Shown here: one piece after another, positions 1 through 44,723 of the stretch | Numbering within the stretch: the stretch's first letter is position 1 | Layout: each line of letters starts with the position of its first letter | Source: an uncultured Clostridia bacterium | GTDB lineage: Bacteria; Bacillota; Clostridia; Christensenellales; Borkfalkiaceae | DNA: 44,723 bases | Assembly: GCA_947625555.1 (NCBI GenBank) | Contig: CANQOT010000015.1 | Location: 1 to 44,723, forward strand | Direction of reading: 5' to 3' | Position numbers and translations under genes: made by a program | Notes under the pieces: model-generated | The model's database searches: none | What the model saw: only the letters and a program-made list of their open reading frames with translations | Told to the model about the DNA's origin: nothing

Positions 1-72
1 GCCCCCCCCCCCCCCCCCCCCCTGTCAAGAGTTTTTGTAAAAATTTTTTTCGGTTTTTCTAAAATTTTTTTG
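1..72 (-). promoter_or_regulatory. poly-G spacer promoter, -35 half, running off the window start
   Basis: Read on the minus strand, an A/T-tract stretch (30-72, UP-element-like) is followed by TTGACA (23-28) and then 21 G residues ending in C at position 1. The -10 would lie outside the window. The arrangement matches the complete module at 9569-9654, so a gene to the left of the window is probably driven by it. The G tract sits where a promoter spacer should be. Confidence 0.55.
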
Positions 73-147
73 AGGGGGGTGGGGGTGGGGGGCTGTTAGG
101 GGGGCCTTTAAGAGGGAAACTATAATGTGCGCGCGGGAAAGAGGATA

Positions 148-181
148 AAACAGCCTTCCCCGTGTATGGGGAAGGCTGTTT
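148..181 (-). terminator. rho-independent terminator of ypeB
   Basis: A perfect 14-bp stem (148-161 with 168-181) has a 6-base loop and, on the minus strand, runs into a TTTT stretch. It lies about 50 bases past the ypeB stop codon. The stem core (cttcccc/ggggaag) is shared with hairpins at 9690-9719 and 13346-13365. Confidence 0.8.
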
Positions 182-186
182 GCGTT

Positions 187-252
187 TTCATCTCAAATCG
201 TTGCCTACTTTATCTCAAATAACTGCATGCTTTATCTCAAATAGCTGCCTTG
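187..252. repeat. three tandem copies of a 22-bp unit over the ypeB stop codon
   Basis: The 9-mer atctcaaat recurs at 190-198, 212-220 and 234-242, exactly 22 bp apart, within larger imperfect copies. The right-hand copy encodes the last residues (SYLR) and stop of YpeB; the other two lie downstream. This looks like a small 3'-end tandem duplication. Confidence 0.8.
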
Positions 253-2169
253 GGCGGACTGCATCACGCGGAAGAGCTGTACTTCGTCGCCCGTCTTTGC
301 GTCAAGATAGACGATATACTCGCCGTCGGCGTACTTGCAGGCAAACTCCCAGCACAAAACTTCCTGTCCGTCCACGGGAATGAGCGCAAGATTGGCGGCG
401 TAGGGTTCGAGCCCGCGGGTGAGCTTCTTCTGCGCTTCCGCCTTGGAAAGGCTTGCGTCGAGGTCTCGGTCCTCATTGTTGAGGAGGTACCCCCTCGCGT
501 CCATGCCGACGACCCTGCCCTTTTCTTCGCACACGCGAATCCTGATGATCTCGGGGTAGATGCGCACGCCGTCCTCGACCGCCGTATAGGTGAGGTTGGC
601 GACCATGCCCGCATCGGAGAGCCATACCGCTTCGACATCTTTGATGCCGAGGCCCTTCAAATACTCGCGGGCGATGGCGTCGCACGTTTCGAGGTCGAAG
701 TTCTTCGTCGTGCACTCTTCGTAGGTGTCGAAGAAGGCGAGCTTGCCGCCGTTCTTGGTGATCTCGGCGAAGATCTCGACGTCGTTTTCGTCGGTAAGGG
801 TGAAGTTGTAGCAGCTCACTTCCTGCGTCACGGTCTCGCCCGTGAACTTCACTTCGCGGACATGGTATGCGGCAAAGAGCTCGCGCGCCTTGTTCTCGGC
901 CTCGGAAGAGGTGATCTCTTCAAAGCGGGCGAGGCGGTTCTCGCCGACGTTCCCCTCCTGCGTAAACGGTGCGTCTACGATCTCTTCGGGTTCGGCCTTC
1001 GTCTCGTTGCCGAGTTCGCCGAACTTCTCCGAAACCGTCCCCTGCTTGCCGTTGACGAAGCTGCGGAGATCCTTGTTCTTCATGTGCGTCATGAGGTCGT
1101 TGAGCTCGGTATAGAGCTTATCGTTGATCTCATAGAGATAGGCGACGGTGCTGCGCTCGGTCTCGTTCAAACTGCCGCCGCGGGCAAGTTTTGCAAGAAG
1201 GGTGCGCGCATAGGAGCCCGTTTCGTTGACGAAGGCCGAGATATCGGTGCTCGTCGCCTGATCGACGGGGATCTTTTCGAGCGCGCTTTCCATGAGGGCG
1301 GCGTCTACCAAAATATTGGTAAGAAGGAGGCGCTGCTCATTCGCGCCCGAGGAGACGCGGAGCTTGGAGAGGCTGTCGTCGAGCTCCTCGCTCGCGGAGA
1401 CCATCTCGTAGAGGGTGGCGCGGGTGGAATTTTCCCCCGAGGCCTGCATCTCGTTCATGCGGATGGCGCCCGCCGTGACGACGGTCGCGAGCACCAGACA
1501 GGCCGTACCGAGGGAGATGACCGCGGCGAGCCAGCCGCCGAACCCGCCCGAACGCTTTCTCTCGGTACGCTGTTCGCGCTTGTGCTTTCTCTCCTCCGCC
1601 TTGCGGACGCGGGCGGCCTCTCTTGCCTTGCGCTTCTCTTCCTGCGCCTTCGCGTGCGCTTCCTGCTTTTTGCGCTTCAAGGCGATCTTTTCCTTCTTCT
1701 CGCGGGCGATGCGCTGGGCCTTTTCCGCCTTGGATTCGTTCTTCAAAAGCTCCTTGCGGGCGGCGCGCTCTGCCTTTTTCTCCACGCGTTTTTCCTTCAA
1801 AGCGGCCTTCTTTTCGGCGCGCTTTTCGAGACGTTCGGCCTTCTTCTTGGCGAGCATCTCCTTGCGGGCGAGCTTCTTCTCGGCGATGCGCTGCTTCTTT
1901 TCGAGCTTTTTCTGCTTGATGGCGGCCTTCTTCTCGATCTTGGCCTGCTTCAAAGCCGTCTTTTTGTCGAGCTTTTCTTCCTTCTTTTGGGCGCGGGCCT
2001 TGGCGGCCTTTACGCGTTCGTCCGCCGCGGCATGTTCGCGCTTTACCGCCTGCTCCGAGGCCTTCTTCACGGCCGTATTCTTCTTGACGGGCTTTTTGGC
2101 CTTTTCTTCCTGAACGCGCTTTACCTTCTTCGCGCCGCTTGATACATTCTTACCGATTTCCTTTTCCAT
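232..2169 (-). CDS. ypeB: YpeB-like germination protein with a long basic N-terminal extension
   Basis: YpeB is the partner that stabilises and localises the spore-cortex lytic enzyme SleB, which lies immediately upstream. The 645-residue protein has a transmembrane segment near residues 210-235. After it comes a helical region (around GENSTRATLYEMVSASEELD) and C-terminal PepSY-like repeats, as in YpeB. Family members are usually about 450 residues. Here about 205 extra residues precede the membrane segment and are almost entirely Lys, Arg, Glu and Ala, predicted as a cytoplasmic coiled coil or single alpha-helix. The start ATG at 2169 has a strong AAGGAGGAG site that overlaps the sleB stop codon. 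Identification rests on the C-terminal region and the sleB linkage. Confidence 0.85.
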   Translation of the reverse strand: MEKEIGKNVSSGAKKVKRVQEEKAKKPVKKNTAVKKASEQAVKREHAAADERVKAAKARAQKKEEKLDKKTALKQAKIEKKAAIKQKKLEKKQRIAEKKLARKEMLAKKKAERLEKRAEKKAALKEKRVEKKAERAARKELLKNESKAEKAQRIAREKKEKIALKRKKQEAHAKAQEEKRKAREAARVRKAEERKHKREQRTERKRSGGFGGWLAAVISLGTACLVLATVVTAGAIRMNEMQASGENSTRATLYEMVSASEELDDSLSKLRVSSGANEQRLLLTNILVDAALMESALEKIPVDQATSTDISAFVNETGSYARTLLAKLARGGSLNETERSTVAYLYEINDKLYTELNDLMTHMKNKDLRSFVNGKQGTVSEKFGELGNETKAEPEEIVDAPFTQEGNVGENRLARFEEITSSEAENKARELFAAYHVREVKFTGETVTQEVSCYNFTLTDENDVEIFAEITKNGGKLAFFDTYEECTTKNFDLETCDAIAREYLKGLGIKDVEAVWLSDAGMVANLTYTAVEDGVRIYPEIIRIRVCEEKGRVVGMDARGYLLNNEDRDLDASLSKAEAQKKLTRGLEPYAANLALIPVDGQEVLCWEFACKYADGEYIVYLDAKTGDEVQLFRVMQSAQGSYLR

Positions 2170-2178
2170 AACTCCTCC

Positions 2179-2937
2179 TTAAATGGCAAAGACGTGCTTG
2201 CCGATGACCGTGACCGTCTTGCGGCCGAAGATCCACGAGCTCGTGGCGACCGCGGGATTGTAATAGTAGAGGCACCCGTAGGTCGGGTCCCAGCCGTTCA
2301 TGGCGTCGCGCGCGGCGTTGTATGCCGTCTGGTTGGGCTCGAGATTGATCTGCCCGTCGGTGACCGCCGTGAAAGCGCCGCTTTGGTAGATGACCCCCGA
2401 GATGCTGTTGGGGAAGGACTTGGACTTCACCCGGTTGATGATGACCGCGCCGATCGCGACCTGCCCCGTGTAGACCTCTCCCCTGCCCTCGGCGTAGATG
2501 GCCTTGGCGAGAAGGTAGAGGTCGGACGAAGTGTACCCCGAGGGAACGTTGGACGAGGTCCCGCCCGAAGAGCCGGAGCCGCTTCCGCCGTTCAAGGCGT
2601 TGTAGGAATCGGTCATGCCGAGCGCCTGATAGGTCGCCTTGCCGACGATGCCGTCGGCGGTGAGGCCGTTCTTCTTCTGGAAGGCGATGACGGCCGTCTT
2701 GGTCCCCGCGCCGAAGATCCCGTCTACCGCGCCCGTGTAGTAGCCCCACTGTTTGAGGCGGCGCTGGACCTCCTTTACTTCGCTGCCCCTGCTGCCCTGT
2801 TTGAGGACGGCGGCTTCGACCGCTTCCACCGAGACGGCGGGCGCATCTTCTATGCGTGTCGCGACGACCGCCGTGCCCGTGAGCGCCGCCGCAGCCACGC
2901 TCAGGGAGAGTGTCGTGATGAGCAAAAACTTCTTCAT
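2179..2937 (-). CDS. sleB: SleB spore-cortex lytic enzyme (cell wall hydrolase)
   Basis: The 252-residue product has a signal peptide (about 1-27). A peptidoglycan-binding domain follows (about 45-105, with [17 protein letters not shown] and [16 protein letters not shown]). A Gly/Ser-rich linker leads to a hydrolase_2 (SleB) domain (about 135-252). [11 protein letters not shown] contains the expected catalytic Glu at residue 150. Family members are lytic transglycosylases that depolymerise cortex peptidoglycan at germination. The gene leads a two-gene operon with ypeB, with a 9-bp gap, and has an AGGAGG site upstream of its ATG. It implies that the organism makes endospores. Confidence 0.92.
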
Positions 2938-3140
2938 AATTTCCTCCTATGCGCAATGTGTGCAAGGGGAAATTTTTTTATGCGAATTACACAAAAAAAG
3001 CCCTCCCGCGTAGAGCAGAAGGGGTATTATATAGAATGGATAACTCGCCCCTACGGGGCTCGGTATGACAAGTGCCACACAAAACGGTGGCGCCATGCCC
3101 GAGATCGGGGGCAAATTTCGTACTCGGCGATCTCGTCGTT

Positions 3141-3539
3141 TCACTGTATTTCACGTTGGTTTAAGACAATGGTTTTACCCGCATAGTCCGATACATAGTC
3201 CTTTTCAACAGTGAGATACAATTTTCCGTCCTTCACCTCTGCCTTTCCTTCCCAAATCAAATCATCATTCGTTGCAGTACTCTCGCTATATTTTTCTCGG
3301 TCGTAAAAATAAATACGAAAATCGCGAATAGCATGCCCGATACCCAAGTCATATTCAATTCCATCCAAAGTCATCTTGCCGACCTCTTCGTCTCCGATAA
3401 ACTCAATAAACGGATCGTCGCAATACCATATCACATGAAATTCGTGATAAAATTTTGTCCATGGATAAACACATGCTGTCAAACTGAAACTTAATAATAA
3501 GACAAGACAACATAAGAGCAAGTATTTTCTTTTCTTCAT
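3141..3539 (-). CDS. small lipoprotein, paralogue 1 of 3
   Basis: The 132-residue protein starts with a lipoprotein signal peptide (MKKRKYLLLCCLVLLLSFSL) and lipobox LTAC, so it should be anchored on the outer face of the membrane. The mature part carries motifs shared with the next two genes: HVIWYCDDPFIEFIGD, DDLIWEGKAEVKDGKLYLTV and GKTIVLNQ. I do not recognise a family; the two-block beta-rich pattern suggests a small all-beta domain. The last 120 or so bases are nearly identical to the same part of paralogue 3. Only a weak GGAAGAA site precedes the ATG. It is AT-rich compared with the flanking sleB region. Confidence 0.8.
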   Translation of the reverse strand: MKKRKYLLLCCLVLLLSFSLTACVYPWTKFYHEFHVIWYCDDPFIEFIGDEEVGKMTLDGIEYDLGIGHAIRDFRIYFYDREKYSESTATNDDLIWEGKAEVKDGKLYLTVEKDYVSDYAGKTIVLNQREIQ

Positions 3540-4092
3540 CGTATTATTTCTTCCAAATAACTGTGTTTTCTCTCAATCTACGCCCATGCCATCTTCAACG
3601 GGGCGTTGGTTCAGTACGATTGTTTTACCCTCATAAGTTGATACGTTGTCTTTTGTTACGGTGAGATACAATTTTCCGTCCTTCACCTCCGCTTTCCCGT
3701 CCCAGATCAAATCTTCGCCCGAGAGTGCTTCTCCGGGTGAGGGAAAATTATAAAACGTAAAATATGAGTAATCAGTTGTTCCAGGCGAACACGCTATAAG
3801 GATAGTGAATTTTGTCTCATCTAAAATTATCTTACCGATATTCTCCTCGTCATCTCCGACAAACTCGATAAATGGATCATCACAATACCATACAACGTGA
3901 TAATCATCGAAATATTTCATCCATGAACACGTACACGCCCCTAAGCTGAAACATAATATTGTTTTCTTGTATTTCACGTTGGTTTAAGACAATGGTTTTA
4001 CCCGCATAGTCCGATACATAGTCCTTTTCAACGGTGAGATACAATTTTCTGTCCTTCACCTCTGCCTTTCCTTCCCAAATCAAATCATCATT
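3146..4092. repeat. about 124-bp near-identical direct repeats inside lipoprotein paralogues 1 and 3
   Basis: Bases 3146-3269 and 3969-4092 match almost perfectly at a constant 823-bp offset. The rest of the two genes is much more diverged. The pattern points to recent gene conversion or unequal crossover, consistent with the deletion junction that truncates paralogue 2. Confidence 0.8.
3573..3977 (-). pseudogene. small lipoprotein, paralogue 2 of 3, 5'-truncated
   Basis: The mature part resembles paralogues 1 and 3 (HVVWYCDDPFIEFVGDD, GKAEVKDGKLYLTV, GKTIVLNQ). The signal peptide is cut: the paralogues begin MKKRKYLxLxCL and then have a hydrophobic run, whereas only ILCFSLGAC remains here. 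The sequence just before it is the tail of paralogue 3 (ending QREIQ) with no intergenic gap or ribosome site. The only available start is a GTG at 3977 inside paralogue 3. The simplest reading is a deletion between paralogues that removed the stop of one and the 5' end of the other. Expression is doubtful, though a short lipobox-bearing leader is still present. Confidence 0.65.
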
Positions 4093-4368
4093 TGAAGTCA
4101 TCTCTCCGAGTGTGGTATAGTTATAAAACGTAAAACCCACGAAACGAGTCGTTCCGGGCGAAGTCCCTATGTAAATGGTATATTCCTTTCCATTCAAAAT
4201 TATTATACCGCTGAAGTCAGGGTCATCTCCGACAAACTCGATAAATGGATCATCGCTATACCATACAACGTGATAATTATAGAAATACTTTATTCGCACA
4301 CACGACCCTAAGCTGAAACATAATATTAGGATAAGACACCATAAAAACAAGTATTTTCTTTTCTTCAT
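3904..4368 (-). CDS. small lipoprotein, paralogue 3 of 3, with an abnormal C-terminal extension
   Basis: The start is set at the ATG at 4368, which has a GGAGG site 5 bases upstream; an upstream ATG at 4380 overlaps that site. The signal peptide MKKRKYLFLWCLILILCFSL and lipobox LGSC mark a lipoprotein. The mature part matches paralogue 1 up to GKTIVLNQREIQ, where paralogue 1 stops. Here the frame continues for about 20 residues (ENNIMFQLRGVYVFMDEIFR), which is paralogue 2's signal-peptide DNA read in a different frame. The gene therefore overlaps paralogue 2 by 74 bases. It is probably functional with a junk tail. Confidence 0.75.
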   Translation of the reverse strand: MKKRKYLFLWCLILILCFSLGSCVRIKYFYNYHVVWYSDDPFIEFVGDDPDFSGIIILNGKEYTIYIGTSPGTTRFVGFTFYNYTTLGEMTSNDDLIWEGKAEVKDRKLYLTVEKDYVSDYAGKTIVLNQREIQENNIMFQLRGVYVFMDEIFR

Positions 4369-4470
4369 AACGTCCTCCATTAAAATGTATGACGTAGAGT
4401 TTTAATTTATAAAGTCACATATCACTTTATCTTGAGTTTTTATGAATCATATGAATTACACGGGGTATCC

Positions 4471-5667
4471 TTACTTTTTGATTAAATACGCCACGATGAA
4501 TGTCTTTTTGGGACTCTCATTAAATAGTTCGCTTGCACTGTAGGCTGGTGTGGATTTTTGGTTGGGCTTCATATTATATGTTTGCATAGAATTGAAACCC
4601 ATCTTATTAACATAAAATGTATGAATCATAGAACTAGCCGAAGTATAATTCCATCTGGAAACTATCATATGATATTGAGTAGAATTCTTAATATAAGATT
4701 GAAGCGTCGAATATGAGGTCACTTTTATATAATTAATATTCATTGCCTTTAAAAAATAACTTATTTGATAAGGATTACTACCTAGATAGCCTGCCGCAAA
4801 TCCAAGCTCAATACCTAAAGATTCATAGAGATATGTCGTCTGAGCAAGATTGATATTTATGCCCTTTGCTTTGGCGAGATTGTAGCCGGCAATTACCTCA
4901 CAACCTGCATATGCTAAGTCAGAGCATCCAAAATCCCAAGCTCCATACGATTTTTGATTCGTTACATAGCCGCTCGGTTGAATCTGCTTTGAATTCGCAT
5001 TGTAGTTGGCAAGGTATTTTTCCTGTCCGACCACAAGAAGAAGAGCGGCGACATCGCTTGCGGAAGCCAGTGTAAGTTTGATTGCAGGTTCCACAATTGC
5101 AAGAAGTTTTAACGCAGCATTAGCAATGGAGTGAAGGAGGTTTCCCCAAAAACTGCATTCTTCAATTGATGATTGCCCCAAAATTTCTCTTGCCGAATAC
5201 AATTCTCCGTCCACGTTGAAGATCACATCGGTCTCATTATCCTCGTCATAAAAAACATTGCCGTGCAAAGTATCGACTATCTGCTCTCCATTGTTCGCGA
5301 AAATGGCATTAACGGCAATATCACCCGAAGTCTCATCGATCACGACCTCATAATCAACACTTTCAATTTCATCTTCCGTTAAATTCGAGTCGGAAATTTT
5401 ATCATAGGGCAGAAATGATTCTTTGACAAACTTTTTTTGCGCCCTATATGTATAAAGGCTATCCTTTTTTTCTCTCGACACCCCTTCAAATTCTTCAAAA
5501 GCGCCTTGAGAATCTATTGAGTTCTCGGAAAGTTCCATAATCCTCGGATTCAAGTCTACCGATTGAGAAGAATTGTAAAACATTCCCACCATGACTGCAA
5601 CCGCCAGCAAAACGACACTTAATGCTATTGAAATAGCGCTTACAACAACCTTACTTCTTACTTTCAT
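4471..5667 (-). CDS. membrane-anchored protein with a C-terminal C39-like (papain-fold) domain
   Basis: The start is placed at the ATG at 5667, with AGGAG 7 bases upstream, because longer readings overlap the preceding protease gene. The 398-residue protein has one N-terminal membrane segment (about 7-30). An extracellular region of unknown type follows (about 35-165), then a hydrophobic helix-rich stretch (175-215). The C-terminal domain (about 240-398) resembles C39-like cysteine peptidases. Candidate catalytic residues are Cys256 (in AYAGCEVIAGYNLAKAKG) and His349 (in MIHTFYVNK). I infer the fold from this pattern; activity is unproven. It sits 20 bp after the trypsin-like gene, so the two are likely co-transcribed, and it is AT-rich. 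Confidence 0.65.
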   Translation of the reverse strand: MKVRSKVVVSAISIALSVVLLAVAVMVGMFYNSSQSVDLNPRIMELSENSIDSQGAFEEFEGVSREKKDSLYTYRAQKKFVKESFLPYDKISDSNLTEDEIESVDYEVVIDETSGDIAVNAIFANNGEQIVDTLHGNVFYDEDNETDVIFNVDGELYSAREILGQSSIEECSFWGNLLHSIANAALKLLAIVEPAIKLTLASASDVAALLLVVGQEKYLANYNANSKQIQPSGYVTNQKSYGAWDFGCSDLAYAGCEVIAGYNLAKAKGININLAQTTYLYESLGIELGFAAGYLGSNPYQISYFLKAMNINYIKVTSYSTLQSYIKNSTQYHMIVSRWNYTSASSMIHTFYVNKMGFNSMQTYNMKPNQKSTPAYSASELFNESPKKTFIVAYLIKK

Positions 5668-5687
5668 AACAATTTCTCCTAAAAAAT

Positions 5688-6398
5688 TTATTTTATATAT
5701 CCAAGTATCGTGTTTACGGGAATACAATAAACAATCCCGTAAATCACGTTGCCCGACATATCCTTGGTTCGAAATGTTGTAATTCCTATCAGCTCTCCGT
5801 TATCATTTAATAGCGCACCGCCGCTATTTCCTGCCGCGATCGTTAAATCGCATTGAATGACATTGCGCGTCAAGCCATCAAGCTCTACTTTTATTAACGG
5901 GATACTTACAATACCTTCAAAAATACCAATACCGTAATTAGACGCATTCCCGATAGCATAAACCCTGTCTCCCGAGTGTATGCTACCCGAATCGCCCAAA
6001 CGTATCGGTTTGAGAGCTAAATCTGAATATTCGGACAACTGTAATAGGGCTACATCTAAATCGGAATCGTATTTTTCAAGGGTCACAGCCCTATAATCAT
6101 CCTCGAACGAAAACCGAATATAGTAATTTTCAAATTCATGGACAGCTGAAAGTCGAATGTATGTAACAACATGCGCATTGGTAACAATCTTCCCGTCAGC
6201 AGAGATTATTTCTCCCGTTCCAAAACTCTGTCCAATCTGATCGCTCTCTGCTTTTACCTCAACAACATTATACAAACATTCATTGTATATTTCTTTTGCT
6301 GTCGGTGTTTTATTGTACGGGAAAAAGTGAAGCCCCACTGAAGTAACCGATAGTAATAAGCAACCAACAATAAATATCCAATATACGGCTCGTTTCAT
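5688..6398 (-). CDS. membrane-anchored trypsin-like (S1C) serine protease without PDZ domain
   Basis: The 236-residue protein has an N-terminal membrane anchor (about 4-24) and a DegP/HtrA-type protease domain. The triad is visible: His in VTNAHVV, Asp in SDLDVALLQL and Ser in AAGNSGGALL. No PDZ domain follows, unlike typical HtrA. The active site should face outside the cell. A good promoter (6451-6479) precedes it, and a C39-like gene follows 20 bp after. The pair, with the three lipoproteins downstream on the same strand, looks like a small envelope-proteolysis cluster of foreign base composition. Confidence 0.85.
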   Translation of the reverse strand: MKRAVYWIFIVGCLLLSVTSVGLHFFPYNKTPTAKEIYNECLYNVVEVKAESDQIGQSFGTGEIISADGKIVTNAHVVTYIRLSAVHEFENYYIRFSFEDDYRAVTLEKYDSDLDVALLQLSEYSDLALKPIRLGDSGSIHSGDRVYAIGNASNYGIGIFEGIVSIPLIKVELDGLTRNVIQCDLTIAAGNSGGALLNDNGELIGITTFRTKDMSGNVIYGIVYCIPVNTILGYIK

Positions 6399-6450
6399 AG
6401 AAATTTGGAAAAAAGTTTTTGTAAAAGTTCTAAAAGGTTTTTACAATATA

Positions 6451-6479
6451 ATAATACCATATTTGGCTTTATTTGTCAA
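6451..6479 (-). promoter_or_regulatory. sigma-A-type promoter of the trypsin-like protease gene
   Basis: On the minus strand TTGACA (6474-6479) is separated by exactly 17 bases from TATTAT (6451-6456). It lies about 50 bases before the ATG at 6398. Confidence 0.8.
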
Positions 6480-6538
6480 TACTTTCCCCAAAATCAACAA
6501 AATTTTTTCTAACACGCATTATATTGAAAGCCTCTTTA

Positions 6539-6554
6539 CGCAGAAGGCGGGATT
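6539..6554. repeat. 16-bp copy of the tRNA-Ser 3' end
   Basis: The 16 bases cgcagaaggcgggatt are identical to 6704-6719, part of the acceptor and T-arm of the tRNA-Ser gene 165 bp away. This could be a remnant attachment site left by an integrative element, or a partial tRNA duplication. No integrase gene is seen nearby. Confidence 0.5.
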
Positions 6555-6598
6555 ACTTCGCGTTACTGCCCTGTCGCTTTGAATTTTCTGAATCGGAA

Positions 6599-6639
6599 CG
6601 CTCGTGCCGCGCTTAGTAGATAATAGTGCGCGCGGGGCG
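6599..6639. repeat. dispersed intergenic repeat, copy 1
   Basis: This stretch (cgtgccgcgctt, gtaga, then tgcgcgcggggc) recurs with few changes at 13430-13469. It is part of a family of non-coding stem-loop-rich repeats scattered between genes in this window. Confidence 0.7.
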
Positions 6640-6667
6640 AACTCTACGAGTTCTTTCCCTCTATACC

Positions 6668-6701
6668 AAAGCCGCCCGAGGAAAAATCCTCGGGCGGCTT
6701 T
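6668..6701 (-). terminator. hairpin directly after the tRNA-Ser gene
   Basis: A perfect 15-bp stem (6668-6682 with 6687-6701) has an AAAA loop and abuts the encoded CCA end of the tRNA. There is only a short T run on the minus strand, but the position fits a terminator. Confidence 0.65.
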
Positions 6702-6792
6702 GGCGCAGAAGGCGGGATTCGAACCCGCGCTACCCTTCACAGGTACTACTCCCTTAGCAGGGGAGCCCCTTGAGCCTCTTGGGTACTTCTGC
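6701..6792 (-). tRNA. tRNA-Ser, anticodon GCU
   Basis: The 92-nt gene folds as a class II tRNA. The acceptor stem pairs GCAGAAG with CTTCTGC, followed by a G discriminator and an encoded CCA. The anticodon stem CTCCC/GGGAG encloses the loop CTGCTAA (anticodon GCT, reading AGC and AGU). There is a long variable arm, and the T arm is GCGGG-TTCGAAT-CCCGC. Confidence 0.95.
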
Positions 6793-6855
6793 TCGTCGAG
6801 GCAAACTTGCCTTTCACGCTCTTCCCGCGAACGGTAAGAGCTCCTTTTGCAAGTT

Positions 6856-7037
6856 GCCTCTCCTCTTCCGCAAAAAATACTACGTCTTTTTTGCGGAGGT
6901 TATATGGAATTGCATTTAATTAGCCCTGACGGGCAAATTGTGGTGCGCTTGCGCAAAAGCGTGGTTTTGCTTGCGCCGTTATTTGAAGCGGCCGCCTCTC
7001 CTCTTCCGCAAAAAATACTACGTCTTTTTTGCGGAGG
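6856..7037. repeat. exact 44-bp direct repeat with internal stem-loop (6856-6899 and 6994-7037)
   Basis: The two copies are identical over 44 bases, 138 bp apart. Each contains ccgcaaaaaa and ttttttgcgg, which can pair around a short loop, so each could act as a bidirectional terminator-like hairpin. No gene is supported between them. The whole 6793-7189 stretch between tRNA-Ser and the acyltransferase gene appears non-coding. Confidence 0.85.
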
Positions 7038-7189
7038 GTTCAAAGCTCTATCAATATAGCATAAAAATCGGGGATTGTCAAAGTATTTCTCCGAAAACGC
7101 AAAAATTTCGCAAAATTTATTTTCAAAAGACGTACCATAACCTATCCCTTCCGCGGCCAAGGCGGGCGGAGACCGATACGTCGCAACCA

Positions 7190-7909
7190 CTACGTTCCCT
7201 CTTGCAAGCAATATGTATGAAAGAGGTCGTTCACGCGGTCGCGGAAAAAGCTCGCGATCTCCCGCCTTTTCATGCCCTCCGCCGCCAGCCGCCCCGCATA
7301 GTCGGGCTCCCCGATGATGAGCCTGCGCCGCTTGGGGTGGTAGTAACAGGGATAGATAGGCAGGTCCTCCCCCGTCTTTTTCAGATGTTGCAGAGCGAAG
7401 AGGACAAACCCCGCAAAAAACTCCTTCATCTCCTCGAAGTATCCGCCGTCGGAATTTTCGGGGAAGATCACCACGGGCATGTCGCACCCGAGCGCCGCCT
7501 CACTCTTGCGCATCGTCCCGATGAGCCGCCCGTCCGAATAGGTGCCGATGACGTTCATTCCGCGATAGATAAGGGGCGCAAAGATGGCCTCGAAGGTGGA
7601 AAGAAGCCCCGCCCGCGCCCTGCCGTACCCCTGTTTGCGCATGTAGAAAACGTCCCGCAAATACCGCCGCCGTTCGGTAAACGACCCGAGCATTTCGTGT
7701 GCGCCCCACTTGACGGTTGCACGCGGAAAGTAGAGCTCCAACCCGAGCGGCCCGCTCTTCGCCGCATGGTCGCAGAGCACAATGCAGCGCCCCGGGAGCT
7801 CCCCCGCGAGGTTGATCACGGTAGGCTTTTTCCTGAATACTTTCAGGACCCCTTTCACACAGCCGAAGAAGGGGTGGCGTTTTTTCGGCAGATCGTCATG
7901 TTTTTCCAT
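7190..7909 (-). CDS. PlsC-like phospholipid/glycerolipid acyltransferase homologue
   Basis: The 239-residue protein shows a divergent acyltransferase pattern. CDHAAKSGPLGLELYFP resembles motif I (with His but not a clean HX4D), and PVVIFPENSDGGYFEEMKEF resembles motif III (FPEG-like). No membrane segment is evident. Family enzymes transfer acyl chains to lysophospholipids, but the exact substrate cannot be told. The ATG at 7909 lacks a clear ribosome site; a TATAAT-like -10 lies about 20-25 bases upstream, so the leader would be short. It is GC-rich, unlike the two AT-rich patches beside it. Confidence 0.6.
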   Translation of the reverse strand: MEKHDDLPKKRHPFFGCVKGVLKVFRKKPTVINLAGELPGRCIVLCDHAAKSGPLGLELYFPRATVKWGAHEMLGSFTERRRYLRDVFYMRKQGYGRARAGLLSTFEAIFAPLIYRGMNVIGTYSDGRLIGTMRKSEAALGCDMPVVIFPENSDGGYFEEMKEFFAGFVLFALQHLKKTGEDLPIYPCYYHPKRRRLIIGEPDYAGRLAAEGMKRREIASFFRDRVNDLFHTYCLQEGT

Positions 7910-8043
7910 AATGTTTAATTTCTTGACATATTATACTATGGAATTATGACAACTATGCGAAAAAACAGTGAGAGCGTTATAAATTACGGCGCGGCGGAGA
8001 ACTTCTTTTTATCTGCCAAACTGAAAAGAGGCAAATTATTTTA

Positions 8044-8754
8044 TTATCGATTTTCCGTAAACGAAGTCAACCTATAAAGTTCTTCAAACGAAGGAACAAA
8101 CAAACTACAAACTTCATCTACAATTTGAAAATCGCAATTTTCGTATTTAAGAATATAAAAAGTGAAAAAACTACCGTCGTCTTTACTAAGAACAGTTATA
8201 TAAGTATCTTTACCGACGTCATCTCTCAAACTGAAGAAATTCCTTAATCTTGCAACAACAGTGGTTACTTCTGATCTTGTGCCACCTAGGATCACAAGCG
8301 GAAGAAAAATTAACAGATTTTTTTCTGTTTTCATTATCTTGATTGCGCTATATAAATCACTTTTTTTATCATTAACTGCATCGGCGATTTTTTTATCATC
8401 AATTGAAGATAGCTTATAATAAAATAGTACAAATAATCCATTCGCTTGGGCTTGAGTGATAGCAACCTCTCTCCTGTCTTGCAACCCTATAAACCCGTCC
8501 CCTAAATGTGAATAATCAACCTTCGGCAACGATTTTAGCTTATTATTTACAAAACTTGGACAAACAAGTAGTTTGAAGTCTAATTCATAGTTGCTGGTTC
8601 CGACATCGGCTTCCCCATGCGCCTGTTGGGTAATTGGCACAAATCTTTCTCTATTTGTTAACTTCATGAAGTAAGGGGAAAAATTTATTAGTTCAGTAAG
8701 GTAACTTTCATAATCAATTCGTCGACCATTTATTGACCATTTGCATATCATCAT
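8044..8754 (-). CDS. protein of unknown function, AT-rich, next to an XRE regulator
   Basis: I do not recognise this protein of about 236 residues. It appears soluble and mixed alpha/beta, with no signal peptide and a hydrophobic strand LLIFLPLVILGG near residue 150. The start is uncertain. A TTG at 8766 opens the frame, but ATGs at 8754 and 8751 are more likely; none has a good ribosome site. It lies about 40 bases downstream of the XRE gene on the same strand and may be co-transcribed. Low GC suggests recent acquisition. Confidence 0.55.
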   Translation of the reverse strand: MMICKWSINGRRIDYESYLTELINFSPYFMKLTNRERFVPITQQAHGEADVGTSNYELDFKLLVCPSFVNNKLKSLPKVDYSHLGDGFIGLQDRREVAITQAQANGLFVLFYYKLSSIDDKKIADAVNDKKSDLYSAIKIMKTEKNLLIFLPLVILGGTRSEVTTVVARLRNFFSLRDDVGKDTYITVLSKDDGSFFTFYILKYENCDFQIVDEVCSLFVPSFEELYRLTSFTENR

Positions 8755-8794
8755 AGTGGGTAGCAAAAAGTTTTTAATTAAACATAAGAAATGA

Positions 8795-9040
8795 TTAAAT
8801 ATTCAAGTTTTCTTCTGAAAAGAGCGCACTATCCAAAAATTCACTTACCGTCATATCAAAGCCGCGGGCAATCAATATAGTGGTAGAAAGTAAATTATCT
8901 TTAACGGTCTCATGAATGATATTTTTAAGCGTGGAATGATTTACCCCACTGTTCATCGCAAGACGATAACGTGTCATGTTCTTTTGCTTTAATAACTCCT
9001 GTATTCGCAAAGATAATGCGTGGTTTACGTTGGTAATCAT
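8795..9040 (-). CDS. XRE-family (Cro/CI-like) transcriptional regulator
   Basis: The 81-residue protein is a single helix-turn-helix domain: LRIQELLKQKNMTRYRLAMN, then SGVNHSTLKNII as turn and recognition helix, then ARGFDMTVSEFLDS. The start is set at the ATG at 9040 because the GGGGGGTG ribosome-like site lies 5-8 bases upstream. It faces away from the gene at 9166 across a region with two matching operator-like sites, so it probably represses itself and that gene. Confidence 0.85.
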   Translation of the reverse strand: MITNVNHALSLRIQELLKQKNMTRYRLAMNSGVNHSTLKNIIHETVKDNLLSTTILIARGFDMTVSEFLDSALFSEENLNI

Positions 9041-9055
9041 AGTCACACCCCCCAA

Positions 9056-9133
9056 TATGGTTATGTATGACTATAAATTACTGAATTTTTTCTTTTTTAT
9101 ATGGTTGCGTGCAACTATAATTTGTGCTATAAT
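9056..9133 (+). promoter_or_regulatory. divergent control region with two operator-like repeats and a promoter
   Basis: Two copies of TATGGTTRYGTRYRACTATA lie at 9056-9075 and 9100-9119, 44 bp apart. Each is an imperfect palindrome. The right copy covers TTGCGT (9105-9110), which lies 17 bases before a perfect TATAAT (9128-9133) for the gene at 9166. The left copy sits just ahead of the regulator's start codon. This is the expected layout for autoregulation by the XRE protein. Confidence 0.7.
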
Positions 9134-9165
9134 ACTATCAAAACTACTATCATTTAGGAGTAAAA

Positions 9166-9501
9166 ATGAAAGAACATCAATTTGATTCTAATGTGGAAAG
9201 TATTTATATCTCTCTATCCGATGAGGAAAAAGAGAAATATAAAAAACAACAAGACAAGTTCAATAAATCCTTCCTTGTTATAGGCATACTTCTTACCACA
9301 TTGTTTGTCGCGCTTGCCGGTGTGATTATTTATATTATTGGCAAAGATTTTGTGTATTCAATATTTGTAGGATTGATTTTATTGTTAGGCATTTGTGGAA
9401 TAGCAGTATGGATAATAAAACCATGCGTGATTGGGTTAAAATCAAACGATGAAACAAATATAAAAACGCGTATTGAAAGGTTGGAAAAACAAAAAGAATG
9501 A
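9166..9501 (+). CDS. small two-TM membrane protein
   Basis: The 111-residue protein has a charged N-terminal helix (about 1-36), two membrane segments (about 37-60 and 65-90) and a short charged tail. No family is recognised. The ATG has an AGGAG site, and the promoter at 9105-9133 is overlapped by a putative operator, so the XRE regulator may control it. Small two-TM proteins next to XRE genes are sometimes immunity or toxin-like factors, but nothing here proves that. Confidence 0.7.
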   Translation: MKEHQFDSNVESIYISLSDEEKEKYKKQQDKFNKSFLVIGILLTTLFVALAGVIIYIIGKDFVYSIFVGLILLLGICGIAVWIIKPCVIGLKSNDETNIKTRIERLEKQKE

Positions 9502-9574
9502 GCCATTTTTGTTTGTTCATAGTTTTCCTCCATAATGATTTTTTTCGTCATGTGCAATGACACTCCCTATTGTA
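9497..9574 (-). pseudogene. orphan 5' end of a lipoprotein gene (leader, ribosome site, first 8 codons)
   Basis: On the minus strand, from the -10 (9569-9574) to codon 8, this closely matches the 5' end of the lipoprotein gene at 44666. Shared parts are the cacatgacgaaaaaaat leader, the TATGGAGGAAA ribosome site and a start reading MNKQKWLI (MNKKSWLI at 44666). After codon 8 the match stops and the sequence is the antisense of the end of the gene at 9166. A lipoprotein gene appears to have been replaced from codon 9 onward by the AT-rich XRE locus. Confidence 0.7.
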
Positions 9575-9654
9575 CCCCCCCCCCCCCCCCCCCCCCCTGT
9601 CAAGAGTTTTTTTGAAAATTTTTTGGATTTTTCTAAAAAATTTTTTGGGTGGGT
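9569..9654 (-). promoter_or_regulatory. poly-G spacer promoter module, complete copy
   Basis: On the minus strand, A/T tracts (9604-9654) precede TTGACA (9598-9603). Then come exactly 23 G residues (9575-9597) and TACAAT (9569-9574). The spacer is a pure homopolymer and longer than the usual 17. It drives the orphan lipoprotein leader at 9497-9574. Confidence 0.65.
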
Positions 9655-9689
9655 CGGCGGGGGGCTTTTAGAAGGAAAAATTATGGAAA

Positions 9690-9719
9690 AAGCCTTCCCC
9701 CATGGATGGGGGAAGGCTT
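9690..9719 (-). terminator. hairpin upstream of the poly-G promoter
   Basis: A perfect 14-bp stem (9690-9703 with 9706-9719) runs into TTTT on the minus strand. It is related in sequence to the hairpin at 148-181 and is followed by the same A/T tract and poly-G promoter. Confidence 0.7.
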
Positions 9720-9720
9720 G

Positions 9721-9792
9721 CGGACTTCGTACTTCGGGATCCTTCGGTCGCTTCGCTTCCTCAGGATGACGCGGTTACCCTGCGCGGGGCGG
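9721..9792. repeat. dispersed intergenic repeat, copy 2
   Basis: This stretch includes a 27-base block, aggatgacgcggttaccc and onward, at 9763-9789. The block recurs exactly at 13469-13495. The preceding ggatccttcggtcgcttcgc segment is of the imperfect-palindrome type common in Clostridia intergenic repeats. Confidence 0.7.
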
Positions 9793-9816
9793 AATGAGGG
9801 CAAGGGAACAATATGA

Positions 9817-9842
9817 AAGCGGCGCCCATTTGGGCGCCGCTT
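9817..9842 (-). terminator. terminator hairpin of ppdK
   Basis: A 12-bp GC-rich stem (9817-9828 with 9831-9842) lies 20 bases past the ppdK stop and is followed on the minus strand by TTTCAT. Confidence 0.7.
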
Positions 9843-9862
9843 CTTACTTCTTTTAAGCAGTT

Positions 9863-12505
9863 TTACTTTCTCGGGTTCTTGATGTTCGCCTGTGCTGCGG
9901 CAAGGCGAGCGATCGGGACGCGGTAAGGCGAGCAGGAAACATAGGTGAGGCCGATCTTATGGCAGAACTCGATGGACGAAGGATCGCCGCCGTGTTCGCC
10001 GCAGATGCCCGTGTGAAGCTTCTTGTTGCCCTTCTTGCCCTTCTTCACGGCCATCTCCATGAGCTGGCCGACGCCCGTCGTATCGAGCCTTGCGAACGGG
10101 TCGCTCTCGTAGATCTTATTCGCATAGTATGCGGGAAGGAACTTGCCCGCATCGTCGCGCGAGAACCCGAACGTCATCTGGGTGAGGTCGTTGGTGCCGA
10201 AGCAGAAGAAGTCCGCTTCCTTCGCGATCGCATCGGCGGTGAGCGCCGCACGCGGGATCTCGATCATGGTACCCACTTCGTACTTGATCTTCTTGTGCTT
10301 GGACTTGATGACCTCTTCCGCCGTCTTTACGACGATATCCTTGACGAACTTGTATTCCTTGACTTCGCCGGTGAGCGGGATCATGATCTCGGGCACGACC
10401 TTCCAATCCTTATGACGCTTTGCAACGGCGATGGCGGCCTTCATGACGGCCCTCGTCTGCATGACGGCGATCTCGGGATAGGTGATGCAGAGGCGGCAAC
10501 CGCGGTGACCCATCATGGGGTTGAACTCGTGGAGGTCGGAGATGATCTGCTTGATCTCTTGGACGGTCTTCTTCTGCGCCTTGGCGAGCGCTTCGATATC
10601 GGCCTCTTCGGTGGGAACGAACTCGTGGAGGGGCGGATCGAGGAAGCGGATGGTGACGGGCTGGCCGCCGAGCGCCTCGAAGAGACCTTCGAAGTCCTCC
10701 TGCTGCATGGGCTCGATCTTGGCGAGCGCCTTCTCGCGCTCTTCCTTGGTGTCCGCGCAGATCATTTCGCGGAAGGCCCCGATCCTCTTGGGCTCGAAGA
10801 ACATGTGCTCGGTGCGGCAAAGGCCGATGCCCTGCGCGCCGAACGCCGCCGCCTGCCGTGCATCCTTGGGGGTATCCGCGTTGGTGCGCACGCCCAAGGC
10901 CTTGTATTTATCGGCGAGCTCCATGACGCGCCCGAAGTAGCCCGAGTTGGGGTCGGCGGGAACGGTGGGAATGAGGCAATCGTAGATGTTGCCCGTGGAG
11001 CCGTCGAGGGAGATGCCGTCGCCCTCGTGATAGGTCTTGCCTTTGAGGGTGAAGCACTTGTTCTCTTCGTCCATCTTGATGTCGCCGCAGCCCGAGACGC
11101 AGCAAGTGCCCATGCCGCGGGCAACGACTGCCGCATGCGAAGTCTGCCCGCCGCGGACGGTGAGGATGCCCTGCGCAAACTTCATGCCTTCGATATCTTC
11201 GGGGGAAGTTTCCAAACGGACGAGGACGACTTTCTTGCCCGCCTTGCCCTCTTTGACCGCGTCCTCCGCCGTAAAGACGATGGAGCCCGCCGCCGCGCCG
11301 GGAGAAGCCGCGATGCCCTTGCCGACGATGTTCTTTTCCGCTTCCTTCAAAGCCTTTTGATCGAACTGCGGGTGCAGGAGCATGTCGAGGGACTTCGCGT
11401 CGATCTGCATGAGGGCTTCCTCTTCGGTGATCATGCCCTCGTCGATAAGGTCGCAGGCGATCTTGATGGCCGCCGCCGCCGTGCGCTTGCCGTTACGGGT
11501 TTGAAGCATATAGAGCTTCTCGTTCTCGACGGTGAACTCCATATCCTGCATATCGCGGTAGTGCTCTTCGAGGATCTTGCAGACGTTTTGGAACTGCTTG
11601 TAGACGTCGGGGAAAACTTCTGCCATCTGGGAGATGGGCATCGGCGTGCGGACGCCCGCGACGACGTCCTCGCCCTGTGCGTTGGTGAGGAACTCGCCCA
11701 TGAGGCCCTTCTCGCCCGTGGCGGGATTGCGGGTGAACGCAACGCCCGTGCCGCAGTTATCGCCCATGTTGCCGAAGGCCATCATCTGCACGTTGACGGC
11801 GGTACCCCAGCTGTAAGGGATATCGTGGTCCATGCGGTAGATGTTCGCGCGGGGATTATCCCACGAACGGAACACGGCCTTGATGGCTTCGAAGAGCTGT
11901 TCCTTGGGGTCGCTGGGGAAGTCCTTCCCGAGCTGGCTCTTGTATTCCGCCTTGAATTGGTTCGCAAGCTCTTTGAGGTCGTCGGCATTGAGCTCGACAT
12001 CCTGCTTGACGCCCTTCTTCTCCTTCATCGCGTCGATGAGCTTTTCGAAATACTTCTTGCCCACCTCCATGACGACGTCGGAGAACATTTGGATGAAGCG
12101 GCGGTAGCAGTCCCACGCCCAACGGGGATTGTTCGACTTCTTCGCGATGACCTCGACGACCTCTTCGTTGAGGCCGAGGTTGAGGATGGTATCCATCATG
12201 CCGGGCATGGAAGCGCGTGCGCCCGAACGGACGGAGACGAGAAGGGGATTTTCCTTGTCGCCGAACTTCTTGCCGGTGATATGTTCCATCTTGTCGATGT
12301 ATTCCATGATCTCGGCCTGGATCTCGGGATTGATCTGCCTGCCGTCCTCATAGTACTGCGTGCAAGCCTCCGTCGTGATGGTGAAGCCCTGCGGGACGGG
12401 GAGACCGATGTTGGTCATCTCCGCGAGGTTTGCACCCTTGCCGCCGAGGAGTTCGCGCATGTGTGCGTTGCCCTCGGTGAACAGATAGCAATACTTTTTT
12501 GCCAT
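9863..12505 (-). CDS. ppdK: pyruvate, phosphate dikinase
   Basis: The 880-residue protein matches PPDK along its full length. It interconverts pyruvate, ATP and phosphate with phosphoenolpyruvate, AMP and pyrophosphate in the cytoplasm. The N-terminal nucleotide-binding part contains GGKGANLAEMTNIGLPVPQG and SVRSGARASMPGMMDTILNLG. The central phospho-His domain has GGQTSHAAVVARGMG (His457). The C-terminal TIM-barrel has LRFLDPPLHEF-type and TGICGEHGGDP motifs with the catalytic Cys. The ATG at 12505 has an AGGAGG site and a strong promoter, and hairpins bound the gene, so it is monocistronic. No regulatory kinase gene adjoins it. Confidence 0.97.
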   Translation of the reverse strand: MAKKYCYLFTEGNAHMRELLGGKGANLAEMTNIGLPVPQGFTITTEACTQYYEDGRQINPEIQAEIMEYIDKMEHITGKKFGDKENPLLVSVRSGARASMPGMMDTILNLGLNEEVVEVIAKKSNNPRWAWDCYRRFIQMFSDVVMEVGKKYFEKLIDAMKEKKGVKQDVELNADDLKELANQFKAEYKSQLGKDFPSDPKEQLFEAIKAVFRSWDNPRANIYRMDHDIPYSWGTAVNVQMMAFGNMGDNCGTGVAFTRNPATGEKGLMGEFLTNAQGEDVVAGVRTPMPISQMAEVFPDVYKQFQNVCKILEEHYRDMQDMEFTVENEKLYMLQTRNGKRTAAAAIKIACDLIDEGMITEEEALMQIDAKSLDMLLHPQFDQKALKEAEKNIVGKGIAASPGAAAGSIVFTAEDAVKEGKAGKKVVLVRLETSPEDIEGMKFAQGILTVRGGQTSHAAVVARGMGTCCVSGCGDIKMDEENKCFTLKGKTYHEGDGISLDGSTGNIYDCLIPTVPADPNSGYFGRVMELADKYKALGVRTNADTPKDARQAAAFGAQGIGLCRTEHMFFEPKRIGAFREMICADTKEEREKALAKIEPMQQEDFEGLFEALGGQPVTIRFLDPPLHEFVPTEEADIEALAKAQKKTVQEIKQIISDLHEFNPMMGHRGCRLCITYPEIAVMQTRAVMKAAIAVAKRHKDWKVVPEIMIPLTGEVKEYKFVKDIVVKTAEEVIKSKHKKIKYEVGTMIEIPRAALTADAIAKEADFFCFGTNDLTQMTFGFSRDDAGKFLPAYYANKIYESDPFARLDTTGVGQLMEMAVKKGKKGNKKLHTGICGEHGGDPSSIEFCHKIGLTYVSCSPYRVPIARLAAAQANIKNPRK

Positions 12506-12550
12506 GTGTTTGGTTCCTCCTGAAAAGAAAATACTTTATTACCAAAAGAA

Positions 12551-12579
12551 ATTATACACGATTGGAAGCGAAATGACAA
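12551..12579 (-). promoter_or_regulatory. promoter of ppdK
   Basis: TTGTCA (12574-12579) and TATAAT (12551-12556) are 17 bases apart on the minus strand, about 45 bases ahead of the ppdK ATG. Confidence 0.85.
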
Positions 12580-12642
12580 GCCTTTCAAGGCTGTTTTTTG
12601 AGATTTTTCTGCCCGTTTTTGCTTTGGGAGAGATTTTTTCGC

Positions 12643-12669
12643 AAAAAAACAGCCCGCCGAAGCGGACTG
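12643..12669 (-). terminator. strong terminator of the lipoprotein gene at 12704
   Basis: The stem CAGTCCGC/GCGGGCTG (one G-T pair) with a four-base loop is followed on the minus strand by seven T residues. It separates this gene from ppdK. Confidence 0.88.
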
Positions 12670-12703
12670 CCTGCCGGCAAAGATAAATCGATCCTTCCTT
12701 GCG

Positions 12704-13195
12704 TTATGCCGCAACGAAGTTGAACGTGTACGTAAGATAAGTCATGACGGGATTTCCGGTAACGTTTTCCTTGATGATGATTGCAAAGCCGTCCTCCGTA
12801 TTTTGTCCGTAGTACTCGATCTCGATTTCACCCATAGAGCCCACGCTCGCCATAGCGGAAGTCAGTCCCTCACCGAGAGTTTTGGCAAAGTCGCCTCCGA
12901 GCACATATTTATCCCCGTCCATTGTGTAGGTCATGGTGCCTTCCTGCTTCGGCTGGACGAGTGTCCAGACGATCTCGCCTTCCTTGACTTCAAGGACGCT
13001 GCCCGCATACGTGGTATTGTACGTCGACTCCAGCGTTGTATAGACCGAGGCCACCGATTCCGGCGCATCGGTCGTCACCTTTGTTTCCTTGAAGGTGTAT
13101 TTGGTACCCGTGCCCGAACCGCCGCAAGCGACGAGCGCAATGCACATGACTGCTGCCGCCACAACGGCGGCAAAGTATTTGATCGCTCTTTTCAT
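12704..13195 (-). CDS. small lipoprotein of unknown function
   Basis: The start is set at the ATG at 13195 (AGGAGA upstream). The 163-residue protein has the signal MKRAIKYFAAVVAAAVMCIA and lipobox LVAC, then a short Gly/Ser linker. About 130 beta-rich residues follow (for example GTMTYTMDGDKYVLGGDF), reminiscent of small lipocalin-like or DUF-type lipoproteins; no family is certain. It is transcribed from the poly-G-spacer promoter at 13268-13303 with a leader of about 65 bases. A strong terminator follows. Confidence 0.8.
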   Translation of the reverse strand: MKRAIKYFAAVVAAAVMCIALVACGGSGTGTKYTFKETKVTTDAPESVASVYTTLESTYNTTYAGSVLEVKEGEIVWTLVQPKQEGTMTYTMDGDKYVLGGDFAKTLGEGLTSAMASVGSMGEIEIEYYGQNTEDGFAIIIKENVTGNPVMTYLTYTFNFVAA

Positions 13196-13267
13196 ATATC
13201 TTTCTCCTCTCATTGGATTTCGCCCGCTCTGCGGCGCCGGCCTTGCCGCTTTACGGGTGCTGTTTCT

Positions 13268-13345
13268 ATTATACCTCCCCCCTCCCCCCCCCGCGCTTGT
13301 CAATATGATTTGACACATTTGCGGAAAAAAATTTTACAAAAAATT
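13268..13345 (-). promoter_or_regulatory. poly-G spacer promoter of the lipoprotein gene at 12704
   Basis: On the minus strand A/T tracts precede TTGACA (13298-13303). A 24-base spacer made mostly of G runs of 9 and 6 follows, then TATAAT (13268-13273). The spacer exceeds the optimal 17. The layout matches the module at 9569-9654 although the G runs are interrupted. Confidence 0.65.
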
Positions 13346-13365
13346 TTCCCCCGTAAACGGGGGAA
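13346..13365 (-). terminator. hairpin after the LRR/MBL lipoprotein gene
   Basis: The stem ttcccccgt/acgggggaa (13346-13354 with 13357-13365) is followed on the minus strand by AATTTTTTG. It lies between the gene ending at 13501 and the poly-G promoter, as in the other copies of this module. Confidence 0.65.
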
Positions 13366-13496
13366 GCCTTGCGGACTGCGTATAAGGGGATTCTCTCGCC
13401 CCTTTCAGGGGTTACTTCGTCGCTACGCTCCTCGTGCCGCGCTTCGTAGACAATAATGCGCGCGGGGCAGGATGACGCGGTTACCCTGCGCGGGGG
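13366..13496. repeat. dispersed intergenic repeat, copy 3
   Basis: It combines blocks found separately elsewhere: gcggact next to a cccccg hairpin (as at 9713-9726), cgtgccgcgctt...tgcgcgcggggc (as at 6599-6639) and aggatgacgcggttaccc (as at 9763-9789). This mosaic shows the family is modular. Confidence 0.75.
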
Positions 13497-13500
13497 CGGG

Positions 13501-15504
13501 TCAGGAGACGCCGGAGGCGGGCCAGGTGCGGTTCGAACGGAACCACGCGGTCTCTTTCAGAATGGTATCGCTCACGCTCCCGTGGACGGTGACCCCCTCG
13601 GCGTTCGAGGTCACCGTGATGTTGCCGTTCATCGAAGTATAGCCGCTGCCCGTGGACATGGTAGTCACGTAAATGTTCTTGGTGTACTTCGCCACGCGGT
13701 CGATCATGGCCTGCGTGGGGAAGGTGTTCTCCTTATTGGTCGTGTATTCCGTCGAGCCGGCGCAACAGCAGACGCACACGTTTTCGGGCGTGATCTTGGA
13801 AAGCAACACGTCGTTGGAAGAGGTCTTGCTCCCATGGTGGCCCGCCTTGAAGAGCTTCACGTGCGGAAGGTCTGGATTATACTGCACGAGGTACTTTTCC
13901 CCGCTCTCCTCCAAATCGCCCGTAAAGAGGAAGTGATTCTCGCCCTGCGAGAGGAGCATGCAGACGGAATAGTCGTTCTCGTCGCTCGTGCTGTGGTCAT
14001 AATAGTAGTTATAAAGGATATTCATCGTGACGCCCCTGCCGAGCTCATAGCTGCGCTTGGCGCCATCTGCATTGTTCCAACACTGCAAGGCGGTGTAGTG
14101 CACCGCGCCCGCGGTGGTCGAAACTTCCTTATCCCGCGCCGCCTCGTAGTCCTTGGAGATCTGCGAAGTGGAATTTTTACGCGCGTAGTCGATGATGGTC
14201 TTGCACTGGAAGTTGGCGAAGATGCCGTCCGTGCTACCATTCCCTACGAAGGCGGCGATATGGTCTTGGTGGGCGTGCGTCGCGATGACGTATTCCAAAA
14301 TTCCGTCCGTACAATATTGCTTGATATAGGGAACGAGGGTCGCCGCACTCTCTTTGCGTGAACCCGCGTCGATGAGCACCTCGGTATCTCCCGTCTTGAT
14401 GAGGACGCAGTCGCCCGCATAGCCGTTGCCGAGTTCGGGGAAGTAAATGTTGAGGTCGGCGACCGCAGCGGGTTTTTGATATCTCTCAACGGCGCCCGTT
14501 TCGCCGTAATGCCACCAACGCTCGCTCTCCGCCCATTGTTCCCCGTCGGGAGCTTCCTGCGAGAACAACCAGCAGGGCGTCGCGGCGAGCACGGGATTGG
14601 TCGCGGCGTCGATGCCGAGCGCCTTCCATTGCGCCGCCGCCCCCGAAAAGTAAACGTTTTCCAAAGGACAGCCCTCGAAGAGGTTTTCGCCCACCCCCTC
14701 AATGCCCGCGGGCAACACGATCTCGGTGAGCGAGGAGCAGTTCCCGAAAACCCCATTCCCCATCGTCCGAAGGGCGCTTCCCTCGGCAAAGGTGACCTGT
14801 TCCAACAGCGTGCAATCGAAGAAGGCTTCGTCCCTGATCGCGGTAATGCTTGCGGGAAGGGAGACGCTCGTGATAAAGCTGCGGGGTTGGCCCTCGTACA
14901 CATCGGAAAACGCGCCGCAGCCGATTTCCTTGACGGGCAGGCCGCGATAGCTTTCGGGCACGACGATCTCCGCCTCCCATGCCGTCCCGAGCCCCGCCAC
15001 GACGGCATAGTCGCCCGCTTCGTCCTTCTTCATGCGATAGAGGAGCCCCTGCGTGCCTTCCGTCACTTCGCCCGCGCCTTCGCCGCGGAGCCATTCGAGG
15101 AAGTCCTCTTCGCTGCCCTCGTGCCCGGCTTCCAGCCAAAGCTCGTAGGCGCTCTTGCCGTCCTCCCCCTGCGGGCCTTGGGGCCCCTGCGGACCCGTTT
15201 CGCCCGCAATCGGGCCGAGCGTTTGCTTCGTCCCGTCGGAATATGTCACGACGAGATTGCCCGCCTGATCGAGCTCCAAAGCGGTGATGCCGCGGCCGTC
15301 TTTGCCGTCGTCGCCCTTGAACATTGCGATGAGCTCGTCGAGGGTGCCCCGAAAGCCGAGTTCCTGCGCCTCCGCATAGACACGGTCTATCGTCCAAAGG
15401 TCGTCCCCCTGCGAGCCTCCCACCACACCGCACGCCGCGATCCCGCACGCGAGCGAGAGCGCGGATATCCCTGCGAGCACGGCCAAAACGATCTTCTTTT
15501 TCAC
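13501..15504 (-). CDS. lipoprotein fusing collagen-like, LRR and ComEC-type metallo-beta-lactamase-fold domains
   Basis: The 667-residue protein has a lipoprotein signal (lipobox IAAC, Cys25). A WTIDRVYAEAQELGFRGT module (37-54) follows, then a short collagen-like run (GPQGPQGPQGEDG). After a second module of the same type (SAYELWLEAGHEGSEEDF), BspA-type LRR_5 repeats span about 175-295. The C-terminal part (about 350-630) is a metallo-beta-lactamase fold like the extracellular domain of ComEC, with HAHQDH (410-415), a later FTGDLEESGE and KAGHHGSKTSS. It is probably a surface-anchored nuclease or phosphodiesterase. It starts with GTG after a GGGGGA site, from the promoter at 15539-15567. The LRR-to-MBL fusion on a lipid anchor is unusual. 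Confidence 0.85.
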   Translation of the reverse strand: MKKKIVLAVLAGISALSLACGIAACGVVGGSQGDDLWTIDRVYAEAQELGFRGTLDELIAMFKGDDGKDGRGITALELDQAGNLVVTYSDGTKQTLGPIAGETGPQGPQGPQGEDGKSAYELWLEAGHEGSEEDFLEWLRGEGAGEVTEGTQGLLYRMKKDEAGDYAVVAGLGTAWEAEIVVPESYRGLPVKEIGCGAFSDVYEGQPRSFITSVSLPASITAIRDEAFFDCTLLEQVTFAEGSALRTMGNGVFGNCSSLTEIVLPAGIEGVGENLFEGCPLENVYFSGAAAQWKALGIDAATNPVLAATPCWLFSQEAPDGEQWAESERWWHYGETGAVERYQKPAAVADLNIYFPELGNGYAGDCVLIKTGDTEVLIDAGSRKESAATLVPYIKQYCTDGILEYVIATHAHQDHIAAFVGNGSTDGIFANFQCKTIIDYARKNSTSQISKDYEAARDKEVSTTAGAVHYTALQCWNNADGAKRSYELGRGVTMNILYNYYYDHSTSDENDYSVCMLLSQGENHFLFTGDLEESGEKYLVQYNPDLPHVKLFKAGHHGSKTSSNDVLLSKITPENVCVCCCAGSTEYTTNKENTFPTQAMIDRVAKYTKNIYVTTMSTGSGYTSMNGNITVTSNAEGVTVHGSVSDTILKETAWFRSNRTWPASGVS

Positions 15505-15538
15505 AAAAATTCCCCCGAATGGTTTGAATTGTGCTTTC

Positions 15539-15567
15539 AGTATATCATATCACGGCGTCAAAGGCAA
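15539..15567 (-). promoter_or_regulatory. promoter of the LRR/MBL lipoprotein gene
   Basis: TTGCCT (15562-15567) lies 17 bases before TATACT (15539-15544) on the minus strand, about 35 bases ahead of the GTG start. Confidence 0.7.
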
Positions 15568-15593
15568 CCGCGCGGGGAAAATTTCCCACCGCA

Positions 15594-15628
15594 AAAGAGC
15601 CGCCCGCGCACAGTGCGCGGGCGGCTCT
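15594..15628 (-). terminator. terminator of the M23-like lipoprotein gene
   Basis: The GC-rich stem 15598-15610 with 15616-15628 has a five-base loop and is followed on the minus strand by TTTT. It lies about 70 bases past the stop at 15699. Confidence 0.85.
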
Positions 15629-15698
15629 CCCCCAAAAATGGGTCGCACGGCCCCCTGCCGCTACACCTATCGCACGGCGCAGAGCGGGCCTCCCAAAC

Positions 15699-16694
15699 TC
15701 AATCGTAGAAGCGGCGGTCGGACTCGATCCCGAGATAGGGAAGCGGGTCTTTGGGCGTCTTATCGAAGGTGAGCACGAAGCAAAGGTGCGCTTCGTCGCT
15801 CTCGTAATTGGGACCGAATGCAACGGTGCCGATCTGCTCGCCCTGCGCCACTGCGTCCCCCACTTTGAGGGCGGGGTCGATGTCGATGCAGCGGTAGTAC
15901 GATTCCACCCCATCCGCATGCGCGATGATGAGCATGTCGCCTCCGAGGTTTGTGATGACGCCCGCGGCAGTCGCAAAGACGGGCGCGCCCGCCTCGGCGA
16001 TGAGGTCTACCCCGTTATGAAGATATTCCCACGGCATGATGTTCTCGCCGAAATACTTTGCGATGCCCGTGTATTGGACGGGGACGAGATAGGTGCCCGA
16101 GGGCCGCCCGCACTCCGTGCATACGCCGCCCTCGAAGGTGTGGACGGCCTTGCCGCTCACTTCGTCCGCGTGGGAGCAGGTCGCCTTGTGCCAGTGATGG
16201 GTCGCGTCGCTCGTCCAGCCCTCTTCGAAGGTGTGTGCGGCGAGCGGAAGGACTTCTTCTTTTACGAAGCCGCATTCCGTGCAGGTGGAAAGGGAGACGC
16301 CCTCCTCTTCGCAAGTGGCCTCGCGGATGACCCGCGCGGGCCCGAAGGTGTGCGGGAGAGCTTCTTCAAAGGAAAATTCCGCCTCGCGGCAGAGCGTGCA
16401 CTGCCTGAACGAGATGCCGATGGAATCGCACGCGGGCTCCAAAACGACCGTCCATTCGGGGAAAACGTGCTCGTGATCGGAGCCGTTTTCCGTTGTCCCG
16501 AGGTCGGTGATCGCGTGCGCAGCGAGCTCGGCTTTGAGCTCCGTCACCGTTCCGCGATAGCCGCAGGAGCGCGCCTTCGAATAGACCTTTTCGACCGTCC
16601 AATCCCCGCCTTCGCCCCCGCATGCCGCGACGCCGAACGAAAGAGCCGTTACCGCGGCGAGGCCGAGCGCCGCAAGGAGAAATTTCTTTTTCAT
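15699..16694 (-). CDS. lipoprotein with CxxC repeats and a degenerate M23 (LytM-like) peptidase domain
   Basis: The 331-residue protein has a signal peptide with lipobox VAAC (Cys25). A WTVEKVYSKARSCGYRGT module (32-49) is shared with its neighbour at 13501. About 130 residues of His/Cys repeats with CxxC pairs follow (CTLC, CTEC, CTEC). The C-terminal M23 domain (about 205-320) keeps the first metal pair (His226, Asp230 in YLHNGVDL). The usual HLHFE end is HLCF (His303, Cys305), and the usual Tyr-x-His is YYRC (Arg268). One metal ligand is thus Cys instead of His, so it may be inactive or altered. The ATG has GGAGG upstream. Confidence 0.8.
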   Translation of the reverse strand: MKKKFLLAALGLAAVTALSFGVAACGGEGGDWTVEKVYSKARSCGYRGTVTELKAELAAHAITDLGTTENGSDHEHVFPEWTVVLEPACDSIGISFRQCTLCREAEFSFEEALPHTFGPARVIREATCEEEGVSLSTCTECGFVKEEVLPLAAHTFEEGWTSDATHHWHKATCSHADEVSGKAVHTFEGGVCTECGRPSGTYLVPVQYTGIAKYFGENIMPWEYLHNGVDLIAEAGAPVFATAAGVITNLGGDMLIIAHADGVESYYRCIDIDPALKVGDAVAQGEQIGTVAFGPNYESDEAHLCFVLTFDKTPKDPLPYLGIESDRRFYD

Positions 16695-16805
16695 GACCGC
16701 CTCCGAAAAATTTCGTTTTCACTATAAAAACGCCTTTCGGGCGGAAATTACTCACCCTTTTGGAAAATTTATATAAAGTTGCCCCGAAACATCGGTTTTC
16801 CATAA

Positions 16806-16835
16806 ATTGTCCGCCGATTGAAGGCGGCGGACAAT
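16806..16835 (-). terminator. hairpin after the metallophosphatase gene
   Basis: The 11-bp stem attgtccgccg/cggcggacaat (16806-16816 with 16825-16835) lies 15 bases past the stop at 16851. The following T run is short. Confidence 0.6.
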
Positions 16836-16850
16836 TGACAATTTTACATT

Positions 16851-17537
16851 TTATCCGATGCAGACTATCTTTTGATAGAGTACGGTTTTTTTATCGGTCA
16901 AGTCGCCATCCATGTGATAATGGCCGAAATACCAATGCTTATACTTGACGATGTCCTCAAAGTAGGAGAGCAGTTGGTTCTCCGGATAGACGTCCGTCTT
17001 GCGGGTACGATCCCGAAGCGGAGGATACCAAAGTGCCTTTTCATCGCAGGAATGCGTGACGATATAGTCCACCGCATTGTTGTACCGTTTGAGATTGGCA
17101 ATGCCCTCATCCAATTCCTCGTAGCTGGGCAATTCCTGTGGCCACCAGCTTATTCCCTCCGTGCGCAAATACCTATCGATGCTGGTTGCGCCGCCGAACG
17201 TGAAAAAGCTCTTCCCCTCGATCTCAAATACCTGCCCACGCATCAAATGAATGATGTCCGGGCTGATTTTATGCACCTTCCCTCCGTTCCAGATTCCCAC
17301 AGGATAGGCATTGAGCATATCGAAATTTTCGTGGTTACCGTCTACGAACAGCGTGGTAAACGGCAGGCGGGCATACATGGAGAGCGTCGTCTCCATCCCC
17401 CGCTCGCTCCATACGCCGCCGAAATCCCCGGCAATGATCATATAGTCCTTTTTTGTAAGCTCCGGGTGCGCATCTGCGAAATAGAGTAGCTTCACAAAAT
17501 CATGCTGCCCATGTGTATCGCCCGTGATATAGATCAT
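16851..17537 (-). CDS. calcineurin-like metallophosphoesterase
   Basis: The start is set at the ATG at 17537, which overlaps the stop of the upstream GNAT gene as ATGA with an AAAAGG site. The 228-residue protein has the metallophosphoesterase motifs in order: GDTHGQHD, AGDFGGVW, DGNHENFD, VTHSC and FGHYHMDG. Such enzymes hydrolyse phosphomonoesters or diesters with two metal ions; the substrate is unknown. The overlap implies translational coupling to the GNAT protein. Confidence 0.88.
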   Translation of the reverse strand: MIYITGDTHGQHDFVKLLYFADAHPELTKKDYMIIAGDFGGVWSERGMETTLSMYARLPFTTLFVDGNHENFDMLNAYPVGIWNGGKVHKISPDIIHLMRGQVFEIEGKSFFTFGGATSIDRYLRTEGISWWPQELPSYEELDEGIANLKRYNNAVDYIVTHSCDEKALWYPPLRDRTRKTDVYPENQLLSYFEDIVKYKHWYFGHYHMDGDLTDKKTVLYQKIVCIG

Positions 17538-18454
17538 ACCTTTTCCGTCCTTTTGGATAAAAAGAGACAATTTGTCTTGAACCCGAATTTTTCATAGAGC
17601 CGCCTTGCACCCGTGTTGGGTGCGAACACTTCGAGCTGCGTGTAGTCGCATTCATGCTCCGCAAAATATTTTTCTGCGGCAGTAAGAAGCGCCGTCCCAA
17701 TCCCCTTGCCGCGCTCTTTTTCGGTCACGACAAGATCGCTGATGAAGCCGATCTTCGGGCAGGATGTGGTGATGTCCTGTTCCCCACCTCCTTGAAATAT
17801 CTTGCAAACGACAAGACCGACAACGCCCGCTGTGCCTTGCGCCAAAAACATCCTTCCTTCGTGTTTCTCGATCTCGCCCATGAGATACGCGAAGTAATCC
17901 TCGCGATAGTTTTCTTTTAGAACAATGACGCCCCTATCGTCCAAGGATGCAAGATGTGTTTGAAGTTCAACAAGCAAAGTCTTGGATTGCTCTGCATACG
18001 TTTCCTCATATTCGACCACGGCCACATCTTGGGGAAGGGCGACGGGTCGTGCCTGCATTTGCGTATTTCTCTGCGCTTCAAAATAATCGATAAGTCCATC
18101 ATCCTTGATCGATATCTGCCCTATACGGAAGAGCATCCAGGCAGTCTTCAAATAATCCGCCCATTCAATATTATAGTAATACAGCCTGTCGCCATTCTTC
18201 ATATAGATCACGACATACGGTTCGAGAAATTCCTCTTGCCGGCGAAAACGAATCATCAAAAAATCCTCTGCAGTGTAAGTCGTTTTGCACAATCTTCCAT
18301 CATGCAGGATGATATGGAAATATCCTTCCGAGAAGAACATATCTCCATCTTCGTACTCTTCTTTACCGACTTCGCCCAAATAACATTCGAATGCATTTTC
18401 GATGCATGTGCGTAATTTTTCTATAATTTTTCTTTCTGTCATGATAAATTTCAC
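17534..18454 (-). CDS. GNAT acetyltransferase with an unknown N-terminal domain
   Basis: The C-terminal half (about 155-306) is a GNAT domain with the acetyl-CoA loop ERGKGIGTALLTAAEKYF and the family end GARRLYEKFGFK. The first about 120 residues (FHIILHDGRLCKTTYTAEDF, MKNGDRLYYYNIEWADYL) form a separate beta-rich domain I cannot name. The start is ambiguous: GTG at 18454 sits close behind an AAGGA, and an ATG at 18445 is the alternative. The stop overlaps the phosphatase start, making a two-gene operon. Confidence 0.8.
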   Translation of the reverse strand: MKFIMTERKIIEKLRTCIENAFECYLGEVGKEEYEDGDMFFSEGYFHIILHDGRLCKTTYTAEDFLMIRFRRQEEFLEPYVVIYMKNGDRLYYYNIEWADYLKTAWMLFRIGQISIKDDGLIDYFEAQRNTQMQARPVALPQDVAVVEYEETYAEQSKTLLVELQTHLASLDDRGVIVLKENYREDYFAYLMGEIEKHEGRMFLAQGTAGVVGLVVCKIFQGGGEQDITTSCPKIGFISDLVVTEKERGKGIGTALLTAAEKYFAEHECDYTQLEVFAPNTGARRLYEKFGFKTNCLFLSKRTEKV

Positions 18455-18487
18455 ATTCCTTATTTATTATTTTGTTTCTTCTACGGC

Positions 18488-18949
18488 TTATTGCTTCAAA
18501 TCGCACAACTCAATTCCAAGTACACCATATTGACGCTCTTGTTCTGCTGAATAATATTGATACATACAATTGACCGCATCTGCGGGGGGCATGTCCGAAA
18601 ACCCTGCTTTTGCAAGCATATCGGGCATCTCAAACAGCTCCGCAAATGTTGGCGCACGATAAAGCGCCTTCACACGCGCACGGATCCACTCAGATCGATC
18701 CTTATTGTAAAACAAGGCGATATCGCCTTCACGGATCTCACGGCGCTTTTCATCATACAGCCGTACCTCCACCGTCTTTTCCCCGCGCTTCATCTGTTCA
18801 AACGGCAGATCCGCGAGGTGCATTTCAACGGCATCCTTCACGCGAACATTGTTCTGTTCGATAAACTCGGTAAACTCCATTAAACTCCTATCATACGCCT
18901 CTTCCCAGCTCTCGAAACGGGGATTTGTTTTTCTACGCTTCCTTTTCAT
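18488..18949 (-). CDS. ASCH-domain protein
   Basis: The 153-residue protein has a recognisable ASCH core: EMHLADLPFEQMKRGEKTVEVRLYDEKR followed by REGDIALFYN. ASCH domains are RNA-binding beta-barrels related to PUA and linked to RNA modification or coactivator roles. The ATG has an AGGAG site, and the gene has its own promoter (18963-18992), so it is likely separate from the FtsK-like gene just upstream. Confidence 0.85.
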   Translation of the reverse strand: MKRKRRKTNPRFESWEEAYDRSLMEFTEFIEQNNVRVKDAVEMHLADLPFEQMKRGEKTVEVRLYDEKRREIREGDIALFYNKDRSEWIRARVKALYRAPTFAELFEMPDMLAKAGFSDMPPADAVNCMYQYYSAEQERQYGVLGIELCDLKQ

Positions 18950-18962
18950 GATTCTCCTTTTA

Positions 18963-18992
18963 ATTATAGCATGACCTTTATAATGATTACAA
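18963..18992 (-). promoter_or_regulatory. promoter of the ASCH gene
   Basis: TTGTAA (18987-18992) lies 18 bases before TATAAT (18963-18968) on the minus strand, about 13 bases ahead of the start codon, so the leader is very short. Confidence 0.65.
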
Positions 18993-19028
18993 CATCACAT
19001 TTTCATTCTTCTGACCATCTGCTTGATA

Positions 19029-20849
19029 TCAATCACGGCGTCCGTATTTCTTGATAAATTCACTTTCCGTTATAAATATCCTGCGCCCTTTTGTTCTGTT
19101 AAAAGGAGAGACGTATCCCATCTTTTCCATCCATTCGATCGTTCTCGCGGCATGAAGGTAGCCGATGCCGCAAAGACGTTGCACAAGCGAAATAGATACC
19201 TCTCTCGTCCGGATCACGATCGCCAAGGCCTTTATGCAGTATGGATCGTCCGGATATTCCTGTGCGATCTCTTGGGCCGACACATTCTCCGCGCATGTGA
19301 ACTTATCACTTGCTTGTTCATCAAAATTGGCCTTATAAGTCTTTTTGGCCGCTGCAACGCCCGAAAGTAATACCTCATGCGGGATATAGGCTCCCCGGAT
19401 CCGCCTACATTGCACGTCGTCCCCTTCTCGTATGAGCATATCGCCGCATTCAAAAAGGTTTTCCGCGCCACATTCGCCGAGGATCATGTCAGAATTGCTT
19501 CTATCGCCCACCCGAAAAGCGATACGCGTGAATGCACTCATCTTGAGATCTGCCAGAATTGCATTGACGGGCTGCATTGCGAGTACAAGATGGATCCCCG
19601 CTTCGTTCGACTTTTGCATCAAATGCCGAACCTCTTCCCCGATGTTACACTTCGTCGCCAAAATAAAGTCCTCGTACCCATCCACAATGTAGACAATGCG
19701 GGGAAGTTTCTCCTCGTCATTTTTGCTCGCCGCGTTGTATTTTGCAATGTCCCTTTCGCTATTCTCCGCCAATTGGCCTTCGAAAAGCTGAAACCTGCGC
19801 TTTACTTCCTCATTTGCCCATTGAAGTGAATGAAAAAACTGTTCTGCACCTGTTATGATCTGTCCCGTAAGAAGATGCGGCATCCCATTGTAACATGCAA
19901 ATTCCGTGTTCTTTGCGTCACACAAGACAAGCCGGACGTCCTCGGGAGAATATCGCGCAATGAAAGTATAGATCATGGTGTGAAGAAAAGTTGATTTTCC
20001 CGAATGGCGCGATCCACCGATCAAAATGTGTTTCAGGAGGGCAATGTCGCCGTAAACATTCTCTCTCGCCTCATCTTTCCCAATAGCAAACATCAAAGAA
20101 TCCTCTTTATGCCACCGATCGTTTCCGTCATGGATCATCGTGTTCGCCAACACGATCTCGCGCTTTGTCGCATGAGGAGAACCCTCTGCGGATTTCGTTA
20201 AATCGTGACCGGCTTTTTCGGTCTCTTGGGTTATAACGGGCTCCCCTTCATCTTTGAAAGCGCCCTCTTCGCCATCGTCCGAATCATCGGTATCTTCGGA
20301 AACATCTATTCCATCATCTTCCCCCAAAATGTCATCTAACTCTTCCCGCATTCTTTTGAGAAGCTCCCACTTGGGAAATCCTCCCGCTCGCCGCAATACA
20401 TTAAGCGCTTCGATATCATCTTCGTCAAAATCGCAAGAGTCCGCATCGGGATCATCGGCACCATCCTCGAAGTCCGATTCTTCAAATGAGACCATTTTTG
20501 TGTTTTTTCTGGAATTTTTTGTGATGACCCACTCGGAATCCAACAGCTTGTTAAGCCTCATCGAGCCTCTTTTCGAACTGCTTTGTTGCTTTCTCCCTTT
20601 TGCGTATTTTAAGATGACCTCCCGAAGGACTTTAATACCGATCAAGATATCGTAGATATCCTGCTCTCTCTTGCGGATGTATTTCTTTTCTTCTAAACCT
20701 AAGAGTCCTTCTATAATTTTGTATAACTTAAACGCACTTGTCCTCTCGGGGGTCATCTCATCGATCTCTTTTGCGGTGATTGTTTTTTTGCCCTTATTCA
20801 AATTCTCAAGCATGCCTCGCAGCGCGGCCCATTCATAATCGATTTCCAT
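19029..20849 (-). CDS. soluble FtsK/SpoIIIE-like ATPase with winged-helix tail
   Basis: The 606-residue protein lacks the membrane segments of FtsK. Residues 1-100 are helical and 100-225 are an acidic, low-complexity linker. The motor domain (about 240-500) has Walker A GGSRHSGKST (278-287). Its Walker B region is IVYIVDGYED, where the usual Asp-Glu is Asp-Gly. The C-terminal about 70 residues (DDPYCIKALAIVI, VQRLCGIGYLHAARTIEWME) match the FtsK gamma winged helix that reads DNA. In canonical family members this motor pumps double-stranded DNA. The start overlaps the upstream FtsH-fusion gene by 17 bases, so the two are translationally linked. Confidence 0.85.
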   Translation of the reverse strand: MEIDYEWAALRGMLENLNKGKKTITAKEIDEMTPERTSAFKLYKIIEGLLGLEEKKYIRKREQDIYDILIGIKVLREVILKYAKGRKQQSSSKRGSMRLNKLLDSEWVITKNSRKNTKMVSFEESDFEDGADDPDADSCDFDEDDIEALNVLRRAGGFPKWELLKRMREELDDILGEDDGIDVSEDTDDSDDGEEGAFKDEGEPVITQETEKAGHDLTKSAEGSPHATKREIVLANTMIHDGNDRWHKEDSLMFAIGKDEARENVYGDIALLKHILIGGSRHSGKSTFLHTMIYTFIARYSPEDVRLVLCDAKNTEFACYNGMPHLLTGQIITGAEQFFHSLQWANEEVKRRFQLFEGQLAENSERDIAKYNAASKNDEEKLPRIVYIVDGYEDFILATKCNIGEEVRHLMQKSNEAGIHLVLAMQPVNAILADLKMSAFTRIAFRVGDRSNSDMILGECGAENLFECGDMLIREGDDVQCRRIRGAYIPHEVLLSGVAAAKKTYKANFDEQASDKFTCAENVSAQEIAQEYPDDPYCIKALAIVIRTREVSISLVQRLCGIGYLHAARTIEWMEKMGYVSPFNRTKGRRIFITESEFIKKYGRRD

Positions 20850-23800
20850 GTTTCTCTTTCTCCTTTTCGCATAAATTTCTCAAATCCGTTTGGTCGATAT
20901 TGACCTTTTCGAGGAGTGCGTTGGATACGCTTCTTATTTGTTCGAGATTGGATTCTATTAAAGAGCGCGCCCGTACACTTTGCGACTGGATGAGCGTCTT
21001 TACCCGTCGCATGACCTGCGGAGACGAGCGCTGAATCTGATCGATAAAGACGGGGAGATCGTCATCCATGCCGTACTCGCAAAACATACTTACCGCAAGT
21101 TCTGTCGCAGCCTTTAGGTCGCTGCTTGCACCCGAAGTAATGCCCGCCTCCCCATAAAAGGACCGCTCGGCTTCCCTACCCGCCATCATGATTGCAATGC
21201 GATCCAAACATTCCTCTCGGGAAAGCACAGTAATACCTTCATCGCCATAGTACACATATCCACCATAGCCGCCACGAGCGCCAATGGTCGCATATGAGGG
21301 CATCAGACCCAACAGGGAGGAGACAACAGCGTGTCCCGCCTCGTGAATCGCAGTATGTTGCAATTCCCTTTCTCCCCGTTGTTTGCTCTCTCCATCCGCA
21401 TATCGCTCAAAAGCCTCGTTCAAAAGAACATCTGCGATTGTTTTCCCCTCTCCGCTATATGCCTCCCGAAGGGCATTTTGAAGTACATTATCCAGCTCTC
21501 CGAGCGACCAACCGATCGAACGCCTTGCAAGATTTTCAATCATCCGTGAAGATACCTCATTTTGATATTGGGAAATCCGATCGGACAAATAGCGCTTCCG
21601 TGCTTCGGAATCGGGCAAATCAATATGTATCTTGCGGTCAAACCGACGCAGGAATGCAGGGTCAAGAAGCGTCTTGCCTTTCTTAAAGTTAAAATTCGTA
21701 GCTGCGATCAAGAAAACCGGGACATCCGAATTATCTGCAAACCCATCCATTTCTGAAAGGAGAGCATTGAGTGCTTCCGTACTACCTTCGTTTACGGAAT
21801 CCTCTCTCGCTTTGGCAATCGCATCAATTTCATCGATAAAGATCACGGCGGGAGCATATTTTCGCGCGGTCACAAACAGATCCCGCACGGCTCGGGCGCC
21901 TTCGCCCTGCCATTTTTGCCTGAATTCGGAAGCATTTTTTTGGATAAAAGGGAGATGCGCTTCGTGGGCAAATGCTTTCGCAAGCATAGTTTTCCCCGTA
22001 CCCGGATCGCCCTCCAATAATATCCCGCGCGGTAACCGCAACCCCTTCCGGATATATTTTTTGGGGTCTTTCAAAACGGTCAGGATCCGAATCATCTCCT
22101 CCTTGGCATCTTTTGCCCCATATATATCGTCGAATTGAATATTCGGTATTTCCCGTTTGGTTGCAAATTTCTCAATATCACCGGCATCTTGGGCCAAAGT
22201 AACATCGATATGCGTGATGGATAAGATCGCCGTCTGCGGGGGTTCGAAGGAATAAGCAGTTTGAAATCTTACGACTTTGTTGGCGCGAAACAGGGTCTGC
22301 GCAACGTCGGTAAATTTCGATCCGCTCAAAATTTCCCCCACCCATTCGGCCAAAAATCTTTTTCTCCCGCGAAAAACGTCGGTCGCTCCATGATCCAGAT
22401 AAAACAGAAGCGGCACATCCGATGTTGCATTTAGATGATAGACATAGACAGGGATCGCCTCCCGCTCGGTCAAAGAACCGAATAGCCGTCCGGAAAAGTT
22501 CTTTTCTTCCTCTTCCGAATCCAATATTGCCAGAGAGATATCTCCGCCCTTCACCGCATCCTCAAATGAGGTTCCGTCCGAAAAAAGAATTTCGGCCTCA
22601 TCGGATTCGTACTGACGGAAAATCTTTCTATGCACCTTCTTACAGCAGACCAAAACACGCGTCTTGTTGTGGCTATGAAACACCTCCTCTGCTTCGGGCG
22701 ATTCGGTGGCCGAGTCAAACTCACATCGCACTGCGATGAACGGTCTTTTCTGTGCACGATTCAGTTCTACCAGCCGAACGAGGTTCTTCGAAAAAAATTC
22801 CTTTACCGCTTTGATCACCACGCGAATGTCCGCTTGTTCTCCGATTCCGAGAATGATGAGCTCCGCCAGCATCTTCCTGTTTACTTGTAGCTCCAAACCG
22901 TATTTATCTCTATAATATTTTTCTTCTTTTGCAATTTCTTTTACCGTGATCCGATGCAAGATTTCGGGACGCAATTTGTTAAAAAGAATGATTTTCCCTG
23001 TAGATAAACGGGAAATGAGCGCATTCGAAAAATATGGCGTTTGCGTCTGCGGATTCACTTCCGTCCTCAATGCCCGAATGATTACCGACTGTGAAACATT
23101 CGAAAGGTTATATGTCGTAAGAGATCTGTCATAGAGCTGTTTCCCAATATTCATGATTACGATGATAATAACGTTTCGGAAACTGACAGTCCGTTCTGTA
23201 AACAAATCCTTCGTTTCTCCGCGATCAAATACTTGCAAAAATCTGTTCTGTACGTTTGCATGCGCTTTTTCGAACTCATCCAAAATGACGACCGAAATGG
23301 GGTTTTCTTCAACAAAAGAAGTAAGACTCCCCTTTTCGGCGGCCTTAAAAGACCGATTCACGCCAAACAAATCGCAAAGACCGATTTCCCGGTCGTTGAA
23401 AGTGCTCATGTCGAGATGTAAAATGGGGCGATGGAGTGCCTCGGCAATCCTTTCCCCCATCATCGTCTTGCCCGCTGCGGAGGGCCCCATAAACGTTAAA
23501 AGCCCTCCGACGGCGTGCACGTTTTCACGGTTATTGATGCCGAAAAGATACTCTTTGACCGCTTGTACGGCATACGCCTGACCTTCAATATCGGAAAGAT
23601 GAGAATCCAACTCTTTAATCAAAGAGTAATCCTCAGTCAGTTTTACCTCGGTATATTGGGGGGTATTGCCGTTTACATTCACATATACTTTTTGACTTTT
23701 TACAATGCTTTTCTGCCTCACGGTCACACCCCCTTTTCGCTTCGTGCCGGAATGAAGCGGCTCCTCTTTTTCCTTTTGTTGGATAATATTTGATAAAACA

Positions 23801-23889
23801 GAACAAGAATTTTGTTTCGCCGTCTTTTTATCGGCGATCTGCCGCAAAACCGCAACAAGATTGCAGATTGATGTTGTTTTATCGCTCAT
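20833..23889 (-). CDS. soluble ClpB-like AAA+ / receiver-like / FtsH AAA-M41 protease fusion
   Basis: The start is set at the ATG at 23889 (AAGGAG upstream), giving 1018 residues. A first AAA+ module of ClpB/ClpX type spans about 95-385, with Walker A GPSAAGKT (135-142) and Walker B VVILDEFEK (200-208). A receiver-like alpha/beta domain follows (about 410-525, RVLVCCKKVHRK, ISLAILDSEEEE). The FtsH part begins near 580 with Walker A GDPGTGKT (627-634) and VIFIDEID (682-689). The M41 zinc site HEAGH (849-853) has a third ligand candidate Asp924 in SGASSDLKAAT. All protease residues are present. FtsH normally has two membrane segments; none is here, so this should be a cytoplasmic unfoldase-protease. 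It overlaps both neighbouring genes. Confidence 0.88.
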   Translation of the reverse strand: MSDKTTSICNLVAVLRQIADKKTAKQNSCSVLSNIIQQKEKEEPLHSGTKRKGGVTVRQKSIVKSQKVYVNVNGNTPQYTEVKLTEDYSLIKELDSHLSDIEGQAYAVQAVKEYLFGINNRENVHAVGGLLTFMGPSAAGKTMMGERIAEALHRPILHLDMSTFNDREIGLCDLFGVNRSFKAAEKGSLTSFVEENPISVVILDEFEKAHANVQNRFLQVFDRGETKDLFTERTVSFRNVIIIVIMNIGKQLYDRSLTTYNLSNVSQSVIIRALRTEVNPQTQTPYFSNALISRLSTGKIILFNKLRPEILHRITVKEIAKEEKYYRDKYGLELQVNRKMLAELIILGIGEQADIRVVIKAVKEFFSKNLVRLVELNRAQKRPFIAVRCEFDSATESPEAEEVFHSHNKTRVLVCCKKVHRKIFRQYESDEAEILFSDGTSFEDAVKGGDISLAILDSEEEEKNFSGRLFGSLTEREAIPVYVYHLNATSDVPLLFYLDHGATDVFRGRKRFLAEWVGEILSGSKFTDVAQTLFRANKVVRFQTAYSFEPPQTAILSITHIDVTLAQDAGDIEKFATKREIPNIQFDDIYGAKDAKEEMIRILTVLKDPKKYIRKGLRLPRGILLEGDPGTGKTMLAKAFAHEAHLPFIQKNASEFRQKWQGEGARAVRDLFVTARKYAPAVIFIDEIDAIAKAREDSVNEGSTEALNALLSEMDGFADNSDVPVFLIAATNFNFKKGKTLLDPAFLRRFDRKIHIDLPDSEARKRYLSDRISQYQNEVSSRMIENLARRSIGWSLGELDNVLQNALREAYSGEGKTIADVLLNEAFERYADGESKQRGERELQHTAIHEAGHAVVSSLLGLMPSYATIGARGGYGGYVYYGDEGITVLSREECLDRIAIMMAGREAERSFYGEAGITSGASSDLKAATELAVSMFCEYGMDDDLPVFIDQIQRSSPQVMRRVKTLIQSQSVRARSLIESNLEQIRSVSNALLEKVNIDQTDLRNLCEKEKEKHGNRL

Positions 23890-24199
23890 TTTTACTCCTT
23901 TTTTGTGCTCGCTGCAAAGCTCCGTAATATTCCGCAAAGATTGCGTCAGAAAGCGACTTTTCCTTTACTGCGCGGAAAATCCCCTTTGTATCCACGGAAA
24001 ACACAAGGGCGGCATGGACACCCAGTCCCTCAATGGGGGCAAGCGGTCGAAGAATACAATAAAGGCCTCCTTTGCGCTGCACGGCAAAAATCTGCTCGAA
24101 GTCAATTTGGTTCCTTTGACGGTTTTTTAGGGTTATCGGTTCTCTTTCATTTGCATCAAAAAGTGTTCTGCGAATACATTCATAACTTTTGTCTTTCAT
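23879..24199 (-). CDS. small protein upstream of the FtsH fusion
   Basis: The 106-residue protein has a strong AGGAGG site before its ATG and overlaps the FtsH-fusion start by 11 bases. The central part (FEQIFAVQRKGGLYCILRPL, then AALVFSVDTKG) resembles the short beta-rich DUF1292-type fold, but this is only a pattern impression. It may be an adaptor or subunit of the protease. A terminator upstream (24273-24311) suggests that it opens a third transcription unit. Confidence 0.75.
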   Translation of the reverse strand: MKDKSYECIRRTLFDANEREPITLKNRQRNQIDFEQIFAVQRKGGLYCILRPLAPIEGLGVHAALVFSVDTKGIFRAVKEKSLSDAIFAEYYGALQRAQKRSKNER

Positions 24200-24272
24200 A
24201 CACCCTCCTGTTATTTCTCTTATCTTCTCTTTGCGTTTGCTTCATTTATAAAAATTTTATCTCATTAGATAG

Positions 24273-24311
24273 AAAAAAGGTGCCTTGGCAAGAAACCCTT
24301 GCAAGGCACCT
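24273..24311 (-). terminator. strong terminator after the macro-like/HTH gene
   Basis: A long stem (24278-24292 with 24298-24311, one bulge) is followed on the minus strand by TTTTTT. It lies 20 bases past the stop at 24332. Confidence 0.88.
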
Positions 24312-24331
24312 GATTCATCTACACTCTCTCG

Positions 24332-25207
24332 TTATGTTGACTTTTCCTCTCTGGAATGTTCCCCCAAGAGCGGAAGCCCATAATAAGTCAAGCAACAGTT
24401 GACCTCATAGACATCATAGATCTTTTCTTTAAGAAAAAAACGGACGATCCTGTCTGTCAGGTCGATATTGCCGAGATGATACCCTGCGGAATGATAGAGT
24501 TTCTGCGCTCCCTCTTCGTCGAGTTTAAGCCCAATGACCAATGCAGCCACCGTGGATTTAGACGGTCTGTATTCGATGGTGTAATTCAAGCATTTTGAGA
24601 ATGTCGACTTTGAGATGCCGCATGCTCTATATACTTCTGAAAATTTCCGAAAGGATCTCGCCTCAATCAAGTCATTGAGAAGATCGCGGAAGCACTTCTC
24701 CCCCGAAACTTTTTGAGGCCCTTTCTTGAGATGTCTTTCGAGTTTCTCTTCAACTTCACTCCAATCGGTGTAAGACTGTTGCTCTGTCTCCGTTACGGGA
24801 GCAGTTATCGCATGCTCTACCGTTTGCAGAATAGCGTCATTTCCTTCCGCGGGCAAATAAACATTTATTTCGAGCGTCCGATTAGGCGAAGCGGCACCGC
24901 ATTCCGTCAACACGTCGAGCAAAGTGTTCCATACATACGGGGCAAGTGACCGCTCGGATGCAAACGTTTCGCCGTCGATTGCAAGCGAACCATATCCCCG
25001 CTTTTCTGCCAAAACAAGCGCGCCTTCAAGCCCTTCGCGCAAACATTCTTCAAAGGTTTCCTCCATGGGATCGACGGCCCCGACCATGATGCAGTTCCCG
25101 CCGGCATTCTGCCCCTCTTGGACAGTCCCCGGAAGAAGCGCCGCGCTTTTTGTCACCAAGCAATCGGCATTGATTTTTTCTTTGTCAAAATTTATGAATA
25201 TTTTCAC
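24332..25207 (-). CDS. macro-domain-like protein with C-terminal helix-turn-helix
   Basis: The preferred start is GTG at 25207, which has AAAGGAG 7 bases upstream; an ATG at 25249 has no site. Numbers below count from that GTG (291 residues). Residues 1-130 look like a divergent macro domain, with a strand followed by ADCLVTKSAALLPG, then GYGSLAIDGETF, then LEINVYLPAE. Macro domains bind ADP-ribose or related NAD products, which would suit the TIR protein upstream. The C-terminal about 110 residues hold an HTH (VYRACGISKSTFSKCLN, RPSKSTVAALVIGLKL) and a helical tail ending YEVNCCLTYYGLPLLG, a module I associate with Firmicute XRE-like regulators. The macro assignment is tentative. Confidence 0.6.
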   Translation of the reverse strand: MKIFINFDKEKINADCLVTKSAALLPGTVQEGQNAGGNCIMVGAVDPMEETFEECLREGLEGALVLAEKRGYGSLAIDGETFASERSLAPYVWNTLLDVLTECGAASPNRTLEINVYLPAEGNDAILQTVEHAITAPVTETEQQSYTDWSEVEEKLERHLKKGPQKVSGEKCFRDLLNDLIEARSFRKFSEVYRACGISKSTFSKCLNYTIEYRPSKSTVAALVIGLKLDEEGAQKLYHSAGYHLGNIDLTDRIVRFFLKEKIYDVYEVNCCLTYYGLPLLGEHSREEKST

Positions 25208-25318
25208 TCTCGTACTCCTTTCTCCTTTTAGGGAGATATTTTCTTGCATTACTCATTTTACACCATTTCTTTTTGAAAAACGATGCTCTATAAGCTACCT
25301 TTTTTTCTTTTTTGTGCT

Positions 25319-28300
25319 TTACTTTCCGACCCCGTTATATCCCCAAACTACAGGGCGACCATCCGGATTCCACTCTCGAGCCCATCTAAAAGGGCGATGC
25401 TTTACTTTACAATAAATTGTAAGAAAAGGGCAATAAGCGAACGTGCCGCTCCCCATTGAAACAACGCCCTTTGGAATCACTATATTTTTAAGTGATCGAC
25501 ATCCGGAGAAGGCATCATCCCCAATCATGTTTATGCCTTGAGGGAGATTCATTTCTATAAGCGATAAACAGTCTCCAAACACCATCTTTCCAATTTTGGA
25601 TATCCCTTTGGAGAGTACTATATTTTGAAGCGAAATACAACCGTAAAATGCCCAATCCCCAAGGGATGTCACGCTTTGAGGAATAGTAATGCTCGTAAGC
25701 GATTTACAACCCCTGAACGCACTACCCCCAATAGAGGTAACGCTTCGAGGGATATCGATGCTTTGAATAAATGTACAATCGCGAAACGAACCAAATCCAA
25801 TTTCCGTCACGCCATTGGGAATTACAACGTGTTGTGATGTCCCCGAATAGCGTATCAATTTTCTACCCGTTATCTGAAATTCCTTTTCAATTTTGCTTTG
25901 TTGCGGTCTCTTGAAATCTCCCCTACTATTCTCGGTGGATTGATTGAAATACCCGCAATTCCTAAACGCATTCTCTCCAATCGAGGTCACGCTCTCGGGG
26001 ATAACAATGCTTGTAAGTGACCTGCAATTCCTAAACGCATTCTCTCCGATTGAGGTTAATTGGCTTTGCCCCTGGAATATCACTCTCTCAAGCGCAATAC
26101 AGTCATTGAATGTATTCGCACCGATCCTGGTAACACTCTCGGGAATCACGATACTTTTAAGCGATCTGCAACCTGAAAACGCATTGCTTCCAACCGAAGT
26201 CAATTCGCTACCCCACTCAAATCTCACATTTTTAAGTATATCGCAATCTTTGAACGCTTCCTCTCCAATCGAAATCACACTTGCGGGAATTAATACTTCT
26301 TTTGCGCTACCGAGATATTTTTTGAGCTCCCCGTTGACGATTAGGAACTGTGCGAGATATTCCTTGTATTTTTTTTCTTCCTCTTCTCTTTGCTTTCTCT
26401 CTTCCTCGGCTTGGCGTTTTCTCTCTTCCTCTTCTATACGCTTTTTCTCTTCCTCAGCCTTGCGGGCAGCTTCGGCGGCTTTGCCCGATAATTTACGGAC
26501 CTCCTCGCCCTGGGGCGATTCGGTTGACGCCAAACTTTGTGTTTTAATCTGTTTTTGTTTTTTTAATTCGTCTTGCAATGCTTGCTCACGCTTTTTACTT
26601 GCCTCTAATTCATTCCGCAATGCTTGCTCGCGCGCCTGTGATTCCTCAGCCTTGCGGGCGGCTTCGGAGGCTTTTCGCGCTTCCTCAGCCTTGCGCCTTT
26701 CCTCTGCGATGCGGGCTGCTTCTTGCGCTTTACGCTGCTCTTCGGCAGTTCGAACGGCTTCGGCGGCTTTGCCCGATAATTTACGGGTTTCCTCGCCCTG
26801 GGGCGATTCGGTTGACGCCAAACTTTGTGTTTTAATCTGTTTTTGTTTTTCTAATTCGTGTTGCAACGCTTGCTCACGCTTTTTACTTGCCTCTAATTCA
26901 TTCCGCAATGCTTGCTCGCGCGCCTGTGATTCCTCATTGTAGGCTTTTAATCGCTCGTTCAGATATGCATGAGAATCAAGAAGTTTGATCCCGCCACACT
27001 TTGGGCAATAACCATACTGGGAAGAATATGATCCGTTACAATTGGGGCAGTACTTCAAATAACGTTCGATATAGTTCTTCCCGCGCTCAACGCGGTTTTT
27101 TACGGCTTCTACAACGTCTTGATTGGTCCAAGTTTTCCCCGCTTCGGTCATTTTATAATCTTGAATGTTTGTGCCGCGCAATCTGTCGGGAAGCGCTACG
27201 GGACCGTCCTTAAAAAAAACGATGATTTGTTGCTCGGGGCTTTGATTCCTCTGTTTCAAGAAATTGCAGAAGCGCGTGTATTCATTCTTGACCCACGGTG
27301 TATCAAGATAGTCCTTATTGCTACAAATAATAATCATACACCGAGCCGTTGAAAGCGCATACATAATGTGTGCTTCAAATTCAGGGCCATTATCCTTTAT
27401 TGCTTTGGTGCAACTATATGGCGCACAAAAAGTACTGAGAAGCGGAGGATCATTCTCCCCGTCCCCTTTTATGTTAAGATCATTATATAATCCTTGTTCC
27501 AAAAGCCATTTATAATCTTCGGTATCTTGATCACCGTCATGCTCTTTTAGACAAATAAAACAGTCAAAATTTATTTTCTTATCTTCGAATCCTCGGTAAA
27601 AACATAAAGTTTCCTGTACTTTTTTTGCAAACTCCTCCATCCGCTCCTTAATTTGTTTATCTTCTTTTTTGCTTTTTTCTTCCGCCAACTTAAAAAAAGA
27701 ATTATGGAAAAGGTCGACATTTTGATCAAAGCATATGGGTTGTTCGCAGTTCTTGACGGGGTCCCATATGATTTGGATCTTACAATCTGCAAGCGCTCGA
27801 CCGAAATATGCCTCCGCCTGAACTGCTGTATCGTACGTAGCTTTTTCAAAAAGCTTCTCAGCGTGGTCGAAATCAGCCTCGCGCAAGGCATTCCACGCCG
27901 CTTGAAGTTCACAAGAACGGTCCCATGAGAGGTTTTTTAATGTGTCATGAATGGTTTCCAACATTCCCATCAGTGAGCCGTATTGCTTTTCTGCCTGATA
28001 GGAAGCTTGTTTGCACAACGCTTGAATACTTGCCAAAAGATCACGGCCGTCTGCAAGCTGACCGCGCAGTTCCGCCATGATGCGATCCATCACCTCTGTG
28101 CGCTCTTTATTTTTATCATTTTGAAGTGCCAATAGGTTCGCTTTGATTGCGCCGATGACATCTTTTTCCGTCGCAGCTTGCCTCTCTTCTATGGCGCAAA
28201 GTCTTCCCATCACTTCGTTTTCGATCAATTCCTTGATCAAATCTGCCTCGCGCGCAACATTTCCATCTATTGCGGACATTTTTTGCAAGAGTTCGTCCTT

Positions 28301-28387
28301 CATAGAATCCATCATCTTCTCGACGGCTTTCTCATCAAGTCCGATCTTGCTCCAAAATGCAGCTATTTTGTTGTTTTCCCCTTTCAT
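25319..28387 (-). CDS. cytoplasmic TIR - zinc ribbon - coiled coil - LRR protein
   Basis: The 1022-residue protein has no signal peptide or membrane segment. Residues 1-155 are helical, and about 157-203 are TPR-like (ADFDHAEKLFEKATYDTAVQ). A TIR-like domain spans about 272-400: FDCFICLKEHDGDQDTEDYK, then PEFEAHIMYALSTARCMIII, then WVKNEYTRF. Glu338 is the candidate NADase glutamate. A CxxC...CxxC zinc ribbon follows (Cys447, 450, 461, 464). Residues 470-675 are a long Ala/Glu/Lys/Arg coiled coil with a 96-residue internal duplication. BspA-type LRR_5 repeats run from about 695 to 995 (IGENAFRNCRSLTSIVIPES). TIR domains in bacterial immunity make or cleave NAD-derived signals. A TIR plus LRR in one cytoplasmic bacterial protein recalls plant and animal receptors. 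Confidence 0.85.
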   Translation of the reverse strand: MKGENNKIAAFWSKIGLDEKAVEKMMDSMKDELLQKMSAIDGNVAREADLIKELIENEVMGRLCAIEERQAATEKDVIGAIKANLLALQNDKNKERTEVMDRIMAELRGQLADGRDLLASIQALCKQASYQAEKQYGSLMGMLETIHDTLKNLSWDRSCELQAAWNALREADFDHAEKLFEKATYDTAVQAEAYFGRALADCKIQIIWDPVKNCEQPICFDQNVDLFHNSFFKLAEEKSKKEDKQIKERMEEFAKKVQETLCFYRGFEDKKINFDCFICLKEHDGDQDTEDYKWLLEQGLYNDLNIKGDGENDPPLLSTFCAPYSCTKAIKDNGPEFEAHIMYALSTARCMIIICSNKDYLDTPWVKNEYTRFCNFLKQRNQSPEQQIIVFFKDGPVALPDRLRGTNIQDYKMTEAGKTWTNQDVVEAVKNRVERGKNYIERYLKYCPNCNGSYSSQYGYCPKCGGIKLLDSHAYLNERLKAYNEESQAREQALRNELEASKKREQALQHELEKQKQIKTQSLASTESPQGEETRKLSGKAAEAVRTAEEQRKAQEAARIAEERRKAEEARKASEAARKAEESQAREQALRNELEASKKREQALQDELKKQKQIKTQSLASTESPQGEEVRKLSGKAAEAARKAEEEKKRIEEEERKRQAEEERKQREEEEKKYKEYLAQFLIVNGELKKYLGSAKEVLIPASVISIGEEAFKDCDILKNVRFEWGSELTSVGSNAFSGCRSLKSIVIPESVTRIGANTFNDCIALERVIFQGQSQLTSIGENAFRNCRSLTSIVIPESVTSIGENAFRNCGYFNQSTENSRGDFKRPQQSKIEKEFQITGRKLIRYSGTSQHVVIPNGVTEIGFGSFRDCTFIQSIDIPRSVTSIGGSAFRGCKSLTSITIPQSVTSLGDWAFYGCISLQNIVLSKGISKIGKMVFGDCLSLIEMNLPQGINMIGDDAFSGCRSLKNIVIPKGVVSMGSGTFAYCPFLTIYCKVKHRPFRWAREWNPDGRPVVWGYNGVGK
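26466..26935. repeat. internal 288-bp-period duplication in the coiled coil of the TIR-LRR gene
   Basis: About 180 bases at 26754-26935 are nearly identical to 26466-26647. Each copy encodes EESQAREQALRNELEASKKR, then QIKTQSLASTESPQGEE, then RKLSGKAAEA. The high DNA identity means the duplication is recent and the coiled-coil length may vary between strains. Confidence 0.85.
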
Positions 28388-28414
28388 TCCGCGGCCCTCT
28401 CCTCTTTCGTCGCT

Positions 28415-29125
28415 TTAATGGTTGTTGATCTGACTTCCGCAACAGGCAATATTGTTATTCTTGATTACTATTTGATATTTCTTTTCAAATTCATCCATCT
28501 TCAACTCTTCGCCGTTCAGAACTCTTACGATATCATTTTCAAGGTTGGTTGACGCCCGCATATCCATGATTCGTTCAACTACAAACGCCAATACATCTAC
28601 AGAGAATCCGACCGCACCGATGATACTGCCAATCTTGCCCCCGCCGATCCCGCCGACTTCATAAACCTCTAAGATCGCAAATACTGTTGCGATAACCGAA
28701 GCAATGCCAAGCAGAATCAAAAAAACAGCAACTCCTTTCCTGCGCTTTGCACGGCGTTCACTTACACCAATTCTGATGGAAGACAATTTGATCAAATCAT
28801 CGCTGAAAGAAGAGAGCCATTCTTTCAGACTCCCTATCAGGTCAAGGAAAAATCTCTCGATCTCCGGGATGGCCGATGCGTTGTTTGCAGGAAGAAAGTG
28901 TTTCAATGCACTTGTACAACTTCTGCAAAACGCATCGAAATCCTTCGGAAATTCCGCGATCGCCACCGGCTCATGCCCGTCTCTGTATTTCAGCTTCGTT
29001 TTTGCGGGAACAATGTAAAGAAGATCTTTCAACTGCGGATAGTATTTTATGTAATATCCTTCCAACAGAACATCATTTTTTAATATGCTCTTATCTATTT
29101 GTTCCAGCAATTCTTTTTTCGTCAT
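28415..29125 (-). CDS. two-TM protein, paralogue of the one at 33482
   Basis: The start is set at the ATG at 29125 (GAGGAG upstream) because the promoter at 29151-29180 overlaps the longer reading. The 236-residue protein has a cytoplasmic helical N-terminal region (about 1-130) and two membrane segments (GVAVFLILLGIASVIATVFA and IIGAVGFSVDVLAFVV). A short C-terminal cytoplasmic tail rich in Asn follows (KNNNIACCGSQINNH). Its start (MTKKELL), second membrane segment and overall layout match the protein at 33482. The tail could be an oligomerising motif. It directly precedes the TIR-LRR gene, 27 bp away. Confidence 0.75.
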   Translation of the reverse strand: MTKKELLEQIDKSILKNDVLLEGYYIKYYPQLKDLLYIVPAKTKLKYRDGHEPVAIAEFPKDFDAFCRSCTSALKHFLPANNASAIPEIERFFLDLIGSLKEWLSSFSDDLIKLSSIRIGVSERRAKRRKGVAVFLILLGIASVIATVFAILEVYEVGGIGGGKIGSIIGAVGFSVDVLAFVVERIMDMRASTNLENDIVRVLNGEELKMDEFEKKYQIVIKNNNIACCGSQINNH

Positions 29126-29150
29126 ATGTTCTGTCTCCTCATTTGTCCGC

Positions 29151-29180
29151 ATTATATCATAATCATTCATGTTTCGTCAA
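29151..29180 (-). promoter_or_regulatory. promoter of transcription unit 2 (two-TM, TIR-LRR, macro-HTH)
   Basis: TTGACG (29175-29180) lies 18 bases before TATAAT (29151-29156) on the minus strand, about 25 bases ahead of the corrected start at 29125. Confidence 0.8.
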
Positions 29181-29214
29181 TTGTTGCGGGTAAAATGTTG
29201 CTTTCAACTCCACG

Positions 29215-29246
29215 AAAAAAGCCCCTCGGCTTGCGCCGAAGAGCTT
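29215..29246 (-). terminator. terminator of transcription unit 1
   Basis: The stem GCTCTTCGGC/GCCGAGGGGC with a four-base loop is followed on the minus strand by TTTTTT (29215-29220). It lies 14 bases past the stop at 29261 and separates units 1 and 2. Confidence 0.85.
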
Positions 29247-29260
29247 TTCTGGGTTTGCGG

Positions 29261-30763
29261 TTATTCTGCCTTTTTCAGATATTCTATCGCCTGTTCCGTG
29301 AGGGAGCGGCCGCGGCCCGTGACGGATATGAATTTGATCTTCACAAGGTAGGGTTCGTATTCGGAAAGGTACTTCTTCGGGTCGAGACCCACGCGGGCGG
29401 AGAGCGTCTCGGCACCGATCACGCCGCTCGCCTCCTCGCCAATTGTGCGCAGGATTTCAAGATCTTTTTTCCCCAAGCCAATTGGATCGATCCCCATCTC
29501 TTCAAAGAAGCGCTGCGCAACGGCAAGGTCGATATGGGTGGAAGTGCGTTTGCCGCTATCGTCGTAGAGTTCGCGATCGAGCCCTTCTACAAAGGAATTG
29601 ACATAACGGATAGAGCCGCGGCTGCGCGGAATGCATGTGGCGATCGCCTCTTCCGTAATCGTAAGCCCCTTCGCGGCGACCTTCGTCCTGTAAATCTGCC
29701 TAAGTTCGTCCGCCGTGTAGTCCACCATCTGGAATTTCAGCCTCAGGCAACGATCTTTTATGGTGTTGAGCACTTTATCGTCGTCCGTCGTCGCGGCAAT
29801 GAAAGTAAATTCCTCGATGGGGATCCGTTTAACGTTCCCGTTGACATCGGGCGGGGAGACATAGACCCTGCTTTCGAGCAAGGTGAGAAGGCTGGATTGC
29901 AACTCGTCTGTCAGCATATGTACCTCATCGAATGCGATGACGACGGGTTCATTCTCCCGCGCTACGCGCATGAGAAAGTTTTGCAATGCTTTCAACGACT
30001 GTTGGCTGTTGCGGTATTGCGAGCAATCCATCCATTCGAAGCGCACGCCGAGCGACTTTGCGATCAGCCGCATCAGCGTGGACTTACCAAGCCCGGGATT
30101 ACCAAAGAGCAGAATGTTGTCGAGATGATGTTTTCCCTCTGCTTTGGCAATGGCGATCTCCTTCAAGAGGACTTTGACAATATGTTGTTGTCCGATGAAG
30201 TGTTCCAAAGAATCGGGTTCATAGACGGGCGGGGCAAGCGTCTCGCCGACCTCCCCCATGGGCAGCTCGGGGAACTCTTCTTTCGGTTCGTCAAGCCCTT
30301 CGCCGGCTTCACCTTCTTCGGGAGGTTGTTCAGCGGGCGTTTGGGGCATGGGTGAACCCGCCATCGGATTTTCGGCGACAACAGATTCGCCGCCGCCCGT
30401 TTCGGAGGGAGTGAGGTCGACAATATCGGGCACGCCCCCCCTTTCGTCGGAAGGAAAACTCGCACCGCCGAGCAGGTCCCCCAAACTCGGCAGAGAGATG
30501 TCGTTCGAGAGACCGAAAAACTTCCTGATGCGCGGATCGGAAAGCCCGTGCGCCTGCACGATCCCGATATAGCCACCGAGGATGTCCTGCCAGCGGCTGA
30601 GCTTGGCCTTGATGACGATAGGGTCGCCGTTCTCTTTGCGATATTGTTCCGCAAAAATAGAATAGAGATCGCGAAGACTGTCGATCACGCCCTGTTTGTT
30701 TCCCGCCCTCGCGGCAAGAAGCGCCGCCCTGTATTTCTCACGAAATAGATCCTTGAATTCCAT
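29261..30763 (-). CDS. RuvB-like AAA+ ATPase with a MIT-like N-terminal domain
   Basis: The 500-residue protein begins with a three-helix, MIT-like module (about 5-86, ending LSDPRIRKFFGLS). A disordered Pro/Glu/Gly linker spans about 90-180. The rest follows RuvB order. It starts LEHFIGQQHIVKVLLKEI, then Walker A GNPGLGKST (221-229), Walker B VIAFDEVH, sensor 1 FIAATTDDD and arginine region IKDRCLRLKF. A C-terminal winged helix (DLEILRTIGEEASGVIGAET) completes it. True RuvB is about 340 residues and works on Holliday junctions; the extra N-terminal module and the neighbours argue for a different job here. It is the last gene of unit 1. Confidence 0.82.
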   Translation of the reverse strand: MEFKDLFREKYRAALLAARAGNKQGVIDSLRDLYSIFAEQYRKENGDPIVIKAKLSRWQDILGGYIGIVQAHGLSDPRIRKFFGLSNDISLPSLGDLLGGASFPSDERGGVPDIVDLTPSETGGGESVVAENPMAGSPMPQTPAEQPPEEGEAGEGLDEPKEEFPELPMGEVGETLAPPVYEPDSLEHFIGQQHIVKVLLKEIAIAKAEGKHHLDNILLFGNPGLGKSTLMRLIAKSLGVRFEWMDCSQYRNSQQSLKALQNFLMRVARENEPVVIAFDEVHMLTDELQSSLLTLLESRVYVSPPDVNGNVKRIPIEEFTFIAATTDDDKVLNTIKDRCLRLKFQMVDYTADELRQIYRTKVAAKGLTITEEAIATCIPRSRGSIRYVNSFVEGLDRELYDDSGKRTSTHIDLAVAQRFFEEMGIDPIGLGKKDLEILRTIGEEASGVIGAETLSARVGLDPKKYLSEYEPYLVKIKFISVTGRGRSLTEQAIEYLKKAE

Positions 30764-30788
30764 ATCATCTCTCCTTTTTGCTTGTACA

Positions 30789-33455
30789 TTAAGATTGCCC
30801 TTTGTATCCCCATATTACGGGACGGCCGTTGGGATTCCAATCCTCGTCCCATCCGCCAGGTTTTTCCGCCGTCTCGCAGTAAATTGTAAGTGAACTGCAG
30901 GCATAAAACGCGTGTGATCCGACTTTGGTAACGCTCGCGGGAATGACAATGCTTGTAAGCGAAATACAATCCTCAAACGCACCGTATCCGATGGAGGTCA
31001 CGCTTGTCGGAATCTCTATGCTTCTAAAAGTACAATACGCAAATGCGAAGCTTGCTATAGAGGTCACGCTACCGTCTTGGGGAATAATACTTTCATTACA
31101 CCCGATGACCAAAGTCTTGCTTGCCGTTTGGATGATACAATTCCTACTTGCATGGTAGGTTGTATTCGCAGAGTCAACTTCGATATTTTTAAGCGATTGA
31201 CATCCCGCAAACGCAAAACTTCCAATGGAGGAGACATTCTTGGGAATTATAATATCCGTAATTTTATTGCAAGCATAAAATGCCCCATCCTCAATTAAGC
31301 TCAATTGGCTGTCCCCTTCAAACATTACGTTTTCGAGTGAGTTGCACCAAGAAAACGCATAGCTACCAATTGATGTTACACTCGCAGGAATTGTAATTTT
31401 TATAAGCGAATAGCAAGACTTAAATGCCTCATCTACAATCAATCGGGTGCCCGGCTTTATTATATATGTACCTGAAATCGTCTCTTTCGCTTCAATCAAA
31501 CAATTATCGATATAAAGTACCAGTTGTTTATCCCAATTATGTACGTCATTGTAAATTGATGTGCCTAAAAATGCATCATCACCGATTTTGGTTACACTCG
31601 CGGGGATCGAGATATTCGAAAGCGAACTGCAATTATAAAATGCATCATCACCGATTTTGGTTACGGTTTCGGGAATCGAGATGTTCGAAAGCGAACTGCA
31701 ACCATAAAATGCATACCATCCAATCGTGGTCAATTGACTATCCCTTGCAAACGTGACGCTTGTAAGTGAACTGCAACCCATAAAAGCCCCGCTCATATAT
31801 CCGCCATCAATTTTGGTTACGGTTTTGGGAATCGTAATGCTTGTAAGAGATGTGCAATTCATGAACGCTTCCTCCGCAACCAATGTTCCCCCGGTGAGTA
31901 CGACTTCTTTGAGGGAAGCGGGAACGTATTCGGCGTTTTCTGAAGAATCACTCGCACCGAAGATATAGCCGAAATACGTTGCATCGGAGCCGTTCCCCAC
32001 CACAGGAAGAGAAAACTTTTCAAGTCCGCTACAACCCATAAACGCTTTCTCGCCGATCGAGGTCATGCCGTTGGGAATTGTGATTTCCGTAAGAGACTCG
32101 CATCCTGAAAATGCACTATGACCGATTTCAGTTACAGTTTCTGGAATCGTAATGCTTGTAAGAGATGTGCAATTCATGAACGCTTCCTCCGCAACCAATG
32201 TTCCCCCAGCGAGGACGACTTCTTTGAGGGAGACAGGAACGAATTTGGCGTTTTCGGAAGAATCACTTGCGCCGAAGATATAGCCGAAGTGTGTTTCATC
32301 ATATCCGTTCCCAACAAAGGGAAGCGTGATCTTTTCAAGTCGGTTGCAACCCATAAATGCTTTCTCACCAATTGAGGTCACGCTGTTGGGAATCGTGACA
32401 TCCGTAAGCGACGCGCAGCCTGAAAACGCAAATTGCCCGATCGCCTGTAAGCTCTCGGGAAGGTTAAGCCGGGTGATCTCCGCGCCGTAAAAGGTGTATG
32501 CAGGAACCGATTCGATCCCCTCTTCCAATGCAATCTCGCCGGAGATGGGCTCTTTGCTCAAAGTCAAACTTTTCGCATAGATGAGAGGGTTGGCATATGC
32601 CCCCTCGAACGTGATCTTGCACCACGCCTGCAAATCGTTGATATTTACATTTTGGAGATTTATGCAACCTTGAAAAGCGTTGCCGATATATGTCACGCTC
32701 TCCGGGATGACAATTTTTTCCAATGAAGAAAAATTGGTAAAAGCACTGTCCTCGATCCTTTGGATCGAAGTTGAAAGATTGACGCTCTCTACTGGGTCAT
32801 TCTCCGACGTGACGGCTTTTCCGATAGCGGTAACGCGATAACGGTTCCCCTCTTCGTCTTCAACATAATTGGGGAAAATAATGTCCTCTTGTAATTCTTT
32901 TACGCTGACCGTCGCCGTTCCATCTTTGTTTACAGTTACCCAAAATCCCTCATACTCAAAGCCTGTGGATTTGAAATGTTGCCATAAAACGATCCCCCCA
33001 CCGACCAAGAGGAGTACCGCAAGCACCCCCGCCAATACCGAGAGCACGATCGTTCTCTTTTTTTGCTTCTTCTTGGTCGTCTTGGTCAAATTATACAATT
33101 CGGCAGTCTTTTGACGAATGTCCTCCGTGTTTGTAAGGATTTTCTTCAAAGACCCATTGAGCAATTGGGCATGGTCCAATACATCTTGAAGGGGAACGCG
33201 CTCGGAATTGTTTTTTACATAAGAATAGCACTCATTAGTAATTTTATTGAGCTCCTCCGGCGACAACTCCTCTCCAACCGTCTCCTTCAAAAAGCGTCTA
33301 AAGTCTGAAGTAGTCGGCTTCCCTCCATCTGAAGGAAGATTGAACACAAAGATATTGCCGTTTTGGATCCCCACGGTAAGTCCGCCGTAATTATTGCCTT
33401 GGCTTATCGTTGTAGAATAATCATCAAAATGTGTATTGCTCGTGTTGGCGTCCAT
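30789..33455 (-). CDS. membrane LRR protein with an N-terminal RHIM-like motif
   Basis: The 888-residue protein starts with STTISQGNNYGGLTVGIQNG (14-33), which matches the C-terminal motif of the protein encoded just upstream at 33482. A helical domain follows (about 45-125). A Lys-rich stop (KKKQKKR) precedes one membrane segment (135-158), so the N-terminus should be cytoplasmic. The remaining about 700 residues are outside and consist of BspA-type LRR_5 repeats (pattern: AFxxCxSLxxIxIPxSVTxIG). Two stretches of about 105 residues are near-copies. It looks like a surface sensor with a cytoplasmic signalling motif, possibly talking to the two-TM protein 26 bp upstream. Confidence 0.85.
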   Translation of the reverse strand: MDANTSNTHFDDYSTTISQGNNYGGLTVGIQNGNIFVFNLPSDGGKPTTSDFRRFLKETVGEELSPEELNKITNECYSYVKNNSERVPLQDVLDHAQLLNGSLKKILTNTEDIRQKTAELYNLTKTTKKKQKKRTIVLSVLAGVLAVLLLVGGGIVLWQHFKSTGFEYEGFWVTVNKDGTATVSVKELQEDIIFPNYVEDEEGNRYRVTAIGKAVTSENDPVESVNLSTSIQRIEDSAFTNFSSLEKIVIPESVTYIGNAFQGCINLQNVNINDLQAWCKITFEGAYANPLIYAKSLTLSKEPISGEIALEEGIESVPAYTFYGAEITRLNLPESLQAIGQFAFSGCASLTDVTIPNSVTSIGEKAFMGCNRLEKITLPFVGNGYDETHFGYIFGASDSSENAKFVPVSLKEVVLAGGTLVAEEAFMNCTSLTSITIPETVTEIGHSAFSGCESLTEITIPNGMTSIGEKAFMGCSGLEKFSLPVVGNGSDATYFGYIFGASDSSENAEYVPASLKEVVLTGGTLVAEEAFMNCTSLTSITIPKTVTKIDGGYMSGAFMGCSSLTSVTFARDSQLTTIGWYAFYGCSSLSNISIPETVTKIGDDAFYNCSSLSNISIPASVTKIGDDAFLGTSIYNDVHNWDKQLVLYIDNCLIEAKETISGTYIIKPGTRLIVDEAFKSCYSLIKITIPASVTSIGSYAFSWCNSLENVMFEGDSQLSLIEDGAFYACNKITDIIIPKNVSSIGSFAFAGCQSLKNIEVDSANTTYHASRNCIIQTASKTLVIGCNESIIPQDGSVTSIASFAFAYCTFRSIEIPTSVTSIGYGAFEDCISLTSIVIPASVTKVGSHAFYACSSLTIYCETAEKPGGWDEDWNPNGRPVIWGYKGQS
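31836..32380. repeat. 315-bp-period duplication within the membrane LRR gene
   Basis: aatgcttgtaagagatgtgc begins at 31836 and again at 32151, and the sequence that follows stays closely similar, encoding VAEEAFMNCTSLTSI and FGYIFGASDSSENA in both. The 105-codon step keeps the reading frame. Confidence 0.8.
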
Positions 33456-33481
33456 TTATTATCTCCTCTGCGAGTGAAAGG

Positions 33482-34186
33482 TCAATGATTCTTGTTTTGC
33501 GTGTTTGTGCCGTAATTTATTCCGATTTGAATGCCCCCGGCGTTGGGGCCTTGTGTGATATGAGTTGAATGGTCATCCTTGGAAATATTGATCTTCACGA
33601 TCGTCTTTTCCGTCGCTTCTAATACGGACGCATCGTCTTTCGCTCTTGTCGTCTCTTCAAGCTGAAAACTCTTTTCCTTGTTGGAATCAGAAATCTGTTC
33701 GTAGATAAAAAATACTCCTGCGAGGACGAAGTCCGCCGCACCAATTACAGCAGATATCGTATTGGCAAGTTTTTCTTTTAAGATGCCTACCGAACCGAGC
33801 ACGGTAAACACAAGTGCCGCCACGATCAAAATAAGCACAAGCGGGATCATGATACGGCTAAAGATCCTCTCGCGCCCATTGGCCTTTTTTACATCGTTTA
33901 GACACGTCATAAGACTGCGGCGGCTGGCATACATCTGGCACTGTGCGAGCATATTTATAAACCAACTGCGAAGGTCTTCTACATCGGTGTTTCTGATAAA
34001 CCGTTCAAAGCAATCTTGAGTTTTGAGAACGCTGAATGCATCGTCCAAAAGCAGGATCTCTTCATCTTCATCGCAACAGAATAAAACGTCGCGCATACGG
34101 TCGACGTATGCAAAAAGCGGACGTTTCTCGGGATCCACTTTCAAAGTACTAAACGTCAAGATATTAAGGAGCTTTTTCTTTGTCAT
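33482..34186 (-). CDS. two-TM protein with a C-terminal RHIM-like (amyloid-type) motif
   Basis: The 234-residue protein has a cytoplasmic helical N-terminal part (1-108), two membrane segments (about 110-135 and 141-163) and a cytoplasmic tail. The tail ends STHITQGPNAGGIQIGINYG (207-226) plus a few Asn-rich residues. The IQIG core and surrounding Gly/Asn match the RHIM-like pattern (V/I-Q-V/I-G) used by animal RIPK proteins and by amyloid signalling motifs in fungi and bacteria. The same motif opens the next gene's product. It is related to the protein at 28415. Function as an amyloid adaptor is inferred. Confidence 0.78.
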   Translation of the reverse strand: MTKKKLLNILTFSTLKVDPEKRPLFAYVDRMRDVLFCCDEDEEILLLDDAFSVLKTQDCFERFIRNTDVEDLRSWFINMLAQCQMYASRRSLMTCLNDVKKANGRERIFSRIMIPLVLILIVAALVFTVLGSVGILKEKLANTISAVIGAADFVLAGVFFIYEQISDSNKEKSFQLEETTRAKDDASVLEATEKTIVKINISKDDHSTHITQGPNAGGIQIGINYGTNTQNKNH

Positions 34187-34198
34187 AAATCATCCTCC

Positions 34199-35206
34199 TT
34201 ACAATTCGATATTGTTGGACTTGCACCATTTTTCGAGAAGTTTCTCGACGGTATCCATGGGGGTGGCGTTTGCGAGACCGTCGGCGGATCTATCGTTGAC
34301 TTTCACTGTTTTGGATTTGTTGATACCGATACATTCTCCCTTGCGGTTAAAGACAGGACCGCCCGAATCTCCGGGATTGGAGGGAGCCGTATGGACCAAA
34401 TTGCCTTCATCATCTTTGGTATATTTTACTTCGCCGCGGAACGGAGCAAGACCCATGGCAAAAGCGTTACCGATCACAACGCAGTCGGCGCCTTGACAGA
34501 GAGACGAATAGTCGGCAATACGCTTTACCGCCGCAAATCGGCCGACTTCCTTTGCGTCAAACTTACACAACGCGACATCCGTCTTTTTGTCGGAGAACAG
34601 CACTTCGAGCTTGTGCCGTTTTTGCTCTCCGCAGAGTTTCATCGTAATTTTTGGAAAGTAAACTCCGACCTCGTCGTCAAAAACAACGTGGTCGTTTGTG
34701 AGGAGATAGCCCTTTTCCGAAATAATGAATCCCGTGCCGCTTTCGCTCTTTCCGTTCCCCGCCACGGAGATCTCGGCGACCGCCGTCTTGTTTTTTTCAA
34801 AGACGTCCGCACCCAAACCCTGCGTCTCTTTCGTCTCTTCGACAAGGCCTGTTATGTCGATGTCATCCTCGTCCGCCGAAAATGCTTTAGGATACTCGGG
34901 CGGGCTATCGGGAAGAACTATGGGTGGCGTCCTTTTTTGAGGGATTTCACTTTGCGCGGGCAAGCCGAAGCATTCACGCACGAAGTCCGTGACCCCATTC
35001 TCGTACAGTTCACGGGAGACCGCGATCCAACGATCCATAAATGCTGCCAACTTCGCCCGGTCGAGGATCGTCGAAGCTCTTTTATAGCTTTCACACGCGC
35101 TCTCAAGCAATAACAAAACATAAGAACGAGCTTCGCGCGGTTGATTCAACCGCGCAAGCTCTCTTGCGTTACAAAATATCGTTTTGATTTGTTTTCCGGT
35201 AAGCAT
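34199..35206 (-). CDS. cytoplasmic trypsin-like serine protease with a MIT-like N-terminal domain
   Basis: The 335-residue protein has no signal peptide. Residues 1-82 are a three-helix module (NARELARLNQPREARSYVLL ... MDRWIAVS ... VTDFVRECFGL) like that of the RuvB-like protein at 29261. A Pro-rich, acidic linker follows. The S1C protease domain (about 140-335) has a full triad: His173 (LLTNDHVV), Asp210 (KKTDVALCKF) and Ser281 (NPGDSGGPVF). A trypsin-like protease kept in the cytoplasm is typical of bacterial conflict systems where it may activate or destroy a partner. The next gene begins 12 bp downstream. Confidence 0.85.
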   Translation of the reverse strand: MLTGKQIKTIFCNARELARLNQPREARSYVLLLLESACESYKRASTILDRAKLAAFMDRWIAVSRELYENGVTDFVRECFGLPAQSEIPQKRTPPIVLPDSPPEYPKAFSADEDDIDITGLVEETKETQGLGADVFEKNKTAVAEISVAGNGKSESGTGFIISEKGYLLTNDHVVFDDEVGVYFPKITMKLCGEQKRHKLEVLFSDKKTDVALCKFDAKEVGRFAAVKRIADYSSLCQGADCVVIGNAFAMGLAPFRGEVKYTKDDEGNLVHTAPSNPGDSGGPVFNRKGECIGINKSKTVKVNDRSADGLANATPMDTVEKLLEKWCKSNNIEL

Positions 35207-35212
35207 TATCTA

Positions 35213-36415
35213 TCAGTTTTTCGGCTTCTTCAGAAGGCTGAGAAGGTCCTCGTAGGGCATGCCGCGATTGTAGGCTTCAAAGCGCAGAAGCATCTCGGGC
35301 GTCACGCCGTTGATGAATTTTTTGATCACTTCGTCGCAGTCCTGCATCGTCACCCGCTCGCCCATAGGCCTTCCGATCTGTTTATTGAGGACGTTCTTGA
35401 CTTCTCTTTCGAGCGGACGATTTGCAATCTGCTTCATGACTGCCTTGATGTCGGCTCCCGAATATCCCTCGAGCTTTGCCGCCAAGGCATCAACCGTAAC
35501 GTTTTCGTCGTGGGGGAGTTTGTCGAGCTGCATGCCGACGAATTTTCTGACCGCATTTCCGTCGGGCAGAGGGACGTATATCTGCGTCTCGAATCTGCCG
35601 CCGCGTTTCAAAGCCGCGTCGAGTTTCCACGGGAGATTTGTCGCCGCAACGATGATGCGTAACTGCCCCTCCCTCTTCGTCTTCATGAAGCCGTCCATAC
35701 AGGTGAGCAGTGTCGTCAAAATGGATTTCGTATGACGGCTGTCCTCGGAATCGCGGTCGGAACAGATGCTGTCGATCTCATCGAAAAAGATGATGCAACG
35801 GTTGAGTTCGGCCGCCTGTGCAAAAATATCGCGGATATTCTTTTCGGCAACGCCCACTACAGAGGCGAGAACTTCGCTCGTCTGCACGACTGCGATCTTG
35901 CAATTAAGTGCCCCGGCAAGGCATTTGACTATGTGAGTTTTGCCCGTCCCGGGAGGGCCGTAAAGCAGGATCTGTGTCCCCAACTGCTCTCCTCTGAACT
36001 TGCGGTAGATCTCGCGAAATTCGGGACGAAGAGGAGCGACGACGTCCACCATGAACGCGTCCTTGACCTCCTGTACGCCGATGATATCCTTAAACCCGAG
36101 GTCGGGCACTTCATCCGAAAACCACTGCTGGGGCACATAGTACGGATCGGTCCCCTCGTTCGCCGCGCCCGAAGAACGCACGGGCGTAGCGGGGGTCCGA
36201 GAATTTTTCGCAAGATAGGACGCAGCGGAGAGACATTGCTTTCGATAGGTCTCCTTGAGGCTTGTCCCGACATTGGGCTTAACGCATTCATCAAACCCGA
36301 TGCGGAGCAACTCCATACCGATGTCGGAGATCGCTTCTGCATCCTGCGCTCTGACTGCCTCGTTAAAAGAGGATACTTTGGAGTTAAAAACTCCCATCAT
36401 GTTTGCTTCTGCCAT
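35213..36415 (-). CDS. Vps4/katanin-like AAA ATPase with a MIT-like N-terminal domain
   Basis: The 400-residue protein belongs to the meiotic (Vps4/katanin/spastin) AAA clade. It has Walker A GPPGTGKT (153-160), Walker B IIFFDEID and the clade signature ATNLPWKLDAALKRGGRFE with IYVPLPDG. Residues 1-72 form a helical MIT-like module (NEAVRAQDAEAISDIGMELL ... RKQCLSAASYLAK). The C-terminus (VTMQDCDEVIKKFINGVTPE) parallels the Vps4 C-terminal helix. The pore-loop aromatic usually in KWxG is replaced (SVVG). Vps4 pulls ESCRT-III subunits out of membrane polymers, and an ESCRT-III-like gene sits 2 bp upstream, so the pair probably work together. Confidence 0.82.
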   Translation of the reverse strand: MAEANMMGVFNSKVSSFNEAVRAQDAEAISDIGMELLRIGFDECVKPNVGTSLKETYRKQCLSAASYLAKNSRTPATPVRSSGAANEGTDPYYVPQQWFSDEVPDLGFKDIIGVQEVKDAFMVDVVAPLRPEFREIYRKFRGEQLGTQILLYGPPGTGKTHIVKCLAGALNCKIAVVQTSEVLASVVGVAEKNIRDIFAQAAELNRCIIFFDEIDSICSDRDSEDSRHTKSILTTLLTCMDGFMKTKREGQLRIIVAATNLPWKLDAALKRGGRFETQIYVPLPDGNAVRKFVGMQLDKLPHDENVTVDALAAKLEGYSGADIKAVMKQIANRPLEREVKNVLNKQIGRPMGERVTMQDCDEVIKKFINGVTPEMLLRFEAYNRGMPYEDLLSLLKKPKN

Positions 36416-36417
36416 GT

Positions 36418-37029
36418 TTACTTCTTCTTTTCGTCCTCGATGATGCCTTCGTAGTCGATATCGCCCGTCATGCCGTCAAATTCGGGCTTGGCCACCGTCT
36501 CGGGAGCGACCTTGGGTTTAATGCGCTCAACCATTGCCGCATATTCTGCCTTGAACCAATCTGCGTTTTCCTCTTCGGAGATGTTTGCGCCCTCGAGACG
36601 ACTTGATATCGTCTCCACGGGCTGAGGTTCAAGGATCTCGTTGAGCTTGGCGATCTCGGCCTCCGTCTTGCTCATATCCTTAAACAGACCGCTGATGCTC
36701 TTGGACAACTTGCTGAAATCAGGTGTTTCCGCAAGAAGACCCTTGCAGCCTGCGATCGCTCCGGGAAGTTTCCCGAGTTGCGACATGGCCTGTGCGGTAA
36801 AAACGCCGAGCCTTACGTTGCCCTTCAAAGTGTTGAGCCGCTCGGCAAGTACATCCACCCCGTGCTTTTGTTTGATGAGCTGTTTGGCTTTTGCATCGTC
36901 TCCACGGAGTGCCGCTGCGTCTATGTGCCCTTTGTACTCTTCGCTGAATTTTTCGAGGGTATGTACACCCTTGTCAAGCGAATCCATTGCCGCAATGATC
37001 TTTTCGTCGTTGGTTTGTTTCTTTGCCAT
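36418..37029 (-). CDS. ESCRT-III/Snf7-like coiled-coil protein (candidate)
   Basis: The 203-residue protein is almost all helix, with a basic first half and an acidic C-terminus (GDIDYEGIIEDEKKK), the charge layout of Snf7/CHMP proteins. ALRGDDAKAKQLIKQKHGVD parallels the Snf7 helix 1-2 hinge (A-x-x-G-x-x-x-x-A-K). PDFSKLSKSISGLFKDMSKT with AEIAKLNEIL parallels the later helices of CHMP2/CHMP3. It lies 2 bp before a Vps4-like gene. I rate Snf7 homology as likely by pattern and context, not proven; a generic coiled-coil partner is the alternative. No membrane segment or signal is present. Confidence 0.6.
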   Translation of the reverse strand: MAKKQTNDEKIIAAMDSLDKGVHTLEKFSEEYKGHIDAAALRGDDAKAKQLIKQKHGVDVLAERLNTLKGNVRLGVFTAQAMSQLGKLPGAIAGCKGLLAETPDFSKLSKSISGLFKDMSKTEAEIAKLNEILEPQPVETISSRLEGANISEEENADWFKAEYAAMVERIKPKVAPETVAKPEFDGMTGDIDYEGIIEDEKKK

Positions 37030-37054
37030 AATATATTTCTCCTTAAATTTTTTG

Positions 37055-37648
37055 TTAGTTGAGGTTGGGTTTGTTTTTCGTGTTCACGTCTACCGTATCG
37101 GAAGGAATGATTTCGTCGATCTCTCCGTTAAACTCGGCCACGTCGTAATAGCTACGGGCATTCGCTTCGTGAATTTCGAGGTCGTTCATGAATTCGTCCT
37201 GTTCCTTCATCTTTCTTGCCAGCGCAAGAGCCTCTTGGCTCATATCATTCAGCATGTCCTCTGTGATTTCAATGAGTTTATCAAGATACTTGAGATTGTT
37301 TGCAGCCATTTTGAGCTGGTGTTCAGGGATGGCCATCCACACATCGCTGTAAGCGCCCTCATCGAGCTTGCCGTGCATGATTTCAATGCATTTTACAAGC
37401 ATATAGATAAGATAGTGCATCTTTTCAAGTTGCTTTTTTTGGAAGTGAATGCCCTCGCGCGTTGTGGGTTTCCGCGACTTGACCTTGCCGTAACGGTAGC
37501 GGTAAAGCCCTTCGACTTCTTCCAAAAGAAAGAATTCCACAAAGGCTTCCCTGTCAAACCTCGAAATATGCTCGGGTAACCGTTTAATCCATTCTTTAGC
37601 CCTCTTGACGCGTTCAGCATGCGATGTGATAAATTTTTGTTGTTGCAT
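37055..37648 (-). CDS. helical protein of unknown function, first gene of the ESCRT-like unit
   Basis: The start is set at the ATG at 37648 (AAAGGAGG upstream). The 197-residue protein is basic at the N-terminus (HAERVKRAKEWIKRL, RYRYGKVKSRK), has two long amphipathic helices (about 68-98 and 108-150) and an acidic C-terminus. That charge layout again resembles ESCRT-III subunits, but I see no motif that settles it. It is 25 bp upstream of the Snf7-like gene and headed by a TATAAT -10, so it likely starts the operon. Confidence 0.75.
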   Translation of the reverse strand: MQQQKFITSHAERVKRAKEWIKRLPEHISRFDREAFVEFFLLEEVEGLYRYRYGKVKSRKPTTREGIHFQKKQLEKMHYLIYMLVKCIEIMHGKLDEGAYSDVWMAIPEHQLKMAANNLKYLDKLIEITEDMLNDMSQEALALARKMKEQDEFMNDLEIHEANARSYYDVAEFNGEIDEIIPSDTVDVNTKNKPNLN

Positions 37649-37669
37649 GATTTGCCTCCTTTGATTTTT

Positions 37670-37697
37670 ATTATACAAAATTTTATTTTATTTGTAG
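37670..37697 (-). promoter_or_regulatory. probable promoter of transcription unit 1
   Basis: A perfect TATAAT (37670-37675) lies on the minus strand with a weak CTACAA (37692-37697) 16 bases upstream, in an A/T-rich context about 22 bases before the start codon at 37648. Confidence 0.55.
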
Positions 37698-37698
37698 T

Positions 37699-37949
37699 TT
37701 ATCGTCAATCAACCTTTAAGCCGTTTCTCCATTTATAAGCTGAATCGCGGAGTGTTGCACCTTGCGTTACATGTATGATTACCAAATAAATCTTCTAATT
37801 TTCTCCATTATAGGACAAAAAACGACTATTGTCACCACTTTGACGTTAAATTTTCTCAACTTTTTTTCCAAAAAATGGTTGACGAATTCTGCAATAGTTG
37901 TTATCCTTTTGCTCTTCCCGCCACGGTGCGTGAAATTTTTGTATGGGTA
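37699..37949. other. intergenic region between divergent units
   Basis: This A/T-rich stretch separates the minus-strand locus from the plus-strand secB-like gene. A 63-codon plus-strand frame at 37762-37953 has no ribosome site and is probably spurious. I see no RNA gene or clear repeat. Confidence 0.5.
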
Positions 37950-37978
37950 TTGACTTTCCGGCGGGGGTGTGCTACAAT
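37950..37978 (+). promoter_or_regulatory. promoter of the SecB-like gene
   Basis: TTGACT (37950-37955) is 17 bases from TACAAT (37973-37978) on the plus strand, about 35 bases ahead of the ATG at 38013. Confidence 0.8.
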
Positions 37979-38012
37979 GTGGACAAGTTCTTAAAAAGAG
38001 GTATTATTTTCT

Positions 38013-38459
38013 ATGATCGAGTACACCATGAGAGGCATTACCGCCGACGAACTCTACTTCAAGGTCAACGCCGTCCCCACCCCCGCCGATAAAAAATTCG
38101 AGATCAAGCCCTTCTTCTCCCGCCGCATCCAGACAGCCAAGGAAAATCCCAAGATCAACATCGTCATCCTCGAATGCAAGATCGAATCCAAGGAGAACGA
38201 ATTAAAACCCTTCAACCTCACCGTGCGTCTCGTGGGAATCTTCGAGGTCAACAACATGAACACGGCGGACGACCGGCGGGATTTCGCCATCAATGCGACC
38301 GAGACGATGTTCCCCTACCTCCGCACCGCGGTCACCAATCTCACCACCACCGCACTCATCAATCCGCTCGTCCTTCCCGTCGTCTCGGGTGCGACACTCT
38401 TCCCCGACGACAGGCAAGACCAGTACACCCTCAACTTCGATCCCAAGACGGCGAACTGA
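38013..38459 (+). CDS. SecB-like protein-export chaperone family protein
   Basis: The 148-residue protein has the SecB-like order: an N-terminal strand (ITADELYFKV), PFNLTVRLVGIFEVNN and then INATETMFPYLRTAVTNLTT with INPLVLPVVSG. SecB keeps preproteins unfolded for SecA in Proteobacteria; Firmicutes usually lack it and carry only divergent SecB-like proteins, sometimes tied to toxin-antitoxin systems. No toxin gene is adjacent here. It has its own promoter and a terminator. Confidence 0.75.
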   Translation: MIEYTMRGITADELYFKVNAVPTPADKKFEIKPFFSRRIQTAKENPKINIVILECKIESKENELKPFNLTVRLVGIFEVNNMNTADDRRDFAINATETMFPYLRTAVTNLTTTALINPLVLPVVSGATLFPDDRQDQYTLNFDPKTAN

Positions 38460-38479
38460 AAGGGTCCCATGAAAGTTTC

Positions 38480-38509
38480 ATCCCGCCGCATTCTCGCGGC
38501 GGGATTTTT
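38480..38509 (+). terminator. terminator of the SecB-like gene
   Basis: The stem atcccgccgc/gcggcgggat (38480-38489 with 38496-38505) is followed by TTTTT. It lies just before the permease ribosome site. Confidence 0.85.
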
Positions 38510-38526
38510 CGACAAAGGAGAAAATT

Positions 38527-40068
38527 ATGGATGAAAACATGCAGCCCGACATGCTGCAAGAACCCGCCGAAACGCCCGATGTGGCACCCATGTCCGAAGG
38601 TGAACCCCCTCAAACGCCGCCCAAGCAGCATAAGGGCTTTTTGGGCAGCGTCGATAAATTCTTCGGCATTTCGAGGAGCGGTTCCACCTTCAAGGCCGAG
38701 ATCGTCGCGGGGATCACCACCTTCATGGCGATGGTGTATGCCCTCCTCATCGTGCCCGATATGTACGGCGGCGCCGGCGGGGACTTCCCCTATGTGAGCT
38801 ACGGAGCCGTCTATATCGCGACCGCCCTCGGCGCGATCGCGGGGACTATGCTCATGGCCTTCGTCGCGAAGATGCCCCTCGCACAGGCCTCGGGATTGGG
38901 GGCGACCGCCTATGTGACGGGGACGCTGCTCGGCGGCTCCATGGGGCTTTCCTATGCGAACGCCATGCTCTTTGTCCTCCTCGGCGGGGCCATCTTCGTT
39001 TTGCTCACGGCGACGGGCCTCAGAAAGAAGATCCTCGCCGCCATTCCCAACGAAGTCAAGGTGATCGTTCCCGTCGGCATCGGCATGTTCATCGCCTTCA
39101 TCGGCTTCAACAATGCGGGCGTCGTGAACCTTCATGAGGGGAGCATTGTCTTTGCCTCCTTCAACGTCTTGAACGATGCCGTCACATATAAGGGCGCCAT
39201 GGGCGCGCTCATCGCCCTGCTCGGCGCCATCGCCATTGCCGTCCTCACCAAACGGAAGGTGAAGGGGGCCATTTTATGGGGCATGCTGGGCTCCGCCGCC
39301 CTCTACTACGCCCTTATCGGCCTCGGATGCGCGTGGAACGACGAGGGTTGCAAAGCTGTATTTACGGACATCGCGGGCGGTTTCGAGGACCCCTTCAAGG
39401 CGTTCGGCGCGTGGGGAAGGGAGTCCGTCGGGCAAGTCTTTGTCCACGGCTTCGATTTCGGCGGGATCGGCGCGGGACAGCTCGTCGTCGTCATCATCAC
39501 GACCTCCCTTTCGCTGTGCATGCTCAACATGTTCGATACCCTCGGCACCCTCTATGGGGCGTGCTCGAAGGGCGGGCTCCTCGACGGGAACGGCAACCCC
39601 GTCCGCGCCAACCAGTGCATGCTTGCCGACGCGCTCGGCACCTGCGCGGGCGCCGTGTTCGGGGCGACGACCGTCACCACCTACGTCGAATCTTCATCGG
39701 GCGTTGCGGCGGGCGGAAGGACGGGCTTCACCGCCTTCATCACGGGCGTATGCTTCGTCGTCGCGATGTTCCTCTCCCCCATTGCAAAACTTGTCCCCAC
39801 GGCGGCGACCTCGGCCGCGCTCATCTGGGTGGGCGTCCTGATGATGTCCTCCGTCAAGGATATCGACTGGTCGGACCCCGCCGCCGCGCTCCCCGCCTTC
39901 CTCACCATCGCCGTGATGGCCTTCGGCTACTCCATCTCCTACGGCATCGGCGTGGGCATCATCTCGTGCGTGCTCGTCAAACTTTTCACGGGCAAGGTAA
40001 AGGAGATCTCTATCGTGACGTGGGTCATCGCCGCCCTGTTCCTCGCGATGTTCCTCCTCACCAATTAA
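38527..40068 (+). CDS. NCS2-family purine (adenine/guanine/hypoxanthine) permease
   Basis: The 513-residue membrane protein has about 12-14 hydrophobic segments and the AzgA/PbuG signature. It opens FFGISRSGSTFKAEIVAGITTFMAM, continues with AQASGLGATAYVT where PbuG proteins have a related Gly/Asn-rich motif, and has LNMFDTLGTLYGACSKGG. TTVTTYVESSSGVAAGGRTG follows in the transport core. Such proteins import purine bases with protons. The first about 40 residues are a Pro/Glu/Met-rich cytoplasmic extension. The ATG has an AAGGAG site, and a terminator follows. The precise base transported is unknown. Confidence 0.9.
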   Translation: MDENMQPDMLQEPAETPDVAPMSEGEPPQTPPKQHKGFLGSVDKFFGISRSGSTFKAEIVAGITTFMAMVYALLIVPDMYGGAGGDFPYVSYGAVYIATALGAIAGTMLMAFVAKMPLAQASGLGATAYVTGTLLGGSMGLSYANAMLFVLLGGAIFVLLTATGLRKKILAAIPNEVKVIVPVGIGMFIAFIGFNNAGVVNLHEGSIVFASFNVLNDAVTYKGAMGALIALLGAIAIAVLTKRKVKGAILWGMLGSAALYYALIGLGCAWNDEGCKAVFTDIAGGFEDPFKAFGAWGRESVGQVFVHGFDFGGIGAGQLVVVIITTSLSLCMLNMFDTLGTLYGACSKGGLLDGNGNPVRANQCMLADALGTCAGAVFGATTVTTYVESSSGVAAGGRTGFTAFITGVCFVVAMFLSPIAKLVPTAATSAALIWVGVLMMSSVKDIDWSDPAAALPAFLTIAVMAFGYSISYGIGVGIISCVLVKLFTGKVKEISIVTWVIAALFLAMFLLTN

Positions 40069-40095
40069 GGGAAGCAAAAGGGCCATTGATACATG

Positions 40096-40134
40096 ACCGC
40101 CCGCGGCGAAGAAGGCCGCGGGCGGTTTGATTTT
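40096..40134 (+). terminator. terminator of the purine permease gene
   Basis: The stem accgcccgcggc/gccgcgggcggt (40096-40107 with 40115-40126) is followed by ttgatttt, 28 bases past the stop. Confidence 0.75.
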
Positions 40135-40146
40135 CGGTAAAATTTT

Positions 40147-40179
40147 CAAAGAAAAGACCGCACCGTTTTTGCGGTGCGG
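40147..40179 (-). terminator. terminator of the rplU-rpmA operon
   Basis: The stem ccgcaccg/cggtgcgg (40158-40165 with 40172-40179) is followed on the minus strand by TCTTTTCTTT, just past the rpmA stop. Confidence 0.85.
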
Positions 40180-40188
40180 CCCGATTTC

Positions 40189-40455
40189 TCAATAGACGCT
40201 GACTTGTTTCTTATCCCTGCCAAGGCGCTCGAATTTGACGACCCCGTCTTTGAGGGCGAAGAGCGTATCGTCCCCGCCGATGCCGACGTTGTTGCCCGGG
40301 TGGATCTTGGTCCCCCTCTGGCGCACGATGATGCTGCCCGCGAGGACTTCCTGCCCATCCTGGCGCTTGACCCCGAGGCGCTTCGCGTTCGAGTCTCTGC
40401 CGTTGTGGGAGGAACCGGTACCCTTTTTATGCGCGAATAATCTGATAAAAATCAT
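40189..40455 (-). CDS. rpmA: 50S ribosomal protein L27
   Basis: The 88-residue protein has the invariant L27 core: [40 protein letters not shown] and [16 protein letters not shown]. The N-terminus MIFIRLFA before HKKG resembles the short Firmicutes extension (as in B. subtilis MLRLDLQFFA) that the protease Prp removes. The prp gene normally lies between rplU and rpmA in Firmicutes but is absent here; only 66 bp separate the genes. Confidence 0.96.
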
Positions 40456-40521
40456 GATATCTTCTCCTTATTTTCATCGTTCGGAGGAAATTCCCCCATG
40501 CCTTCCCAAAGGCAGCCCCTT

Positions 40522-40827
40522 TCAGCCTACGATCTTCTCGATCTTCACAGCGGTGAACGGCTGACGGTGGCCCTGCTTCTTGCGCTCGTTCTTCTTGGAC
40601 TTGTACTTAAAGACGATGATCTTCTTGAACTTATCCTGCGCTTCCACTTTGCCCGTGACTTTGGCAGCCTTCGCTTCCTCGCCCACTTTGACGGTCTCGC
40701 CGTCCGCGAGCATCACGACGTTGAAGGTGACTTCGTCGCCGACTTCGGCCTTGAGCTTTTCCACCTTCACAACATCGCCTTCGGAAACTTTATACTGCTT
40801 CCCGCCGTTCTCGATGATTGCGTACAT
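40522..40827 (-). CDS. rplU: 50S ribosomal protein L21
   Basis: The start is set at the ATG at 40827 (AGGAGGT upstream), giving a normal length of 101 residues. [20 protein letters not shown] opens the protein and [14 protein letters not shown] closes it, both typical of L21. It is first in the rplU-rpmA operon, with promoter at 40923-40951 and a leader of about 90 bases. Confidence 0.96.
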
Positions 40828-40951
40828 TCGCTTTTTACCTCCTCTTCCCGGTCTCGCAAGGTTGCATAGGCGGCTTCCTGTTTCGTAAGCGCTTGGTGCC
40901 CGTCCTTGGCGGCTCAAAAACAAATGTAACATACCTGCGTGCAAAAGTCAA
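40828..40951 (-). promoter_or_regulatory. rplU promoter and possible L21 leader
   Basis: TTGACT (40946-40951) is 17 bases from TACATT (40923-40928) on the minus strand. The transcribed leader of about 90 bases is GC-rich and long enough to fold, as expected for the autoregulatory L21 leader of Firmicutes. I did not confirm the conserved structure. Confidence 0.65.
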
Positions 40952-41009
40952 GCGGTTTTTCGCATAGAATGATGATTTTTTCGCAAACTGTAAGCAAAAG
41001 GAGAAAACC

Positions 41010-41453
41010 ATGGACATCAAAAAGAGCGAAGAAGTCTTGGCGGAAGTGCACCGCAACTGCCAATATGCCATCCAATCCATCTCGGATATCCTTCCCGAGA
41101 CGGACGACCAGGAGATCAAGGAAGAACTTATGCGTCAGCATGAGGAATACGAGCGCATCGGCGGAAAGGCCGCCCTCCTCGCAAAAGAGCGGGAGATCGA
41201 GCTCAAAAACCCCAACCCCATCAAGAAGGGCATGATGTGGATGGGCATCAAGATGAATGCAATGAAGGACGATTCCCGCGCCCATATCGCCGAGATGATG
41301 GTGCAGGGCACCGTGATGGGCATCACCGCGCTCAAAACGACGCTCGGGGAAATGTCGCCCGACTTCGCCGACGAGGACATCCGCGCCCTTGCGAAGGAGC
41401 TTTTAAGGTCGGAAGAACAATTCGAAAAGACGTGGAAGAGCATAATCGCGTAA
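41010..41453 (+). CDS. small helical protein of unknown function (possible ferritin-like bundle)
   Basis: The 147-residue protein is predicted all-helical: EEVLAEVHRNCQYAIQSISD, EELMRQHEEYERIGGKAALL and HIAEMMVQGTVMGITALKTT. A Gly/Met-rich short turn (KKGMMWMGIKMNAM) joins the middle helices. The layout suggests a four-helix bundle similar to DUF2383-like proteins, seen often in Clostridia. The ATG has AAAGGAG upstream. It is divergent from rplU and stands alone. Confidence 0.8.
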   Translation: MDIKKSEEVLAEVHRNCQYAIQSISDILPETDDQEIKEELMRQHEEYERIGGKAALLAKEREIELKNPNPIKKGMMWMGIKMNAMKDDSRAHIAEMMVQGTVMGITALKTTLGEMSPDFADEDIRALAKELLRSEEQFEKTWKSIIA

Positions 41454-41460
41454 AAGTTTA

Positions 41461-42497
41461 GGCGTCATAGGCTTCCCCCGTCTACGGGGGAAGCTGTCAC
41501 CGCAGGTGACTGATGAGGGTAAAGCTCCTCCGTGGGAGGAGCTGTCACGCGCGAGCGTGACTGTGGTGGGGCGAGCTTCATTTCGTCATGTTGAGCGAAG
41601 TCGAAACATCACCGCATTCCATGGCGCATCCCTCGGGAGGAGCTGTCTGCAACGCAGACTGAGGTGGGGAACAACAAAAAAACCGAGGGGACCTCGGTTT
41701 TTTTGTTATTTACTTTGTTCTCATAACTCCCCTACCCCCTTGCGGGGGTCGGTGCGGAGATGGGGACCCCGCACCGACGAAGGGAAATTATGAAGGGTGA
41801 GCTGTGTAACTGTCATACCGAACCCACGCAGTGGGTGAGTGTATCCCCTAATACGTAGTCCGTAAGGCTCCTCCGTGGGAGGAGCTGTCACGCGTAGCGT
41901 GACTGTGGTGGGGCGTGTTTTAGAATGTCACCCCACTCCCTTTAATTCCCCCTCCCAAGGGAGGGGGTTTATAGAGCTCCTCCCTTGGGGAGGAGCTGGC
42001 GCGGAGCCGAGACGGAGGTGGGGATTATACAACAAAAAAACCGAGAGACCTCGGTTTTTTTGTACTTTACTTTGTTCTCATAACTTCCCAACCCCTTGCG
42101 GGGGTCGGTGCGGAGATGGGGACCCCCGCACCGACGAAGGGAAATTATGAAGGGTGAGCTGTTCCAAGCCTTCCCCCGTCTACGGGGGAAGGTGGCACGG
42201 CGTAGCCGTGACGAATGAGGGTAAGGCTCCTCCGTGGGAGGAGCTGTCACGCGTGAGCGTGACTGTGGTGGGGCGTGTTCTATTCCGTCATTCCGAACGT
42301 AGTCGAGGAATGACCTTATTATATAAGGAGATGTTTCGACAAGCTCAACATGACGTGATTAGAATGTCACCCCCCCCTACCCCCCTCCCATGGAGGGGGC
42401 AGGGGGGAAGCCTTTCACGCGGTGACCGTAAACAGGGGCAGGTCACCCCACCCCCTTGATCCCCCTCCCATGGAGGGGGCGGAGGGGAAGCCTTTCG
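41461..42497. repeat. about 1-kb non-coding block of nested stem-loop repeats
   Basis: No gene is supported here. A cttcccccg/cgggggaag hairpin unit occurs at about 41471-41524 and 42168-42222. A gctcctccgtgggaggagct unit occurs at about 41525, 41871 and 42226. A terminator-like accgagg/cctcggt hairpin flanked by A and T runs occurs at about 41672-41707 and 42029-42063, and a ggtcggtgcggagatgggga block at about 41745 and 42100. The last three recur in the same order at a step of 346-357 bp, so most of the block is one tandem duplication. A gtcatgttgagcgaagtcga palindrome-type repeat (41587) also has an inverted copy near 42335. Confidence 0.85.
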
Positions 42498-44666
42498 TTA
42501 GTCCTTCTTTTCGGGGAGCATGGCGACTTCCTGCGGGGCGACCAGAACGGTCGCGGAGGCGGGAACAAAGCTCACGTCGATGAGAACTCTCGTGCCCGTC
42601 CTCGTTTCAAGTTCGCAGTAGAAGTAGCGATCGGTATCCTCTGCCGTGTAGCTGACGCTTACGCTCGTCATTGCAAGTCTTCCGCTTGCCTTACTGCCCG
42701 TATCGGTGCCGGCAGGATTGATGCAGTCGGAGGTGATGCGGCTCTGCCACTGCGTCTGCGCTTCTTCGGTCATATACTTGTTCTGATAGATGAAGAAGTA
42801 AGGAGCGTTCTCTTTCCCCTCGGGGTCCGTGGTCTGCAACGTCAAGCCGCTTGTGAGGTAATCTTGGTCGCTGATCGCAATACCGCCGAGATTTGCGGGA
42901 ACTTTCGTATCGGTCGAGCCTTCCACGATGGTATAGAGCTTGATGACGAGGGAGCCCGCGCCTTCGGGGACCTTCAAACCGAAACTCACGCCGATGAATC
43001 CGCTCTTATTTGTTGCAGTCTCGCCGTAGTACTTCTTACCGACTTCGAGGACGGTAGGAGCGACCTGCGATGAGACAGAAAACTTGGCGAATTTCGTCAC
43101 GCCGACGTCATAGGTGACGTCCACTTCTTCGCCGCAGGTGCCGCAGGTGCCGTGCAGCGTGCCGCCTTCCGCCGTGATCGCGGGAGCATTGGCTGTCGTG
43201 TAGGAGAAGTTGATCTTGCCGTCGTGCTTGCACGCGGCGCCCTGTTCCTGCCCGCATTCGCACTTGTTCGTGTCGGGGTCAAAGGTGTGGTTTTCTCTCG
43301 TGCTCTCGTCAGGAGTGCCGTCGTCGGGGCACTGCATCCAGTGCTGCGTATCGTTCTTGCCCCACTCGGTGTACTTGTGGACATGGCGCTCGTAGCCGCA
43401 GGTGTTGCAGGTCGCGTCCTGATCGTTGTCATAGACGTGGTTCTCGCGGGATTCGGCGTCGATCTCGCTGTCGAGCCAGCACTGCTTGTAGTGCTGTTCG
43501 GTATCGTGCCCGTCTACATTATAGTAGTGCTCATGCGTGACGGACTGCATCTGAACGGTATTCGTACCGACCGTCCAGGAGATCTTCCAGTCGCCGTTCT
43601 TGGAGACTTGGAGGTTTGCACCGGGATCGGGGATATACTTGCCGTTGACCTTGTTGTAGAGTTTCCACGCGTCGACGGTCTGCAATCTCACCGTGGCGCT
43701 CCACGTCTTGTCGCCGTCAAATTCGAGGTGGATGCAATCCTTATCGACGCCGTTTTTGGCGGCTGACGGCCATGCGTTGGTGGGATACTGTTTGAGCGGG
43801 CCGACGATGTAGATATCTTCGGTCTGGGCAAGGGGCTCCACCGCTTTCACGAGCTCCCAACTCACATAGTTGTCTGACCAAGGCGCAGGAGCGGGCTTGG
43901 TGTGAACGGTGAACTTATAGATGCCGTCCTTGCCCTTCGCCACGGCGATATTGCCGAGACCGCTGTCGATGAACGTTCCGTCGTTATCCTTGATCCCGTC
44001 GAAGCCGAAATAGGCGCCTTCCGTCCAGACGAGCCCGCCCGTGGTGTCGCGTTCATCCTGGCGGATCTTGAAGTTGTCGCCGCCCGCATAGATCTGGAAC
44101 TGAATGGTATAGAGCGTGAAGCCCTCCGCGTCCTTCTTGGGCTGCTTGGTGAGCTTAAAGTTGGGTTTGAGCTCTTCCCAGCTGCTGTCTTTGAGGTCGC
44201 CCGCGCCCGAGCCGGTGACCCAGAACTCGCGGGTGTCGAGGTCGGCATCGGGGGTGACGTCGCCGCCATCGGGGTTCTCCATGCCGCAGACGCAGTCGCC
44301 GTTCGTGAAGTCGTGGGCCTGTTTGCCCTGCTCCCAGATCTCGCCGTCGGTGGGGCAGACCATCCAGTGCTGGTTCTCGTCGTGTTTCCACTCGGTGAAA
44401 TCGTGGGTGTGCTTTTCGCCTTCCTTCGCGCCGCACTCGCACTCGCCATCCTTGAAGGTGTGGTCGACTTTGCCTTGCGCCCAGATCGCGTCGTCGGCGG
44501 GGCAGACCATCCAGTGCTGCGTGTCGTTGTGTTGCCACTTCGTGTACTCGTGGGTATGTTCGGGCGTGTCGGGGTCTTTTCCGCCGCCGCACGCCGAAAT
44601 GCCGACGCCGAGTGTTGCGGCCATTACGAGCGACAAGCCCGCAATCAGCCAACTCTTTTTGTTCAT
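42498..44666 (-). CDS. large surface lipoprotein with His/Trp/Cys repeats
   Basis: The 722-residue protein has a signal peptide and lipobox ISAC (MNKKSWLIAGLSLVMAATLG start). Repeats of about 45 residues follow with the pattern H-x-Y/F-T-x-W ... QHWMxCP ... HTF/HDF ... CxCG. Two are near the N-terminus and related ones lie near residues 385-475. Between them is a beta-rich region of about 220 residues (FWVTGSGAGDLKDSSWEE to VGTNTVQMQSV) that resembles starch- or glycan-binding modules. Function is unknown; glycan binding at the cell surface is a guess. Its 5' end matches the orphan leader at 9497-9574. Confidence 0.82.
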   Translation of the reverse strand: MNKKSWLIAGLSLVMAATLGVGISACGGGKDPDTPEHTHEYTKWQHNDTQHWMVCPADDAIWAQGKVDHTFKDGECECGAKEGEKHTHDFTEWKHDENQHWMVCPTDGEIWEQGKQAHDFTNGDCVCGMENPDGGDVTPDADLDTREFWVTGSGAGDLKDSSWEELKPNFKLTKQPKKDAEGFTLYTIQFQIYAGGDNFKIRQDERDTTGGLVWTEGAYFGFDGIKDNDGTFIDSGLGNIAVAKGKDGIYKFTVHTKPAPAPWSDNYVSWELVKAVEPLAQTEDIYIVGPLKQYPTNAWPSAAKNGVDKDCIHLEFDGDKTWSATVRLQTVDAWKLYNKVNGKYIPDPGANLQVSKNGDWKISWTVGTNTVQMQSVTHEHYYNVDGHDTEQHYKQCWLDSEIDAESRENHVYDNDQDATCNTCGYERHVHKYTEWGKNDTQHWMQCPDDGTPDESTRENHTFDPDTNKCECGQEQGAACKHDGKINFSYTTANAPAITAEGGTLHGTCGTCGEEVDVTYDVGVTKFAKFSVSSQVAPTVLEVGKKYYGETATNKSGFIGVSFGLKVPEGAGSLVIKLYTIVEGSTDTKVPANLGGIAISDQDYLTSGLTLQTTDPEGKENAPYFFIYQNKYMTEEAQTQWQSRITSDCINPAGTDTGSKASGRLAMTSVSVSYTAEDTDRYFYCELETRTGTRVLIDVSFVPASATVLVAPQEVAMLPEKKD

Positions 44667-44723
44667 AACTTTCCTCCATAATAATTTTTTTCGTCATGTG
44701 CGATGACATTATCTATTGTAGCC
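44664..44723 (-). promoter_or_regulatory. lipoprotein leader with -10; poly-G half cut at the window end
   Basis: On the minus strand TACAAT (44715-44720) is preceded by GGC at the window edge, the first bases of a G-rich spacer. The leader and TATGGAGGAAA ribosome site match the copy at 9497-9574. The -35 is not in the window. Confidence 0.6.

Follow-up and report, generated by a model that had tools for sequence, protein, structure and literature searches.

On the minus strand of the window (the whole 44,723-nucleotide stretch of DNA that was analysed), thirteen genes, g01 to g13, contain a multi-gene system in which parts of conflict type occur with an ESCRT-III-like protein and with RHIM-like motifs, and which is, as far as searched, undescribed. 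On comparison with its relatives, the conserved part of this gene set is a chassis of five genes (g01–g04 and g07), encoding a coiled-coil protein, an ESCRT-III-like protein, a classical AAA ATPase, a trypsin-like protease and a RuvB-like ATPase, while the rest is not fixed; g05–g06 and g08–g09 are, on the same footing, an exchangeable payload placed around it. A matching motif, specific to each locus, appears to join the C-terminal tail of a two-transmembrane (two-TM) protein to the N-terminal head of its partner in most payload pairs, and in some loci the partners are fused. An architecture of conserved chassis and swappable payload is very probable. The best explanation, to which a rough probability of 0.45 could be given, is a modular sensor-executor system built on an ESCRT-like chassis; a role of the cassette in conflict or cell death is somewhat favoured.

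All thirteen open reading frames that had been proposed from the letters alone (hereafter the sequence-only reading) are present in the window (Table 1), with intergenic gaps of 2–27 bp within g01–g07 and g08–g09, wider gaps at g07–g08 (90 bp), g09–g10 (69 bp) and g10–g11 (132 bp), and overlaps at g11–g12 and g12–g13. The first gene could start at a TTG (37678) or an ATG (37648). Of the promoter and two terminators that had been claimed, the promoter part stands as far as a consensus match goes, as promoter-like sites before g01 (37835–37807, minus strand) and g08 each match the consensus at 11 of 12 positions, but the terminators do not, terminator-like sites being at chance level (24 observed versus 23.9 expected in shuffled sequence). 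The G+C content is about 0.44–0.53 inside the locus, 0.48 at 16501–18500 and 0.53 at 37501–39500 outside it, and 0.55–0.61 farther out on both sides, to about 9 kb downstream and upstream to the contig end.

Table 1. Features of the locus, with the evidence on which each assignment is based.
Feature	Positions	Strand	Evidence
g01, helical/coiled-coil protein, first chassis gene	37055..37678	-	ORF; 22/23 testable loci
g02, ESCRT-III (Snf7/PspA superfamily)-like, chassis	36418..37029	-	Pfam, PDB profile, Foldseek; 23/23 loci
Conserved C-terminal motif of g02 (GDIDYEGIIEDEKKK)	36421..36465	-	invariant D, nearly invariant E
g03, classical AAA+ ATPase, short helical-looking N-terminal region, chassis	35213..36415	-	Pfam AAA 2e-36; 21/23 loci
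g04, trypsin-like serine protease, chassis	34199..35206	-	Pfam Trypsin_2 3e-18; 22/23 loci
N-terminal adaptor domain of g04	34946..35206	-	common to g07; hhalign
g05, payload membrane protein with two TM segments (near residues 106 and 143)	33482..34186	-	TM scan
C-terminal matching motif of g05, holds IQIG (RHIM-like tetrad)	33509..33589	-	score 70 vs g06 head
g06, BspA-type LRR protein, N-terminal motif, predicted TM near residue 132, payload	30789..33455	-	LRR_5 9e-125; TM scan
N-terminal matching motif of g06	33357..33437	-	match to g05 tail
g07, RuvB-like AAA+ ATPase carrying the adaptor domain; final gene of the chassis	29261..30763	-	RuvB_N 1.8e-16, RuvB_C 1.2e-14
N-terminal adaptor domain of g07	30500..30763	-	common to g04; hhalign
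Promoter-like site TTGACG-18-TATAAT at g08 start	29151..29180	-	11/12, consensus match only
g08, membrane protein of the second payload pair, two TM segments (near residues 144 and 179)	28415..29170	-	TM scan
g09, TIR-LRR protein of the second payload pair, containing a zinc-ribbon-like stretch	25319..28387	-	LRR_5 6e-78
TIR match within g09	27152..27391	-	26.5 bits, below cut-off
g10, regulator-like: variable N-part, conserved HTH-like C-part	24332..25249	-	HTH_26 E 0.019, below cut-off
g11, small protein of a separable unit outside the chassis	23879..24199	-	beside g12 without chassis in L098, L099
g12, AAA_2 (ClpA-type), middle region, FtsH-type AAA and M41 protease, separable	20833..23937	-	Pfam, NCBIfam
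g13, FtsK-like ATPase, loosely associated	19029..20849	-	FtsK_SpoIIIE 8e-31

The RuvB-like g07, used as bait, recovered 34 relative loci in Clostridia and Bacilli, and because it was the bait the RuvB counts in these loci are true by construction. Loci were regarded as testable for the other chassis genes when at least 6.5 kb of upstream sequence was available, which 23 of the 34 provide, the other 11 being left uncounted. The strict chassis order is kept in 20 of the 23 testable loci, and both this count and those of single genes in Table 1 rely on family models built partly from the very loci counted. The first chassis protein, g01, has no Pfam family above cut-off and no NCBIfam match; its gene is duplicated in some relatives.

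The protease g04 and the RuvB-like g07, the latter with both RuvB_N and RuvB_C, bear out what had been read from the sequence. Residues H173, D210 and S281 of g04, which we take to be catalytic, are invariant in nine sequences. The N-terminal domains of the two proteins belong to one family (hhalign 98.1%, E 8.7e-14), of which only these two copies occur genome-wide at E ≤0.01. The N-terminus of g03 joins it at only 18.9% (to g04) and 4.9% (to g07), and the claim of a common adaptor is therefore confined to g04 and g07. An MIT domain on g03, g04 and g07 was considered and is kept as an analogy only: Pfam finds none in ten N-termini at E ≤10, and PDB profiles of the N-termini place designed helical or TPR proteins first and do not recognise MIT. 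A single sequence from a distant relative matches chitin synthase 1 chain 2mpk, presumably an MIT domain, weakly (E 0.15).

In the payload, leave-one-out comparison places the two-TM proteins g05 and g08 in one family, with 18 others besides each and no Pfam match. The LRR repeats attributed to g06 and g09 were confirmed by Pfam, while the TIR domain claimed for g09 falls below the Pfam cut-off (TIR_2, 22.9 bits versus 28, E 1.3e-4) but gains from a W-V-x-N-E segment kept in six aligned relatives. Partner types among the loci are TIR-LRR, LRR, a GTPase-type match and DO-GTPase2 (below cut-off), and neither g06 and g09 nor the scanned effectors show a Pfam match to NACHT or NB-ARC. In L061 (6.8e-14), L070 (8.6e-10), L055 (6.7e-9) and L058 (1.9e-8), the two-TM domain is fused to an LRR-type protein.

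The RHIM-like motifs of the sequence-only reading turned out stronger than claimed in g05–g06, where none of 1000 shuffles reaches the score of 70, but fail in g08–g09, where 345 of 1000 shuffles reach the score and the match is not significant. By a rule fixed after tails and heads had been inspected, 13 of 19 pairs of two-TM tail and partner head score at least 40 (the other six lie below), a level attained by 1 of 345 other neighbouring pairs and by 12 of 342 non-cognate ones; a gene of L061 that has a single TM and resembles ClpP was assigned to the controls by hand, and duplicate loci together with L050–L052, L085 and L087 were left out. The summed score of the 19 pairs is reached by none of 100,000 permutations, and for 11 of them no shuffle in 1000 reaches the score of the pair. 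The 13 cognate pairs fall into seven motif clusters. When every motif cluster is reduced to one representative, 7 of 12 cognate combinations match versus 1 of 132 off-diagonal (0 of 200,000 permutations). Different codons encode 79 of the 179 identical residues, and the matching is therefore not only recent DNA copying. Specific binding alone would explain such matching, and the motifs could be ordinary docking elements, working as a split domain or through beta-addition, by which the LRR or TIR protein is held to a membrane anchor while the output is left to TIR or LRR only, all the more so as the fusions show that a stable tether suffices. We consider this rather unlikely, however, given that the motifs are short and enriched in N, G and I (A, L, E and R being scarce), that 3 of the 19 pairs contain a RHIM-like tetrad, and that the tail-and-head placement is like that of amyloid pairs.

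The nature of the chassis bears on a second alternative. The Snf7-like assignment of g02 was supported by fold searches, its Pfam match being below cut-off (Snf7, E 0.005); the same weak similarity is seen in 5 of 13 members of its family at E ≤1, with a best value of 2e-5. Two separate PDB profile searches gave CHMP3 (E 2.4e-4) and CHMP2A (E 0.0035) as top matches, and a nine-row g02 profile against PDB returned coiled coils and other helical proteins, with no ESCRT-III match. Foldseek against PDB fills ranks 1–29 with the ESCRT-III superfamily, PspA/Vipp1 included, the best E being 7.3e-3 and none below 1e-3. The AlphaFold2 model (helices 7–41, 45–86, 88–98, 105–133, 157–170 and 193–202; pLDDT 62) fits the ESCRT-III fold of a long alpha1–alpha2 hairpin followed by shorter helices. 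Its last predicted helix coincides with a tail motif in which, among 28 sequences, one D is invariant and a nearby E nearly so, at a position that we take to be the site of the ESCRT-III MIM helix; the motif may act as a MIM. The neighbouring g03 had been called Vps4-like, of which the classical AAA assignment stands and the more specific label is a loose one: NCBIfam places it closest to the models CDC48 (8.8e-51), FtsH (5.9e-44) and CdvC (7.3e-44), all far below cut-off, and the nearest PDB entries are of Cdc48/AFG2 types, in a ranking inflated by two-domain chains. A specific Vps4 identity was therefore set aside as unsupported.

A filament of this superfamily with an AAA ATPase could instead serve envelope stress or membrane repair in the manner of PSP, with the LRR and two-TM proteins as damage sensors and without any killing. 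The membership of PspA/Vipp1 in the superfamily and the position of the two-TM payload at the membrane would agree with this, as would the PspA and Snf7 homologs that passages of PMC11237479 place alongside AAA ATPases in some bacteria. We hold it to be unlikely, as the patchy spread and the fast-swapping TIR payload fit conflict better than housekeeping repair.

The spread is patchy indeed, at 2 of the 151 family genomes, its own among them. This, tyrosine recombinases upstream in 6 of the 34 loci, neighbours that differ between loci by eye, and the lower G+C content indicate that the system is probably mobile. It could accordingly be a module for stability or competition of an integrative element and not for host defence, and some loci are accompanied by genes that Pfam identifies as TraG-type, a T4SS-coupling kind (L053), or ClpP (L059), or by FtsK-like genes on either the downstream or the upstream side; the recombinases, however, are confined to a minority, and neither phages nor plasmids yield a relative of g07 at E ≤1e-25, nor does an IMG/VR pattern scan, which makes this option distinctly improbable. 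The flanks of the relatives are by eye mostly housekeeping-like, with no defence islands apparent, and this inspection of the neighbours, advised beforehand, lends no support to the favoured reading, against which the lack of phage and plasmid relatives of g07 also weighs.

The remaining genes are more loosely attached. The C-part of g10 is conserved in ten sequences, but relatives either lack its N-part or have another in its place; a g10-like HTH gene lies above threshold in 12 of the 34 loci. The macro-like domain read into g10, considered as a sensor of the TIR product, was abandoned, there being no Pfam macro match and no conservation of the N-part. The FtsH-fused unfoldase g12 (AAA_2, AAA and M41) and the FtsK-like g13 were read correctly. 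The N-half of g12 occurs in 18 of the order's 297 genomes, its own included, and of three g12 contexts examined, two (G042 and G082) have g11 beside g12 but no chassis. Near the chassis, relatives of g11 are found in at least 6 of 34 loci, of g12 in at least 1 and of g13 in at least 4 (L053, L056, L065 and L078), which are lower bounds because the sequence covered reaches no farther than 10 kb from the bait. That all thirteen genes are one functional system, as their common direction, close spacing and the g11 or g13 relatives near some chassis might suggest, is hardly credible and largely refuted by the separation of g11–g12 from the chassis and the scarcity of g12-like genes in the chassis loci; the three units had been taken for one locus unless routinely apart elsewhere, and in part they are.

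If the sensor-executor reading is correct, the LRR or TIR partner would sense a trigger and then cluster, and its N-terminal motif would template the two-TM tail in an amyloid-like manner, as in HET-S/NWD2 and BASS/Bell. Templating would open the membrane or concentrate TIR NADase activity there, with the result that the infected or damaged cell would be disabled or killed. The ESCRT-III-like filament, its AAA ATPase, the adaptor-bearing protease and the RuvB-like motor would come together at this membrane too, and would determine the threshold through membrane remodelling and through removal or cleavage of the signalling assembly. Taken whole, this mechanism is tentative and has less than an even chance of being right. 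ESCRT-III counters MLKL and gasdermin pores, and RHIM and HET-S proteins template amyloid motifs. By analogy, the cassette might amount to necroptosis in bacterial form, brake included: LRR or TIR sensors would template an amyloid-like motif onto a membrane executor, and an ESCRT-III-like filament with AAA motors and a protease of its own, two of these enzymes bearing the new adaptor domain, would mend the membrane or take the assembly apart. The notion is improbable as it stands; if true, NLR-independent amyloid signalling and an ESCRT machine recruited to immunity would both be bacterial. Eukaryotes, as described in PMC9622947, join amyloid-triggered membrane executors and ESCRT-III at dying membranes, and both modules would, if the mechanism holds, be joined in a single bacterial locus. 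Even without a death role, a conserved chassis in which an ESCRT-III relative is linked with a protease of trypsin type and a motor of RuvB type, these two having a new domain in common, would be unexpected.

Compared with PADLOC and NCBIfam, the 13 proteins give only generic AAA, protease and FtsK-type matches and no complete named anti-phage system, and no such gene set was found in the literature searched, among the matches listed; the earlier statement that no described system has these parts holds to that extent. The likeness to IetA and other AAA-bearing PADLOC families is in the AAA alone, a partial-length generic match from which no system could be called. The partner of IetA is a subtilase, and there is none among the genes here. 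A fixed core with effectors coupled by homotypic adaptors is described, in passages of PMC7159879 and PMC8195603, for MoxR-vWA ternary, EAD-coupled and trypsin/NucA systems, which resemble the present locus in the core-plus-effector principle and in trypsin, TIR and DO-GTPase (below cut-off) parts. They differ in that bpMoxR is matched here only below cut-off (g03 and g07) and vWA not at all among the matches listed; Pfam gives no MoxR, vWA or STAND above cut-off for the 13 proteins among the matches listed (the best 25 for the three AAA proteins). PMC7159879 mentions Snf7 and RuvB zero times. With ESCRT-III/Vps4, CdvB/CdvC and PspA/Vipp1 the locus shares the g02 fold, an adjoining classical AAA and a conserved g02 tail motif; however, g03 is not recognised as specifically Vps4 or CdvC, MIT is undetected, and the trypsin-like and RuvB-like partners have a common adaptor domain of their own. 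The closest parallel to the payload lies in BASS/Bell-NLR pairs, in which, according to passages of PMC7889193 and PMC8086366, a short motif recurs in the products of adjacent genes, C-terminal in a membrane protein and N-terminal in its partner, TIR partners included. Adjacency with a matching motif is found in g05–g06 and is not significant in g08–g09. Unlike BASS/Bell, the partners here are LRR, TIR-LRR or other proteins, with no NLR (NACHT/NB-ARC) among those scanned, and the two-TM family lacks a Pfam match and lies beside an ESCRT-like chassis. Adjacent pairs, tail-and-head motifs and inter-locus motif diversity are common to BASS/Bell, HET-S/NWD2 and HELLP/PNT1, as far as those passages describe them, and to the present loci. 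Whether NLR-independent signalling amyloids exist in fungi and bacteria is a question raised in a passage of PMC7889193, and the 13 cognate pairs in seven clusters, with their built-in non-cognate controls, therefore make it directly testable in Clostridia and Bacilli.

ORF calls recovered the thirteen minus-strand genes (g01 to g13) that the sequence-only reading had described, in a genome of 1.65 Mb and 41 contigs of which the window is one whole contig (C15, 44,723 bases), and the G+C content of the locus is below that of most adjoining DNA. Pfam confirmed LRR_5 in g06 and g09, trypsin in g04, AAA in g03, RuvB in g07, FtsK in g13 and AAA_2 with AAA and M41 in g12. The TIR domain of g09 and the Snf7 domain of g02 fall under the Pfam cut-offs. 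No family above the Pfam cut-off and no NCBIfam match was obtained for g01, g05, g08, g10 and g11.

The conserved part of the locus is a chassis of five genes: coiled-coil (g01), ESCRT-III-like (g02), AAA ATPase (g03), trypsin-like protease (g04) and RuvB-like ATPase (g07). The Snf7-like search matched 2 of 151 genomes of the family (the window's own and G137), the AAA search (E <= 1e-50) matched 4 of 391 genomes of the class, its own included and the other three being of a distant variant, and the trypsin search (E <= 1e-15) matched 91 of 297 genomes of the order, its own included. The neighbourhoods of trypsin matches that were examined contain the chassis in the window's genome and in G678, G550, G663, G589 (whose contig stops before any RuvB gene), G738, G728 and G537, and the distant variant in G520. 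A RuvB-like alignment scan with one genome per species gave 35 loci, one of which (Burkholderiales) was dropped as a weak match; 7 of the remaining 34 lie on the same contigs as stretches from the preceding searches. Of the 34 loci, 23 have 6.5 kb or more of upstream sequence and could be tested: all 23 carry the ESCRT-III-like gene, 22 the coiled-coil gene, 22 the trypsin gene and 21 the AAA gene, with the strict order g01-g02-g03-g04-g07 in 20. At the thresholds used, L074 is without AAA, L083 without trypsin, and the distant L085 without coiled-coil and AAA. Record titles name Clostridia, Bacilli, Bacillota, Acholeplasmatales, Anaeroplasmataceae, Anaeroplasma and Mollicutes; many records bear 'Lapin', which is read here as rabbit, and others mention rumen, rectum, colon or caecum samples. 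One genome (Lapin-002 bin92) carries two chassis copies (L056, L080) with unlike neighbours.

The earlier view of all thirteen genes as one system does not hold for the far end of the locus. The N-terminal half of g12 occurs in 18 of 297 genomes of the order, its own included, and in two of three contexts read (G042, G082) g12 lies close to the small gene g11 without the chassis; the third (G544) has g12 without g11. Genes like g12, g11 and g13 pass the threshold in at least 1 (L062), 6 and 4 of the 34 loci respectively, lower bounds because the stretches stop 10 kb from the bait. A gene like the regulator-like g10 passes in 12 of 34, and is placed upstream in L072. The stretches in which g12, with its joined domains, recurs with g11 in genomes lacking the chassis are L098 and L099; its middle region looks receiver-like to us.

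The relation of g02 to ESCRT-III was approached by sequence and by structure. In Pfam, g02 alone matches Snf7 at E 0.005, under the cut-off; of 13 members of its family, 5 show the match at E <= 1, the best of them at 2e-5. A 13-sequence profile including distant relatives placed CHMP3 first (E 2.4e-4) among 177,635 PDB sequences, and one of 28 sequences, confined to chassis members, placed CHMP2A first in PDB (E 0.0035). With a 9-sequence profile the PDB matches were coiled coils and various helical proteins, ESCRT-III being absent, and the sequence evidence by itself therefore does not decide the matter. An AlphaFold2 model of modest confidence (pLDDT 62, pTM 0.47), built on an alignment that takes in distant relatives, gave Foldseek matches in PDB that at ranks 1-29 all belong to the ESCRT-III superfamily (Asgard and human CHMPs, IST1, Snf7, PspA, Vipp1 and CdvB), the best at E 7.3e-3 and none at <= 1e-3. 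The chassis and distant Snf7-like families align at 94.7% probability (hhalign), and chassis members share a conserved C-terminal motif at what we take to be the position of the MIM helices of ESCRT-III proteins.

g04 and g07 begin with a common domain (hhalign 98.1%, E 8.7e-14, against 0.2-2.0% for unrelated controls), which at E <= 0.01 occurs in no other protein of this genome; the N-terminus of g03 reaches only 18.9% to g04 and 4.9% to g07. Our guess that these adaptor domains are MIT was unsupported by Pfam or PDB profiles. In the TIR alignment, which left out L057 and L075, the W-V-x-N-E segment, presumably the catalytic glutamate region, is retained in g09, L050, L054, L056, L059, L060 and L078 and missing from L051 and L052; its retention in g09 and most aligned relatives makes NADase activity of the TIR payload possible. 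Four further TIR_2 matches above cut-off lie on contigs C5, C25 and C4 (L001-L004) of the same genome.

The cassette probably moves between genomes, since 6 of 34 loci (L059, L061, L070, L071, L075, L077) have a tyrosine recombinase, all of the same family, upstream of g01, and the chassis neighbours differ between loci. At E <= 1e-25, neither phage nor plasmid records yielded a relative of g07, and the pattern scan of IMG/VR gave none either. The defence-island neighbours that the sequence-only reading had proposed to look for were not seen in an inspection by eye of the relative loci, where neighbours often have a housekeeping appearance. Genes sized like the downstream genes of L059 and L053 (Hsp70-like, ClpP, TraG-type) recur in other relatives.

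Coordinates of features in the window and in relative loci
Stretch	Position	Strand	Feature
Window	19029-37678	minus	Thirteen ORFs, g01-g13
Window	20833-23937	minus	g12: ClpA-type AAA_2, middle region, FtsH AAA and M41 protease joined
Window	38013-38459	plus	SecB-like gene, divergent from cassette start (Pfam 5.5e-11; PADLOC PD-T4-9_C 1.5e-12)
Window	3001-9500		Further low G+C stretch (about 0.38-0.49), perhaps a second island
Window	6701-6792		tRNA-Ser, surrounded by the low G+C stretch
L059	14107-15735		Hsp70-like ATPase downstream of chassis
L059	17022-17594		ClpP downstream of chassis
L053	14662-16512		T4SS-coupling (TraG-type) gene downstream of chassis
L051 (G433:C2)	6684-18309		Second ESCRT-like cluster
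L050 (G520:C2)	8813-14469		Compact relative: Snf7-like, TIR/TPR protein (TIR_2 9.7e-11), AAA, trypsin

The cluster of L051 recurs in L052 (G450:C17), both in genomes of about 1.1-1.2 Mb that belong to the taxonomic order of the window's genome, with two Snf7-like proteins, an AAA protein with a KWVGESEK loop and a protein of 1222-1256 aa with a degenerate TIR-like region; by our reading it also has an SPFH-like protein with a zinc ribbon, and the 1222-1256 aa protein is followed by ABC transporters. No RuvB-like or LRR gene was seen within the L050 stretch.

The earlier statement that no described system with this gene set is known agrees with PADLOC and NCBIfam, where no system and no specific family is assigned to the proteins of the locus, and with the titles and abstracts of open-licence literature (for most searches the best 8-15 of 20-553 papers), which gave no description of it. 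Snf7 and RuvB occur nowhere in PMC7159879, nor Snf7 and RHIM in PMC8195603; other PspA/Snf7-AAA associations are described in PMC11237479. The parts are known; what is without precedent in the sources searched is the chassis with its adaptor domain, and its link to motif pairs that lack an NLR.

Joining a fixed chassis to exchangeable pairs with specific tags is how conflict systems are designed. In the payload pairs (a two-transmembrane protein and its partner, such as g05-g06 in the window; the second pair there, g08-g09, has no significant motif match), the tail-head motif placement equals that of fungal amyloid-signalling pairs and bacterial BASS/Bell pairs (PMC7889193, PMC8086366); there the partner is an NLR, whereas in these loci an LRR, TIR-LRR or other protein takes that place. 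On the grounds of this design and placement, the payload would sense a trigger and execute at the membrane, and the ESCRT-III-like filament, with the AAA, protease and RuvB-like motor, would regulate or undo its action, whether as brake or as activator being a guess. Undoing of the payload by the chassis would be analogous to the ESCRT pore removal of eukaryotic regulated death (PMC9622947).
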